In this document: piece after piece, positions 1 to 64,000 of the stretch | How positions within the stretch are numbered: position 1 is the stretch's first letter | How the letters are laid out: each line of letters begins with the position of its first letter | NCBI GenBank assembly: GCA_013416795.1 | Contig: RQSC01000026.1 | Span: 738,126 to 802,125 of the forward strand | DNA: 64,000 bases | DNA from: Prasinococcaceae sp. CCMP 1430 | Lineage: Eukaryota > Prasinodermophyta > Palmophyllophyceae > Prasinococcales > Prasinococcaceae | Reading direction: 5' to 3' | Position numbers and translations under genes: made by a program | Notes under the pieces: generated by a model | What the model saw: only the letters and a program-made list of their open reading frames with translations | Databases searched by the model: none | Told to the model about the DNA's origin: nothing

Positions 1-90
1 AGGGTTTGTGTTTTTGCGCTCCAGCTCGGAGCGGGTCCCGGTTCCCCCGGGAGGTGCAACGCGGTCGCCCGAACGAGAGCGGCGTGGGCG

Positions 91-125
91 TGGCGTGGCG
101 TGGCGTGGCGTGGCGTGGCGTGGCG
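91..125. repeat. TGGCG pentanucleotide microsatellite
   Basis: About seven tandem TGGCG units lie roughly 190 bp upstream of the first gene's preferred start. The tract keeps a frame open, which would artificially extend the reading frame to the left; I treat it as 5' flanking DNA. Confidence 0.85.
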
Positions 126-313
126 CGCGGCCACAGAGGGGAGCGCTCGCGGCGCGTGGTCGCGGCGCGCGGGCTCGGGCGGGCGGTGGGGGCTCCCCCT
201 GTGGGGGAGTGGCCGGCTCTCCCAGCGCGCCTCAGAGAGGCGCCTCGCGCGGGCGGGCGGGCGGCGCGCCCACCTGCGGGCGCGCCTGCCCCCGCGGGCG
301 GGAGGCGGCAGCA

Positions 314-1648
314 ATGTCAGACCCTGCAAGCGCGTCCGTGGGCGGCGGCGACGATGGGGCCCTTGGCAGGCAGACAAGGCGCCACTTCAGCGGGCACGTC
401 CGCCGCGGCCCGCCTGTGGGGCCGGCATCCGCGTCCATCGTCTTTCCCGCGTCCATCGCCGTCCCCGCGTCCAGCCAGTCCAAGTTCGAAACGACGATGC
501 ACACGGCTCCGCGGGAGCGTGACGGCTTCGCGAGCCGCGTTGTGCGCTTCTCGGAACGCGCGAGCGACTCGCCGGGACCCGGCGAGTACCACAAGGAGCA
601 CTCGTTCACCTTCTCGTCCGACTCCATATCAGCCAAGGGCTACGGCAGCGGATTCGTGTCAAAGGACAGACGGCTAAGCGCCGCGCGCAGGACCCGCACG
701 CCAGGGCCCGGCTCGTACGCGCAGCTCAACGACACCATAGGCCTCCGCGCGAGCACCGGTGGCGCCGGCAACGGGGGTAACCTCGCGTGGCACGCGCGTG
801 AGCGCGGCGCCGACGCCGCGAGTGTCCCCGCGCAGCGCACTCGAGCTTTCGCGAAGCCGCTCGAAAACACCGGCCCGCCGCACCGTTACCGCGTGCAGGA
901 CAAGGGCGCACCCACGCCAGGGCCCGGTCAGTACAGTTCGGTGCTCGGGAGCGTGTCGCAGCTCAATGCTCCGTGCCCCACCGCGGGAGTCTTCAGGTCG
1001 ACTTCCAGGAGGCTGCAGGAGGACGCCGCGCAGAAAGCCGCGCGAGGCAACCCCGGGCCCGACGCGTACACCCTCGTGCGCACCATGGACGCAGGCGAGG
1101 GCGTGTACGCACACCGGCGCATGGCCGAGAGCGCTAACTTCCGCTCGACGTCAAGGCGGAGCTGGGAGACTTACAGGGGAGGGCGGCGAGCCAATGCGAT
1201 ACCGGCCGTGCTCAGCGGGGACGGAGGGGGCGGCATGGGCGGGGGCTACGGCGCAGACGCCGCAGGCGGTGGTGCGGGCGGCGAGGGTTCACTACCTGGA
1301 CCGGGCAGCTACCACGTGGGCGGTGACGACATCGCGGCGGCGACGGTGAGCGCGGGGCGCACGCCGTCGTCGATGTTCTCCAAGACCAATACCACGCGCT
1401 TCGGCGCACCCGTGGAGGCCAAGATAAACACACAATCCGTCCCGAGCCCGGGCGCGTACGCCAACGAGGCCAACACCGTCAAGGCGCGCGTGGGCAAGCG
1501 ATCGGACAAGGGCGGGTCGCAGTTCATGGGCGGTACCGATGCTACCGACTCCGGCCCACTCTGTTTGAGCCCTGGTCCCTCTTCCTACACGCCCAAGGTG
1601 ATCGTCAAGAAGAGCTTCCACCTGAACAAGTCGTCGCGATGGATATGA
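314..1648 (+). CDS. SHIPPO (STPGR) repeat protein, ODF3/CIMAP-like
   Basis: Uninterrupted frame of 444 aa from the ATG at 314 (MSDPASASVG). The frame is open back to position 8, but that part is low-complexity Arg/Gly sequence over a microsatellite. At least seven spaced Pro-Gly-Pro-Tyr type repeats are visible: SPGPGEY, TPGPGSY, TPGPGQY, NPGPDAY, LPGPGSY, SPGAY and SPGPSSY. This is the signature of the ODF3/SHIPPO (CIMAP) family, whose members bind axonemal or cytoskeletal microtubules in sperm tails and algal flagella. The stop is 130 bp from the convergent LRR-kinase stop, and a TGTAA lies 40 nt past the stop (1688-1692). Family is clear from the repeats; a flagellar location is inferred and fits LRRC56 and MAPK15 elsewhere in the window. 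Confidence 0.8.
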   Translation: MSDPASASVGGGDDGALGRQTRRHFSGHVRRGPPVGPASASIVFPASIAVPASSQSKFETTMHTAPRERDGFASRVVRFSERASDSPGPGEYHKEHSFTFSSDSISAKGYGSGFVSKDRRLSAARRTRTPGPGSYAQLNDTIGLRASTGGAGNGGNLAWHARERGADAASVPAQRTRAFAKPLENTGPPHRYRVQDKGAPTPGPGQYSSVLGSVSQLNAPCPTAGVFRSTSRRLQEDAAQKAARGNPGPDAYTLVRTMDAGEGVYAHRRMAESANFRSTSRRSWETYRGGRRANAIPAVLSGDGGGGMGGGYGADAAGGGAGGEGSLPGPGSYHVGGDDIAAATVSAGRTPSSMFSKTNTTRFGAPVEAKINTQSVPSPGAYANEANTVKARVGKRSDKGGSQFMGGTDATDSGPLCLSPGPSSYTPKVIVKKSFHLNKSSRWI

Positions 1649-1778
1649 TTTTCTCCTGCCGGCGCACGTGGAGAGGTGGCCACAGACTGTAATATAGAGG
1701 GCGCCACAGAGCGCAATTGCGTACGAGCGCGCGTACTACCCCGCGACCAAATATTAGCGCCGGCCTGGACGCTACCTA

Positions 1779-3218
1779 TCAGAACGCGAGCGCATCGCGC
1801 ACGGAGCACACGCGACCGTCGCGCATCCCCTTCTCGGCCGCGCGTACCATCGCTGCGTGTGCGTTTCCACGCTGCGCTGGCGGTACCCTCTCTGCAAGCT
1901 CGCACACAAGTAACGCGAGCGCTCGCGTCTCGGCGGCGCGCACGGCCGCGCCAGCGGAAGTCTGTGAGTCGTAGCCGAAGGCCGCGCCGAGGTCGATGAG
2001 CGTTGCGCTCCCATCATCGGACACCAGCACTACGAGCAGCCGGGAAATTGCCATGCAAGCGCGGGTGCAAATGCGCGTCAGCGCTAACAGCCGCAGGGCG
2101 TGCGCGTGAGCCTGAGCATGCGCTTTGTCGTTGGCAGCACGCGCGCACCGTTGTGCGCGTAGATATCACCGTGGGCAATGGAACGAGCTTCCATGTGCGA
2201 TGCTCCGGCAGCGACACCGCTGGCCACGCGGTGCGCCCAGGCCTCCGTGAAAGTCTCGTCTTGGCCGTAGCGACATCGAAGGACCTTGATGGAGTCCAGA
2301 GGTTTCTTGGCAAGTGGCCTACCCTCCACGAGCCTGAGCACAAGCCCCTGCCGCCCCCGCTCGTCGGCGCGCACGCGCGCGAGAGCTCGCGGCGCGTGCG
2401 GGCACTCGTCGCCCAGCCCGGCGACGAGCGCCATCTCGTCGGCCGCAGCGCCGTCAGGCGACACGTGCCCTCCATCAGCCGCTGCAAATAGCTTGAGAGC
2501 GACGGGCTCGCCCGCATAACGAGCGCGTAGAACGTCACCTCCCGACGCCCCTCCAAATTCAGGGTCGTTGAGCGCGCGTTCGCCTGCTTCGAGCCGCAGA
2601 TCGCCGGTAGCCCCACCCTCGAGGTCGCACACCGGCAGTGCTCGAAGCGCATCGTGCGCGTATCGCGGCGTCTCGAAGGCCGGGTTTGACGCTAGCGAAA
2701 GCCACCTGAGGCAGGGAGCAAAGAGTGCGTCGCTCACGCGGTCCTCGGACTCGATCGCGTTCACCGGCACGCGCAGCAGCTCGAGTTCTTTCAGGCGTGC
2801 AACCTCGCGCGGCAAGGAGCGCAGTTTGTTGCTTGAAGCCTGAAGCTTGCGGAGGGAACTGAGCTGGCCGATCTGTGCTGGTAGCTCGGTCAGCGCGTTG
2901 TCGGTGAGGAAGAGAGCAGTGAGGGAGGTGAGGAAGCCGATGGTCGACGGTAATGCGTTCAGCTTGTTGGACTTGAGGCCAAGGAGTGTGATGTGCTCGG
3001 TCATCGCGCTGCCGACGGCGACGTCGGGCAGTGCCGTGAGCTCATTGCCCATCAGGTTAAGCGAACGTAGCGGGAGGGCGTACAACGCGGCCACGCCATC
3101 CGCCTCGGCGTCGGTGAGCCCGCAGCCGGCGAGCCCCGCAGCGAGCGGCGGCGACTCGCTCGCCGCCAGCCCGCGCGCCGCTCGCAGGCTCGGCGGCCGC
3201 CTGTGGCGCCCCCCCCAT
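1779..3218 (-). CDS. LRR - protein kinase-like fusion
   Basis: Two exons: 2149-~3218 and 1779-2029, with a 119-nt intron (2030-2148). Splicing rebuilds a catalytic loop and following strand, HGDIYAHN|VLVSDDG. Exon 1 starts with about five leucine-rich repeats (LNLMGNELTALP, LGLKSNKLNALP, LFLTDNALTELP, LQASSNKLRSLP). It then holds a small kinase fold: glycine loop GGASGGDVLRA, VALKLF lysine, DEMA helix-C Glu, HGD..AHN loop. Exon 2 has IDLGAA in place of DFG and a short C-lobe. This LRR-then-kinase order with HGDxYAHN and DxGAA resembles small bacterial LRR-kinase proteins, so transfer is possible. The 5' end is unsettled: the coding frame has no ATG before an upstream TGA at 3233-3235. An ATG at 3218 is one base out of frame across a run of seven Cs (plus strand), suggesting a homopolymer error. 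Confidence 0.7.
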
Positions 3219-3431
3219 GCCAGCCGCGCCCCTCAGAGTAACGGCCGCCCGCCCCGACGCGCGCTCGAGGGCGCGCGCGCGCAAAACGTGGTATCATCGC
3301 GGCCGCGCGCGAACGCCGAGCCGAGCTCCCTCCCGGCGGCAAGTCATTACAGTAAAAAAACCAGTGGCCGGAGCTGTGGTGATGGGCGATGATTATACGT
3401 CTAGTACTATGAATGAAATACCCACGGGAGC

Positions 3432-3902
3432 CTACTGTATTTTTTGGTGAATTTTTTTGTGTCGGTTTCGTGGAGATTTTTTGGGGGGTTGGGGAGAGAA
3501 TCTGTGCTGACTGTGCGCAGGCGTGCGTGTGGGGGGCGTGTGGGATGCGCGTGCGGGCGGAGGGTGGGCGATGGAGGCTAACGACGCCGCGAGTGGCGGC
3601 AGCGGCTTCGTGTCGGCCTCCAGCGCGGCGCGCGCCGCGCCGCCGCGCGAGAGGGAGCGCAGCGCGGCATCGCACTCCGCAGCCATCGCGTGCGCCTCGG
3701 AGAGGTCGCGGGCGCAGCATTCGAGCTCGTCTGTGGACGCTCCGAGGTCGCAGGCTCGGCGCTCCGCGTGCTCTCGCACGCGCTCGAAGCCGTCCGAGGC
3801 GTCCAGGCCCGAGCGGGCGAGGGAGGCGAGGGAGGGGATGGGGTCTTCGTTGTGTGCGAGGGCGGCGCGCGCGAGGGCGAGGGCGTGAGATGCGCGTGCT
3901 GA
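3432..3902 (-). CDS. Small coiled-coil protein, partial model
   Basis: The minus frame over about 3580-3900 reads like real coding sequence. It has high GC at third positions and a helical, heptad-like stretch (e.g. DELECCARDLSEAHAMAAEC, then AALRSLSRGGAARAALEAD). A good acceptor on the minus strand (pyrimidine tract then CAG, 3903-3920) suggests this is a downstream exon, but I could not place the first exon: sequence beyond it is better explained by a plus-strand gene. After about 3570 the frame turns Pro/Arg/Lys-rich with poor codon use to the TAG at 3432-3434, so the true 3' end may be earlier or spliced. No family recognised. Confidence 0.35.
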   Translation of the reverse strand, partial: SARASHALALARAALAHNEDPIPSLASLARSGLDASDGFERVREHAERRACDLGASTDELECCARDLSEAHAMAAECDAALRSLSRGGAARAALEADTKPLPPLAASLASIAHPPPARASHTPPTRTPAHSQHRFSPQPPKKSPRNRHKKIHQKIQ

Positions 3903-4008
3903 GGGGGGAAGGCGCTGCTGGTGGGAGTGCGGATGGGGGCGGGGGAGCTGGTGCGGCTGCGCGGGCGCGGCCGACGGCGGCGTGCGCACGCCCGAGGTGG
4001 CCTTCCTC

Positions 4009-4344
4009 ATGGGCGAGCTGGAGTGCCGCGACGAGGCGGAGGCGGTCAAGTGGATGTCGTGGCTCGAGTCGGAGGGCTTCAAGTTCGACCTGGAAAAGGC
4101 GACGGCGCGCCTCGACGGGATGCGTGCCGCGCACGAGCTCGAGTTTGGAGGGCGGGTCAAGGAAGTCCCTTTCACGCTCCCCAAGACGCGCCCCGGTCGA
4201 GCGCTCCTCATGAAGCAATGCGCCGTAAGGACTGGCGGCGGAGAAAAAGGAGGAGGAGTGGCAAGGCGGTGGAAAGAGGGCGGTGGGCCGCAAGAGGGCG
4301 AAGGCCTGCAAGGCATGCTCGGCAAACTCTTCGGGCGGAAGTAG
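4009..4344 (+). CDS. Small hypothetical protein
   Basis: The plus frame is open from about 3960 and ends at TAG 4342-4344. The ATG at 4009 gives 111 aa (MGELECRDEAEAVKWMSWLE...). Third positions are nearly all G/C over 3990-4200, far better than either minus frame there. The first 65 residues look like a compact acidic/hydrophobic domain (VKWMSWLESEGFKFDLEKA). The tail is Gly/Lys-rich and ends GMLGKLFGRK. An upstream exon is possible because the frame stays open with plausible residues (VRTPEVAF) before the ATG. No family recognised. It faces the minus-strand coiled-coil gene, and the two models compete for the sequence around 3900-4000. Confidence 0.4.
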   Translation: MGELECRDEAEAVKWMSWLESEGFKFDLEKATARLDGMRAAHELEFGGRVKEVPFTLPKTRPGRALLMKQCAVRTGGGEKGGGVARRWKEGGGPQEGEGLQGMLGKLFGRK

Positions 4345-4532
4345 AGGCCGCAAATACGCGCGCTCGTCGTACAAATGCGCGCGGTCGCGCGAACCCATGC
4401 GCAGTTGTTCATGCGTCAGTTATGTTACGGACTTGCGACGACCCCGGCGCTTCTGCTGGCGCCGAGTTCTGAGTCCGCTGGTGCAAGCCTGCTCCGGCGG
4501 CACTGCCACAGGCTGCGAACGCACCGCACATT

Positions 4533-4582
<50 letters not shown>

Positions 4583-4785
4583 TTTCCCCCTTCTCCTCTG
4601 CCACACACACACACACAGGCACCCTCCTGCCTTGTCGGTTGCGCGTGTGCACAGTGTGCGTGCGCGTTTAGGCGACGCACGCACATGCGCACACGCCTTC
4701 AGTGAGGGTCGCCAGCATTAGGACATACGCAGAGCCGGCCGAAGGGCGCGTGCGACCGGCTCCGGGGCACGCTGGCGCGCTGCGC
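4345..4785. repeat. Gene-free spacer with a 49-nt poly-C tract
   Basis: Between the small plus gene and the stop of the coiled-coil gene I see no coding sequence. The spacer holds an uninterrupted run of 49 C (4534-4582), then short pyrimidine and (CA)n tracts (about 4603-4617). Frames crossing it translate only as poly-Pro or poly-Gly. Confidence 0.8.
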
Positions 4786-7700
4786 TCACATGCATGGGGC
4801 GCGCGCGCGGCCGAAGGCCGCGCCCATCACGAAGGTTGCGGCCGCGCTGAGCACCGCCACGAGGCAGGGCATGACGATGTTGCCCTCGCGCACGGCTGGC
4901 TCCTGCAGGATGGCGAGCTTCTTGCGCGCCACCTCGAGCGCGACGCGCGTCGTCGTGAGCTCGCCCTGTAGCAGCTCGGCGTTGGCCTGGAGGGCCGCGC
5001 TGGTCACCGCGTGCACCTTGCCGGCCGTCTTGAGCTCTTCGAGCTCGTCGCGCAGGGAGGCGGCGCCGCGGGCCGCGACGAGCTTCGCCCGCCGCGCACC
5101 GCGCGCCATGGACGCGCGCGCGCGCTCGGCAATCTCCGCGTCCACGCGCGCTGCCTCGGCTTGCGAGGTGGCGATGGCGAGCTCGGCCTTCAGAGCCACG
5201 ACGGTGTTGGCCAACTCGGCCTTCTCGGCGCCCAGGGCGGTCACGCACGCGGACGCTTCCTCGGCCGACTCCTCCGCGCGGGCCGACGCCTCCATGGCCG
5301 CCTGGACGTCAGCCTCCAGCTCCGAGCTGCGCTTCGCAGCGGCCTCGGCATTCGCCAGGGCGGCGTCGCGCGCTGCGAGCGCGGACAGACACTCAGCGCG
5401 CGCCGCGGCCGCCTCGGCGGAGGCGCTCTCCAGTCGCGCCTGCGCGTCGGCGGAGCCAGCCTTTGCAGCCGCAAGCTCGGCAATCGTGCGGCGGGCGAAC
5501 TCATTGCTCGCCTCAATGCGCCTCGCCTTGTCTTCGGCGGCAACCTTGAGCTTGTTGCACATCTTGGTTGCGAACGTGTTCGAGGCGTCGTTGCGCCTCT
5601 TCAGGTCCGCGGCAGCCTGGAGCGCGGCCTCGCGCGCGTCGGCGGCGACGCGCTCCGCCTGCTCGCGCGACGCCGCGAGCTCCGCGGCGAGCGCATCCCT
5701 CTCTGCGTGTGCGCTGGCCTCGACGCGCTCCATCTCCTCCTGCGCGGCGGCCAGCTCATCAGCAAGCGCATCCTTCTCAGCGATGGCGGACTCGAGCTCC
5801 TCGGACTTGGCGACGATCTGCACCCTCAGCTCGGCCTTCTGGGCCTCGGCGAGGTCGTCAGCCGCCGAGGCCTTCGCCTGCGTAGCCACGAGTCCCGCTG
5901 CCAGCGCGTCGCAGCGGCTCTTGGCCTCTGCAGCTACGGTCTCGGCTGCGGTCGCGCGCGCGCGCGCATCCTTGAGCGCACTCGCCTGGTCCCGGCGCGC
6001 CATCTTGAGAGCGCCGGCCAGCGCGTCGCGCCGGGCATCGGCGTCGGCAGCGCGCGCCTCCGCGGCGTCCGCGCGTGCGCCCTCGGAGTCTGCATGCGCG
6101 CGCAGCCGCTCAGCCGCGGCTGTGTGCTCCGCGGCGATGAGCTGCAGCTCGCGGCACTCGATGGCCTTGGCACGCGCGGCGCCTGAGAGTGCCTCCACGC
6201 GCCTCGACGCCCTGGCAAGCTCAACCTCGAGCGCGTCCTTCTCCGACTGCAGCGCCTCCGTGACGGTTGCGGTCGTCGCAACGCCCTCGGCGTGCGCGGC
6301 GTGCGCAGCGGCCAGCTCGTTCTTCAGAGCGGTCAGAGCGGCGTCGCGCTCGCGCACCTCATTTGAGAGGGCCACTCCCTCTGCGGTCAGGCGTGCCGCC
6401 TCCTGCGCGGCAAACTTCGCTGCCGCAGACGCGGCGGCGGCCTCGGCCTGAGCATTGGCGCGCGCGGCATCGCGCTCCGCTGCCACCGCCGCCAAACGCT
6501 CCGCCGCCTCTGCCGCGTCTTGCATTGCGCGCTCCTCCGAGAAACGCGCGGCCTCAATAGCTGCCTGCTCGCGAGACGTGGCCGCTTCAAGGTTTTCTTT
6601 CACCTCTTCGAGTTCCTGCTGGGTCGCCTTGAGCTTGGCGAAGGCCATGTCACGAACACGAATCGCGCCCTCGAAGCGCGCCGCCGAGCGCTCGCTGAGC
6701 TCCTCAGCATCCACGAGGCGATTCGTCAGCCCGGTCACCTTCGCCTCAGCTGCACGCTCGGCAGCTGCTGCTGCCGCCTTAGCGGTGGCCGCGTCCGACT
6801 CAATCTGCCTGAGCCGTGCGCGGAGCTTGGTGGCGGCAGACTCGGCCACGGCCATTGCGGCCTCTGCACTCGCAGCGCGCGTCTCGCTGGCCTCGAGGGC
6901 CTCTGCGTGCGCAACTTGCGCGGCGTGGAGAGCACGCTCTGCCGCGTGTGCACCAGCCTTGGCCTCCTCTGCCTCGGCCTGGGCGCTCTCGCTCGCGCGC
7001 TGCGAGTTTGAGGCAGACTTGGCAGCCGCATCCGCAAGTGCGCGCATGGCATCCGAGTCCGTCTTGGCGGCGTGGGCATCGGCGACGGCCTCTTCGGCCC
7101 TCGTCACGGCCGCCGCCTCAGCAGCCCTCGCTTCATCGGCGCCGCGCTGGGCCTCGCTCGCAGCGCGAAGAGCTTCCGCCATCTCGCGCTTCGCCTCGGC
7201 TGCTGCGGCGGCCTCTTCAGCACTGCGAGCCTTCGCGCCCGCAGCTTCGGCCCTTGCGACCTCCGCGCCGCTCTCGGCGTTTGCCACCCGCGCTTCCGCC
7301 GCTGCGAGAGTGCGCTTGAAGGTTTCCAGCTGGCCCTGCGCTGCAGAGAGCTCGCCCTGCGCGTCCTTGAGTTTCTTGAAGGTTATGTCTCGCACCCGCA
7401 CGGCGCCCTCGGCGTGCGCCTTGGCCTCTTCCATGGCGGCCGCAGCGTCAACCTCGGCCTGCTTGAGGCTTGCGAGCAGCTCGGACGCGGTCGCCTCGGC
7501 CTCGGCCTTGCCGGCCTCGGCAATCGCAGCGCGCGCCTGCACCTCCTCAGCCGCGGAGGCGTGCGCCGCCTGGGCTGCCTCCATCGCGCGCTGAGCCGCC
7601 TTGGCGTCTTCAAGTGCGGCGCGCGCGGCCGTCTGCGCGTCGGCCATCGCGCGCTCCGACTTCGCCGCCGCCTTCGCGGCAGCCTCGGCCACGGCGCGCG

Positions 7701-8294
7701 ACGCCTTCGCGTCCGTCTTCGCAGCGGCGGCGTCGGCGAGCGCCTCGTCGGCCTTGGCGAGCGCGGCCGCCTCGCTCGCCTGCGCGGCCTCCATCCCGCG
7801 CGTGGCCTCGGCGGCGGCGCGCTCCGCGGCGGACGCATCGCGCTTCAGCGACGCGACGGCCTGGGACAGCTCCGCGACGCTCGCCTTGGCGGCCCCGAGC
7901 TCGGAGTGGAGGGCCGCTGCGCGCGCCTCCGCGTCCGCCAGGCGCGCTTTTCGCGCCGCGAGCTCTGCCTGCAACCCGGCGAGCTCCCCCTGCTTGGCCT
8001 CGACCTCGGCCTGCGTGGCCTTGAGCTTGTGGAAGGCCAGGTCGCGCACTTTGACCGCCCCCTCGAGGCGGGCCTGGGCGTCGCTGACCGCGGCCGCGGC
8101 GTCGGCCTCCGTCTGCTTGAGGCTTGCGAGTAGCTCGGCTACCGCCGCTTCGGCCTCGTGCTTGCCGGCCTCGGCGCTGGCGGCGCGCGCCTTGCTTCGC
8201 TCGAGGGCAGCGGCGTGCGCGCTCTTGGCGGCGCCCAGCTCGCGCTCGGCGGCGCGGGCATCGGCGGCGGCGCGCGCGACGGCTTGCTCGGCGC
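4786..8294 (-). CDS. Long coiled-coil protein with C-terminal membrane anchor (5' end lost at seam)
   Basis: About 1,169 codons remain in one frame, almost wholly Ala/Glu/Lys/Arg heptads. A long internal repeat recurs three times, marked by GAVKVRDLAFHKLKATQ, GAVRVRDITFKKLKDAQ and GAIRVRDMAFAKLKATQ, with a preceding ELLASLKQ-type block in the first two. The last 30 residues form a hydrophobic segment (CLVAVLSAAATFVMGAAFG) followed by RARAPCM, typical of a tail-anchored protein. A golgin-like or organelle-tether role is inferred from that layout only. The N-terminus is missing: the frame meets a single N at 8295, beyond which this frame turns non-coding and another frame carries different sequence. 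The 3' flank has no TGTAA. Confidence 0.75.
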
Positions 8295-8295
8295 N
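8295..8295. other. Single-N assembly seam
   Basis: One ambiguous base separates two minus-strand coding regions that are in different frames: Pro/Thr-rich surface protein to the right, Ala-rich coiled coil to the left. I read it as a contig join of unknown true length rather than one uncertain base. Confidence 0.7.
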
Positions 8296-8953
8296 GATCG
8301 GAAGGCGAGCCCGTCGGTGCGCTTGTGGGCGTGACCGTCGGGGCTGCGGATGGTGCGCTCGCGGGAGCGCCACTTGGGGCGCTCGTAGGTGTAGCAGTGG
8401 GTGGTTCGTTCGGGACGGGGTCGATGATCTCGTAGTACGGCTCGGGCTCGGGCTCGGGCACCACCACCGGAGAGGCTGTCGGCGCCTTGGTCGGAAGGCC
8501 GGCCACGCAGCGCGGGCTGTCGGCGAAGCCGCTCTTGGTGCCGTACCCGCACGCCTGCGTGAGCACACGCCGGAACGTTGGGTAGACGGGGAGAGCAGGG
8601 AAAGGAGCAGAAGGCGGAGTGCAGGAGAGCGTCAACGCCCGAACGCAGCAGACCTGGCGCAACAAGCATCAGACGCCGCGAGTCTACCCACATCGCGCAC
8701 GCTCGGCACGCACCTCGCAGGCGTCGAGGCAGCACTGCTCGCCTCCCGCGGCTGGAGCCGCCGTGAACGTCGGTATCGCGATGGGCAGCTCCTCGTCGCC
8801 CTCTGACGGGGTGAGCCGTTCCGGGATGATTGGGATGAAGCCAGGGACGCGGGCGGCGCGGCGGCGGCCATGCTGGCCCCTGCGGGCTCCGTCGGGGCGG
8901 TCGGGAGGCGCGGCGGGACGGCGGGGGCCGTTGCGCGAGGCGCGCACCTTGTG
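8296..8953 (-). CDS. Pro/Thr/Ser-rich surface-type protein (both ends incomplete)
   Basis: Two exons are supported: ~8953-8714, ending ...CCLDACE at donor GTGCGT, and 8554-8296, starting ACGYGTKSGF after acceptor CTCACGCAG. Splicing gives a Cys-rich stretch (EQCCLDACEACGYGTKSGF, then SPRCVAG). A PEPEPEPYYEII motif and a PTSAP/SGAP/PSAAP linker follow, like extracellular stalk regions of algal surface proteins. The 3' end is cut at the N (8295). The 5' end is unclear: an acceptor-like CCACAAG precedes VRASRN near 8953, and further upstream is a (TG)n tract that looks intronic or promoter-like. No catalytic domain seen. It could instead be the N-terminal part of the same protein as the tail-anchored coiled coil if the seam hides a frame-restoring gap. 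Confidence 0.5.
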
Positions 8954-10146
8954 GCAAACCCCAAGGCACACCCGCCACACTCCCGATCGCACCGACCGGA
9001 CGCACACAAGCACACACACACACACGTGCCCACACACAATCCCCTCCCCCCCCCCACACACACAAACACCACACACGCACACACGCACACACGCGCACAC
9101 GCGCGCGCGCGCACACGACACGCGCGCGCGTCCGCGCGATGCGCACATTCGGATTCGCGCGCCTCTCGGCGCCTTTTCCCGGATTCCTCCCCGGGTCCCC
9201 CCCCCGTCGCCGGAACCCCACTCGATGTCTTGCATCGCATTCGCCGCCCTTCGCCCCCGGCGGCCCCCCGTTGGGATTCCGCCTTCCAACCGGCTTCGGG
9301 CGTTCCAACCCGGGGTTCCAACTTTCAACCCCATCCGATCCGCGCTTCGGCCCAAGCGCGCGCGGAAGCCGACGCGCGCCATCAAAACGCATCCGAGTCG
9401 GGGCAACGGTCACTAACGGCGCCCGACGCCGGGATGCCGTACGGCGGGACGCGTTTTGATGGGCGCGTGAGCGCACGTCAAAACGCACCCGATCGCGCGC
9501 CGGGCGCCGAGGGCGCGCGCGCGCGCGCGGGGGGGGGACGTCACAACGCAAGGCGCGCGGCAACGTCACAACGCAGGGCGCGCGTCAACGTCAAAACGCA
9601 CGGCGATTTTCCTTTTTTCTTTTTTCGGTGTTTCTTTTTCTTTTTCTTTTTCTTTTTCTTTTTCTTTGCGGGGGGGAATGCGGCGCGCGGACGCGGATGG
9701 GATGCGAGGACGGGCCATCAAAATGAGAGGTGACCATCAAATCGCAAGGAGGACGCTTTTGGATCGCGCGGGGCGGTGCGCGCGCGCGCGCGCGCGCGGG
9801 CGGTGGGCGGGAGGGGTGTGGGTGTCGGCTGCAGGAGGACATCCACGTGAACCTCCTGCCGGCCGAGCGCGCGATTTATCTGGAGGAAAGAGGGGGGGCG
9901 AGACGAGGCGAGACGAGGCGGGGTAGGGCCTGCCTGCGAGTGCGCGGGGCAGGGCGGGAGCGCGGTTTCCCGGGGGTGGGCCGGCCGCCGCAGCCATCGG
10001 TGGACCGTGCGTGAGGGCCGCGACCGACGCCACCATCGCGCTCGCCCCGCGTGGGAAAGACCCCCGCGCAGTCGAGCAAAGGCGCCGCGGCGAGTAGGTG
10101 GGTGGGTGAATAAAGGGGTTGGAGGCAGCGGCGGCAGCCCGCGGCG
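8954..10146. promoter_or_regulatory. Divergent spacer with (CA)n tract, (TTTTTC)n tract and eight TTTTGAYG-type elements
   Basis: No credible gene. It contains a (CA)n/(CG)n tract (about 9005-9130) and a TTTTTC hexanucleotide run (9631-9667). It also holds a cluster of the recurrent element, consensus GTGCGTTTTGAYGK: minus copies at 9379-9394, 9474-9489, 9539-9551 and 9561-9576 (both with GTTGTG), 9585-9600, 9715-9727 and 9734-9748, and one plus copy at 9448-9463. It lies between a minus gene and a plus gene, so it is probably a shared upstream region. Confidence 0.6.
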
Positions 10147-10857
10147 ATGCTGGACCCATCGGCCCCGGCGGCGGGTGCGCGACCTGCCGACAGAAGTCGC
10201 GCTGCGCCGTCGATGCGCAACCGGCAGCAGCACGCGAGTCCCAACGTCACCAACGCGCTGGCGTGGGACACGTCGGCGGCGGACAAATTCGACAGTCGCC
10301 GCTGGGACTGCACGGTACGCCATGACGGCTCGACCAACCCGGTGAGGCAGCTCGACCGCGTCACAGGCGAAGCGCGGCCCCGGATGAGCTATTCAGAACT
10401 GAACAAGTCCATGCAAATTCCCACCGTGTCGCGCAGGGAGCGCAAGGGCAGCCTGCGGTACATGTTCCCCGGAGCGACCGGTCAGCAGCCGCCGCCGCCC
10501 GAGGAGAAAACCCCGCCGGCGCTGAAGCAGGTGCACGGCTACAACATCATCAAGAATTCCAGCGGCGACAAGGATGCGGACAGCGCGTTCGCCGCCAAGG
10601 AGAGAGAGCAGTGGAAGCGCCGGAACACGCAGGCCCTCGCTGCAGTACCCGTGAACCAACGCGATCGCGGCTACAATGTGGTGAGCGGCGTGGAGTATGA
10701 CACGGAGCGTGCCGCGCGAGAGCAGAAGGCGGAGCGCGCCGCGCTCGACCGTCGTTACCACCTCGTGCGGCAAATGGCAGAGAAAGAAGAGGCGCGGCGC
10801 AACCAGCCGGTGCGACAGGACAAGCGCCTCGGCCTCGCCCCTCAATGGGTAAACTAA
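10147..10857 (+). CDS. Conserved-looking hypothetical protein
   Basis: Uninterrupted 236-aa frame from the ATG at 10147 to TAA 10855-10857. It is hydrophilic, with a Pro/Ala-rich start. Two similar short motifs (GYNIIKNSSG about 135, GYNVVSGVEY about 176) are followed by a charged helical C-terminus (ERAAREQKAERAALDRRYH) ending LGLAPQWVN. The spacing of repeated GYN motifs and the lack of signal peptide or membrane segment suggest a soluble structural protein, possibly cytoskeletal or ciliary, but I do not recognise the family. The stop is 213 bp from the convergent methyltransferase stop, and TGTAA occurs 74 nt past it (10931-10935). A second ATG (SMRNRQQH, residue 22) is an alternative start. 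Confidence 0.65.
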   Translation: MLDPSAPAAGARPADRSRAAPSMRNRQQHASPNVTNALAWDTSAADKFDSRRWDCTVRHDGSTNPVRQLDRVTGEARPRMSYSELNKSMQIPTVSRRERKGSLRYMFPGATGQQPPPPEEKTPPALKQVHGYNIIKNSSGDKDADSAFAAKEREQWKRRNTQALAAVPVNQRDRGYNVVSGVEYDTERAAREQKAERAALDRRYHLVRQMAEKEEARRNQPVRQDKRLGLAPQWVN

Positions 10858-11070
10858 TCCATTTTGACCCTGCTCTGAAGCGGCAGTGGCAGCTCGCGCG
10901 CGACGCGCGCAGCGACCGCCGTGCCCGTGCTGTAATATCCCCGTGTCAGGCGCCACGGACGTGCGGCGGCGCGTAGGGTGTACACGCGTGCACCGGCGCG
11001 AGGATCCGATGGTGTTTATTAGACTACAGTATATGTCTGCCTGTATATGGACCGCGGGATGTCATGGCGA

Positions 11071-13569
11071 TCAGCGGAGTGCGAACGCACGCGACACGCA
11101 TTCCTCGTAGTCTGGTCGGCCGATGATATAGTCTTTGTATTCGACCCTTGTAAGGTCTGTTTTGACAGCTCCGAGCATGTCGGCCACCGACGACGTGTCC
11201 ACGAAGGGCTTAGCGCCGGCGGTAAAAGGGAACTCACGCGGCGGGCGCCAGCTGGGTTGGCCGCGCCAAATTTGTGTATATCCATGCGTCCACAACAGTT
11301 GGAGCACAGCGAAGGAGGTGGGCCTGTCGATGTGCGATAGGCGCGGTCGCTGTGTCAGGTGACGGACCACGTCCGTGGGTTGCGGGCGCGCGCGCGCAGC
11401 CACGCGCGGCATATCGAGCCGAAGGCGCACACACCTGTCGCCGGTCTCAAGTATGACCCAGCACGGCGGCTGTTCCGCGAGCCACGCAGTAGCAGAGCTT
11501 AGAGCCAAAAATTCCGAGTCCTCGACGTCGAACTTTGCCACTAGCACGTTTGGCCACTCAGACTGCGGAACGCGCGTGGTATGGCCTCCGTCGCCGCCTT
11601 CTGCACACGCCGCGCCGCGTAGGGCGTTGGCCAAGGTCGTAACGCCCGCGAGCGCTTTGGGCGGGCATCGATCCCTGGCAGTCATTGCCTTGCCATTGCG
11701 CGGGCCAAACATGCCTTGGCCGCCAAGATTGTTTTCGGTCTCAGTCGAAAAGCACACGCCGTCGTCTTTGCGTATCACTTGCACGCCCGCTGGCGAACTC
11801 ATCGCGAACGGAAGTAGTTTGGTGATGCCGACGCTTGTAGCGGGGGGGGTACGAACAGGGCCGGTGGAAGAGGCGTGCCCTGTAGCGTTCGAAGATGCCG
11901 CATCCGCCGCGGCGATGAGTGCCATCTCCTTCGCCAGGCCGGCAGCGAGAACGTTGGCAGCCGCGACTGCTGCGTTCGACGCGAGCCCCTCGACGCCGAA
12001 GATCGGCACCTGTGGGGGCAACGCCGCGCGCAGTGGTGCCAGCCAATCGCCAATGTTGGTCCCGACGTCAAGGAATGCAGGCCCGCCGCACGCCAGACCT
12101 TGGGGCCAGCGCAGCCCTGTGGTCGGATCAAGCGTGCCGACATCATCAGCGAGTATTTCTTGGCCGTGCACTGCATCGGATCGCACATCAATGCTGGCTT
12201 TTGCGTCCCCATGTCGAAGGCTTTCAGGTTCGCCCTCGTCGTTTGGGAACGGGGACGTAGCAGGAGCAGTGCGCTTGCGGAGCTTGGCTGCGGTCCGCGC
12301 GGCGTGCGCGAAGGCGCGCGGCACCCACGACCACAGATCTTTCTCCCATCTGAAGCCCGTCACAAATTCATTGCTCACCAAGTCATCTGCCCATGCGCAC
12401 GTTTCGATGGCCGCCACCCGTGCTTGCTGGTAGCTCGAGCTTGCGGGCAGCGTGAGGTTTTGCGTGGCGCAATTGAGGGGACGGCTTTGAATCGCCGTGG
12501 CGATCGTGCGCAAGGCGCCAGGGCCGCCAGCAAGCGCGCGCGCCTGCGAGCAGAACGATCAAGGCAGCATTAGCAGTCACAGCAGTCACACGAAAGGGGA
12601 GAGGGATAAAAAAATACGTCGATCGCGGGTGTGATCACACGGTGAATGGTGTTGCCAGTCAGCGCAGATTGCGGTGCCGCGCCGGTGCGCACGCATGAGA
12701 ACGCTTTGCTTGACGAGGTGTACGCGCGCGCTTACCACGGACGACGCGTTGCCTCTCTCGGCGACGGCAAACGTCATCTGCGGAATGTTGGCATGAAAGG
12801 CATTGAAACGCTTGTCCCCGCCGCTGTACAGCAGCTGAGCCGGACCGTTGCGCTTGTCATCCACAATGGTGCGTTGGGCGAGCCGTGCAGTTGCCGCCAG
12901 CTGGTTGAGCTCCGCCACCGAGCTGCTCAGTGTGGCAGGCGTGAGGTCTATCCAGCCGTAGTCTGCTCGCACAACGTCCGTGTGTGCATTCGCCGAGCGC
13001 ATCGCGCCACGAGACATCCCGCGAATGCGATCAGCGCTGCTGCTGTCGCGGCGCGCCATCCCATGCCAACTCGCGGCCGTGCGGCCAGATGACAGATTGC
13101 CGGCGATACTCGTCTCGACGGTGCCAGCAAGCGCAAAGATCTCGCGCACCATGCGCACCCGTCGTGCGCGCTGCGCAGTGTCAAACGCGCGCACCTGCGC
13201 AGCACGCGCGACCACAGCGGCCGCGTGTTCGCGAGCGGTGGCGTTTTGCGCCGCGCCAACCGATGGACCAACTCTGGCCACAGTCACGCTCTTCACTTGG
13301 AATGGCGTTGCAGCGCTGGGATCGGACGCCTTCTCGAGCGCGCGCGCGCTCGCATCGCCGAAGGGCGTCACGAAGAGGTCTGCCCGCGGCAGCGGGCGTC
13401 GGGATGCGGTGCCGCCAAGCAATGCCGTCCACGCGAATGGAAATGTCTCGGCGCCACCAGCAGCATCGGCGAGCAGCCCCCTACTCTCGCGTTGGTGCCC
13501 GCCCGCTCCTCGCGCCTCGCCTGCGAGCAGCACGAGCACGCCGCGCGCCGCTGCGCCCGCGGCCGCCAT
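11071..13569 (-). CDS. FkbM-like (Methyltransf_21) protein with long N-terminal region
   Basis: Two exons, 12736-13569 and 11071-12543, joined across a 192-nt intron (donor GTAAGC, acceptor CTCGCAG). Both are phase 0, giving 768 aa (GNASSV|ARALAGG). The C-terminal half carries the SAM-binding motif FLDVGTNIGDW (about 435), an acidic strand end PIFGVEG, and the late motif AKFDVEDSEFLAL, all typical of FkbM-family O-methyltransferases on sugars or secondary metabolites. The start is the ATG at 13569 (MAAAGAAARGVLVLLAGEA), which looks like a signal peptide or anchor. The N-terminal 280 residues resemble no family I know and contain several N-x-S/T sites. A secretory or Golgi location is inferred. 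Without splicing this would look like two unrelated genes. Confidence 0.75.
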
Positions 13570-14166
13570 GCGCGCGCCCGCGCGCGCGCATCGCCGGCCA
13601 AGCCTGGCTCGCCCAGTGCCAGCCGCCACCGCAGCCTCAGGGTACCGAACGCGCGCCCGTCAGGGCGCGCGCACTGTGCCGCCTTCCCCTCAAACACACA
13701 CCCTGCCCCACCCTCCTGGTACCAGGCACTGTCAACAGCGCGCTGTAATTTTTGGCGAACAGCCAATTTCCCGGCGGTGCGCGCGGGCGGGCGCCGGTGC
13801 GCCTGCGCGGGCGCCCGGCACGCGGGCACGAATCGGCGACCGGGCGGGGTGAGGACGCTCAGCAGCGCACCGGGCGTGCTCCGCACGTGCGCCTGCGGGC
13901 GGGCGGGTGGGTTAGGGGATGCGTGCGTGTGTGTGTGGTGTGTGGTGGGTGCGGCGCTGCGGCCGAGCGTGGGCGTGATGGAACGCGCAGAATTTATTTC
14001 GCGCGCGGGAAATTGCACGAGCCCTCCCAGGGGTGGGGGCGTGCTGGCTTGGGCGCCGCGCTCAGCGCGCCGATGACTGACTGTCCTCGGTGGCATGCTG
14101 TGACTCTGGCGAGGACTAGCACCAGACGGCTCTCGCCGTTTGCTCGGCGCGAGGCGGCGCGACGAG
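13570..14166. other. Spacer between two minus genes
   Basis: It holds the 5' flank of the methyltransferase gene and the 3' flank of the ankyrin gene. Apart from a short (TG)n-like tract near 13925-13950 and alternating GC runs I see nothing; frames across it have poor codon usage. Confidence 0.6.
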
Positions 14167-14988
14167 CTAGCGTCCGTCAGCTGACGACGACGACGGCAAC
14201 GGCGACGAAGATCCGGCGCTGCGTAGCATGGCGGCGATATCGCCGTGGCCATTCTCCTCGGCCACCTGCAGAGCCGTGGTCCCGTTCGAATCGCGCCTGG
14301 ACGTGTCGGCGCCTGCTTTGATCAACACTTCCACGCATTCGCGGTGGCCACGCATGGCGGCCACTGCGAGGGCGCTGCACACATCAGGTAGGTCCTGATA
14401 CCAAAATGGAGAATCGCCCGAATAATACGTCGCGTCTGCATTTTCTCCGCGTTCGAGAAAAAGCTGGACAACGTCCGACACGCCCTCACGCGCCGCGGCT
14501 AGTATGAGGTCGTCAAAGTTTCCTCCAAACTGAGTAGACATGATCTGCTCGGTAAGCCGGCGCAGGATGTCCCGCGCCACGTCGCGCCCCTCACGTGCCA
14601 TGCGCACGGCGGCCGCGTTGGATCCGAGCGCGCGCGTTGCGAGCAGCATCGCCCCGCGCACGTTCCCTGCCCGGGCTCTGAAATTGCCGGAGCCCCCGGC
14701 GACGTCGGCGTCAAACACCTCGGTCCCCGGGCGCGCGAAGCTGAACGATGCCTTGGCCGCCTTGCACAGTACATAGTCGATTTGATCGCCAAAGCCATCC
14801 TCCACGCGCCATGTCACGAGCCAGCGGACGGCGGCCCGCGCCGATTCGAGCTCAGCGCGTGCCGCACGCACAGCGGCCACTGAGACGCCAAGCGCCTGCG
14901 TAGCGAGCAAGAGCGCCTGGCGCGCGCGCTCCGCGCGCGTCGCGTCGTCGCCGCCACCCCGCCCCTGCTCCGCCACGCCAGCGGACAT
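14167..14988 (-). CDS. Ankyrin-repeat protein
   Basis: 273 aa from the ATG at 14988 (MSAGVAEQGRGG); the frame is open further upstream but that overlaps the divergent promoter. The first 170 residues contain two similar helical modules, ALLLATQALGVSVAAVRAAR and AMLLATRALGSNAAAVRMAR, each followed by a hydrophobic/charged helix. The rest is ankyrin-like: FDDLILAAAREGVSDVVQLF, then ALAVAAMRGHRECVEVLIKAGA, then GTTALQVAEENGHGDIAAML. It ends in a Ser-rich tail. A protein-interaction role is all that can be inferred. It shares a 290-bp divergent promoter with the small membrane protein gene. Confidence 0.7.
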   Translation of the reverse strand: MSAGVAEQGRGGGDDATRAERARQALLLATQALGVSVAAVRAARAELESARAAVRWLVTWRVEDGFGDQIDYVLCKAAKASFSFARPGTEVFDADVAGGSGNFRARAGNVRGAMLLATRALGSNAAAVRMAREGRDVARDILRRLTEQIMSTQFGGNFDDLILAAAREGVSDVVQLFLERGENADATYYSGDSPFWYQDLPDVCSALAVAAMRGHRECVEVLIKAGADTSRRDSNGTTALQVAEENGHGDIAAMLRSAGSSSPLPSSSSADGR

Positions 14989-15278
14989 GCCGGCGCACAC
15001 GGAACCCAGGAGGCGCCTTGCGTCCGCGCGCTGAGCGCGTTGAGCGCGCAGACTGGCGCCCTCTGGCACGTCGCTCTGTATTTCTGCCAAACGAAACAGC
15101 CGCACAGATATCAAGCAGTGCCACACCGCGCTCCCCAGGCGCCCGCAAAAAGCGCGCGGCGGAGGGGAGGAAACCAGGGGTGCGCTGGGCGCGGGGGTTA
15201 GCCGTGCCCGTAGGACGCGCTTCCAACGCTGGAATCCAGGTTCGGTGGCGTGGCGGTGCAGGCACTCCTCTGCGCGTG

Positions 15279-16045
15279 ATGGCGCCCGCGGCGACCGCGA
15301 AGGGAGGCAGCGGCGCCGCGGCGTCGAAAGGGGATGCGGGCGGCACGTCTTCGCCGGCTGCAATGCCCGAGCCACCTGCGCTCTCTGATATCCGTCGATT
15401 CGTCCTACCGCTCTGGGGTGGCTCGCTGTGCGCGCTTGTGTTGCTCGGCGGCCTTTCGCGCCTGCTGGTGGTGCTAGGCACATTTTCGGCGTGCGTGCTG
15501 TACCTGAACAACCCATACAACTCAACCGAAGGGCGCGAAGCCGCATGGAAGAAGCTTCATGAGGCGCGGGCCGCCTTTAAGGCCGCGAAGGTCGAGGGCA
15601 TGGCCAAGGAGGGGAGGCGCCTCGGCCTATTGGGCAGCATGCTGGCGTCGCCGGTGAAGAGCGCCAACAGAGCACTCTCCAGAGAGAAGGTCATGCAGAA
15701 CTATGTTTTCTTCTCGTGCGCGTATATCGGCGGCACGTCGGACGAGGCAGACACCGAGCACATGGTGCGTGTGGTTTGTCACCAGCTCTGCCAACAAGCG
15801 GTTGCTGCGACTGCGACTGACACAATGCGCTCATCCGCACGCCGTGCTCTGTCCGCAGGCAGTGGGGATCATGTCGCAGTGGTAAGGCCGTTCAGCCAGC
15901 CGCCAGCGCACTTGACCGCGTGCACGAGGGCGCGCGCCGCCGCGCGCTGACGCACCCCCACGCGCATATGTGCACATATAGGTACGTCTTCTCACTGCCC
16001 GCGACGAACGCGGCGATAGACGTGGCTTTCAACAAGCGCAAATAA
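15279..16045 (+). CDS. Small integral membrane protein, three exons
   Basis: Exons 15279-15764, 15859-15881 (a 23-nt micro-exon) and 15982-16045; introns have GTGCGT...CCGCAG and GTAAGG...ATATAG ends. All phases agree and give 190 aa. A Gly/Ala/Ser-rich start precedes one or two membrane spans (LWGGSLCALVLLGGLSRLLV, then VLGTFSACVLYLNN). A basic amphipathic helix (WKKLHEARAAFKAAKVEG) follows, and a conserved-looking C-terminus that crosses the micro-exon: AVGIMSQWYVFSLPATNAAI, then FNKRK. The family is not recognised; an endomembrane protein is likely. The stop is 123 bp from the convergent UPF2 stop, the tightest pair in the window. Confidence 0.7.
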
Positions 16046-16168
16046 GCGGGGGGTTGCCTTCACGGCACCGCGCACCACGGAAAGAGTGAGCCCCAGGCAG
16101 AGATGCTGTGCACTGGGCCGCAGCTCGTAGCCCTATCATCTTGTAGTCTAGTCTACATGTTGTTACAG

Positions 16169-19100
16169 TCACATCAGGTCATTGACCGTGTCCATCTCCA
16201 GCTTGGGCGCCGGAGCCAGCTTGGGCTCCGACCTTGCGCGGCCCCCAGCCCCACTTCCAGCGAGCTTGAACGTGCGCGTCGGAAGCTCCGAGCCTTGCTC
16301 GTCCGCCAGGGCGTCCGCCTCGAGCACGAGGCGGCGTATCTCGCGGCGCTCGACCTCCTGCGCGCGCTCCGCCTCGCGCCGTGCCGCCACCAAGCTGGTG
16401 GCTGTGGGAATAGCAAGCAGTCCAGTCTTGCTTTTCCCCTTGATCAGGCACCTGAAATTCATCGTGCTCGGCGCCGTCGCGTCGGACGCATCGCCGCGGG
16501 TCTGCGATCCCGCTGGCGCGGTCGGCCGCGTGGGACCGCCCTCCACGCCCGAAGCCATGCCGGCGATCGAGCTGGTGGAGGCAGTGGCTGCGTCCGCCAT
16601 GCCCAACATGCCTTTGCCGAGGAAGCTGGCCATCTCGGCCTCAAATGCTTCCACATCCTCTGCGCTCGCCTGAGGGCGGCTGCGAAGGCGGGCCCCGCGC
16701 TCCTCGCGCTCCTCAAGCTCCCCATCGGAGCTGCTGCTGCCGTCGCTGCTGCTGTAGCCATCCATCTCGGCGTCCTCCGCGCCGCTGCCGTCCTCTTCCT
16801 CGCTCATGTCTTCGGCATCGCTCTCACCCTCATCGCTCGATCCGTCTTCAGCTTCCTGCGCAAACAAAAGGTCCATATTGTCGTCGTCGTCGGCATCGAC
16901 CTCCTCGACGTCGGCATCCGCACGCGGGGCTTCCTCAGCGTCGAGCGCTTGCGCTGCGGCGGTGGCTTCCTCGAGGTTGACGAAGCGCACGAGCCGCGGG
17001 CGCAGGCGCTCGAAGACATCCTGCACGGCAAACTCAAGCTCAAAGGGCAGCTCATCCACGGGTAGCGGCTGCTCGGCTGGGTCCTCAGTAGCTGCACCTC
17101 CGTCCGCGTCGGCGCCGGAGGCCGTCAGCTCAGCCTGCGATGAGGATCGCGGTGCCCTCTGTTGCTGTCCGTCTTCCGCGGTCACTTCCTCATTCGCCCG
17201 TGCCTTGGCAAGCACATACTGTTGAAAGCGAACGATAAATGCGTCAACCGTCGTCCTGCCCTTGCGTGTCTTGTCGAGAGTCTCGCCGCACGCCCCCAAG
17301 AGGCGCAGGCACAGCCTCGCACGACCCCAATCCGTGGGAGGATCGCTGGTGGCTGCGTGCTTAGCGGCGCGCGCAGCGACTGCCATGGCCTCCTTCGTGG
17401 TGTCAACGCCCGGGTTCGCAGCGGATGCTGCGGCGGCGGCGGCCGCCGCCGCTGCGGCCGACGCGTGTCCCCAGGTGAGCAGCATGTTGAGCGTAGCGAA
17501 GATGAGGGGGGCTGGTACAACTTTGACGTTGTGCAGCTCTGCAAGCAGACCAGCCAGCGCGAGCTTGCGCTGCGCCAGCCGCGCGTCGTTGTCTTCCACC
17601 GCCTGGCGCAGCTCCTCCAGCACGCAGTCGACCACGCCGACGTGCAGCTCGGGCCGGTACAGCCGCAGCGTGGCCAGTGCCACTGCTGCCGCAGGCGCCG
17701 AGTGCGACCGTTGAACGACAGCCTCGAGCACGCACTCTTCCACGAGCTCGCCGCAGCGCGCCCAAGGCAAGCGTCGCACCTGCTTGACAATGCGTGGCAC
17801 CGCGCGCTTGCCTCTGCCGAGCCCCCCGATGACGAGATCGCGAACGTATAGCTCAAGTGGCGTGAGTGTCCTCACGCGCGCGACGGCCCGCTCCGGAGGG
17901 CGCGTAGCGAGCATTGCGGATTCGATGAGCGATGTGTGCCGCGACTCCAAGTTCCTCGCCGATGCGAGACGCTTGAGCTTGTCAAGGTTTTGTGCCATGC
18001 GCTCGGCCGACAGCGGCGTGAGGAGCAGGTAGCGTCCGCACGATTCAAGCAGAGCGCAGAGCACGTCGATGTTTTGCCCGGACAAATCCCGCAGCAGCGC
18101 CTCCATGTGGCGGAGCACGTCAGATGGCGGCACGATGCCAAATTTCGCGAGCTCGCCCATGTAACGCGCATTCGCGAGGCGGTTCTCAATGCCATGCATG
18201 CCATCCACCGATGAGGTCGTGTGCCCCCTCGCCGCACGTCTGCGCGCAAAGTCGTGCTGCACCACATCGACCACGTGCATGGCCACTTCGGTGTAGTGCG
18301 GCGCGATGGTGGCCACGAGCCGCGCATAGTGTGCAGCGAGGTCGGGTCGGGAGCGCGGCACGGCCTCCAGTCGACGCGCCAGGCGCTTGCGACTTGCTTT
18401 CGTGCTCATGAGGCAGAATTCGACGGCCTTCTTGTCGACGTCCTCCCGCGTGCTCAGATCCGAGTCCAGCGTCTCCTCGAACGCGTCCATGCGCACGCAC
18501 GCTTTGTCAAAGGTCGATGCACCATCATTATTTCCGTCGTCACTCGTGGCTGTTGCCTCGCCAGCCACGTCCTCGATTGTATTTCCGTCCTTGTCCTGCT
18601 CCCCCCCGCTCGGGGCCTTGCCCTTGCGCTCTTCGCCGAGCAGAGCGCCCGGCACGTGCGCTCGCAGCTCTAGCAGGTCCTGGTAGTAGGCGCGCTCGTA
18701 TTCGTCGTCGAATGGGCCGAGCCTGTCGTCGCTGATGTCCGCCGCGGTGTGCCGCACGACACCCACGGTCCCTTGGACTTGTGCCGCCCCATCGTCTTGC
18801 GCGTCCTCCAGCGCTGGCACCGAGCGGCCCAGCACCTCTGCCAGCTTGCCGAGCGAGGACTGCAGCGCGTCAAACGCCTCACGAACACGCAGGTATTTCT
18901 CTCGTTTCTCTTTGGACTGGTCGGCGCTGCCCGCTTTGATGGCGCTGCGCTCGGCGCTGACCTCCATTTGGCGCAAGGACCGGTAGGCATTCAGCAGCAC
19001 CTCCTCCCTCCCATCCATGAACGTGCCGAGGGCGCTCAGCAACACCTGTCGCTGGTCCTCACGCACGATCACGAGCTTGCCGAAGAGCCCGTCGCCATCG

Positions 19101-20186
19101 GCGGCGCCGTCGTCTACGGCTCCAGTCGGGGCAGCTGAAACACCGTGTGTGCCGTCCCCGCGCTCGCCACTCTCGCTCTCCACGCTCCCGGCCCCGCACG
19201 CAGACTGCGCGGTGCTGTGCGCCTGCGGAGCCCCCGGCGGCGGCGGGGGCCGTTGCGGGATATCGAGGCCCAGGAAGGGCCACTGGCCCTGCTTGGCGAA
19301 TGCCAGCACTAGAGCGAGTGCTTCGGCGGCCTCCTCTCCGTCCCAGGGCTCGCGCGGCTTGAGGAGGCCGCGAACAAGCCCAACGAGCCCCGACAGCGAC
19401 GGCTCGACGCCCGAAGCGACTAGCTCACATAGCAGCCGCAGCGCCGACCTGCGGCGCGCCATCGTCGCATCAGCGGCATCATCCGATTGACCGGCCGCGA
19501 TCTTTTGCAGTCTAGAGGCCACCGCAGCGCCAAACCCCTCGTAGCGGCGGTGCAGGAGCCAGCACGCCCTCGCTGCCGACATAATGTCCGTGGATTTCAG
19601 CTTGGCATCGCACACCGCCACGGCGGCCTCGGGCACGTATTTCGACAAGTTGACCTTGGCGAGGTCCACGAGGGTCGCCGCCTCGGTGTCCTCGCTGATC
19701 TTGCTGAGCTTCTTTAGCGCGCCCGTGCATCGCTTAATGGAAGAGTCCAGGGTCTTGAGGAAGGCCTCCGAGGGCCGCTCGGGGGAGAGGTTCGCCGCGC
19801 GTGCCTCGCTGCGCACAGCAGCCGCCGTGACCGCGGCGGCGTAGCGCTCCTCCGCGGCGGCGCGCTCGGCCGCGGCGCGTTTCGCAGCCTCCTCAGCCTC
19901 GCGTCGCGCGGCCTCGAGCGCTTCAGCCTCGGCTTTGGCGCGCGCAGCGGCCTCTTTCTGCGCTCTTCGCTTGGCCTCCTCCGCCTGCGCGCGAGCTCGA
20001 TCGGCCGCCGCGACGGCCTCATCAAACGCTGCCCCCTTCTTCCCGCCGCCGCCGCGCCCGCCGCTGCGCCCTCGCCCGGCCGCTGGAACCCCAGCAGCCC
20101 CCGGGCCCCTACCACCTCCCCTGCCTCCCTTCACGCCTCGGCCCTTTCCCCGCCCCCCTCCGCCCTGGCCGCCGTCGCGGCCCCCA

Positions 20187-20221
<35 letters not shown>

Positions 20222-20392
20222 CGGCTGCCGTTGCTTCTGCCGCAGCGGGCCACCGCCGTCCGCCCTCCTCGCCTTATCGCCGTCACCCGCGCTCCCGCCG
20301 TCTTTCCTCCCGCCTCCGCGGCCGCCCGCGCGCCCCGCGGCGCGCCCGCCGCCTCCGCTGCTGCCCTCGCCGCCGCCGGGCACGCCGCCCAT
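16169..20392 (-). CDS. UPF2: Nonsense-mediated mRNA decay factor UPF2
   Basis: Intronless, 1,407 aa from the ATG at 20392. The N-terminus is Gly-rich with a (CTG/CAG)10 polyglutamine run and a charged helix. Three MIF4G-like helical domains follow: about 213-450 (FLKTLDSSIKRCTGALKKL), 690-830 (NIDVLCALLESCGRYLL) and 837-1075 (LFVRD-like LELYVRDLVIGGLGRG, LRLLGACGETLDKTRKGR, ELEFAVQDVFERLRPRL). An acidic segment (1150-1215) and the UPF1-binding C-terminus (FRCLIKGKSKTGLLAIP..., REIRRLVLEADAL) complete the usual UPF2 order. UPF2 bridges UPF1 and UPF3 on exon-junction or premature-stop mRNPs in the cytoplasm. A TTACA on plus (TGTAA on minus) sits right after the stop. Divergent promoter shared with the long coiled-coil gene. 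Confidence 0.9.
20189..20220. repeat. (CTG)10 trinucleotide repeat encoding poly-Gln in UPF2
   Basis: About ten CTG units on plus read as CAG on the coding strand, giving a glutamine run inside the Gly/Arg-rich N-terminus of UPF2. Likely length-polymorphic. Confidence 0.9.
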
Positions 20393-21522
20393 CACAGCGG
20401 CCGGCGCCCGACCGATCGCCGGCGATCACTTGCCGCACCGGATGATACAAGCGCGGCGTTGCCGCGTCGCGCGGCCCGGGAGAAGGCACGCGCCTGTGAA
20501 GGGGGAGCGGCGACGGGCAGGCAGGGAGGCACGCGCACCGAAGGCGCGCGTCTATGGAGAGGGGCGGCGGCCCGCCGCCCAGCAGGGTGGGTGGGTGGGG
20601 CGCGCGCGCGCTCGGGCCCCGCTGTGTGGCACCTTTCCCTCTCCTCCGGCCACCGAGTCCGAGATCGCGTGCTTTTTGACCTCATTATCCGAATGCGCGT
20701 GCTTTTTGACGAGCGCGAAGGAAGGGGCTGAGGTGCACGTGCTTTTTGGTACGGGCCTGGGGCGCGTGCTTTTTGACGTGGCAGCGCGCGACGGTCCAAA
20801 TGCGGCCGAAATTCGGCGGCAGTTCCCCGGGGCGCCGGGCCGGCGCGCACAAGGCGGCGCGGCGTCCGGCGGTCACCGCCTGGCCGCTCATCCTCATCTC
20901 TTCGGCGGCGGCGGACGCGGCGGCGGCCGCTTCGGCGGCGGCGGCGGCAGGTACTGACTCATTAGGAGCGAGCAAGAAACGCACTCTTTGTACACGACCA
21001 CGACGCCCGCCGCGCCCACCGCCGCGCGCGAGCGATCCGCGCCTCCGCCTCGAGCGCCAGCACCGCCCCGACGACGCGCCTCCCACCCCCGCCCGGCCCC
21101 CCACACACGAGGGCAGCCGCGCCACGCACGCAGCTGGCTCCACCGAGGGGGTGGCCACACACAGGTGCCGACGCGCACCTGGCAGAGCATCCCACCCTCC
21201 CTTTCCCTTGAGCTGTTCCGTGGATGGGCCACGGACATTCCGGCTTTAGGCTGGGACTTAGTCTGTATAAACCCGGGTATTTCTATATAAACCCGGGTAT
21301 TCCAAACCCTTACTCAGCGCGCGCGGAGGGTGCGCAGCGGCGGCGGCCGGCGGCCGGCGGCCGCCGGCTGCCGCAGGCCCGCCAGGCAAGGCGCCGCTGC
21401 GGTGTCGTCGTCGTCCGCCCCCGTCCGTGGCACCACCGCGCTGTGGCTCCTGCGGCGTCCGGTCCTGGGCGAAGAAACGGAGTGCCGAGTCAGACTGCTC
21501 CAGGGGAGCTCTTTCGCCAGTG
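20393..21522. promoter_or_regulatory. UPF2 / coiled-coil divergent promoter with four GTGCTTTTTGAC elements and a TATA tandem repeat
   Basis: No gene seen. Four copies of CGTGCTTTTTGAC-like sequence lie in plus orientation at 20668-20683, 20698-20713, 20738-20753 and 20765-20780. Two tandem 20-bp units, TCTRTATAAACCCGGGTATT, occupy 21262-21281 and 21282-21301, about 220-260 bp before the plus-strand ATG. The second contains CTATATAAACCC, a plausible TATA box. Confidence 0.6.
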
Positions 21523-24500
21523 ATGTCAGACCGATCACCGACCCCGGGGTCGATGCGCACGCCGATGTCGTCGTCGACGGTCGAGGGCGCATCGGCAACT
21601 CTTGCCGATGACGCCCAGACGGCCTACTCGACGTACTCCTCCTACATGCGCAGCAGACCTCTGCCGTCATCGGGCTTGCGCGGCTCTGGGACTGTGGGGA
21701 GCCACCGGACGCGCGACTTTGGATCGGACGCGATGACCAAGCCTGCAGACTGGCGTGCCCCGCGCGACTCCAAGGCGCTGGCGCGAGCACTCGCGACGCC
21801 GCTTGGCACGGGCAGCTCGCGCCATCCCGGTCTGCTGCGCTCGGCCGAGACGCCTGCGTCGGGCGCAGCGTCTGGCATTGACACGCTTTACTCGTCACAT
21901 GTGGCAAGGGAGAGCGCGGCGTCGCTCAGCGCGGCCTTCGAGGGCAAGGCCGCACTTGAGGCCGCGCTCGCGGCCAAAGGGGCGGCGGAGCAGGCGCTGC
22001 GAGACGAGAATGCCTTGCTTCGCGAGGCGCACCGCAAGGCTTGCGAGGATGCGCGTGTGGCGGCCGAGAAGGCGGCCGCGGCCACGCGCGAGGCGGAGAC
22101 CACGGCCGCAGAAATTGCGAGGGCGAAGGCGGCAGTTTCCACCGCCGAGGCTGAGGCGCGAGAGCGTGCGGCACCACTCCAGATGCAGCTCCGCGAGGCC
22201 ACTGAGATCAGCCGCGTGAACAAAGCGGCGTGCGAGGAGGCGCGGTCACGATGCGCTGAGGCCGAGACCGTCGTAGAGGACATCCGCCGGGCAATGACGG
22301 CTACTGAGGCCAGGTGTGTGTCGGAAGTCAAGGACGCCCGCCACGATGCCGACCTCGCGCGCGGCGAGAGCGACCGCTTGCGAGAGGAGGCGGAGCGCCT
22401 GCGGCGCGAGGTCGCCCTCTTGGACGAGAATGTTCACGACGCCATGACCAACGCGGCAGCGGCCGAATCTCGCGCCAAGGTTGCGGAGGAGGCCGCCATG
22501 CTAGTTCGTACCGCGCGTTCGGATGAGGCGACCAGGCGCGCGGCCGCCGAAGACCGTGCGGCCGCGGCCGAGCAAACGGCGAAGTCGTTGGCCGCCGAGC
22601 GCGACGCCGTGGCAGAGGCGCTCCGCGCTGCGCAACGCGTCGCCGAGGAGAAAACTGGCGCGCTCGAACGGCTCAAGCGCGCGCTCGAGGAACAAACAGC
22701 CTCCACGAGGGAGGCTATCGCGGCGGAACGGGCCACAGCAGAGCGCTGCGCGCATGCAGAACGTCAGGCTGCCGCCGCCGTCGAGAATGGTGAGAGTCTT
22801 CGCCGCGTGCTGCAGGATCGTGGCGACTCTATGGAAGTTCTGGAGGCGGACCTGGCAGCGACCAAGGCAGATGCCGCGCGCCTTCGCCTTGCCGTCGAGG
22901 AGGCAACATCGCGAACTGAAGAGGTCCGCGAGCGGATGGCAAATGCGGACGAGGAGCGTGGGCGCGCGCTGGCGGCCGCGCGGCAGGCGCAGGCTGAGAC
23001 GACTCGATATGAGAGCGAGCTCGAAGCGCTCAAAGATGAGCTGAAGGACTCGTACGCGGCGGCCAAGCGCGATCAGGAGCGCGCAGAACGTCATCGCACC
23101 GAGGCAGAGCAATTGATCGCCTCGCGAGATGGGGCACGCGAAGACCTCGCGGCTGCGAGCGAGGAGGCCAAGGCCAGGACTGCACGCATCCGGGAGCTCG
23201 AGCTCTCCACGCAGTCGCTCCAGCGTGACCTGGACAGCTTGAAGGCCGCGGCAGAAGCTCAAGAAGGGCATGCGAATGCTCGCATTGCAGAAGCGAGCAG
23301 TGCTGTCGAAGCCACGCGCGCAGAGGCCGCCAGTGCAGAAGAACGGACCGCGCGTGCCACTTCAGAGTGCACGGCCGCGCACAAGCGCATCGCGGCACTC
23401 GAGTCTCGCGTGTCGAGCTTGCAGTCTGAGGGCAGGAAGAGCCAGAGCGCGGCTCGCGCTGCCAAGCGGCGCGTTGATGATGATCTGGCCGAGGCGCTGG
23501 CAGAATGCGAGGAGCTCAGGCAGCGCGCGGAGATTGCCTCAGCGCGCGCCCTGGACGCCGAGGGTGCGCGCGACAAGGCCATCGAGGCCGCTGAAACAGC
23601 GGCTGTCGCGCAGCAGCATGCCGAAAAGCTCGCTGCGCAGCGTGAGGAGGCGATGTCCAACATGCAGAGCACAGCCAGGCGTGCACGCGAGGAGGCCGAG
23701 CGCAGCAGGCGCGAGGCTACCGAGGCGCGCGAGGCCGAGGCAAGGGCTGAACGCGCGCGGGGCGAAGTGGACGCCGCGCGCGAGGAGGCGGAGCGGCTGG
23801 CCGAGGAGGCTCGCCAGGAGTGCCTCAAGGCCGAGTTCGACAAGGCGCAGCTAGAAGCCAAGGTCAAGCGCGTCGAGGCAAACGCTCAGGATCACACGAC
23901 TGCCTTGGGCGCAGCGGAGGCAGATGCCGCGCAGGCGTGGGCGCTGGCCGAAAAACGTGAGCGCGAAGTAGCGAGTTTGCGTGCCGACCTCGACAGCGCT
24001 AAGCACGAGGTGTCCACCTCGCGTGCGGCAGCTGCCGCCGCGGCTGACGACGTCGCCAGACATCGCGCAGATGCCGAGTCGACGCGTGCAGTTAGCGCGA
24101 GGGAGAGTGAGCAGCGTGTCCTCGCCGAGCGGCGGGCCGAGGAGGCTGACAGCTCGGCCGCAGCCACAAACGTGCAGCTCAGCAAGCTCGAGTCCGACAT
24201 CGCGCGCATGCGCAACGAGGTTGCTGAGTCTGCTGAGGCTACGCGGCACGCACGTAGGCATGCGGCTGACAGGGATGCCAGGATGATTGCCATGGAGGCC
24301 GCCATCGCCGAGCGTGACGCTGCCACCGCTGAGCTCGGGCGTATTCTCGATGACAAGTCCCAAAGACTCGCGACGTTGGAGAACTCGCTCGAGGCGCAGC
24401 GCGCGCTGTCTGAGAAAGCCACTGCGCGCATTCAAACGTTGGAGGGCGACCTCGCGCATGAGAGGGAGGGTGTGCGTACGAGCGACGCGCGCGCGTCAAA

Positions 24501-26493
24501 GCTCGCGGAGGAGAAAGACGGCGCCGTGGCAGACGCAACTGCCGCACGCAGCACGCTGGCAGCGCGCGACACAGCGATTGCAGCTGCGCGCGCAGAGGCC
24601 GACACGCTACGCAAGGAGAGGGACTCGTTGCGTGCCGAGTTGCGATTTCGAAAGTCCGCAGCAGAGGAGCTGGCAAACGAGCGCGGCGAGCGTGCTGCCG
24701 AGGCGGACGAGGCGTTGCGCGATGCTCGCGCAGCAACGCAAGCGCTCGCGCGTGCCAAGGCACAGGTCGAGACAGCCAAGGCCGAGGCTGCGCGCGCATC
24801 TGGCGAAGCCGCAGCTGCGCGTGAGAAGGCCGACGCGGCTCTTGCCCGCGCTGCCGAGGAGCACGCGCGTGCCACCGAAGCGCGCGACGCTCTCCGCAGG
24901 CTCGGCTCGGACGCGCGGAGGCTCGGTGCCGCTACCGCAGCGGCCGATGAGGCGGCCAAATCCGCGCGCGCGCGGGCCGAGGCGGCTGAGAAGGAGCTTG
25001 CAGCGCTGCGCAACGCCGCCGGGGAGCGTAGCGCGCACGATCGCTGGAACGGGCCGCTGATGCGGGGCGTGGCCGATGCCGCAGTGGCGGAGAGTGGCAC
25101 AGCTGGCTCAGACGACTTGACCGCAGCGCTCACGGCAGCACGCGCGGTCTGCGACGCGCTCGCAGACAGCCTCGGTGACTGTCGAGTATGCTATGCAAGA
25201 TCTGAGTACAACCCGGCGAGGGATGCCATTGAGCTCCGCCTGATGCACGTATCGGAGAATGGCCACGCCTTGGCTGCTGCCAGTGAGGCAGGGCAGGCTT
25301 GGGCCTCGGCCGAGGCACTGCCGCTCGTGGCGACCGAAAGCCCCAACAGCTGTGCGGTGGATGGAGCCATGGGAGCCGGTGTCAGATCCTTCCTGCCTCA
25401 TAGCTGCGCGGCATATCGCTGCATCCAGCGCGCTGAGGCCGAGGCTGGCGACGAGTGTCTGTTCCCCTCGTCAGTGTACCTGCGGGACGCGCTCGCGGCC
25501 GCTCTTCCCAAGTGTCTGACGTACGAGCGCGACCCGGAGATGCCCAGTGGCACCTTTATGGCTGTCGCTAGTGGGCAGTCGAGAAGCGGATGCCTACTGG
25601 TTGTGACCTCGCCGACGCGCCCTAACGGCGCGTTGACGGTGCCGGAAGTCGCCGCAACCCACGAAGCCGCAGCGGCAGCAGCAGCGGCGTACGATAAAGT
25701 GTCGGAGCGTTCGCTGGCGGTTGTCGCGCGCGGCGTGGCGCTGGCGACGTCTGCATTTGCCTCCGCCGAGGAGGCCAAGGCGGCGGATCCCAGCGGTCAC
25801 CGCGCACACCGACAGGCCGTGCAGGCGGCGTCGCAGATGCGCGGCGTGGAGGCGCAGCGCGGCGACTTGCAGGCGATTTTGCACTCGACGGATGGTCTGT
25901 GCGCGCTTGCGGAGCTCGGCGCGATGGTGCGCGTGCCGCCGGCGGTGGTACTGGTCGTGTGGGCAACGCTGGCCCTCTGCGATGGCGTCGAGACGCTCCC
26001 AGCCCTCGGGAGCGGCTCTGCCGGCATCGACGACGGGGCTCCGCGCACGCCCATGCGCGGACTGGGCGGGTTGTGGGAGTCGCTGCGCACCCGCTTGGGA
26101 GTCGCCACGGCCTCCCATGCAGCCGTGTCGCTGGCGGAGCGCATGGCGGCGTTCGCGATTGATCCCGCCGATGACCACTCGGCCGCGTACTCGGCGTTTG
26201 CAGCCGCGCGTGGGGAGCTGGGCCCTGCGGACGCTGGCAAGGCCGGGCGCGCGGTGGCGGCGCTCTACGCGTGGACGTGCGGCTCGCTGGCCCAATGGCA
26301 GCTCGCAGGCCTGTCCGAGTTCAGCGCAGCGGCGCTCGAAGGCGCGGGCTCGTCGACCAAGACGGCGCGCTCAGCTTCGTCTGAGCGCGCGAGCGTTGAA
26401 GGAGTCTTCGGGTCCACCGCCGAGCTCAGCGCAGAGGGGGTGCGATCGCTGGAGCAAGAGTTCGGTGAGGCGTCAAAACTCACCGTTGACTGA
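21523..26493 (+). CDS. 1,656-aa coiled-coil protein with C-terminal globular domain
   Basis: Uninterrupted frame; I prefer the ATG at 21523 (MSDRSPTPGSMRTPMSSS) over upstream non-ATG codons. The first 130 residues are Ser/Thr/Pro-rich and disordered. Residues about 130-1190 are continuous Ala/Glu/Arg heptads. Residues about 1200-1656 are not coiled: they contain DCRVCYARSEYNPARDAIEL, a GTFMAVASGQSRSGCLLVV strand pair reminiscent of a GAF-type fold, and VPPAVVLVVWATLALCDG. The last recalls helical segments flanking dynein-type stalks, which is a weak impression. A scaffold role (centrosome, basal body, axoneme or Golgi) is inferred. No membrane anchor, unlike the minus-strand coiled coil at 4.8-8.3 kb. 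Convergent with the transaldolase-like gene (300 bp). Confidence 0.75.
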   Translation: MSDRSPTPGSMRTPMSSSTVEGASATLADDAQTAYSTYSSYMRSRPLPSSGLRGSGTVGSHRTRDFGSDAMTKPADWRAPRDSKALARALATPLGTGSSRHPGLLRSAETPASGAASGIDTLYSSHVARESAASLSAAFEGKAALEAALAAKGAAEQALRDENALLREAHRKACEDARVAAEKAAAATREAETTAAEIARAKAAVSTAEAEARERAAPLQMQLREATEISRVNKAACEEARSRCAEAETVVEDIRRAMTATEARCVSEVKDARHDADLARGESDRLREEAERLRREVALLDENVHDAMTNAAAAESRAKVAEEAAMLVRTARSDEATRRAAAEDRAAAAEQTAKSLAAERDAVAEALRAAQRVAEEKTGALERLKRALEEQTASTREAIAAERATAERCAHAERQAAAAVENGESLRRVLQDRGDSMEVLEADLAATKADAARLRLAVEEATSRTEEVRERMANADEERGRALAAARQAQAETTRYESELEALKDELKDSYAAAKRDQERAERHRTEAEQLIASRDGAREDLAAASEEAKARTARIRELELSTQSLQRDLDSLKAAAEAQEGHANARIAEASSAVEATRAEAASAEERTARATSECTAAHKRIAALESRVSSLQSEGRKSQSAARAAKRRVDDDLAEALAECEELRQRAEIASARALDAEGARDKAIEAAETAAVAQQHAEKLAAQREEAMSNMQSTARRAREEAERSRREATEAREAEARAERARGEVDAAREEAERLAEEARQECLKAEFDKAQLEAKVKRVEANAQDHTTALGAAEADAAQAWALAEKREREVASLRADLDSAKHEVSTSRAAAAAAADDVARHRADAESTRAVSARESEQRVLAERRAEEADSSAAATNVQLSKLESDIARMRNEVAESAEATRHARRHAADRDARMIAMEAAIAERDAATAELGRILDDKSQRLATLENSLEAQRALSEKATARIQTLEGDLAHEREGVRTSDARASKLAEEKDGAVADATAARSTLAARDTAIAAARAEADTLRKERDSLRAELRFRKSAAEELANERGERAAEADEALRDARAATQALARAKAQVETAKAEAARASGEAAAAREKADAALARAAEEHARATEARDALRRLGSDARRLGAATAAADEAAKSARARAEAAEKELAALRNAAGERSAHDRWNGPLMRGVADAAVAESGTAGSDDLTAALTAARAVCDALADSLGDCRVCYARSEYNPARDAIELRLMHVSENGHALAAASEAGQAWASAEALPLVATESPNSCAVDGAMGAGVRSFLPHSCAAYRCIQRAEAEAGDECLFPSSVYLRDALAAALPKCLTYERDPEMPSGTFMAVASGQSRSGCLLVVTSPTRPNGALTVPEVAATHEAAAAAAAAYDKVSERSLAVVARGVALATSAFASAEEAKAADPSGHRAHRQAVQAASQMRGVEAQRGDLQAILHSTDGLCALAELGAMVRVPPAVVLVVWATLALCDGVETLPALGSGSAGIDDGAPRTPMRGLGGLWESLRTRLGVATASHAAVSLAERMAAFAIDPADDHSAAYSAFAAARGELGPADAGKAGRAVAALYAWTCGSLAQWQLAGLSEFSAAALEGAGSSTKTARSASSERASVEGVFGSTAELSAEGVRSLEQEFGEASKLTVD

Positions 26494-26793
26494 GTGGGTG
26501 CTCGCAGTCGCAGGGGCCCGCAGGATGAGCTCCCCCTCGCGAGCTAGCTAACCAGCCGCACTCTTCAGTGCGGGGCCAGGCACGCGCGCAGCAATAAAAC
26601 TAATGATTCCCCATCCGTGGCACGTCCGAGTATCGATCAAGTGCTGTTAGTGCGTTCTTTATGGTACTTGTAGCGAACGGGCAGCGCGGTTGCTGCAAGC
26701 CCGTCCCACCGCTTTGCAAGGGTGCCGGTGAGGCACTCTTTTGAAAGCTTGGATCGCGCCCTCGAGCGCGCGGGCGCGCATCAAGCGGGGAGC
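26494..26793. other. Convergent 3' spacer
   Basis: Stop-to-stop spacer of 300 bp. It contains AATAAAAC (26592-26599) but no TGTAA on either strand; nothing else recognised. Confidence 0.6.
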
Positions 26794-27890
26794 TCAGAAT
26801 TGACCCGTAGCATTGTACACCTCGGCCATGTACTTTTTGAACGAGACCTCGTCATCGGCCTCCTGCTGGATGCCCTCCTGGACGGCACACGTGGCCTCGG
26901 CGCCGGCGGCCTCCTCGAATTCCTCCCTCCCGCCATCCACGCTCTCCACCACCGGGATGTCCAGCGTGCCACCGACGTTGCGCGGTACGGGCGCCCGCTC
27001 CTTCAGGTCAGCGATGATGGCCGCGGGGACCAGGACGTAGTCCACGCCGCAACACTCGACGGCCTTGGCCGCCGAGCGCACCGAGGCGGCGACGACCTTG
27101 GTCTTTTGGCCTGCCACCTCCGCCAGCGCGTACGCCTGCGCCACGAGCTCCGGACCTGCGCCGTCTCCGCCGATCGTGTCGGCGGTGCCGACCTGCACGG
27201 TGACACTCGAGCAGCCCGCATCGATGGCAGCCGCTGCGTGCACGCCGGTCGCTGCGGAAACGTCACACTGCGCGGTGCCCGCGGCCTCGAGCCGCCGTGC
27301 CGCCTCGATTGCGTCGTAGGTGGCGGGCATGCGGAAGAGCACCTTGCTCTTCGCGTCGGCCACCCCCCCTTGGTCGATGAGGCGCAGCATATGCTCGCAG
27401 TAGCGCACGAGCGCATCCGCGTCGTGGGCGTGGCACGTGCGCGTGGCGAGCACCACACGGCCGGCCACCTTGGGGGCGAGCTCTATCGCCTGGTTGGCCA
27501 TCGCGTTGTCAAGCACGCAGTCCCACAAGCCGTAGCCCGGCTCAGCGAGGCACGTGTCCCACTGACCCTTGTTCAGCTGTGAGTACACGGTTTCTGCGGC
27601 GGACTTGCCGTTCCCTTGATCCGTCAGCTGCTTAAGTAGGTTCGATGAGCAGACGAACCCGGCGTCAAGCGAGCCCTGCGACGAGGCGTCCACAGCCTCG
27701 CCGTACGCGTTGATGGACTCGAGCGCCGTGTCGCCGACGGGCTGCGTCGCGAGCGATGCGAGCGCCGCCGAGTTGCTCCGGCGCCGCACCGCGCCGCGCT
27801 GGGCGCCGCGCGCGCCACCACGGCGCGTGTGTGCCGTCCTTGTGGGCGATGCCTGCCGCGCCGCGCACCCCACTCCGATCCCATCCCCCC
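26794..27890 (-). CDS. Transaldolase-like protein lacking the Schiff-base lysine
   Basis: TAL_FSA-type barrel in one frame, ending YNATGQF at TGA 26794-26796. Recognisable elements: the GFVCSSNLLKQL strand/loop (cf. TSNPSLL); KVLFRMPATYDAIEAARRLE, the segment that in transaldolase reads ILIKxxSTWxGIxAAxxLE; AAAAIDAGCSSVTVQVG; and VVAASVRSAAKAVECCGVDYV (cf. ASFRN). The lysine that forms the Schiff base with the sugar is Arg here (codon CGC on minus), and the NLTLLFS strand is DVSAATG. It is therefore probably not a working transaldolase; a divergent or regulatory role is inferred. The start is unresolved: the frame stays open to an ATG at 28227, but beyond about 27890 it is AT-richer, non-coding-like DNA. 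A basic, Ala/Arg-rich stretch before the core could be a transit peptide. Confidence 0.65.
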
Positions 27891-28675
27891 TCTGCCCGCA
27901 CTCGTGCACCCACACCCACGGTGACTGGGTGCCAGCGACGGCGCCCGAATCCACGTCAGCACCCCTCGCGCCAAAAAAAAAAAAAATCCCTGGCACCCGA
28001 CCCACCCAATGGAATCGAGCATCTCGCACGGCGACTTTTGGACCCTGATTTATTTTTGTCCCTTTCGAAAATGTCGAAAAAGGATCCAAATAAAAAACGC
28101 GTGCAAAACCCAAAATCGAGCGAACGCAGGTTCGGGTTGAGAACCGTCGAGACGACGAACGACGAGGCGGGCCGGCACCGTGTCGCTCCCAAATCGGATC
28201 AAATACTTGGTCGATCGCTTCGCTCATCCGCCCATCGCCGCCCGGACGTCTCCCCGAACACGGATTTAAATCCGGTGTCCAGCCCCTCCATTTTCATTTT
28301 CCTTTTCCATTTCCGTCATCCCCACCAAAAAAAGCCGTTGGCGACGCGCGCGTGCGTTTTGATGGGAGCTCGTGCGCTCGTCGCGACGCTCCGCCGTCGC
28401 GCATTTCGCGCGCGCGCGCGCGGGGTGCGGGCGGACCTGCGGAAACGCGGAGCGGAGTGGACGAAATGCGGAGCGGCGGAAAGTCGCGCGCGCGAACGGC
28501 CGCGCGGCAGCGCGTGGCCGGTGGGTGGCGTGGGGGGTGGCGCAGGGGACTGGCTTAGGAACTGGAATGCTGGACGGCGATGATGGCATGACGGCGGTGT
28601 CTCAGCGGGCGCCAAGCCGGACGCTCAGGGGGGCGCTGAGCAGCCGCCCCCGCGGCGGCCACCGAGGTGTCGCCG
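27891..28675. promoter_or_regulatory. Transaldolase-like / kinesin divergent promoter
   Basis: Locally AT-richer DNA (28020-28330) in a GC-rich window, with an A-run at 27973-27986. One good copy of the recurrent element lies in plus orientation, CGTGCGTTTTGATGGG at 28351-28366, 310 bp upstream of the kinesin ATG. Confidence 0.5.
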
Positions 28676-31432
28676 ATGTGCTCCGAGGAGGAGATAGTGC
28701 CGCGCAACCTGGAGATGAGCTTCTCGGTGGCAGACGAGGAGGGAGAGCCGCGAGCCGCCGCGGGCGCGGCGGCGACGGGGGCGACGGTCGACGACTCGGC
28801 GCTGGGGCTGGCGCTGCCGTCCGCCGCATCGGTGGTCGTGCGCGTCAAGCCGGCGGCGCCCGAGGCCGCCGAGGAGTGCATCCGCGCCGTGAGCGCGACG
28901 CAAGTGGAGTGCATTGCGCCTGCGGGGAGCGCCAGCTTCAAGGCGGGCGAGCGCTCGGCTGAGTACCGCTTCTCGCGCACGTACGGCCCGGCGACCGGAC
29001 AGCGCGAATTCTACGATGCGGTCGCAGCGCCTATGGTGCGATCGCTGGTCGAGCGCGGCGAGTCGGGCGTGCTGATGGCGTACGGCATCACGGGGAGCGG
29101 CAAGACCCACACCACGGTCGGCACCAAGCAAGCGCCGGGCCTCGTGCCCAGTGCGCTCATGCAGGTGTTCGAGTCGCTGCCGCGTGGCTGCTGCGTGGCA
29201 TTGTCGCTCTACGAAATCTACAACGAGCGCATCGGCGACCTGCTGGCGCCCGGCGCCGACGGCCCCAGCACGACGCGGCCCGGCTCGGCGAGGCTGCGCC
29301 TCTGCGAGCGCGCGGACGGTCGCGTCGTGCCGCGTGGCATTACCGAGCTGCGCTTCGAGCGCGAGGCGGACGCGACGGCCGCGGTGCGGCGCGCCTTGGC
29401 CGCTCGCGCGGCAGGGCGCACCGCTCTCAACAAGGAGTCATCGCGCTCGCACGCGGTGTTTACAATCACCGTCGTGTCGGCGGAAGCGGCGCGCGCCGCC
29501 AAAGGCCCCGAGCAGAGCGCACCCGCAGCACGCCTGCCGCGCCTCGCCTTCGTCGACCTCGCGGGCAGCGAGCGCGCTCACCGCACAGGCGCCTCTGGCG
29601 CGCGCCTGCTGGAGTCGTCCGCCATCAATGCTAGCCTGATGACGCTCGGTCGCTGCTTTGAGGCGCTGCGGCACAACCAGGCGCGTCCGCGCAGCGAGCG
29701 CCGCCTCGTGCCCTACCGCGAGTCCAAGGTGACCCATCTCTTCCGTGACGCTTTCCACGGCCAGGGTGCGCTGGCGCTGCTGGTGTGCGTATCGCCCGAT
29801 GCGGCGGACTACGACGAGACTCAGCACGTGCTGCGCTACGCGGCGGTGGCCGCCAAGATCAAAACCATGGCCGAGATCGGCGTGGCCCCCAAGGCTGGCA
29901 CGCTCCTGGACGAGGTCATCGAAGAGGCCGAGGAGGAGGCCGAGGTCGAGGCATCCGAGGAGGATCCGATGGAAACCGCTCCGACGCCCGCGAACAAGCG
30001 CAAGCGCGAGGTTCTCGAAGAGGATGCCATTCAGGAGGAGGGCGACGACGAGGCCAACTTCGGCGGCGAGCTCGATCCGCAGGTTGACGTGGTCAACCTG
30101 AGGTCCGAGGTGGATGCGCTCAGGCAGCGCTTGTATGAGGCGGAGGCCGCTGCTGCTCGCATCGAGAGCGAGGTACGCGAGGAGGTCAGCGCGGAAATGG
30201 CTGAGCTCATTAAGGCGATGGAGGAGAACTATGCCGCCAAGGGCGCCAAGGTCAAGGCCGCCGTGCGGAAGGGGCGTTCGACCAACGCTTTCGAGAGGCG
30301 CCTCAACGGGCTCAACGAGGACGAGGAGGATGCCGAGGACGAAGCTGACGATGTTGAAGAGGCGGACGAAAGCGACGATGGCATCGAGATTGTGGATGGA
30401 TCGGACGAGGAGGAGGAGGGAGATGTCCGCGCTGCGCAGGGCAGCACTCGCAAGCGGTCGACGCGGCGGGCGCGCCCCTCGTCGCAGGCCGCCGCGGCGC
30501 TGCTGGCTGAGACGGTGCGCGCGCGCGCGGTCGCCGCAGAGCAGGAGGCCGCCAACCTGCGCGAGGAGAAGGCGCTGGCCGAGCGCCGCGCGGCCGAGCA
30601 CAGGGCGGCGGCCGAGGCGGCCGAGGCCGAGGCTGCAAAGCTTGCTAAGACCGCAGCCGAGGCGCGTGAAGCAATGCAGAGGGCGCTGGAGGAGGAGCGT
30701 ACACAGATGGAGGCCAACGCCGCCATGGAGCGCGAGGTGCTGGAGGAGCAGCTGCGGCGACAGAAGGAGGAGTATGACGCCCTCCTGTGCAAACTGAACA
30801 CCGCGGCCGGGCGAGCGAGCAGGGCGGCGGAGGGAAGGCGCAAGTCGATGGCCGTCTTCAGAGCCGTAGTCGAAGGCGCAGAATGCACAGACGACGCGCT
30901 GCCCACCATCGCCGAGCCCAAGGCCATCGAGGCGGAGGCGGCCATACTGACGGAGGAGCCAGCCGCGATGGAGCCAGCCGCGATGGAGCCAGCAGAGGCT
31001 GAGCTCGCCGCCGAGGAGGCCCCGCAAGGAGGCGACGAGGCCATGGAAGGCCCCTCCACTACCGCGGAGGTTCCTGCGGAGACGAAGCCAGCGGCCGTGA
31101 GCCCCGAGATCATCGATCTGACAGCGCCCACGCCGGCGCCGGCGCCAGCGCAGCGCCGCGGGGGCATGCGGAAGGGCGCCGCGCGCAAGGGTGGCTCAAA
31201 GAAAGCCAAGAAGGCCGCAGCTGGAAAGGAGAACGCCAGCGTCAACGCCGCCAAGGCCGCGGCGCTCGCGGCGGTCGAATGCGCGGCAGTCGCAGCGGCA
31301 GCGGCCACCCCTGGTGCTGCGCTGCCCGAGGTGGCGCCAGAACCCAAGCGAAGGAGGAAAGCGAGCGCGCCGGCCGACGCGCCTGCGCGCCGGATCACGC
31401 GTGCCGCGGCGCGCAGCGCTGCTGTTGCGTGA
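28676..31432 (+). CDS. Kinesin-6-like motor protein
   Basis: Intronless, 918 aa from the ATG at 28676 (MCSEEEIVPRN). N-terminal motor domain about 50-400: SVVVRVKP strand, YRFSRTYGPATGQ, P-loop GITGSGKTHT (about 137), switch I NKESSRSHAVFTI (about 251), switch II VDLAGSERA (about 293). These are followed by SLMTLGRCFEALRHNQ, VPYRESKVTHLF and DYDETQHVLRYAA, wording typical of the KIF20/KIF23 (kinesin-6) class involved in central spindle and cytokinesis. Acidic segments, coiled coil (about 480-720) and a basic Ala/Lys-rich tail with two RRxR-type patches follow. A short MEPAAMEPA duplication occurs near 765. Subfamily rests on motif wording, not a tree. TGTAA 125 nt past the stop (31557-31561). 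Confidence 0.85.
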   Translation: MCSEEEIVPRNLEMSFSVADEEGEPRAAAGAAATGATVDDSALGLALPSAASVVVRVKPAAPEAAEECIRAVSATQVECIAPAGSASFKAGERSAEYRFSRTYGPATGQREFYDAVAAPMVRSLVERGESGVLMAYGITGSGKTHTTVGTKQAPGLVPSALMQVFESLPRGCCVALSLYEIYNERIGDLLAPGADGPSTTRPGSARLRLCERADGRVVPRGITELRFEREADATAAVRRALAARAAGRTALNKESSRSHAVFTITVVSAEAARAAKGPEQSAPAARLPRLAFVDLAGSERAHRTGASGARLLESSAINASLMTLGRCFEALRHNQARPRSERRLVPYRESKVTHLFRDAFHGQGALALLVCVSPDAADYDETQHVLRYAAVAAKIKTMAEIGVAPKAGTLLDEVIEEAEEEAEVEASEEDPMETAPTPANKRKREVLEEDAIQEEGDDEANFGGELDPQVDVVNLRSEVDALRQRLYEAEAAAARIESEVREEVSAEMAELIKAMEENYAAKGAKVKAAVRKGRSTNAFERRLNGLNEDEEDAEDEADDVEEADESDDGIEIVDGSDEEEEGDVRAAQGSTRKRSTRRARPSSQAAAALLAETVRARAVAAEQEAANLREEKALAERRAAEHRAAAEAAEAEAAKLAKTAAEAREAMQRALEEERTQMEANAAMEREVLEEQLRRQKEEYDALLCKLNTAAGRASRAAEGRRKSMAVFRAVVEGAECTDDALPTIAEPKAIEAEAAILTEEPAAMEPAAMEPAEAELAAEEAPQGGDEAMEGPSTTAEVPAETKPAAVSPEIIDLTAPTPAPAPAQRRGGMRKGAARKGGSKKAKKAAAGKENASVNAAKAAALAAVECAAVAAAAATPGAALPEVAPEPKRRRKASAPADAPARRITRAAARSAAVA

Positions 31433-31733
31433 GCACCTGCCAGCAGGCGCGTACGGGCGCGCGTCCTGATGCGCGCGCATAAGAGGGGGGGAGTGGGACG
31501 TAGGGAGGAGTGCTCGACGCTGCGTGCTCCGTGCGCGGGGCTCGCGCCGGTGTGTGTGTAAGTACAGCGATTCGGTGCCTTCGTAATTGACGCGCAGGTT
31601 TCGGAATAGGTGGCCCCCGGCAGGAGTTGTCACCAGGCGGCAGCGCGCCTTGGCCGCTGCGGCCGCGCGTGGGGCGCTCGGGGGGTGGGAGACGGGATCG
31701 TTCGCGTCCGTGAGCGTGCGCTGTGTATGAAAA
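31433..31733. other. Convergent 3' spacer
   Basis: 301-bp stop-to-stop spacer with TGTAA at 31557-31561 serving the kinesin side. No other signal or gene seen. Confidence 0.6.
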
Positions 31734-33260
31734 TCAATTGGTGGTAACCGCGACTGCTTGCTCGCCTCCGCGGCTTCGACCGCCGCTGCCGCCTGCGGCG
31801 CGCGCGCGCAAGGGCGGCGGGGCGCCGCCAGTGGGTGGCCGCACCGAGCAAGCGCCCTCGGCGTTGTGCATGATGTCGCACTGCAGCGCATCCCAGCCGG
31901 GGTCGCCCGGAGGCAACTGGGCAGCCCTCATCCCCGCCGCCCAAATCGCCTTGTCGACGGGCGCGACCTCATGGTGCGTGTGGTTTGAGGCCGTTGTCGT
32001 GAAGTAGCCGTGCTCGGCGCGCGCGCCGAGCTCAGCGCGCACGTTGGACTCGTAGGCGAGCATTTGCTCGTGGCGACCCACAGTGGCGTAGCAGCAGTCG
32101 TCGCGCTCGTGCAGAATCTGTACCTGGTACCGGGTTGACTCAAGACCCGCCAGCAGGTACATGCAGGTGTAATTGCACTCACGATATAGCTTGCGCCCCG
32201 GGTGGTCGGGCGCCTCAATGCTGGGATCTGGCGCGCAATTCTGCTCGAAGTCCTCTTTGTCGTTGCCGACGGGCCAGGTCTGCTTCTCCGGGTCGCGCAT
32301 TGCGCATGGGATGGAGCCAGCGATGGGAAAGCTGGACGCGACGCGCGCGTCGAGCGCGGCCACAACTGTCGTCGTCCACCCACCGCCGCTCAAGCCCGCC
32401 ATATGCACCTCCTCGTAGCCAAGCCTTCGGGCGTAATTGATGGTGGCGATGGCCGGCTCGAGGAAGTAGCGCAGCGCGGGCTCTCCGGCCCTCTCGATAG
32501 GCAGAAACCACCAGTGGTCGTCCTGGGCGTACGTGGCGTTGCTGCCCGGCCCTTTGTTCACACCTTTGAGTGGCATGGAGACAATGAAGACGTCGTGGCC
32601 GTGCGCGTGCAGGAACGAGGACACGTTGTACTGCAGCCTCGCCCGAGCGCGCGCGCAGCGTGCAGTGGGTCAGCGGTAGCCTCATGGCCGGAACAGCGCG
32701 CGCTGATGCGCCGGCGAGTCGAGCGCGCGCACGTCGCGTGCGTGCGCTTTCCCACGCACCAAGTCCCACCAAGTCCCACCCCTCGGCGCCAGCTCGGATG
32801 TGCACCCCGGCCGGCAGCGCGCAAGTTCTGCCGGCGGCGCGCCGTGCGGAGTCACATTCGAACAATTGCAATCGTTGTGGCCGTGGTGGAAGACGTATGC
32901 GCTGCGGCTGCGGGGCGCGCGGCTGCTGCTGGGGCGGTCGGGGACCGGCGAGTAGAAGACAGTGGACACAATCTCCTTCACGCCCACCGCGGACGCAGCC
33001 GGGGGCGTCAGCTGCATGCGCCATTCGATGGCGTCGACTCCCGGCGCCACGCCCGCGTGCACTGCGTCGGGCTCGTCACGGGATGGCAGCCCGCCCGGGC
33101 CGAAGGCTGCGCGGGCCGCGGCGGCACGCCGCGCGCGCCACGCCCACGTCGAGTTCTCGGCGGCCGCCTGACCCACAAGCGCGCCCATCGCCGCAGCAGC
33201 CAGGGCTACGACAAGCACCGGCGCCGGCACCGGCGCGCCGCGCCGCGCCGCGCCGCGCAT
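31734..33260 (-). CDS. Secreted alpha/beta-hydrolase
   Basis: Two exons, 32760-33260 and 31734-32630, with a 129-nt intron (GTGCGT donor, GGCTGCAG acceptor), phase 0 (TWWDL|YNVSSF); 465 aa. The ATG at 33260 begins an evident signal peptide: basic start then APVLVVALAAAAMGALVGQA. Next comes a strand with the oxyanion motif YVFHHGHNDC. The nucleophile elbow is MAGLSGGGWTT (Ser about 247), an acidic candidate is LHERDDCC (about 343), and a C-terminal His lies in THHEVAP (about 385). Several Cys pairs and N-x-S/T sites fit a secreted or lumenal glycoprotein. The substrate is unknown; esterase/lipase or acetyl-xylan-type activity would fit the fold. Shares the divergent promoter with LRRC56. Confidence 0.8.
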
Positions 33261-33753
33261 GGTGTCCCCCGGGCGCCGTCCCAGAGCAGAGGCAGCGTTC
33301 CTCCCCCCCCCACCCGGCCACGAAAGAAGCACGTGCCCAGGCGCGCCGCCGCTGCGGCGGCGCCGGCCGCCGTCGCCGCAGCGGCACCGCGCGGGCCCGC
33401 AGGGACGCGTGGGGGGGAAGAGACGGGGATGGACCGGCGGCGCCGACGGGCAGGATGGCGGCGAGGGGCCGGGCGCGTGGGCTTGTGGGCTGGCTGGGCC
33501 GCGCGCGCGCGCGGTCCCGCCTGCTGCTCGCGCTGTGGCGCCTGAAGCCGACGCCGCAGGTCCGCAGATGGATTCGAATTCGAAAGCAGCGTAGTTTTGA
33601 TGGACCATTCCAAATGCATTGTCAAGAAAACGCGGTGATGAAATCGACGTGTGAGTGTTGTGTGTGTGCGCTTCGGTGCGCCACAGGCGCGGCGCTCACG
33701 CGACGCGCCACAGCGCGCACGCCGGCGGCGCGGCGCCCCGCGCCGTCCCGGTG
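33261..33753. promoter_or_regulatory. Hydrolase / LRRC56 divergent promoter
   Basis: 493 bp with one recurrent-element copy in plus orientation, GTAGTTTTGATGGACC at 33591-33606, followed by CCATTCCA. It lies about 150 bp upstream of the LRRC56 ATG. The rest is GC-rich without clear signals. Confidence 0.5.
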
Positions 33754-36333
33754 ATGCCGAGGCTGGACTGCGTGCTGCTGGTAAGTTCGCGTGCGGGCGG
33801 CGGCGGCTGCGCGGAGGGCGCGGGCGCGCGCGGCGACGGCGAGTACGCGCCGGGCTGCGCGCCCGGCGACGCCGAGGTCCTCCTCGGCGCCGGCGAGCTG
33901 GACGAGGGGATGCTGCGGCTGCTGACAGGAAAGGAGGTGAGGCCGGTGCCGTGCGCGGCGAGGGAGGAGGATGTGTGTGTGTTGAGGGAGGGGGAGAGTC
34001 GCGGTTGGCGCGCGGCGCCTTGGCGCGCTGCTGAGGGGGACACCAGCGAGCAATGCGGGCAGGGGGAACCAAAAAACGCGCAAACGGCCATTTCGAAAGA
34101 GCGGAAGGCATGAACGCACGCGCGCGACGCGCGACGTGGGGGGGTGCGCAGCGCGCCGGAGCGACCCTCTCGCACGCGCGGCCCCCCCAAAGCCGGTCCG
34201 TGCGGCGCACCAGCGCCCATCCCGCTCGGCGGACCCCAGGGCGCGCGCGGCGCGGCGCCATACGCGGTGTGGTCGCTCTCAGGGCGCGCGGTGTCGGTGG
34301 TCGTCGCGCGGGCCAGCGCTGCATTGCTTCTTTTTTGGGACTCAACCGCTTTTTCCGCCGTGTATGTCTGCGAGCGGCCGCGCTTGCAGCTGCCGCGCCG
34401 GTCGACGCTATGCGCCCGTCCGCGCCGGGGACGCGCCCGGGGCGCCTCCTCTGCCGCTCGCCCTGCGTGGCTGTGCCCGCGCACCACTGACGCCGCCGCC
34501 CGGCGTCCGGTCGCGGATGCGCCGCCGCGCCCGCCATCTTTTCGCGCGGCGCGCGCACTGCCCCCGCACGGCGTGCAGGACCTCGAGTCGGTGACGTACG
34601 TGGAGCTGACGGTCGACGCGGAGACAATGCCCATCAACGAGATGGGCGCGATGCTTCCGGCGCTGCGCGAGCTAAAGCTGAACAGCTCGAGCATCGCGAC
34701 GCTGCGTGAGCTCGGCACGGGACTGGGCGGCTTGCGCGTGCTGTGGATCAGCCGCTGCTCGGTCGCCGACCTCGAAGGCCTCGCGGCGCTTCCCGCGCTG
34801 CGCGAGCTGTACGCGTCTTTCAACGATATCGCCGACGTGTCTGCTGTCGCCGAGCTCGAAGAGCTCACTACGCTAGACCTCGAGGGCAATCGAGTCGAGA
34901 GAGACCAGCTCGAGTGGCTGGGCGCGTGCCCCAGCCTCCGCTCGCTGGCGCTCGACGGCAACCCGGTAGCCGCTGAGGTGGGCTACCGCCACGCGGTGGC
35001 GACGACCGTGCCGCAGCTTGAGTACATCGATGATGAGCCGGTCATCGACGAAGATCGGCTGCCACCGACGCCGTCCTCGTCCACGCGCCAGCAGCTCGAC
35101 GTGGGTGAGGGCGCCGGCGCGGACCTGCCGGAGCTCAGGTTGCGCGCGGGCGCTGCGTCACCAGTGAAGTCTGCAGACAACACGCCGCGCGAGGGCGCGG
35201 GGGGTGCTGGCATGGCCGTAGATGAGGATGAGGAGGAGCTCAGGCGCCTCGAGGCGCTTGAGAAGCAGATGGTTGGCTTCGGCATCAAGTATGCCAAGAT
35301 TGGCATCGACTCGGTGCTGACGCTTGGCGAGCTCGCGGGCGGCGAGGGCATCCGCGAGGGCGATGGGCTGGGCGCGATACGACCGCGCACAGCGTGCCGC
35401 CCGTCGACACCAGGACCGCGCCCGACGTCTGATTCGGCGCTGCTACTCCGACCAGGGACCGCGCTCAGCGCAGGCAGTGGAGGATACCTCAGCCGGCCGG
35501 GGACGGCGGGGGGCTTCGAGTGGGAGCACGCTCTCAGTCGCACGTCGCTCTCAGCAGGGGCCGGCAGCACGGGGCCATCGCTGCTGTCGAAGCCGGGAAC
35601 TTCGGCGGGCGCCAGGTCGCGGCCTATGAGCGCGTTCTGCGGCGTGAGCGCCAATGTGCCCCCCACCCTGGGCCCGCCGCCTCCCGTCGATCCCAGGGAC
35701 GACGAGGACGATGGCAAGCTGGAGACCGTGCTGATCGGCGCGCCCACGCGCGCGCTGCGAGACCGCCGGCGAGCGGCCAAGCAGCATGCGGAGGGCGCAC
35801 CAGGGGGCAGCGGCGGCGGCGAGCATGGCGGTGGCGACAGCGAGGGTGGCAAAGGCGAGCTCGCGCCGCTCGCGCGCGGCATGGACAACTCCGAGCTGCT
35901 CGAGCAGCTCTGCCAGTGGAAGCTTGAGACTCAGATGATTGTTGACGCGGACGCCGAGGTTGCAGGGGGGCTCGCCAACTCGCTGGGCGAAGACATGGCG
36001 AACATGGACATCGGTGGCGGTGAAACAGACAGTGATGTGGACTTTAATGATACGGGCGGCGCCAACATCCTCCGCGTGGAGTACAGCGACCACGACTCGG
36101 ACTCGGCGTCGGATGCGCCAGAGCCCGACGTGGAGCCGCTGCCGCCCTCGCGTTTTCCACCGCGGACGACGGCAGCTGGTGGTGGCTCGGCGACGGCTAG
36201 TACATGGGTGCCCACGCCGCCGCCGTTTGCGCCGCGCGTGCCCGTGCCTCCCGATGGGCCGGCGCCTGGGAGCGGCGGCATCTCCGGTATCTCCGGCAGC
36301 AGCGTCGTCAGGCGGCCAAGGCGCTACCGATGA
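33754..36333 (+). CDS. LRRC56: LRRC56/ODA8-like outer-dynein-arm factor
   Basis: Two exons, 33754-33936 and 34579-36333, split by a 642-nt intron (GTGAGG donor, GTGCAG acceptor), phase 0; 645 aa. The junction restores LRLLTGKE|DLESVTYVEL, matching the start of the LRRC56 leucine-rich domain. Then come ALRELKLNSSSIATLRELG, LRVLWISRCSVADLEGLAAL, LRELYASFNDIADVSAV and LTTLDLEGNRVE, and a cap ending VPQLEYIDDEPV. The remainder is acidic, Pro/Ser/Gly-rich and probably disordered, with repeated RPGT/STPGP-like motifs. LRRC56 (ODA8 in Chlamydomonas) is needed for assembly or transport of outer dynein arms, so this alga makes motile flagella at some stage. The exon-2 frame is open upstream into the intron. 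Confidence 0.85.
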
Positions 36334-36552
36334 ATGCGCCGACGTTGCCCCCGACAAACGCACGAAACCCTGCGCACGCCAACGCGTGCGTGCACATTCA
36401 CTCGCGCGCACACCAACAAACGCACAAACTCTACAAAGATCGCACTCTAATGAACTGATGGGCCAAACAACAATTGTATGTTATGTTACACCGCGCGCGA
36501 GCCACCGCCTGGATGCGGCCCGCGCACGCTACGTGCGGGCCGGGCAGCGCGC
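36334..36552. other. Convergent 3' spacer
   Basis: 219-bp stop-to-stop spacer, locally AT-richer near 36410-36490. TGTAA on the minus strand (36490-36486) is 63 nt past the minus gene's stop. Confidence 0.6.
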
Positions 36553-37865
36553 TCATTCCATGTCGTCGTCTTCGTCCTCCTCGGGCAGCGCGTCCATAGT
36601 GTCGGTGCGCTTGACGACCACACCCTGCGAGGGCTTGATCTCCGAGCTGCCGGTGGGGTCGTGGACGATGAAGGTCCACGGGCGCGGCACATCCAGGAGC
36701 AGGTTGAGGCAGTGGATGGTGTCCACGATCTTGTTCTTGGTCTCCTCGCTCATCGAGCTGCCGGCCTCGCGCACGTGCATGCCCAGGTTGAAAATAGCGG
36801 CGCCGACTGCGTAGGGAGGGGTGGGGCGTGGGCGTAGGGGCGACACGAGCACACCGCATCAGCATGCGTCCCAAGTGCGAGGCGCTGCAACGCGCACGTT
36901 GGCGCGCAACGGGCGCGCCTGGCGCACGCATGCTCCACGCGCGCACGCGCGAGGTACGGCGTACGCACTGTGGTTGTAGATTGAGTCAATCTTGCGCCTC
37001 TGGTCTGCGCCAATCTGGAACTCGAGCTCGGGGATCTCCACGGTGGCGTCCGCGCTCTTCATGCACACGCGCCACAGGTCCTGCGTGCTGTTCACCTGCA
37101 GCACCATTTTGGTCGACGGCCGCGAGCCCGGCGGGGGCGGGGGCAAGATCTTGAACTCGTTCTTGCCATCCTCGGGCGCCGCGCCGGGCTTGACGCGCAC
37201 CTGAAAGTTGGGCAGCAGCCGCAGGAAGTTGGCGAAGGTGCCTTTGAGCGCCTCCTCGAACTCGTCGTCGTCCTCGTAGCCCAGGTCGCGCCCCACCATA
37301 GATCCTACGCCCTCAACGGCGAGCCACTCCACCCCTGCTTGGCGCGTGCCTTCGTACACCTGTGCGCGCACGCGCGGGCAAGCGCCACGCAGACGAGCGG
37401 CGACGCGCCGGCGATGCCGAGGCGAGGCGCAAGTCGTCAGCACCGAGCGTCGGGCGTGGACGCCGGGCGCAGCGCCGCGCGCGCGCCCCCGCGCGCCCCT
37501 CGGCGGCCGCTGCGTCGGCGGCCGCTATTGCGGCGGCCGCTGCGGCGGCGAGCCCGCGGGGACGCGGCCGAGCTCGAATGCTGCCTCGCCGCGCGCCTCA
37601 GGCCACGCTGCGCGCGGCACGCAACGCAGTTCTCGCGCCACGGCAGCGTGATCCATACCTTCTCGAGCTCCTCCACGATGCGGTCCATCTCCTGGTGGGA
37701 GATGTCGAGCTGCATGAGCTTGTCGAGATAGCTCGAGTCCTCGCCGGCGCCAGCGGACGCGGCGCCGGCCTGCGCGGCGCCCCCCCGCGCGGCGCGCGAG
37801 AGGTCCGTCTCGGGCGGTACCACCGTGCGCGCCGGGTCGAGCGCCGTCAGCTGCTCGGCCGTCAT
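36553..37865 (-). CDS. ZPR1-domain-like protein without zinc fingers
   Basis: Three exons, 37659-37865, 36969-37359 and 36553-36806, with consistent phases (0, 1); 283 aa. Junctions read RIVEELEK|VYEGTRQ and IYNH-I-GAAIFNLG. The N-terminus is Ala-rich, then a helix (YLDKLMQLDISHQEMDRIVE). The second half has the pattern of the beta domain of ZPR1: ATVEIPELEFQI, a helical insert KIVDTIHCLNLLLDV, then TFIVHDPTGSSEIKPSQG (cf. PFTFILDDPSGNSFI in ZPR1). No CxxC zinc finger is present, so this is half of a canonical ZPR1 repeat. ZPR1 proteins chaperone eEF1A; whether this relative does is unknown. The first ATG lies 10 nt from the N gap, so an extra 5' exon is possible. Confidence 0.7.
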
Positions 37866-37875
37866 GCCACCCGCC

Positions 37876-38496
37876 NNNNNNNNNNNNNNNNNNNNNNNNN
37901 NNNNNNNNNNNNNNNNNNNNNNNNNNNNNNNNNNNNNNNNNNNNNNNNNNNNNNNNNNNNNNNNNNNNNNNNNNNNNNNNNNNNNNNNNNNNNNNNNNNN
38001 NNNNNNNNNNNNNNNNNNNNNNNNNNNNNNNNNNNNNNNNNNNNNNNNNNNNNNNNNNNNNNNNNNNNNNNNNNNNNNNNNNNNNNNNNNNNNNNNNNNN
38101 NNNNNNNNNNNNNNNNNNNNNNNNNNNNNNNNNNNNNNNNNNNNNNNNNNNNNNNNNNNNNNNNNNNNNNNNNNNNNNNNNNNNNNNNNNNNNNNNNNNN
38201 NNNNNNNNNNNNNNNNNNNNNNNNNNNNNNNNNNNNNNNNNNNNNNNNNNNNNNNNNNNNNNNNNNNNNNNNNNNNNNNNNNNNNNNNNNNNNNNNNNNN
38301 NNNNNNNNNNNNNNNNNNNNNNNNNNNNNNNNNNNNNNNNNNNNNNNNNNNNNNNNNNNNNNNNNNNNNNNNNNNNNNNNNNNNNNNNNNNNNNNNNNNN
38401 NNNNNNNNNNNNNNNNNNNNNNNNNNNNNNNNNNNNNNNNNNNNNNNNNNNNNNNNNNNNNNNNNNNNNNNNNNNNNNNNNNNNNNNNNNNNNNNN
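37876..38496. other. 621-nt assembly gap (N)
   Basis: A run of N separates the ZPR1-like gene from dihydroxyacid dehydratase. It hides their divergent promoter and the first exon(s) of the dehydratase. Confidence 1.
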
Positions 38497-40408
38497 GAAG
38501 CCGCGCGGCCGCACGTGCGTGCGCCGCAGCGCCGCGCGCTGCGAGGGGCACACGCAGGACATCACGCCGGCCGACACGGACGGCATCAACAAGTGGAGCG
38601 CGCGCGTCACGCAGCCCAAGTCGCAGGGCGCCTCACAGGCGATGCTCTACGCCACCGGCCTCCAGGAGGCCGACATGGACAAAGCGCAGGTGGGGATCTC
38701 GTCCTGCTGGTATGAGGGTGCGTTGGACTCGCGCGGATGCGTGCATGCGCTTGCGCGCGTGCACGTGAGAGGGAGGGCAGCGAGCGAGAGTACGCGGTTG
38801 CTCGTGCTGACACACACGCGCACACGCGCACGCACGCGCGCGCGCACGCGTGCCCACGCGAGCATAGGCAACCCGTGCAACAAGCACCTCCTCGACCTCG
38901 GCGGCTACGTGAAGGAGGGCGTGGAGGAGGCCGGCATGGTGGGCTTCCGCTTCAACACCATCGGCGTGTCGGACGGCCTGAGCATGGGCACCGAGGGCAT
39001 GAGCTACTCGCTGCAGAGCCGCGAGATCATCGCCGACTCGGTGGAGACGGTGTGGTCCGCGCAGTGGTACGACGCCAACATCTCCCTCCCCGGCTGCGAC
39101 AAGAACATGCCGGGCGTGCTGATGGCCATGGGGAGGGTGAACAGGCCCGCCATCATGGTGTACGGCGGGACCATCAAACCCGGCTGCTCGGCCACGGGTG
39201 AGCCGCTGGACATCGTCAGCGCCTTCCAGAGCTACGGCCAGTACATCGCGGGCGCCATCGACGAGGAGGAGCGCGCGGACATTGTGCGCAACTCGTGCCC
39301 CGGCGCGGGCGCCTGCGGCGGGATGTACACCGCCAACACGATGGCGTCGGCCGCCGAGGCGCTCGGCATGACGCTGCCATACTCGTCGTCCATCCCCGCG
39401 GAGGACCCGCTGAAGATTGACGAGTGCAGGAAGGCCGGCGTGGCGCTCAAGGCCATGATGGAGAAGAACCTGTGCCCCCGGGACATCATGACGAGGCCCG
39501 CCTTCGAGAACGCCATGACGCTCATCATGGCGCTGGGCGGCTCCACCAACGCCGTGCTGCACCTCATCGCCATCGCGCGCTCGGTGGGCATCGACCTGAC
39601 GCTCGATGACTGGCAGGCAAACTCGGACCGCGTGCCCTTCATCGCCGACCTCAAGCCGTCGGGCAAGTACGTGATGGAGGACCTGCACAACGTTGGCGGC
39701 ACCCCCGCGGTGCTCAAGTTCTTGCTCAAGGAGGGCATGATCGACGGCAGCTGCATGACGGTCACCGGCAAGACGCTCGCCGAGAACCTCGCGGGCTGCC
39801 CTGACCTCTCTGAAGGCCAGGACATCATCAGGCCGCTCGACCAGCCCATCAAGGAGACGGGCCACCTGCAGATCCTCTACGGTAACCTCGCGCCCGAGGG
39901 CAGCGTGGGGAAGATCACCGGCAAGGAGGGCTTGTATTTCCAGGGTACCGCGCGCGTCTTCGACCAGGAGGAGGCCATGCTCACCGCGCTGGCTGAGGAC
40001 CCGATGAGCTTCAAGGGTACCGTCATCATCATCCGCTACGAGGGGCCCAAGGGGGGGCCCGGCATGCCGGAGATGCTCACGCCGACCTCGGCCATCATGG
40101 GCGCGGGCCTCGGCAACGACTGCGCGCTGCTCACGGATGGGCGCTTCTCGGGCGGCTCGCACGGCTTCGTGATTGGCCACGTGTGCCCCGAGGCGCAGGA
40201 GGGCGGGCCCATCGCGCTCGTGCGGGACGGCGACGTGATCACCATCGACGCGGAGAAGCGCGTGATGGACATGGACGTCTCCGACGAGGAGCTCGCCCGG
40301 AGGAAGGCCGAGTGGTCGCCGCCGCCGCTGCGGGCCACGCGCGGCACGCTGCACAAGTACATCAAGAACGTCAGCAGCGCGAGCACCGGCGCCGTCACCG
40401 ACGAGTGA
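38497..40408 (+). CDS. ILVD: Dihydroxyacid dehydratase (5' end in gap)
   Basis: Exons ~38558-38717 and 38868-40408, intron GTGCGT...CATAG (150 nt), phase 1, restoring [17 protein letters not shown]. Hallmarks: [28 protein letters not shown] and [16 protein letters not shown] with Fe-S cysteines; [40 protein letters not shown]. The enzyme dehydrates 2,3-dihydroxy-isovalerate and -methylvalerate to the 2-keto acids of valine and isoleucine synthesis, normally in plastids. The N-terminal targeting peptide and the first 20-40 mature residues are lost in the gap. Sequence just before DITPADTDG ends in ACGCAG and looks like another intron's acceptor, so 38497-38557 is probably intronic. Confidence 0.92.
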
Positions 40409-40579
40409 GTCGTGTGGGCGCTGCGTGCCCGTGCGTGCAAACGCATGCGCGTGTGACCATGAAACCCGTAAGCAGTCCCCGTACAAAAATACTGCGTGCA
40501 CTTGCGTGCGCTTGCGCGTGTGTTTACGTGGGTGTGCGTGTGTGCATGCGTAGTGCGCGCGGAGGCGCAGCGCCGCCCC
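40409..40579. other. Convergent 3' spacer
   Basis: 171-bp stop-to-stop spacer. No TGTAA seen; a GTGTG/GCGTG-rich stretch lies at 40505-40555. Confidence 0.55.
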
Positions 40580-41433
40580 TCATGACGCGAGCGGCGCATC
40601 GCTGACATCGATCGCACTTCGCACGGCCTCCGTCGCGGCGGCGAGTGCCTCTGGGTCGCGCGAGGACACAGTGATTTTGGTCGTGTACTGCGCGCCGGAC
40701 TTCGTCGCAGGGTAGCTGCCGATGGCGACACCAGCAGCGTGCGCCTCGGCGACTGCGCGGAGCGCGTCGGCGAGGTCGCCCTCGCCGGTTGCCGTGTATA
40801 GCGTGACGACCTCGACGGCGTCGCCCTGGAACCTCTCGACATTGGCCGAGATCATCTGCGTGAATAGTCGCGGAATGCCAGGCAGCACCCACACCCCGCG
40901 CACATCGGCGATGGGCACCCACGTGCCCGGCGTCTCCAGAACGCGCGCCCCATCGGGCAGCGTGGCCATCCGCAGCCGCGCGGCGTTGAGCTCCTTGCGG
41001 CCGCGCGGCGCGATATCGACGACGTCAGTGACGCGCCAGCCGTGTTGCGAGGAGCCGGCGCCAAGCGCCCACACGCACCACACACACACGAGCGCACGCG
41101 CGCACACACCTTGCCCTGCGGCTCGTAGTGCGCGCGCATTTTGTCCACGGTAGGTTCGTGAAGCGACAGGCCGACGCCCGCCCATTGCGCGACGGCCTCG
41201 TACGTGACGTCGTCGTGCGTCGGCCCGATGCCCCCCGATGTTACGACGATGCCGCTCTCCCCGACGGCGGCGCGACAGCGCGTGAGGCTGTCCGCGATGG
41301 CGTCGATCTCATCCGGGACGAACTCCGCTCGCACGAGCTCCGCACCGCGCGCTTGCAGCGCGCGCGCGAGCCAAGGCAAGTTTGTGTCGGCGGTCCGCCC
41401 CGCCAGCAGCTCGTCGCCAATGGCGACGAACGC
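40580..41433 (-). CDS. CinA / molybdopterin-binding (MoCF) domain protein
   Basis: Two exons, 41110-~41433 and 40580-40993. The 116-nt intron (GTGTGT...CGCAAG) joins AHYEPQGK|ELNAARLRMATL, exactly where CinA-type proteins read through. Motifs: AFVAIGDELLAGRTADTN, VTSGGIGPTHDDVTYEAVA, LPDGARVLETPGTW, VWVLPGIPRLF. These define the MoCF_biosynth fold found in CinA and in the N-terminal domain of eukaryotic FAD synthases. A second alpha/beta domain follows (DLADALRAVAEAHAAGVAIG). No PAPS-reductase-type FAD synthase domain is seen, so activity (nucleotide pyrophosphatase-like or FAD/NMN-related) is inferred only. The 5' end is unresolved: the frame is open upstream of AFVAIGD through Arg/Ala-rich sequence with no in-frame ATG, so a first exon or transit peptide is missing. 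Confidence 0.75.
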
Positions 41434-42166
41434 TGCGCGTGGCGCTGGTGGCGGCGCTGATGGCGTGCGCGTCGCGGCGGCGCCGCGCGCGCCGCGTTTC
41501 GGCGATTCGAACTGGTATGCGAAAACGCGCGTCCGCGTCCATTTGGCGGAACATACGACATTTCGCGTCGCATTTACGTAATTCTGTCGGGCGACTATGC
41601 GAATTCCGAATTCTGCCGTCGATTCTGTTTTTCAACAACTCCCCGCCCGCGCGCGCGCCGAAATCGGCGTTTCGGCGAACGCGTCTGTGTGCGCGCGGAC
41701 ATGGCGAGACGGCGGCACCCGCGGACGCTTGCGCGCGCCGCGCCGCAGATTGCCGCGGAATCGCCGGCGATCCCCCCGCGATCTCCCGACCCCCCAGAAG
41801 AACCGCCGGCGCGCGCGCGCGTGGCACGCGCGCCACGCGCGTGGCGCGCACACGCAGCCGCCGCACACGTTCCGAACCCTAAGAAACGCGCGCGCGCGAG
41901 AGAGACGCGCGTTAGGGGTGGTGGCGGCGCAGAGGCAAAAGCGCCGGGTTTGAGGTTTATTAGATATGAGGGTCCCTGACACATCGGGGAGCGCGAGCCG
42001 GGGGACGGGGGACGGGGAGGCGCGTTAGGGGTGGTGGCGGCGTTGAGGCAAAAGCGCCGGGTTTGAGGTTTATTAGATATGAGGGTCCCTGACACATCGG
42101 CGAGTCCGAGGATTGCGCGGCGGCGCCTGCGATGCGGGGGCCGGGCCGGCGGTCACGCCGGCTCCC

Positions 42167-42204
<38 letters not shown>

Positions 42205-43187
42205 AATATGTGAGTTCGTGGAATTCATGGTAAGAATGGGTGGCTCGTTTGCATTCGATGTCACGGCCTCCACAGCACAAACATGCTGTAATTCAGTCAA
42301 ATAAAATAAAATAAATTAAAAATCAAAATCAAAATCAAAAAGTCTGCGAGCGCTTGTGATGTGTGGTGTGCTTTTAAAGTTTTTTTTTTAAAATTCCGAG
42401 GCATTTTATGCATTTATTTATTTAATTAATTAATCAATAAATGGTTGGATACCGCACGTTGCATTCGATAGGGATTCCACGGGAGAGGGGGGGCGCGGCG
42501 ACGCGCCGCCGCCGCGACTTTCATCGCCGAAAACGGGGCTCTCGCGGATGACGACATTCGTTGCGAATGCTCGGGGTGCTAAAACCGCGGAAGGCGTCGT
42601 TAAATACGCAGCGACCGCGAAAACGTTTTGCGCCGATCCCGATCCGCCCGCGCCGGGCGCGCGACACACCAAACCCTAACTCTGCGTAAAAACGTTATTG
42701 AGGTTTGAAAATGTGTAGGGTTTGACGAGTACTTGGGGGCCGGGCGCTGATGGGGGGGGAGGGGGCGAGGGCGTCGGCGAGGGCGTCGGCGGGAGGGGGG
42801 CGACGGGGGGAGGCAGGGAGGGAGGCGGCGTGTCGTTACGCGCGCGCGCTCGAGGGGTTTAAGGGTCTCGCGGCGCGGCGGCGAGTCATCGCTTGCGCTT
42901 GGCGGCGGCGCCGCGCGCGCCCCGCGTGTCGCCGTGCGCAGCCGGGAGTAGCGGGGCGCGGCGGGCGCAAGGGTGGCAGCCTCGCGGGGGCAGCCCTGGC
43001 GAGAGCCGGCGCGCCAGCACGGAGCGCATCGCGGCGCTGCCTGCGTGGCGCCGGGCTGGCGGCGCGGTGTGGCTGGTCCAGCACAACATGCGCGCACCCC
43101 CCCCACACACGCACGACCGCTTTGAAGAAAAAATCGTGTTATTATCGCCGGCGAGAGGCCGCGTGCTGCTAGCTGCCCGCGAGCCCA
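41434..43187. other. Gene-free region with direct repeat, poly-T and AT-rich island
   Basis: 1.75 kb without a credible gene. It contains an 81-bp direct repeat, a 31-nt T run (42168-42198) followed by about 280 bp of AT-rich DNA (including ATAAAATAAAATAAAT and AAAATCAAAATC-type repeats near 42300-42340), and telomere-like AAACCCTAA (42673-42681) and TAGGGTTT (42716-42723). The island is unlike its GC-rich surroundings and may be a degraded retroelement tail or a filler insertion. Confidence 0.6.
41907..42100. repeat. 81-bp direct repeat, two copies
   Basis: Copies at 41907-41987 and 42020-42100, 113 bp apart, nearly identical: GCGCGTTAGGGGTGGTGGCG through TATGAGGGTCCCTGACACAT. They differ only at three bases near the middle (GCAG against TTGAG context). 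The bases between contain short GGGGAC repeats. Confidence 0.9.
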
Positions 43188-45057
43188 TCAGCTGCGCACC
43201 TCGTAGGTGCCGGCGACGGCGAGGCTGCGGCTGCCCTTGTACGGCGTATACTTGATGTTGTCGAACTTGAGGCTCTCGATGCGCAGGCCGGAAACGGAGG
43301 TGCCGAGGAGCTTCCAGGCGGCCCGCAGCGAGATGTATCCCTCCGGCGGCGGCGCGCCCTCTTCCAGCCGCACGTCGCCGCTCAGGCAGGGCGCGCGGTC
43401 GTTGGGGATCTTCCCAATGGCCCACGTCGCAGTCTTCGTCGCGGCGTCCCACGATACGCTGCCAACATTCGCCGACAGCACGGCCGAGGCCACGCGCCAC
43501 GCCGGCGGGAAAGGCACGGTGACGACGATGCCGTCGGCATTGCGCCCGACGTCCTGTTTCACTCCCACCATGACGCTCAGGCGTCCACCCGCACACGTTG
43601 CTTGCGACGCGCCGGCGCCGCCCACCCCCCTTCGTGCGCCGCGCGTGCGCGCACGCACGTCAGCGCAAACGCGTCCAGGCTGCGCTCGGGACCACACACG
43701 TGTTCGCGCGCGCAGGCGCGCGCGCGCATTGGCAAGAATGGGTGCGGGTAGGATCGGCGTGGTCGAACGCACCCCGCGCTGCTGCCCCCTGGCGATCCCT
43801 GCCCTTGCTCACCAGCTACATCACCACCAGAGCGCGCGCCCGCCTCGACGATTTCCCATGCGAACTGCGGAGTCATGTATATGGGCAACAGCCCACCCTT
43901 GGGTGCAGGAGGGCAGAAGTCTGCTAGCCTGAAGGAGCCGTCCGGCGGCACGAAGGACAGCACTCCGTCCGAGCGGAAGCGTTTGACGCGCACGCACGGA
44001 TGAAAGCGCGCGTCGCGCAGCGGGCTCGTGTCGGCGAAAGCCATCGTCAAGTCGGGCATGCCGCTAAGTTTGCAGTTGGCCTCGATGGTCGAACGCACCT
44101 CGCACGACACGAGGCGGCCGTCCAAGCGCGTCGTCGCGTCCACCGTGTCCACGATGTCGAAGTAGATCTCGTTCGCGGCGTACTTGACCTTGGGCGAGCG
44201 CCAGGTTACCATCGACGTTGCGATATCAGGCAGTTTCTCCTTCATGGATTTCTGAGCCGAGCCCGTCACAGCAGCGGCCAGGCGGTCCACGAGCTTCGGG
44301 GGCGGCAGCATCTCGAGCAGCACGGCGGGCTCGGAGACGAAGGGCACGCCAGAGTCGGCGATCTTGCAGTGGCACGGCCGCGCGGCGAGCGCGCGTCAGC
44401 CGGGGCAAAGAGTACGCGAGAGCGCAGCTGGGCTAAAGGCATCGCTCAGAGTTTAGTGGTTAACTATCCACATCCCGCGGGGGGTCGCCTGCGAGTCGCT
44501 CTGCCGGCGGCACCCGCGCTGTGCACGCCCGCTCCGAAGAACGTACGGAGAACAGCGCGCCCCGCCCAACAGTAGCGCAGCGCAGGGCCCGCCGCAGGCG
44601 TCCCGTTCGACGGGGCACCTCGGACCCGATATACTTTAATCATGGCGATGGCTCACATGGCCGCGCTCAGCATCGCGCCTGCGCGCGCGCGCCGATGACT
44701 TACCTCGTCCAGCACCTGCACGATGGTCGCGAAGCTCTCCCTGAGCGCCTCCTCGCGCAGCCGCCCTCCGCAGTACCTGGCAAGCACGTCGCCGACGTGT
44801 GCGAGGAACGAGAGCGCGGCCGCGGGTGGATGTTCCCTGCGTACCAGCCCAAGTAGCACCACGCCGTCGCGCCCGCAGTGCAGTACATAGGCGCGCGGCG
44901 ACGCGAGCACGGGCGGTACGGCGGCCGCATCTCCGCCAGCCGCCGCGAGCGCACGCCAGTACACGTCGCACAGCGAGCGATCGAGCCCCGCCTCCCAGTG
45001 CTTCTCCATGAGCACCTCCTGCGCCGTACCGAGCACGAAGAGCGCGGAGAGCGGCAT
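43188..45057 (-). CDS. AP3M: AP-3 adaptor complex mu subunit
   Basis: Three exons, 44704-45057, 43813-44362 and 43188-43600, with donors GTAAGT and GTGAGC and phases 0 and 1; 438 aa, the usual length. The start MPLSALFVLGTAQEVLMEKH opens the longin domain. Junction one gives VQVLDE|IADSGVPFVSEPAVL. The mu homology domain follows: WRSPKVKYAANEIYFDIVDT, RLVSCEVRSTIEANCKLSGM, PDLTMAFADTS, FHPCVRVKRF, DGSFRLADF, then GRLSVMVGVKQDVGRNADG and the C-terminal SLKFDNIKYTPYKGSRSL. The wording matches AP-3 mu rather than AP-1/2/4. AP-3 sorts cargo from Golgi or endosomes to lysosome/vacuole-related organelles. Junction two (SGGDVA-A-TCAGGRLSV) is phase-consistent but could shift by a few residues. Confidence 0.88.
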
Positions 45058-45745
45058 GGTTCACCCCCCCCTCCACCAAGCCCTTCCCTCCCTTCCTCCC
45101 CGCCACACACACACTCTTGCGCCTCAGGCCCTCAGCGCCGAAAGGCGCACTCAACACCCTCCGCGCGCTGCAGTCGCCCGCCCGCCGCGCTGTGCCGCGC
45201 CGCCCCACCTCCTCCCACCCCCCCTTCCGCAATGGCCGTGAGGGGCACGACCGCGGGCCTCACTCCGCAGGCGGGATCGTGGGGTGCGGCGGCAGGGTGG
45301 GCAGGGCCAGCGGCGGCAGCACCGCCACGCTGCCGCTGCGCGCGCGCGCGCGCGCAGTGTGGTGCGGGGCACAGACGCCCTAAACTGGCCACTGAGTACA
45401 TTTTGATCTATTATATAAACCCTGATTGATAATACACCCAAAACACGCCCCCAAACATGTGCAGCTTTTTCGCGAGTGCCAGCTCAGACAGCTCGCTCAC
45501 TGGTCCCCCTGGGGGGGGGGAGCTGCGTCACAGCTGGCACACTGTAGGCGCGCCACGCGTGGGTGTTGCTGCTGACCCGCCGCCCGCGGTGGCGGAGCTC
45601 GGCGCCCCCCTCCGGACCCTTGACGGACGCGAGGCGGGGGCGTGCATGCGCGTCAGCCCGCGTTCGCGGCGTGGCCGCCGGTGCGGCCGCTGAGAGCGTT
45701 GAGAGGAAGGCGGGAGCAGGGCGGGGGAGGGGAAGCAGAGGGGGG
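45058..45745. promoter_or_regulatory. AP-3 mu / BEACH protein divergent promoter
   Basis: Contains TTATATAAACCCTG (45411-45424), a TATA-like box sharing TATATAAACCC with the 21.28-kb promoter. It is preceded by ACATTTTGATC (45398-45408), a weak match to the recurrent element. No gene seen. Confidence 0.5.
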
Positions 45746-48700
45746 ATGTGGGAACGACATGGAGGCGACGCCGGCACGGTGGCGGCGGCGGCCGTGGAGC
45801 GCGAGCTCGGTGCAGAGCTGCTACCTCCTCGCGTCGTGCGCCCGGCGACATGTGCGGGCGGCGCGCACGCTGCGGCGCGGTGCGCTGCGCTGCGGCACGC
45901 GCACGCGGAGGTCGACGTCGCTGTTATACCGCTGCTAGTCAGGCGCAGTGGCCAGGCGAGCGGGCGCGGCGGCGGCGGCGGCGGCGCTTCCGCCGCCTCG
46001 ACCGCGGGGTCGAGCGTCGGTGCGCAGCTGCCCGCGCAACAGGATCTCAGCGCGGATGGTGGGCCGTGCGCTGTCGGCCTCGCCGAGTACCTCTCCGAGC
46101 TGACGTCGGAGGGGTGCGGTGAGGTCGAGGCGGCCATGCAGGGCGACCACGGCGCGCTCGCCAGCGAGTCCGCGCGCGAGCTCCGCGTGGCGGCCGCGCG
46201 CGCCGTGGCAATGCGTGGTGGGGCGGTCGAGGAGTGTGCGCGCCCTAGACAGTCGGACGATGGCGACGGCGTGGTGGGCGCCATCCGCTCCGCCCTGCCG
46301 CGTTTCTATCCGCGAGCCGAGGCGCTCACGGCAGCGTCGCTCTCAGAGGCGGTCGCGACGGCGGCAAGACAGGGCAACATCTCGCCAGAAAGCGGTGCGG
46401 GGGCGTTGCACGCGAACCTTTCAGCCCCAGTGGCGGTGCTGGTGGGTGAGTGTGCCGCCTACGCGCTCTTCGCGACTGGCTTGAGCGCGGTCGCGTGCGC
46501 GGGGGCTTCCACGCTCGAGACGGCCCTGCGCTTCGGGCGCGGCGCGCTTCGGCGCGAGGGTGGCCTCGTCATTCAGCTTCTGGCGTACCAGCTGCTCTCC
46601 GCGTTGGCGCCCCTACACGCGGCCGGCGGCGCGCACGGCGACGTGCGCGCGTCCAACGTTGGGCTCTCCCCTCACCTGTGGCTGCAATTGGACTGCCTGG
46701 ACAGGGCCCACGGTCGCTGCGCTGCGGACGGTCCTGACAGCGATGGTAGTGAAAGCGACGACGAGGACGGGAGCGACGGCGGACGTGATCCCCGGGCTCT
46801 CGACGGCACGGGCAAGGGCACATCCGCGAAACCGACACGCCTCCGGCGCCTGCTACGCTCCGCCTGCGAGTCCGCTCCCTCGTGCTCGCGGTCGGCGTTC
46901 GCGCGCGCCATGTCTGCATGGCGACAAGGTGAGATGAGCAATCTCGACTATCTGCTCCTACTTAATTCGCTCGCTGGGCGGCGCACGGGTGACGAGGCCT
47001 TTCTGCCCGTGCTTCCTTGGGTCATCGACTTTACACAACCGCCCGAGGCGAGCGCGCATGACACGCGCGCGCCGACCGGAGACGACGGCTGGCGCGACCT
47101 CACAAGGAGCAAGTGGCGGCTAAGCAAGGGCGAGCAGCAGCTTGACTTCACCTACGCAAACAGTGAACCGCCGCACCACATTTCAGACGAGGCGCTGTCG
47201 GAGCTCACCGCATGCATCTACACCGCGCGCCGTCAGCCGCTGTCGCGGCTGCAGTCGGTCGTGCGCGCAAATTACGAGCCCAACGAATACCCAGCAAGCA
47301 TAGCGCGGCTCTATGCTTGGAGCCCAGACGAGGCCATCGCCGCATTCTACGACGACCCCACCGTCTTCGACTCGGTCCACGCCAACATGCCCAATCTTGC
47401 CGTTCCCGACTGGGCAGCATCGCCTGCGGATTTCATAGCACGGCACCGCGCGGCCCTCGAGAGCCCACGCGCGTCAGCATGGCTGCACCACTGGATCGAC
47501 CTCACTTTCGGATACAAGCTCACGGGCGCAGCGGCGGTCGATGCGAAGAATGTCGCTCTCGACGAGGCCATCACAGGGGCAAGTACGGGTGGTGCCGCAA
47601 CGCTGCAGCGCGCGCGCGGTAGGTACCAGCTCTTTCGCGCGCCGCACCCGCCGCGAGGCGCCCCGACGCGCCCGGAGGCGCCGCTGCGGCTGCGTTCGCC
47701 GGGTGTCGCTGGAATGGGCGACGTGGCGGTCACGCTCTCTGGGGGGGCGGCGGCGCACGCACACGGTGGCACCGGTGCTGGCACTGGTGGTGGTGCGCGC
47801 ACCAGCGTCGCGGAACCCATATTCGTGGCAGTGCCGCCCGGCGGCGCGGGCGCATTGGTGGCGACGCTCGTTGACGCTGAGCAGGAGCACGCGTTTGTGG
47901 ATGCCTGCGACTTTAGCTGGGACCTGGCGCCGAACGAGCTTGACAATGCAGGGGCCATGAAGGCAGATGTCATGCGACCAGACGGCACTCAGAATGGTGC
48001 TGCCGTCGGCGCACATGATCGCGCGAGCGAGCATGCTGGTGGTGACGGTGGTAGCGATGCGGGCTTGGACGGGATCGCTGCGAGCGCCACTGACGCTGCA
48101 GGAGATCTGATGCGTGTCGGGCGACTCCTTCGGCACATGTTGCGGGCTTGCGGGTTCGGTGAAGGCGTGCGCGCGCGTGAGGTCGTGCGCTCGCTGACGC
48201 AAGCGAGTCCAAAGATGCGCCCCTCCGCTGTTGAGGTGCTCGCGAGCTCGTACTTCACGCCTGCAGTGCGGCGCGCGCACGGGGTGCTACTCGCGCTTCG
48301 TTCGCGTCATGCGGGATCATCGTTGCTGCGCGTGGCGTCACTGCTGCGAGCGGCGCCCGCAGACACCGCAACTCTGGTTGCACCCGCGTGCATGCACGCC
48401 ACGCTCACGCATGCGACGTCTGATGGTGGCAGCGCGGGAGGGGCCGTCGAGATCATACAAGAGCTCATACGCCTCCTCCCTGGCAAGGGTGTCCAGGAGC
48501 TCATCTTACCCGCGCTGCTCGACCTGCTCACGGGTCACACAAACAAGTTGCTGGGGGCGCGCGCGCGCACGCGCGCGCTCTTCGCTGGGGGAAGCGGGCG
48601 CAGCGGGAGCGTCGACGATGACGAGAGCGACGGCACGGGGGAAGCGGATGACTCGAGCGAGCAAGCAGGCGCAATGGCAGCAATGCGTGGACTGCACGCG

Positions 48701-50839
48701 CTACGCCACGCGCTTGTGCAGGCCGGCGTGGTGCGCGCGCTCGGTGCCAAGCTTGGCACAGACGAGTATGTGGCGCGCGTTCATCCGGCGCTTCTGGGCG
48801 CGCTCGAGCGCACGTCTGCGGAGGTTGCCGGTGCAGCGGCTGCGGCGCTCTCGGCGGGTTGCTGCGTGCCCATGGCGGCGCCCATGCTACTGCAGCAGAC
48901 GGTCTTCCCCCTCCTGAGCAGCGCCGCGCGCGTGGGAGATCTGAGCGACGCTGCGGCAGCAGTGCTCTCGCATGCATGTGTGGAGCTTGGCGAGGAGCTC
49001 GTGGGGCGTCACGTGCTTCCAAACGCGGTGGCAGTTGCGTGCGCGCTGCCGCCGTCAATCCAAGGTAGATCGAAACGCGCGCGGGCGCGCGCATGTGCTC
49101 GATTTCGTGCTGGTGCGTACGTGCCCGCTGCTGCATTCTGGCGCTGACGTGACACGGCCCGCGATGCGCCGACAGGCAACCCGCGCTCCCACAGGTATAG
49201 AGCGATTGTCAACGCACTGCGCGTTGTCCTCGCGGCGGCGCCGCCGTCCTCATCAGTGCGCGCCCTCTCGCCACTCCCTCGCAAAATCGCGGGGGAGCTT
49301 GCCGTGGGCTCACCCGGCTTCGTGGGCTCGCCTCCCGACCCCAGCTTTCTCCGCTCGCCATCCGCCGAGCGTGGGCTGTGGATTTGGCTCCCGGGACCAG
49401 ATGAGGGTGCACTTCCTGCCTCACCGGCGGGGGCATCCGCCTCTGCCAAGCGCCTGGCGGGCGACGGCATGGGTCAGGCCGATAGCGCGAGCCTGGGAGG
49501 GAGCGTTGGGGCTGGCAACGACTCGCCGGCCTTGGGCGCAGGAAGCGCGTCGGACGCCGCCTCCGAGGCATCGGCGAGTGGCAAACACTGGGGAATGAGC
49601 GAAGGCTTGACAACGACCCGAGGCCTTGGCGGCGGGGTCGGATTTTCGGACGAGGGTGGCCGCAGTGGCCCGGGTAGCGCATGGACACTGCGCGCGCGCT
49701 GCCTCCTATCGTTTCGTGCGCACGGTACCGTGCTGCGTGCCGCGCAGGCGCTCGAGTCGGAAGGCCTTGTTCTCACCGCTGGTGGCAGCACACGCAACGG
49801 CCCTCGCGTGCGTCTGTGGGAACTCTCCACGGGGGCATGTGTCCGTGAGTACACCACCTCGTCGCGTGAGCCCATCACTGCCGTAGCGGCGCTGGGCACG
49901 GCCTCGGGCCCCGGCGGCGCCGTGGTCGGCTGCGATGGCGGCGTACACGTCTGGCGCACGGCGAGCGGCGAGCGAGCGCACACCTTCAACGATGCATCGG
50001 CGGTCGAGGTCTGTTCAGGTTGGGCGCCCTCGGGCGCGACCGCTGGGAACTCGTCTGCCGCTGTGCGCTTCACCGCATTCGCGTGTCTCTCTGAGCGCGT
50101 TGGCGAGACCACCGTCGTGGCCGGCACGAGCGACGGCGCCGTGATCGAGCTCGATGCCCATGCATGCGCACGCGTGTCTCGTGCGGCGTGCATGCCAGGT
50201 GGGGAGGGCCTTGCTGCCGCCCACTGGGCCGAGAGCGCTCGCGCGGGCGCCGATGCGAGCGCGCTCATGAGCGGGATGAGCGCAGCAGGCGCCGGTGCGC
50301 CGGCCGCGCCGGCTGCTGTCACGTCGATCGCCCAGCTGGGCTACTTGGGGTGTGGACGAGGGTCCCTGGCGGTCGGGCTGGCCAACGGCGCCGCCGCAGT
50401 GGTTGAGCGCGGTGCCGGCCGCCTGCGGGTGTGGTTCAAGGCGCACGACGGCGCGATCACCAAGCTTTTGCCGTACAGGGAGCATTACCTCGTGAGCGCG
50501 GGCGCCGACAAGGCCGTCGCGCTATGGGACCTGCGCAAGGCGAGCAGCAGTGGTGCTGCGGGTGCCATGCTCGTGCACACGCTCACGGGGCTCAGCAGCG
50601 CAGTTACAGACTGCGCGATCGTCGACAGTACGGTCGCGTGCGCATCGGGCAGCAGGCTGGGCGTCGCACCGCTCGGCACGGCACCACCCCGAGGAGCGAC
50701 CATGGCCCTCGAGCCCATCCGGCTGCGCGGCGTGAAGGGCAAGCAGGAGAGTGCGGGCATCGTCGCGCTGGGGATCATGCGGCACAGCAAGCTCTTCCTC
50801 GCGGGCGCCGACGACGGCGCGCTGCATGTGTGCGTCTGA
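45746..50839 (+). CDS. WDR81/GFS12-type BEACH - WD40 protein
   Basis: Exons 45746-49064 and 49203-50839, about 1,650 aa; the ATG at 45746 (MWERHGGDAG) is preferred over upstream low-complexity sequence. Order: an N-terminal region with a kinase-like remnant (AHGDVRASNVGLSPHLW, about 296); a BEACH domain (about 390-630: GEMSNLDYLLLLNSLAGRR, VLPWVIDFTQPPE, WRDLTRSKWRLSKGEQQLDF); a long helical HEAT-like region with a second kinase C-lobe-like stretch (ASPKMRPSAVEVLASSYF); and C-terminal WD40 repeats from about 1270 (VRLWELSTGA, VHVWRTASGE, KAVALWDLRKA). This is the WDR81 (animals) / GFS12 (plants) layout, linked to endosome and vacuole trafficking. The splice junction is uncertain: donor GTAGAT is weak, and in-frame joining needs an acceptor at 49202, three AGs near it being possible. 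Confidence 0.82.
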
Positions 50840-51012
50840 TACGCACGGGGCCACGGGCGCGAGGCACGCGCGCCACGCTCGCCCCCGTACAGAAAGGGTC
50901 GCCAAAATTATCGTTTGTGACCACCAAAGGCGCCTAGCGCCGCTGGTGTGGAGGGGGAGGAGGGGGGGCTTGCATACCCGTATGAGCCGCCTCGCGCCGG
51001 TGGGCCATCAGC
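50840..51012. other. Convergent 3' spacer
   Basis: 173-bp stop-to-stop spacer between the BEACH and ELF4-domain genes; no recognised poly(A) signal. Confidence 0.55.
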
Positions 51013-51459
51013 TCACGCCGCCACCGCCTTGGGCGCGTCGGGCGCGTCGCCCGCGCTCTCGTCAAGGCTGACAGAAACGCTGTTGTAGATGTCCACGACC
51101 TTGGCGAGGTTCTTGTTCAGCGTGGCGATGAGCGTCTCGTTGTGCTTGAGCGCGTCTTTCTCCTGCGAGTCCTGGTTGGCTGTGATCTCTTTGATGAGCA
51201 GGCGGTTCGCCTCGAGCAAGGAGTGCACCTCGCCGAACTTGGCGAAGCCTTCCCACTCGGCGGATGCGCCCCCAACGGCGGCTTCCGCCGCCGCGGCCGC
51301 CGCGATGGCGGCAGCCGCGTCAGCCTCCCCCCCGCCCCCCGCCGCCGCGGCTTCGCCCGGCGTGCGCACCGACGCTCTCTCTCTTTCTCTCTTTCTCTCT
51401 CCCTCTCTCTCTCGCGCGCCGCAGCGGAAAAAAAAACGCCAAAAAAAGAACGGCACCAT
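51013..51459 (-). CDS. ELF4-domain (DUF1313) protein
   Basis: 148 aa if started at the ATG 51459. Residues about 68-132 match the EARLY FLOWERING 4 domain: WEGFAKFGEVHSLLEANRLL, IKEITANQDSQ, LIATLNKNLAKVVDIYNSVS. In plants this domain (e.g. LLDQNRLLINEINQNHES..., LNNNI.RV..LY) dimerises as a helical hairpin and ELF4 works in the evening complex of the circadian clock. The upstream part is low complexity: an Ala run and a (GA)n-encoded Arg/Glu stretch (51375-51414 on plus is (CT)n). The true start may therefore be later or on an unseen exon. Function in clock control is inferred from the domain only. Confidence 0.7.
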   Translation of the reverse strand: MVPFFFWRFFFRCGAREREGERKRERERASVRTPGEAAAAGGGGEADAAAAIAAAAAAEAAVGGASAEWEGFAKFGEVHSLLEANRLLIKEITANQDSQEKDALKHNETLIATLNKNLAKVVDIYNSVSVSLDESAGDAPDAPKAVAA

Positions 51460-51944
51460 CGTTGCGAATCACGAGGCCGAGGCGGGAAAAACGGGAAAAT
51501 AAAAAAGTAAAAAAAAAAGGCGCGTCCGACGTGGCCGACGGCACCTTTTCGCCTCGCCAGGCGGGTGTTGAGGTTTGGGGTTGGGTTTTGGGTATCATCG
51601 CGAGTTTTTTAAGTAGGGTCTGTGCATGTTAGGGCCGCGGCCGCGGCCGGGCATTTGCTGGGTGGGTGTTGAGGTTTGGGGTTGGGATATTGAGGTTCGT
51701 TTCGGTAAATAGGGTCTACGTGTGTTTGCGCGGTCCGGTCGGGGGTTTGCGGCTGCACGGCGCGCCACACCGCACGAGCGCGCGGGGGGGGGGCGCCACA
51801 AGGCAGGGTCCTCCGCCGCGGCCGGGGCGCGAGCGGGGAGTCGTCGCGCGAGGAGACGTGACAGGGATCTGAGGGGTCGCTGGAGGGCGCGGCTGCGGCT
51901 GCGGGCGGCGCTCGGCCGGGGGATTCGCCCCGAGCGCGCGGCCG
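51460..51944. promoter_or_regulatory. ELF4-like / GLDH divergent promoter with direct repeat
   Basis: Two partial direct repeats, GGGTGTTGAGGTTTGGGGTT, begin at 51563 and 51663. Each is followed about 40 nt later by RTAGGGTCTRYGTG-like sequence, spacing about 100 bp. TATCATCGCG occurs at 51593-51602. No recurrent TTTTGAYG copy here. Confidence 0.5.
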
Positions 51945-53652
51945 ATGGCGTGGCGGCGCGCGCTCCCGCTCTCGGCGGGCGCGGTCGCTGCGGCGCCCGC
52001 GGCGGCGCTCGCCGACGCTGCCGTGGCGGCGAAAGGTGCGCGCGCGAGCATGGACGGGTGCGCACTCACTGGTGCTAGCGCGCACGCGCGCGATCGCACC
52101 CGTTCGCGCCGCTGACCGCATGTACGCTGCTGGCGGCGCGATCGCAGCGCCCGAGCCCGAAGCCGACGTCGAGGTGGTGAACTGGAGCGGCACGCACGCG
52201 GTGCGCTGTGCGCGCCACTACGCGCCGGAGAGCACCGCAGAGCTCGAGGCGATCGTCGCCGGCGCGCACGCGGCGGGCGAGCGCGTGCGTGTCGTCGGTT
52301 CGGCACTCTCGCCCAACGGCACGGGGCTCTGCGCCGACGGGATGGTGTCGCTCGCGCTTTGTGACAAGGTCCTCGCGGTGGACGAGAAGCGCAAGAGGGT
52401 CACCGTGGAGGCGGGCTGCCGCGTACGCGAACTCGTGGAGGCGCTGCGCCCGTACGGCCTCACGCTAGAGAACTACGCGTCCATCGCGGAGCAGCAGGTG
52501 GGCGGCTTCGTGTCGGTCGGCGCGCACGGCACGGGCGCGGCCGTGCCGCCGGTCGACGAGCAGGTGGTCAGCCTCAAGCTGGTGACTCCCGCCAGGGGCA
52601 CGCTCGAGCTCTCCGCGGAGGGCGCCGACGCGGGACTCTTCCGGCTCGCGCGCGTGGCCATGGGCACGCTGGGCGCCATCTCCGAGGTCACGCTGCAGCT
52701 CGTGGACGCGCACAGGCTGCACGAGGTGACGTACGTCGCCACCAGGGAGCGCGTGCGCCGGGAGCACGAGGCCACGCTCAAGAGATTCAAACATGTGCGC
52801 TACATGTGGCTCCCCTACACGGACGACGTCGTGGTGGTCGGTAGCAACCCCGTCAAGAAGGGCGCCGAGCTGCCCGATTGCAAGGTGCCCGCTGCGCCCG
52901 AGGTGGAGCGCGTGGCGGAAATGCGAGCGTTGCTGCGCTCCGCCGCGCCGGAGGTCGACGCGCGAACCGCTGCCGACGCCAGCTTCGCCGAGCTGCGCGA
53001 CGCGCTGCTCGCGGTTGACTGCGCCGATTCCGAATGGGTGGCCAAGGTCAACAGGGCCGAGGCGGCGTTCTGGCGCAAGTCCGAGGGCGAGCGCTGCGAC
53101 TGGTCGGACAAGGTGCTGGGCTTTGAATGCGGCGGCCAGCAGTGGGTTTCCGAGGTTGCGTTCCCCTGCGGCACGTACGACAAGCCGGACATGGCCGACA
53201 TGGACTTCATGGAGGAGCTTTTGGACGCGGTGGAGCACGCGGGCATCGCTGCTCCCTCGCCTCTCGAGCAGCGCTGGACGTCGGGCTCGAGCTCGCCGAT
53301 GAGCCCGGCGGCGGGCGCGGCCGACTCGCTGCACTGCTGGGTGGGAATCATTATGTACCTGCCAACGGAGGAGCCGCTGGAGCGCGAGCGCATCACCGCG
53401 CGATTCAAGCGCTACTGCGAGCTCGAGCGCAGGGTGGTGCTGGAGAAATTCGGGGCGCACCACCACTGGGCTAAGATCGAGCCCGCTGGGCCGCTGGGCT
53501 CGGCCGCGCTCGAGCACCAGCGCGCGAGGCTGCGCAAACGCTTCGGCGGGGGTACAGCGGCGCTGGCAGCCGCGCGCAGGGAGCTCGACCCTAAGGGCGT
53601 CATGTCTAACGACCTCATCGAGGCGGTGCTTCCCGCCAGCGAGGGTGCGTGA
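51945..53652 (+). CDS. GLDH: L-galactono-1,4-lactone dehydrogenase
   Basis: Likely exons 51945-52035 and 52148-53652 (112-nt intron, GTGCGC...ATCGCAG), phase 1; 531 aa starting MAWRRALPLSAGAVAAAP, a plausible mitochondrial targeting start. An unspliced alternative starts at ATG 52120. The body matches plant GLDH: VVNWSGTHAVR, VRVVGSALSPNGTGLCADGM, LTLENYASIAEQQVGGFVSV, GAHGTGAAVPPVDEQVVSLK, WLPYTDDVVVVGSNP, and C-terminal AHHHWAKIEP and LDPKGVMSNDLIE. Oxidase relatives have HSPS where this has LSPN (Leu in place of the FAD-linking His), so FAD is probably non-covalent as in plant enzymes. It converts L-galactono-1,4-lactone to ascorbate with cytochrome c as acceptor at the mitochondrial inner membrane. 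Confidence 0.9.
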
Positions 53653-53848
53653 GCGGGTCGGATGACACGGGAGTGGCTACCAGCGCACCTCGCGGCGCGA
53701 TTTGTTTCGTCTTCCTTGTTGATCAAACGTCATTTCTTCAGACCTAAGCAGCACGTCACGCGCCCCGCTCGCTCCCGGCCAAAGGCAGCTCAAGCGCCCG
53801 CGCCGCCTGGCCGCATGCGCGCGCGATTGCTCGACAGTGCGGACGAGC

Positions 53849-55816
53849 CTAATTTTCCCGGAGCCACTGTGCTGTTGACGCCCTCCACCTATCCCTCCCG
53901 GCCAGTTGCTCCAGCGGCGTGCCCGCCGGCTTCGCGCTCGGCCCCGCCAGAAGCGCTTTCGTGGCACCGCTGGCCGACAGACAAGCGAAGTGATACGGGA
54001 TCTGCCGGGAGTGGTCGGGACCGCCCTCGGCCACAGAGACCGGGTCCGAGCCGTACTCCAAGAGCATCTCCAAGACCTTGGGCAGCCGTCCCTTGGCTGC
54101 GATGTGCACTGGCTGCCGTCCGTACGCGTCCCTCTGGCCCAGCACGGCGTCGCGCAGCCCCGTATCGAGGGCCGTGCGCAGCAGCAGCGCGAGCACGCCA
54201 GGACGCCCGCCGTGCGCTGCCCAGTGCAGAGCGTTCCAACCCATCTTGTTGGGAAGCTCCAGCAAAGACGGCTTGGTGGGCGCCTTCTTCGCCGCCTCCA
54301 AGAGCAGCCGCGCCGCCTCGAACTGCCCCGCGTACGCCGCCATGTGGAGCGCGCTGTCGCCGTAGTTGTCCACCGCGCCCGGCTGCGCGCCCGCCTCGAG
54401 CAGCGCGGAGGCGAGTTCCACTTGGCCGTGGCGGCAAGCGATCATGAGCGCGGTGAGCCCCTCCGACGTCGGCGCTGCCACAAGCTTCGCCTTGTTTTTG
54501 GATTTCGCCAGCAGTAGCTTGCACACTCCGGGGCGGTCGGCGCGCGCGGTGTACGCTGACGGGCGCGACAGCCCTGCGAAGGTGTTGACGTTGGTCCCCG
54601 AGTACGTGTTCTCGTCCTGCGTGCCGGCCATCGCACTGCTTGCCGCCATGGACATCTGCTTCTCGCGCTTTGGGGCGCCTTTGTTCGGCATCTCATTGGG
54701 CTCCGCGCGGAGATCTCTTGCCACGAGCATGGTGCCGTTGTCGGCGCCAACCAGGAGGCCCTGATCCTTGACCTTGCCCGTGGTTGCGCCCGTCGCGCTG
54801 TCCACCTGCTCAACCATCGAGCGCTTGTCGTCAAACCACTTGCCGCATGCGAACGTCCACGACCTTCCGGTGTCCTCCATGGTCACCACCAATTTCTCGA
54901 GCAGCCACTCGGGTTCGAATCCGCTGCCGTCGTGCCCGATGCGGCACATGGTCAGCTCGCCCAGGTTGTGGTCCGTCACGTAGAAAGCATCGCACGCCCC
55001 CGCGCCAAAGAGCGAGCGGTCGGACTTGGACGTCAGCTCGTGCCAGCCCGCAAAGTTCTGCTGCGTGCCGGGCTTGAAGAAGGGCGAACCCGGGCCGATG
55101 TTGGTGGACTGCACCAGGTCGCGGCCAGAGTTTTTGCCCTGCAGGAGGATGCGCACGTTGGCGTCGGTGCCTGCGCCGGGGCGCTTGGCGGTGAAAACCT
55201 CAATCTTGTAGCGCGTGGTGGGCAGCTGCAGGGCCTTGGCGGCCACGCAGTACATGTCCCAGAAGTTCTTGGCACGGCCCTCAACGAGGGCGCGTGCCGA
55301 GATGCGCGTGGGCGCATGGAGGCTCACCAGCTTGCCCGCCTCGGTCGACGCCGTCGCCTCGTCCGCCAGAAACGTCACCATTCGCTCAGCGTCCGACAGC
55401 ATGGGCTTGAGCACCGCGGCCACGTTGGGATCTTTCAGGAGCTCCACCGTGCGCGGGTCAGCCGCGAGCGTCGCCGCGGCGCCGTCGACGCTCTCGCGCG
55501 TGTAGAAGCGGCAGTCGGCCGCCGGCGGGATGCCAAAGGCCGCCTTGACGCCCTCCAGCAGCGTGTCGGGGGTCGTGTACAACGAGAACGTCGCATCGCG
55601 CACCTCGGCGCGCCCGCTCTGCGCGTTGGTCGTCTTGTAGGTGAACCTCGCAGAGCGGTTGATCCCCGGCGCAGCGTCGGCGCATGCGACCGCGTGCAGC
55701 GCCGTCTTCCCGGACCTATCCTTCTTCATGGGGTCGTCCGTCTTGAGCAGCTTGCGGACGGCGTCCAGGTCGGTCGCCATCTGGCACGCCAGGTGGAGCT
55801 TGCCCGACGCCGCCAT
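53849..55816 (-). CDS. PLAT domain - ankyrin repeat protein
   Basis: 655 aa, one exon, ATG 55816 (MAASGKLHLACQM); the frame is open further left but that is promoter DNA. Residues 1-50 look like a lone ankyrin half-repeat (DPMKKDRSGKTALHAVA). About 55-190 is an unrecognised alpha/beta segment (RFTYKTTNAQSGRAEV, FSLYTTPDTLLEGVKAAFG) with a faint ubiquitin-like or PB1-like feel. About 200-335 is a PLAT/LH2 beta-sandwich: YKIEVFTAKRPGAGTDANVR, GSPFFKPGTQQNF, GELTMCRIGHDGSG, WLLEKLVVTM, WTFACGKWFDD. About 448-655 has ankyrin repeats (TSEGLTALMIACRHGQVELA, GDSALHMAAYAGQFEAARLL, WNALHWAAHGGRPGVLALLL, GRQPVHIAAKGRLPKVLEML). PLAT domains bind lipid membranes or membrane proteins. Function unknown. 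Confidence 0.8.
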   Translation of the reverse strand: MAASGKLHLACQMATDLDAVRKLLKTDDPMKKDRSGKTALHAVACADAAPGINRSARFTYKTTNAQSGRAEVRDATFSLYTTPDTLLEGVKAAFGIPPAADCRFYTRESVDGAAATLAADPRTVELLKDPNVAAVLKPMLSDAERMVTFLADEATASTEAGKLVSLHAPTRISARALVEGRAKNFWDMYCVAAKALQLPTTRYKIEVFTAKRPGAGTDANVRILLQGKNSGRDLVQSTNIGPGSPFFKPGTQQNFAGWHELTSKSDRSLFGAGACDAFYVTDHNLGELTMCRIGHDGSGFEPEWLLEKLVVTMEDTGRSWTFACGKWFDDKRSMVEQVDSATGATTGKVKDQGLLVGADNGTMLVARDLRAEPNEMPNKGAPKREKQMSMAASSAMAGTQDENTYSGTNVNTFAGLSRPSAYTARADRPGVCKLLLAKSKNKAKLVAAPTSEGLTALMIACRHGQVELASALLEAGAQPGAVDNYGDSALHMAAYAGQFEAARLLLEAAKKAPTKPSLLELPNKMGWNALHWAAHGGRPGVLALLLRTALDTGLRDAVLGQRDAYGRQPVHIAAKGRLPKVLEMLLEYGSDPVSVAEGGPDHSRQIPYHFACLSASGATKALLAGPSAKPAGTPLEQLAGRDRWRASTAQWLREN

Positions 55817-56817
55817 GGCCTCGGCCTGGTGCGCGCGCGCTCCCTCCTCCCTTCCCTCTCTCTTTCTGTCTCCCTTCTCGCTCGCTTGCGCTCGCGCGGG
55901 GCGGTGCGAAGGGCCGATTGGCGCGCGCGAGAGAGCGCCCACCCCCCTCCCCCGCCGCGCGCAGTGGCACCCCGCCGAGGCGCGCGCCGCTCGCGCGCGC
56001 GCACACCGTCACCCTCGCGCGCACACGCGAGAGAGAGGACGGACACGCGCGTGCGCACACCCCGGCACACGCCGGCGCGCACGCTGCCAGCGCGCGTACA
56101 GCAGCCGGTTCGGACTCTCGCCCGCGCCGCCCAACAGCTCTCTCGCGCGCTTGCGCGCCCCTCGGGGAACCATTCCACATCAAAACGCATCCACAAAACT
56201 TCATGAGATTCAACTTAATTCGTTTCGACGTACGATGTCTCCCTCGAATATCCACGTCACATCTCATCTGCAAGGGAAAACGGTTTCAAACTATCGAGAT
56301 CAAAGTGGGATATCATCGCGAGAGGACGTCGTCGCCGCGGCGGGCGCCAGCGGCGCGGTTGACCGACGCCCGACGCGGCGCGGCGCGGCAAAAAAAAAAC
56401 AAAAAACACGTTAGACATCGTGGAACCATGTTCTGCAGGTTCTGAAACATGTATTTACACATACAAATGCGCGGGTCTCATTTCGAAATCTGCTACACAT
56501 TTTATTTTGATTTTGATTTTTTTTGCGCCAGGCGTCGGCTGCTTCTGGGCTGCTCCGCCCTGCGACGCCGGCAGGGCGTACAGACTTAAAAAAAAAAAAA
56601 CACGCAGCGGCGTGTGATTTGATGGCGGAACGCGCTAACCGTTGCTCCGATTCGCGCGCGCCGGCGTGCGTTTTGACGTGGTTTTTTTGTTTTTGTTTTT
56701 TCTTGGAGCGATGGAATCGGAATCAAAACCACGTCCGAGCGCCGCGCCACAGCGCGCGCGCGCGCAGCGGCGCGTACGCGTGGGGGCGCGGGCGGGCGGG
56801 GGCGCCGCGCGCGAGCG
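55817..56817. promoter_or_regulatory. PLAT-ankyrin / MAPK15 divergent promoter
   Basis: 1 kb with a locally AT-rich stretch (56400-56720). Recurrent-element copies: minus at 56175-56192 (CCACATCAAAACGCATCC), plus at 56611-56628 (CGTGTGATTTGATGGCGG) and plus at 56665-56681 (CGTGCGTTTTGACGTGG, 137 bp before the MAPK15 ATG). TATCATCGCG lies at 56311-56320. No gene seen. Confidence 0.55.
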
Positions 56818-59045
56818 ATGTCGGAGGAGATTGACAAGCACGTGCTGCGCAAGTACGAGATCGCGCAGCGCCTCGGCAAGGGGGTACGTGCGCGGCGCCG
56901 CGCGGGGCGTGCGAGGGTGGGTGGGTGGATGGGATGTCTGGCTACTCGCGCATGCGTTGCGCCCGCCGTTGTCCGCGTGGGCCTCGCCCGGAGCTGACCG
57001 CGCCGCGCCGCATGCGATCCCGCGCCCGCCCTCCGCACCACGCCGCTCGTGCCACGCTGGCGTGCAGGCATATGGCATCGTGTGGAAGGCCATTGACAAG
57101 AAGACGCGCGAGACTGTCGCACTGAAGAAGATCTTCGATGCGTTTCAGGTGCGTGAGGCAGTAGCCCTGCGTTCGAGCCGTCTCCGGCGTTGCCGCCCCC
57201 GCCTCGCCTCGCCTCGCCGCCCTCGCGCCAGCACTCGCGTCCACACCTGCCCGTGCTGACGGCCCTGCCCGCACCACACACACACATCCCCGCCACCGCC
57301 CCCCCCCGAAACAACGACAACAAACATACACACACACACACCCACCAACCCTCGCCTCTCTACCTGGTGCGAGTCGGGCGCAGAATGCGACCGACGCTCA
57401 GCGCACCTTCCGAGAGATCATGTTCCTGCAGGAGGTCAACAATCACGAGAACATAATTCGCATGCTGAATGTGCTCAAGGCGGAGAACGATCGAGACTGC
57501 TACCTGGTGTTCGAGTACATGGAGACCGACCTGCACGCAGTCATCCGCGCAAACATTCTCGAGGAGATTCACAAACAGTACACCATGTACCAGCTCTTCA
57601 AGGCCCTGAAGTACCTGCACTCGGCTGAGATGCTCCATCGTGACATCGTGAGTGCTGAGGCGACAGACCTGCGCGCGAGCGCGCGTTTCGCGCCGAGCCT
57701 TTTGCTGACTCGCCTGTGCGCACGCGCGCGTCGTCGCGCACCCCACAGAAACCGTCCAACCTGCTCCTCAACTCGGACTGCCAGTCCAAGTTGGCAGACT
57801 TCGGCCTCGCGCGGTCGATCGCGCAACCCGACGATCCGCTGGCGCAGAGCGGGCCCATCCTCACCGACTACGTCGCCACGCGCTGGTACCGCGCGCCTGA
57901 GATCTTGTTGGGATCCACGCAGTACACGTTCGGAGTGGACATGTGGAGCTGCGGCTGCATCCTTGGCGAGCTGCTGGGGGGGAGGCCAATGTTCCAGGGG
58001 TCATCGACGATGAATCAGCTGGACAAAGTGCGTTTGGCCGCGTCGCGCCGGCCGTGCCATGGTCCGCGCTCGCGCGCCGCACGTGTGCGCCCCGCCCTTC
58101 GGGCGTGGGGGCGAGATGTCACATCGCTCGAGCCGGAGCTAACACGCGCGGTGATTTGCCCCTCCTCTCACACACATCTTCGCCCATCACCGCCCCCTTC
58201 CGTGTCCCCTTCAACGACCCTCGCGCCGCCAGATCATGGAGGTCACCGGCCGCCCAAGCTCTGAAGACGTTGAGTCTGTGCAGTCGCCCTTCGCCTCCAC
58301 CATGCTCGACTCGCTTCACGAGTCGCGGCGCAAGGGCCTGTCTGAGATCTACCCGGCGGCGAGCCCGGAGGCGCTGGATCTGCTGCGCAGGCTGCTGCAA
58401 TTCAACCCACACAAGCGCCTGTCGGCGGAGGAGGCGCTCAGGCACCCGTACGTGGCACAGTTTCACAACCCGGCGGACGAGCCCGCGTGCGACAGGATCA
58501 TCACCATCCCGATTGATGACAACACCAAGTACTCGATTGGCGAGTACAGGGACAAGCTGTACGCAGAAATCGTCAAGCGCAAGAAGGAGCTTCGCCGGCG
58601 GATGCGTGAGAAGGAGGCTGCGCGCGCTGCTGCTGCGGGCGGCGGCCACCACTCGCACAGCCGAAGTGGGGGCTCGTACGGCGGCGGCTCGTACGGCGCC
58701 TCGTACGGCGCCTCGCACGGCGCCTCGTACGGCGGCTCGCACGGCGGCTCGTACGGCGCCTCGCACGGCGGCTCGTACGGGGGCTCGCACGGCGCCTCGT
58801 ACGGGGGCTCGCACGGCGCCTCGTACGGAGGCTCGTACGGGGGCTCGTACGGGGGCTCGCACGACAGCAGCAGCCATGGGCACCGCAGCAGCAGCCATGG
58901 GCACCGTGGCAGCGGCCGCAGCAGCAGCCACGCGCACGGCGGCGGTGGCAGTGCATACGCTGCGGGTGGCAGCAGCGCGCACAGCGCGTACAGCGCGTAC
59001 AGCGCAAGCGGCGGGGGAAGATACGGCGGTTACCCGCGGTCATGA
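56818..59045 (+). CDS. MAPK15: MAPK15/ERK7-type MAP kinase
   Basis: Five exons: 56818-56883, 57068-57148, 57384-57647, 57749-58027, 58233-59045. All splice in phase 0 with GTACGT, GTGCGT, GTGAGT and GTGCGT donors; 500 aa. Kinase features: GKGAYGIVW, Lys42 in VALKK, HRDIKPSN (Asp136), DFG 154-156, activation loop TDY 176-178, then [20 protein letters not shown] and [19 protein letters not shown]. The wording [20 protein letters not shown] is typical of ERK7/MAPK15, which sits at basal bodies and supports cilium formation. Animal family members have TEY; TDY here is notable. The C-terminal tail (about 375-500) is a Gly/Ser/Tyr/His repeat. TGTAA 47 nt past the stop (59092-59096). Confidence 0.9.
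58665..58872. repeat. GSYG/GSHG-coding minisatellite in MAPK15 tail
   Basis: Tandem 12-nt units of the form GGCKCSTACGGC/GGCKCSCACGGC encode alternating GASYG, GGSHG and GASHG motifs. Followed by SSSHGHR repeats. Probably expanded by replication slippage. Confidence 0.85.
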
Positions 59046-59266
59046 GCTGTGGACATTGTCGGGCGTGGCGGCCGACGGCAGCGAGGCTCTCTGTAATTTC
59101 ATCTCAATCTGGCGATCACCTTCGCAGTCCACACACCAGCCCATCGCACCGCGTGACGCTGCGCGCAACGTGTCAAGCAAGCGCGCGACCTTATATGACA
59201 ACGTGCACTGCCAAGCTCGAGATTAGACTTGCTTTCTTTCACAAAGAGAGTCGCGGGGGCGCAACA
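59046..59266. other. Convergent 3' spacer
   Basis: 221-bp stop-to-stop spacer with TGTAA (59092-59096) for MAPK15; nothing clear for the BFR2 side. Confidence 0.6.
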
Positions 59267-61158
59267 TCAGTCCTCCTCGTCCGTGGACGTGGCGTAGTCC
59301 GGGAGATCCGCACGAGTGAAGACGCCCGGACGCTCGTCATCGTCCTCCTCCTCGGAGACCTCGACTGTCTTCCAGCCCATTTCGTCGTACTCGCCGTCGC
59401 TGCCGTCGTCGCCTTCGGCGCCTGCGCCGCCGCCCGCCGCGGTGCCCCCGTTTTGTAGAGGCGCGGCGTCGGCGCCGTCGCCATCGCCCGCCACGGCGAG
59501 CTGCTCACCGAAGAGTCCGTGGCGCAGGTACTCCATGAGCGGGTGCTCCTCCATGGGCACGGGGGGCATGAAACCCACGAGCTTGTCGATGGTGGTGAAG
59601 CGCAGCTTCCGGCCCTTGGACGCGCGCGTATCCACGCCACGGTCGATCTTCTTGCGGCGCTTGGCCGCTCGCGACGCCTCGCCACCTGCACCCGCGCCGT
59701 CGAGTCCGCTCTCGAGAAGCTCGCGCAACATTTGCTGGTACAGCTCGGTGTCATCGAAGCTCTCCGGGTCACGTGGCACGCCCGCGCGGCGCTGCCTCCC
59801 ACCGCCACTGCCCTGGGCGTCCACGTCGGCATCTATCAGCGCCGCCTCCCTCTGAGCCAAGGCGGCAGTCGCGTCGGGATGGCCGCCGATGGGGTTGGAC
59901 TGCGAGAGCGGCGTGCGCGCTCGCTCCAGCAGCCGCCGTCGCGCCGCGCCCGTCATCGACGCCTCGACCTGTTTGGACACGGCCTGGTTCAGCGCAGATA
60001 GCTGCCCGCTGCCGCCCTTGGCGGTGCGGCCAAGCGCGGTGGCGCCGCTCTCCAGCCTCGCTCGGCTGCCCCACTCGTCGAAGGCATTGGCGGCATAGGA
60101 TTCGACGGCGCGGCTGTGACGCGAGGCGGCGCGCCACGCGGTGGCGGTATCGGCGCCCGAGCCCGCGCCCGCGCCCGCGCCATCGAGCGCGCCCATGCCA
60201 GTTTCGGATGTACCCACCGCTGCCGCGAGCTCGCCGAGCACCGCGAAGGTCTTGGCGGCCTCCTCGGCGGCGGCGTCCAGCGCGCGCTCCACCCTCCCGC
60301 CAGCCCGGCGAACGATGCCGTGCGAGGCGTGGGCAGGCGGCACGCGTGAGGCGGCCCCCGCTGCGCGCTGTAGGAGGATTCGCAGCTCAAGACCGCGTTC
60401 CCACAGCAAGCGCTGCTGGCGCACGGCCTTCCCCCGCGCCACCTCCTCGCGCCGCCTCTTGCGCAGCGCCGCCACCTCGTCGGACTCGAGCGCGCTTGCG
60501 GCGCCCGCGCCGTCACCGCCGCCGAGCGTCTGCTGAAGCGCAGCGAGCGCGTCCTCGCCTTCGTCGCCCTCGCCATCATCGCTGCCGCTCAACTCCTGGT
60601 CGCTCTCACTGCCCTCACCAGGCTCGGCCTCGCCATCGCCATCGCTGCCGCCCTCGATGTCCGCCAGCGTGAGCCGCCTGCGCTGCCCCGTGGTCGCGCC
60701 GGCGGCGCCGGCGCCTCCGTCGAGGTAGTAGCCCGTGCCTTGGCGGCCGGTGGTGAACACATACCCCGGCCGCACGCCGCCGAAGCGTTTCGCGGGGATG
60801 AAGTCCTCGCGTTCGAGGTCGTCTAGCTCCATGCCCTCCGAGTCCGAGCCCGAGCCGGAGTCAGACCCGTCGCTGCCGTCCCACGGCGCGGCGCCGTCGC
60901 CATCGCCCTCTCCGATGCCGCGGCGGCGCACGCGCCCCGCGTACTCGGCGCCGTCGAGGTCAATGCCTGCACGCATGCGCTTTCGCTCGGGCGCGGCTCT
61001 CGCACGCCCCGATCCCGACGCGCCACCGGCACCGCGCACGGCGCCGCGCAGCGGGTCGAGCTCCTCGCCATGGCCGTCATCGCTGTCGCTGCCACTGTCC
61101 GACGCCGCCCCGCCGTCCGCCCCGACCGCCCGGCGCGCGCGGCCCGGCGCGTGACCAT
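59267..61158 (-). CDS. BFR2: BFR2/AATF (TRAUB domain) ribosome-biogenesis protein
   Basis: About 630 aa, a single frame ending STDEED at TGA 59267-59269. N-terminal acidic Ser/Asp/Gly stretches surround DLEREDFIPAKRFGGVRPGY. A central AATF-like helical region (LRKRRREEVARGKAVRQQRL, LWERGLELRILLQRA) follows. The C-terminal TRAUB region carries FDDTELYQQMLRELLESG, AAKRRKKIDRGVDTRASKGR, KLRFTTIDKLVGFMPP and LMEYLRHGLFG. Yeast Bfr2 and human AATF act in the small-subunit processome in the nucleolus. The start is unresolved: the coding frame has no ATG near its 5' end, while ATGs at 61158 and just upstream are in other frames, so a first exon or a sequence error is likely. Confidence 0.8.
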
Positions 61159-62299
61159 CTAAGAGACGGCATGCGCAGCAACTGTGCCCACGGGACCTCG
61201 CGCGAGCGCCGAGCGCGCGCGTGCGCACACCCCAGGCAGGCGCGCGGGCGCCTCCGGGACCACGCCACTCCGCGCGCGGTCGGTCGCTCTCGTCCTAAAC
61301 CCTAATATGTACAAACCCTAAACCCCTAACCCTAATGGGCGGGTGCGCGCGCGCCGGTGGGTAGGGTTGCGCGAGGGCTTTGGGCGGGGCGGCAGAAGGA
61401 GGAGCGGCGGGGGAGGCAGCGAGGGCGCGCGCGCAGCGGGCGTTGGCGAGGAGGGGAGGGGAGAGGAGGGGAGAGAGGGAGGGAGAGAGAGAGTCAGCGC
61501 GCATGCCACCGCTCGCGCACATGTCCGCGAGGCTCAGCAGCTCACCGCCGTGCCGCCCCGGCGCGCACTGTGGCACCCCCGCCGCCGCAGCAGCCCGCAG
61601 GCGCGTGCGCGCGCGCAGCCTCGCCGAGCGCGTGCCAGTTAAGGTTACAATGCCGGTATTAAGGGTTAGTAAGGCATGGAGATAGGGTTCGTTCCCCGCA
61701 TTGCTCTCCCGTGGGTATAGTTGACCAATTGCGAAGAATTGCGATGCGAGGAGGTAAATGATGGAACGTTTCGGGCGCGCACCGGCGCCAGCCGCCGGCG
61801 GCTGGCTGCGTCGTCTCCCCGGGGGTTTTTCCCCGGCCGAACGCGCCGCCCAAAACACATTCCGCGAATTGAAACACATTTCATTCCAATGCCAACCAAA
61901 ACCGTCGGTTTGCCAATCCGAAAATTTTGAGGCCATCAAAGTACACGCAGCCGCCGGGTGGTGAAAATCCCCAAAAGAAAAAAGAAAAAGAAAAAGAAAA
62001 ACGTCGGGAGCGAGCCATCGCAGCAACTCGCGGCGCTTCGCGTCTGTGCTCGTAGGGACAATGCCATCTCTCAGAAGTCACTTATGGCGGTGCTGCTACT
62101 CCGTCACTCGCGTCTATCAATCAATATCCAAGTTCTTCTTGTCGTGCGCGTCCTCGAGTGGTTGGCCGCCGCTGCTGGCGCTGCACGCCTGCACCTGCAG
62201 CTGCGCGACACGGCTCGCTCGCGACGTGCAATCGTTGAGCATGCGAAAGGAAGTGCTGTTCGTCAGCGGCACGCGGGCGGGTGCCGACGGCCGAGCCCG
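61159..62299. promoter_or_regulatory. Spacer upstream of BFR2 with telomere-like repeats
   Basis: It contains degenerate CCCTAAA-type repeats (61294-61335), a purine-rich (GGAGAG)n stretch (61450-61490), one weak recurrent-element match on minus (61932-61948), and an AAAAAG hexanucleotide run (61974-62001). This is also the 3' flank of the Q-rich gene. No gene recognised. Confidence 0.55.
61294..61335. repeat. Interstitial telomeric repeats (CCCTAAA type)
   Basis: CCTAAACCCTAA at 61294-61305 and ACAAACCCTAAACCCCTAACCCTAA at 61311-61335, split by a few bases. It lies about 140 bp upstream of the BFR2 start region, where it could act as a telo-box, a known plant promoter element for ribosome-related genes. 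Confidence 0.75.
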
Positions 62300-64000
62300 T
62301 CATCGCAGCCCTCCGAGGTGCTGTGAAACGAGCAAGGCCTGCGCGAGCATGGCCTGCGTAAGCTGGTCTTGCTGCTTCCGCGCGGCGTTTGCTGTGGCTG
62401 CCGCCAGCTGGCTCGCGTGCTGCCCCTGGGCCTGCGCCTGCAGCTGGTGCAGCTGTGCGCGCGCCGCCTGCGCCTGCAGCTGCAGCTGCGCCTGCGCAGC
62501 CTGCGCCTGCGCCTGTGCTTGTGCCTGCGCCCGCCGCTGAACTTCTTGCTGCACGGCGAGCGCGGCCGCCTGCTGCTGCACCTGCGCCTGCGCCTGCGCC
62601 AACATTTGCCGCGCCTGGGCCTGCGCCTGGAGCTGGGCGAGGGCGTGCGCCTTCTGCTGCGTTTGCTGCTGCGCCAGCGCTTGCGCCTGTTGCTGTTGTC
62701 TGGCGGCGCCACTGAGCGCGGCCGCGTATGCCGCGAGCGCAGAGCTCGTCTGCTGCTGCTGCCGCCGCTGCTGCGCCAGCTTCTGCTGCAGGTGGTGGTG
62801 AGCCTGCGGGGACATTCTTTCCGCCTGTGAGGACGGTGGAATGGGCTTGCCCGTGATTTCGACCATCCCCGTCGTCGCCGGGGATTGCGCAAGCCTGGTC
62901 GGGCTGCCTTGTCCGCGCGCGCTGGCAGCCGCGCGCGCGCCCTCCACCTCCGCCGCGGGGACGGGCCTGCTGAGCTCACCGGCCGAGCGGGCGCCGCCAG
63001 AATGGGACTTCGGCTTCTCGAAGGGCGCGTGCGGCGCGCCGAAGCGCGCCTCGAGCGCGGCCTCCGCGCAGAAGACGCCGCGCGGCGACTCGCTCGGCAC
63101 CCCGGCGGACGGGGACGCCCTCGCAGCAGCCGCGGCAGCGGCGGTGGCAGCGGCGGCGGCGGGGCGGCGCTCTTCGGCGGGATCCTTCTGCGGCAGCGGC
63201 TGCTGGGCCACCGGGACCGCGGTGGCCACGGGCGTGGCCTGCGCGTGCGCCCAGCGCAGGAGCGTCCCCTGGAGCTCGGCGGGCGGCGCGGCGATCCTGA
63301 TGCGCGCTTGCTTCGACTGCTGGTGGGGGGACGCCTGCGCGGACTGCAGCGCTGCCGTCACGGCCGTTTGGGTTGCGGCCGACACTGCCACCGCGGGCGC
63401 GGGGGCTGCCGTCGTGCTGGCGGGCACCGTGACGACCACGTTGCTGCCGCGCTCAGCGCTGGCGACAGCGTCTCCCCAGCGGAGCGCGGTACGCGGCGGC
63501 GTGTTGGGTGCGCGCGCGACGACCGCGGCGGTCGTGGCGGCCACTGAGGACGCGCCAATCGGCGCGGCCACGACAGTCGCCATGCTGGTCTTGTTGCTGA
63601 TCGGGGTGGCGGGGGCGGCGGCGTTCTTCTCCGTAGAGCGCTGAGGCGAGCCGAACGCGCTGCTGGGCGGCAGCGCTGCGACGCCGCGGCGGATGGCGCC
63701 GTCGCTCCCGGTGGTCGTGCTGCTGCTGCCGCGCTGCCCCCCGCCGGCGTCCCTCAGGGGCGGGTGCGCGCCGATGTCCAGGGGCAGCGACCGAGTGTCC
63801 TTGCCGGCGTTGGCCTCGCTGACGCGCGCGGCGAGCCTCGCGGCCTGCACGAGGCTGTCGCGTCCGAGGCGCGTCGCCACCGGGCGGACGCACTTCTGGC
63901 CGCCCCTCTTCTTGGCCGAGCTCTGCGGCTTGGAGCAGCCCGCGGCGCCCAGCGAGGCCAGCGACGCGGCCGCGGCGTCCCTGCTGGCGCGCGCGCGCGT
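62300..64000 (-). CDS. Gln/Ala-rich protein, running off the window
   Basis: The frame is open from the window end to TGA 62300-62302, at least 566 aa; the start lies beyond 64000. The first visible part is basic (SAKKRGGQKCVRPVATRLGR). The middle is Ala/Ser/Thr/Pro-rich and disordered. The last 170 residues are dominated by Gln and Ala (e.g. QQQAQALAQQQTQQKAHALA), encoded partly by a CTGCGC hexanucleotide repeat (about 62420-62620 on plus), and end MLAQALLVSQHLGGLR. Such Q-rich helical tails occur in transcription coactivators, but no DNA-binding or catalytic domain is visible. Identity unknown. Confidence 0.6.
   Translation of the reverse strand, partial: TRARASRDAAAASLASLGAAGCSKPQSSAKKRGGQKCVRPVATRLGRDSLVQAARLAARVSEANAGKDTRSLPLDIGAHPPLRDAGGGQRGSSSTTTGSDGAIRRGVAALPPSSAFGSPQRSTEKNAAAPATPISNKTSMATVVAAPIGASSVAATTAAVVARAPNTPPRTALRWGDAVASAERGSNVVVTVPASTTAAPAPAVAVSAATQTAVTAALQSAQASPHQQSKQARIRIAAPPAELQGTLLRWAHAQATPVATAVPVAQQPLPQKDPAEERRPAAAAATAAAAAAARASPSAGVPSESPRGVFCAEAALEARFGAPHAPFEKPKSHSGGARSAGELSRPVPAAEVEGARAAASARGQGSPTRLAQSPATTGMVEITGKPIPPSSQAERMSPQAHHHLQQKLAQQRRQQQQTSSALAAYAAALSGAARQQQQAQALAQQQTQQKAHALAQLQAQAQARQMLAQAQAQVQQQAAALAVQQEVQRRAQAQAQAQAQAAQAQLQLQAQAARAQLHQLQAQAQGQHASQLAAATANAARKQQDQLTQAMLAQALLVSQHLGGLR

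Follow-up and report, generated by a model that had tools for sequence, protein, structure and literature searches.

A short asymmetric element with the core CGTTTTGAYG is probably the binding site of one sequence-specific transcription factor, which would use it, as single copies or as homotypic clusters, in the proximal part of a few per cent of the genome's promoters. This is one of two readings put forward in the first-pass annotation, and it is well supported by a genome-wide excess, a near-strict base specificity, the promoter-side and non-coding placement, and the homotypic clusters. The core within RTKCGTTTTGAYGG would be the DNA contact site of the factor, whose binding to this asymmetric site, located upstream of the transcription start, would raise or gate transcription. 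A site in a divergent spacer could serve either gene or both. From the observations on abundance, base preference, placement, and clustering we infer the binding of a protein, its action on transcription, the sense of this action, and the share of promoters.

The searches covered the 24.52-Mb assembly (145 contigs) including the window, by which we mean the whole 64,000-base stretch of DNA analysed (contig C72, positions 738126-802125). The 13-letter GTGCGTTTTGAYG is present 132 times as an exact match (63 on the plus and 69 on the minus strand) compared to a single match of the reversed pattern. A genome-wide search allowing one mismatch, as the first-pass annotation had proposed, gives 583 matches compared to 45 for the reversed control. 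Because the excess is found throughout the genome, the element is a real observation and is not confined to the window. Most exact sites have the ATG form (99 of 132) and the others the ACG form (33), while the purine version GTGCGTTTTGARG has only three matches genome-wide, all with G, against the 132 with a pyrimidine at position 12. Thus, this position is almost strictly C or T. The fuller consensus RTKC-GTTTTGAYG-G includes flank letters counted in matches to GTTTTGAYG, a search that held the two outermost letters to non-T and found 302 matches in the whole genome (49 in the reversed control). In the unselected flanks of the first 100 matches listed, which are from contigs C1-C62 only, T is found at position -2 and G at position -1 in 64 cases each, position 0 is C in 77, and the core is followed by G in 54. 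Since the T-K-C context is missing from 47 of these 100 matches, some of them are probably due to chance. The element is over-represented beyond composition and has position-specific base preferences, as is characteristic of transcription-factor sites.

PMC7455551 gives a genome size of 25.3 Mb, a GC content of 69.8%, and 7,139 genes for Prasinoderma coloniale. The GC content of the window region is about 68%. If the gene number is as in Prasinoderma coloniale, 132 exact sites, or 583 at up to one mismatch, in about 7,000 genes would correspond to a few per cent of the promoters.

The window itself is a hot spot: its 64 kb contain nine sites at up to one mismatch, compared to about 1.5 expected from the genome average. 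Dinucleotide shuffles lead to an expectation of 0.13 for these nine matches of GTGCGTTTTGAYG, and to 3.1 for the 17 matches found at up to two mismatches. A weight matrix, which was written by hand from the exact sites and the flank preferences, detects 20 matches at a score of at least 11 (mean of 2.75 in 20 shuffles). About 18 copies had been listed here by the first-pass annotation. We recovered 14 of the 18 at up to two mismatches, with coordinates agreeing within a few bases; the other four are weaker, 9715 (13.8) and 33591 (12.9) being scored by the matrix and 20738 and 61932 falling below 11. The matrix adds four copies at 11155, 26470, 45396, and 56218 (scores 11.5-16.0). The following copies and matches were recorded:

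9379..9392, minus strand: copy ATGCGTTTTGATGG, the best-scoring form (matrix score 26.2)
9449..9462, plus strand: copy ACGCGTTTTGATGG (score 21.7)
9475..9488, minus strand: exact copy GTGCGTTTTGACG at 9476-9488 (search at up to one mismatch and matrix)
9538..9601, minus strand: three copies in a 25-base tandem array, two GTTGTG variants and one exact copy at 9589-9601 (repeat scan, search at up to two mismatches, and matrix)
9715..9728, minus strand: weak variant (score 13.8)
9734..9747, minus strand: variant copy TTGCGATTTGATGG (score 18.6)
20669..20779, plus strand: CTTTTTGAC-type copies at 20669, 20699, and 20766, with a weaker one at 20738 under the scan threshold (mismatch searches and matrix)
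26470..26483, minus strand: one-mismatch match in a long coding-scored open frame, probably due to chance (search and matrix)
28352..28365, plus strand: exact copy, 311 bases 5' of the first in-frame ATG (28676) of the kinesin-motor open frame (search and matrix)
33590..33603, plus strand: weak copy CGTAGTTTTGATGG upstream of the LRR-protein gene (score 12.9)
56177..56190, minus strand: copy ATGCGTTTTGATGT upstream of the minus-strand ANK+PLAT gene (search and matrix)
56218..56231, plus strand: weak variant ATTCGTTTCGACGT in the divergent spacer shared with the 56177 copy (score 14.9)
56612..56625, plus strand: variant copy GTGTGATTTGATGG (score 17.1)
56666..56679, plus strand: exact copy, 139 bases 5' of the likely ATG (56818) of a MAP-kinase gene, MAPK15/ERK7-like (search and matrix)
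61932..61946, minus strand: very weak copy from the first-pass annotation, upstream of the BFR2/AATF gene, absent at up to two mismatches or a matrix score of at least 11 and left out of the counts

Gene context was assigned not from transcripts but from a score of codon usage, for which ten stretches of the window with Pfam support served as training set. By this score, eight of the nine window copies with up to one mismatch are located in divergent spacers, a class comprising 8,056 of the 64,000 bases; the ninth is in a frame scored as coding. The promoter-side distribution described before holds. Context was also determined for 31 exact sites, which are those of the window and of the loci L031-L054. 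Loci L031-L050 comprise the first 21 entries on the list of ATG sites; L051-L054 were chosen for holding several sites and the sample is therefore not random. Fifteen of these sites are in divergent spacers, ten in tandem spacers (a class including possible introns), none in convergent spacers, two in coding-scored segments, in both cases at the segment edge, and four beside a locus end. Counted by spacer, the numbers are 12 divergent, nine tandem, no convergent, and three end. Random points, 4,000 per locus of any length, are distributed over coding (52%), divergent (11%), tandem (14%), convergent (5%), and end regions (18%). Exact sites are thus depleted in coding sequence (2 of 31 versus 52% of the random points, loci being equally weighted), and 15 of the 25 exact sites in classified spacers are divergent compared to about 37% of such random points. 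None of the 21 spacers with both flanks known is convergent in the score-based gene models. Since convergent regions account for about 17% of such non-coding random points, or about 21% by length, this result has a chance of about 0.02 or less. The distance to the nearest coding segment starting away from the site is between 38 and 911 bases for 25 of the 29 non-coding exact sites, and between 38 and 1,932 bases overall. This enrichment on the promoter side, together with the depletion in coding and convergent regions, is the placement expected of transcription-factor sites. The earlier statement that coding exons contain no copies does not apply to 26470, which is within a 1,740-aa coding-scored open frame, or to 11155, within a coding-scored stretch. 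Two-mismatch matches are also found in a convergent spacer (1859) and in a same-strand gap (58028). These few matches are about what chance gives.

The sites are clustered. In 13 of 34 groups, a second CGTTTTGA is found at a distance of up to 300 bp, and its density is 1.13 per kb in this range compared to 0.049 per kb at 600-1500 bp. The window copies at 9379, 9449, and 9475, and those at 56177, 56612, and 56666, are irregularly spaced, and tandem-duplicated arrays are present with periods of 25 bases (9538-9605), 30 bases (C51:117666-117779), and about 54 bases (in L024). The first-pass annotation had suggested cooperative binding from the clusters. The clustering is real and cooperativity is possible, but because several of the arrays are tandem duplications, clustering alone is no proof of it. 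The site regions of the ANK paralogues in L026 and L028 are 87% identical over 179 bases, and L037 and L047 align at 72% across 138 bases spanning the site. Both pairs are alike past the site and some copies are therefore duplicates and not independent, which counts against the transcription-factor reading. Further repeats were observed around two of the sites. In L031, perfectly identical 653-base stretches (3115-3767 and 4650-5302), whose starts are 1.5 kb apart, flank the site; they arose either by very recent duplication or as an artefact of the assembly. In L038, identical 115-base stretches (3808-3922 and 4097-4211) flank the element copy at 3995.

In having a short asymmetric consensus with one degenerate position, a promoter-side location, and clusters, the element resembles the homotypic transcription-factor site clusters of promoters, and its consensus matches no transcription-factor consensus that we know of. 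Plant W-boxes (TTGACY) are bound by WRKY and as-1/TGACG sites by bZIP proteins, the TTGAC or TGACG core being invariant. The minority ACG form of the element contains TTGACG. However, the GCGTTTT half belongs to neither site, and the ATG form, found in 99 of the 132 exact sites, breaks both cores, so that this identity was rejected. The same was concluded for the CHR element (TTTGAA) and the sites of CXC-domain proteins (LIN54, TSO1, CPP), whose core is TTYGAA or TTTRAA. They share TTTGA with the element, but in TTTTGAYG a pyrimidine and a G follow instead of an A, and a purine occurs only three times. Judged by title and start of the abstract, none of the papers listed for the core letters and for algal promoter motifs is on the element; those listed for the core letters look unrelated, and the letters most likely come from primers. 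If the genome is that of an early-branching green alga of the Prasinoderma type, which it resembles, we know of no published promoter element for it.

The genes next to the sites are a functional mix, which argues against a single pathway. In the window, 20 open frames were scanned and 11 have a Pfam match; the genes adjoining sites encode a kinesin motor, LRR, ANK+PLAT, AATF/BFR2, UPF2, and transaldolase proteins. The best solved relatives of the kinesin are KIF20A and KIF7. The kinase exon next to 56666 has the MAP kinase 6v6a as best PDB match (6e-42), which we take to be an ERK7. LRRC56 is not among the 60 PDB matches listed for the LRR gene, many of which are LRR proteins, and this name is therefore that of the first-pass annotation. 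Genes at the other site loci encode ribosomal proteins L13 and S8e, DUF1995+DnaJ, S41 peptidase, Rieske, anthranilate synthase, TPT, WAPL, TSO1/CXC, RRM, ANK, ARM, B9-C2, SepF, SHMT, EF-G, GTP cyclohydrolase II, cullin, LysM, and kinase+WD40 proteins. Of 40 site-locus proteins, defined as the coding-scored segments closest to sites or their next neighbours, 15 have no Pfam match or only one below the cut-off. Pfam and PDB searches gave no match for the open frames 4786-8631 (minus strand, internally repetitive) and 21271-26493 (plus strand) beside the two largest site clusters, nor for L024:9-917 and L052:2387-3589. A dedicated regulon should show a common function of the neighbours, and the lack of it counts against the transcription-factor reading. 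Two other features of the window were noted. GC content drops to 0.508 at 38001-40000 over a dihydroxy-acid dehydratase gene, a possible case of recent gene transfer, and a telobox-like AAACCCTAA is repeated at 61290-61340 between the BFR2/AATF gene and its neighbour. Telobox words are known from plant ribosome-biogenesis promoters. A structured RNA was rejected as a reading, the window having no Rfam match at the gathering threshold and no tRNA.

It is possible, if rather doubtful, that the site belongs to a general regulatory (pioneer) factor, an abundant protein that would clear nucleosomes and insulate or set up divergent promoters whatever the function of the genes. This explanation is contained in the transcription-factor reading as a special case. 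The mixed neighbours (among others L13, S8e, EF-G, cullin, anthranilate synthase, SHMT, triose-phosphate transporter, WAPL, and the B9 protein), the divergent share of the classified sites, and the lack of a preferred gene orientation all speak for such a factor. However, the exact sites, even with those at one mismatch, would account for only a few per cent of the promoters. The yeast factors Reb1, Abf1, and Rap1 are similarly used function-blind at many promoters, many of them divergent, but their sites differ in sequence from the element. In a more specific and unlikely version, a lineage-specific general factor would open often divergent promoters irrespective of gene function, and the preference for C/T (132) over A/G (3) before G would be caused by a 5-methyl contact through which TpG and methylated CpG are read alike. 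The observed/expected ratio of CpG is 1.24 in the window, and because CpG is not depleted, methylation-driven loss is not seen there.

The second reading of the first-pass annotation, a core promoter or initiator-type element of fixed position and direction, is very improbable. Two window sites are located 139 and 311 bases before a likely ATG. In addition, the 200 bases 5' of the motif are AT-richer than the 200 bases 3' in 26 of 34 groups (Wilcoxon p 0.005, binomial p 0.003), and this transition from AT-rich to GC-rich follows the motif orientation. However, the ten sites in tandem spacers are equally divided between those directed at the downstream gene and those directed away from it (five each), and only 7 of the 15 sites in divergent spacers point at the nearer coding segment. 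The distances to coding segments are widely spread, copies form clusters of up to five to eight, the 20669-20779 cluster precedes two TATAAA-like boxes by about 490 bases, and the 132 exact sites, or 583 at up to one mismatch, compare with about 7,000 genes if the gene number is as in Prasinoderma coloniale. The fixed gene orientation expected of a core promoter element was not found in tandem spacers, although the AT content of the flanks is directional. We cannot fully reconcile the flank asymmetry with the absence of an orientation preference; a purely orientation-free site does not explain the AT-richer 5' side, which counts against the transcription-factor reading. At 21262-21301, two head-to-tail 20-base units with TATAAACCCGGGTATT form a TATA-like box in duplicate, located 5' of the 1,740-aa open frame.

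That the element marks a regulon of ciliary or microtubule genes, in a lineage with cryptic flagella, was rejected as main reading and is very unlikely. In PMC7455551, Prasinoderma coloniale is described as having 217 flagellar proteins although flagella were unseen. Window sites are close to the kinase and the LRR protein named MAPK15 and LRRC56 by the first-pass annotation, a B9-C2 basal-body gene adjoins the site pair in L053, and 3 of 32 kinesin places have, in shared orientation, an exact site within the approximately 500 bases preceding the motor domain. However, one of these three kinesins is that of the window, whose relatives KIF20A and KIF7 do not make it a clearly ciliary motor, the LRR gene has no LRRC56 among its 60 listed PDB matches, and most annotated neighbours are non-ciliary. 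None of 11 tubulin places (10 over the cut-off) has an exact site within about 1.5 kb upstream, and for dynein heavy chains (DHC_N1) it is none or one of five, about 2.2 kb from the domain. Pfam matches of neighbours and the three motor and tubulin families thus gave weak hints only. Some cilium-related neighbours would also fit the RFX X-box and ciliary promoter motifs, but the element is not an inverted repeat and is not generally linked to ciliary genes. The families were compared by eye with the exact-site list, of which 126 of 132 positions were covered (all but six ACG sites on contigs after C93). For comparison, exact sites are found at 2 of about 100 protein kinase places and in 1 of 36 DEAD helicase rows (about 1.5 kb). 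A cell-cycle regulon was rejected, with exact sites within about 1.5 kb upstream at none of nine SMC and none of seven cyclin places.

An origin from a dispersed repeat, a transposon remnant, or low-complexity DNA could be suspected from the tandem arrays, the L037/L047 alignment, and an AT-rich dispersed repeat of about 246 bases, perhaps a small transposon, near two copies (L044:3636-3880 and L048:3378-3618, 88% identical in opposite orientation), but it is largely refuted and extremely unlikely, given that the 30 exact loci listed, set side by side on both strands as they lie, have no common flank past about 15 bases, that the reversed control gives one match, and that exact sites are depleted in coding sequence.

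If the genome does belong to an early-branching green alga of the Prasinoderma type, a sharply defined and common promoter-side element would provide a direct handle on one of its transcription factors. The element could then be compared with the sites of land plants and chlorophytes, which may tell which promoter vocabulary is ancestral in green plants.
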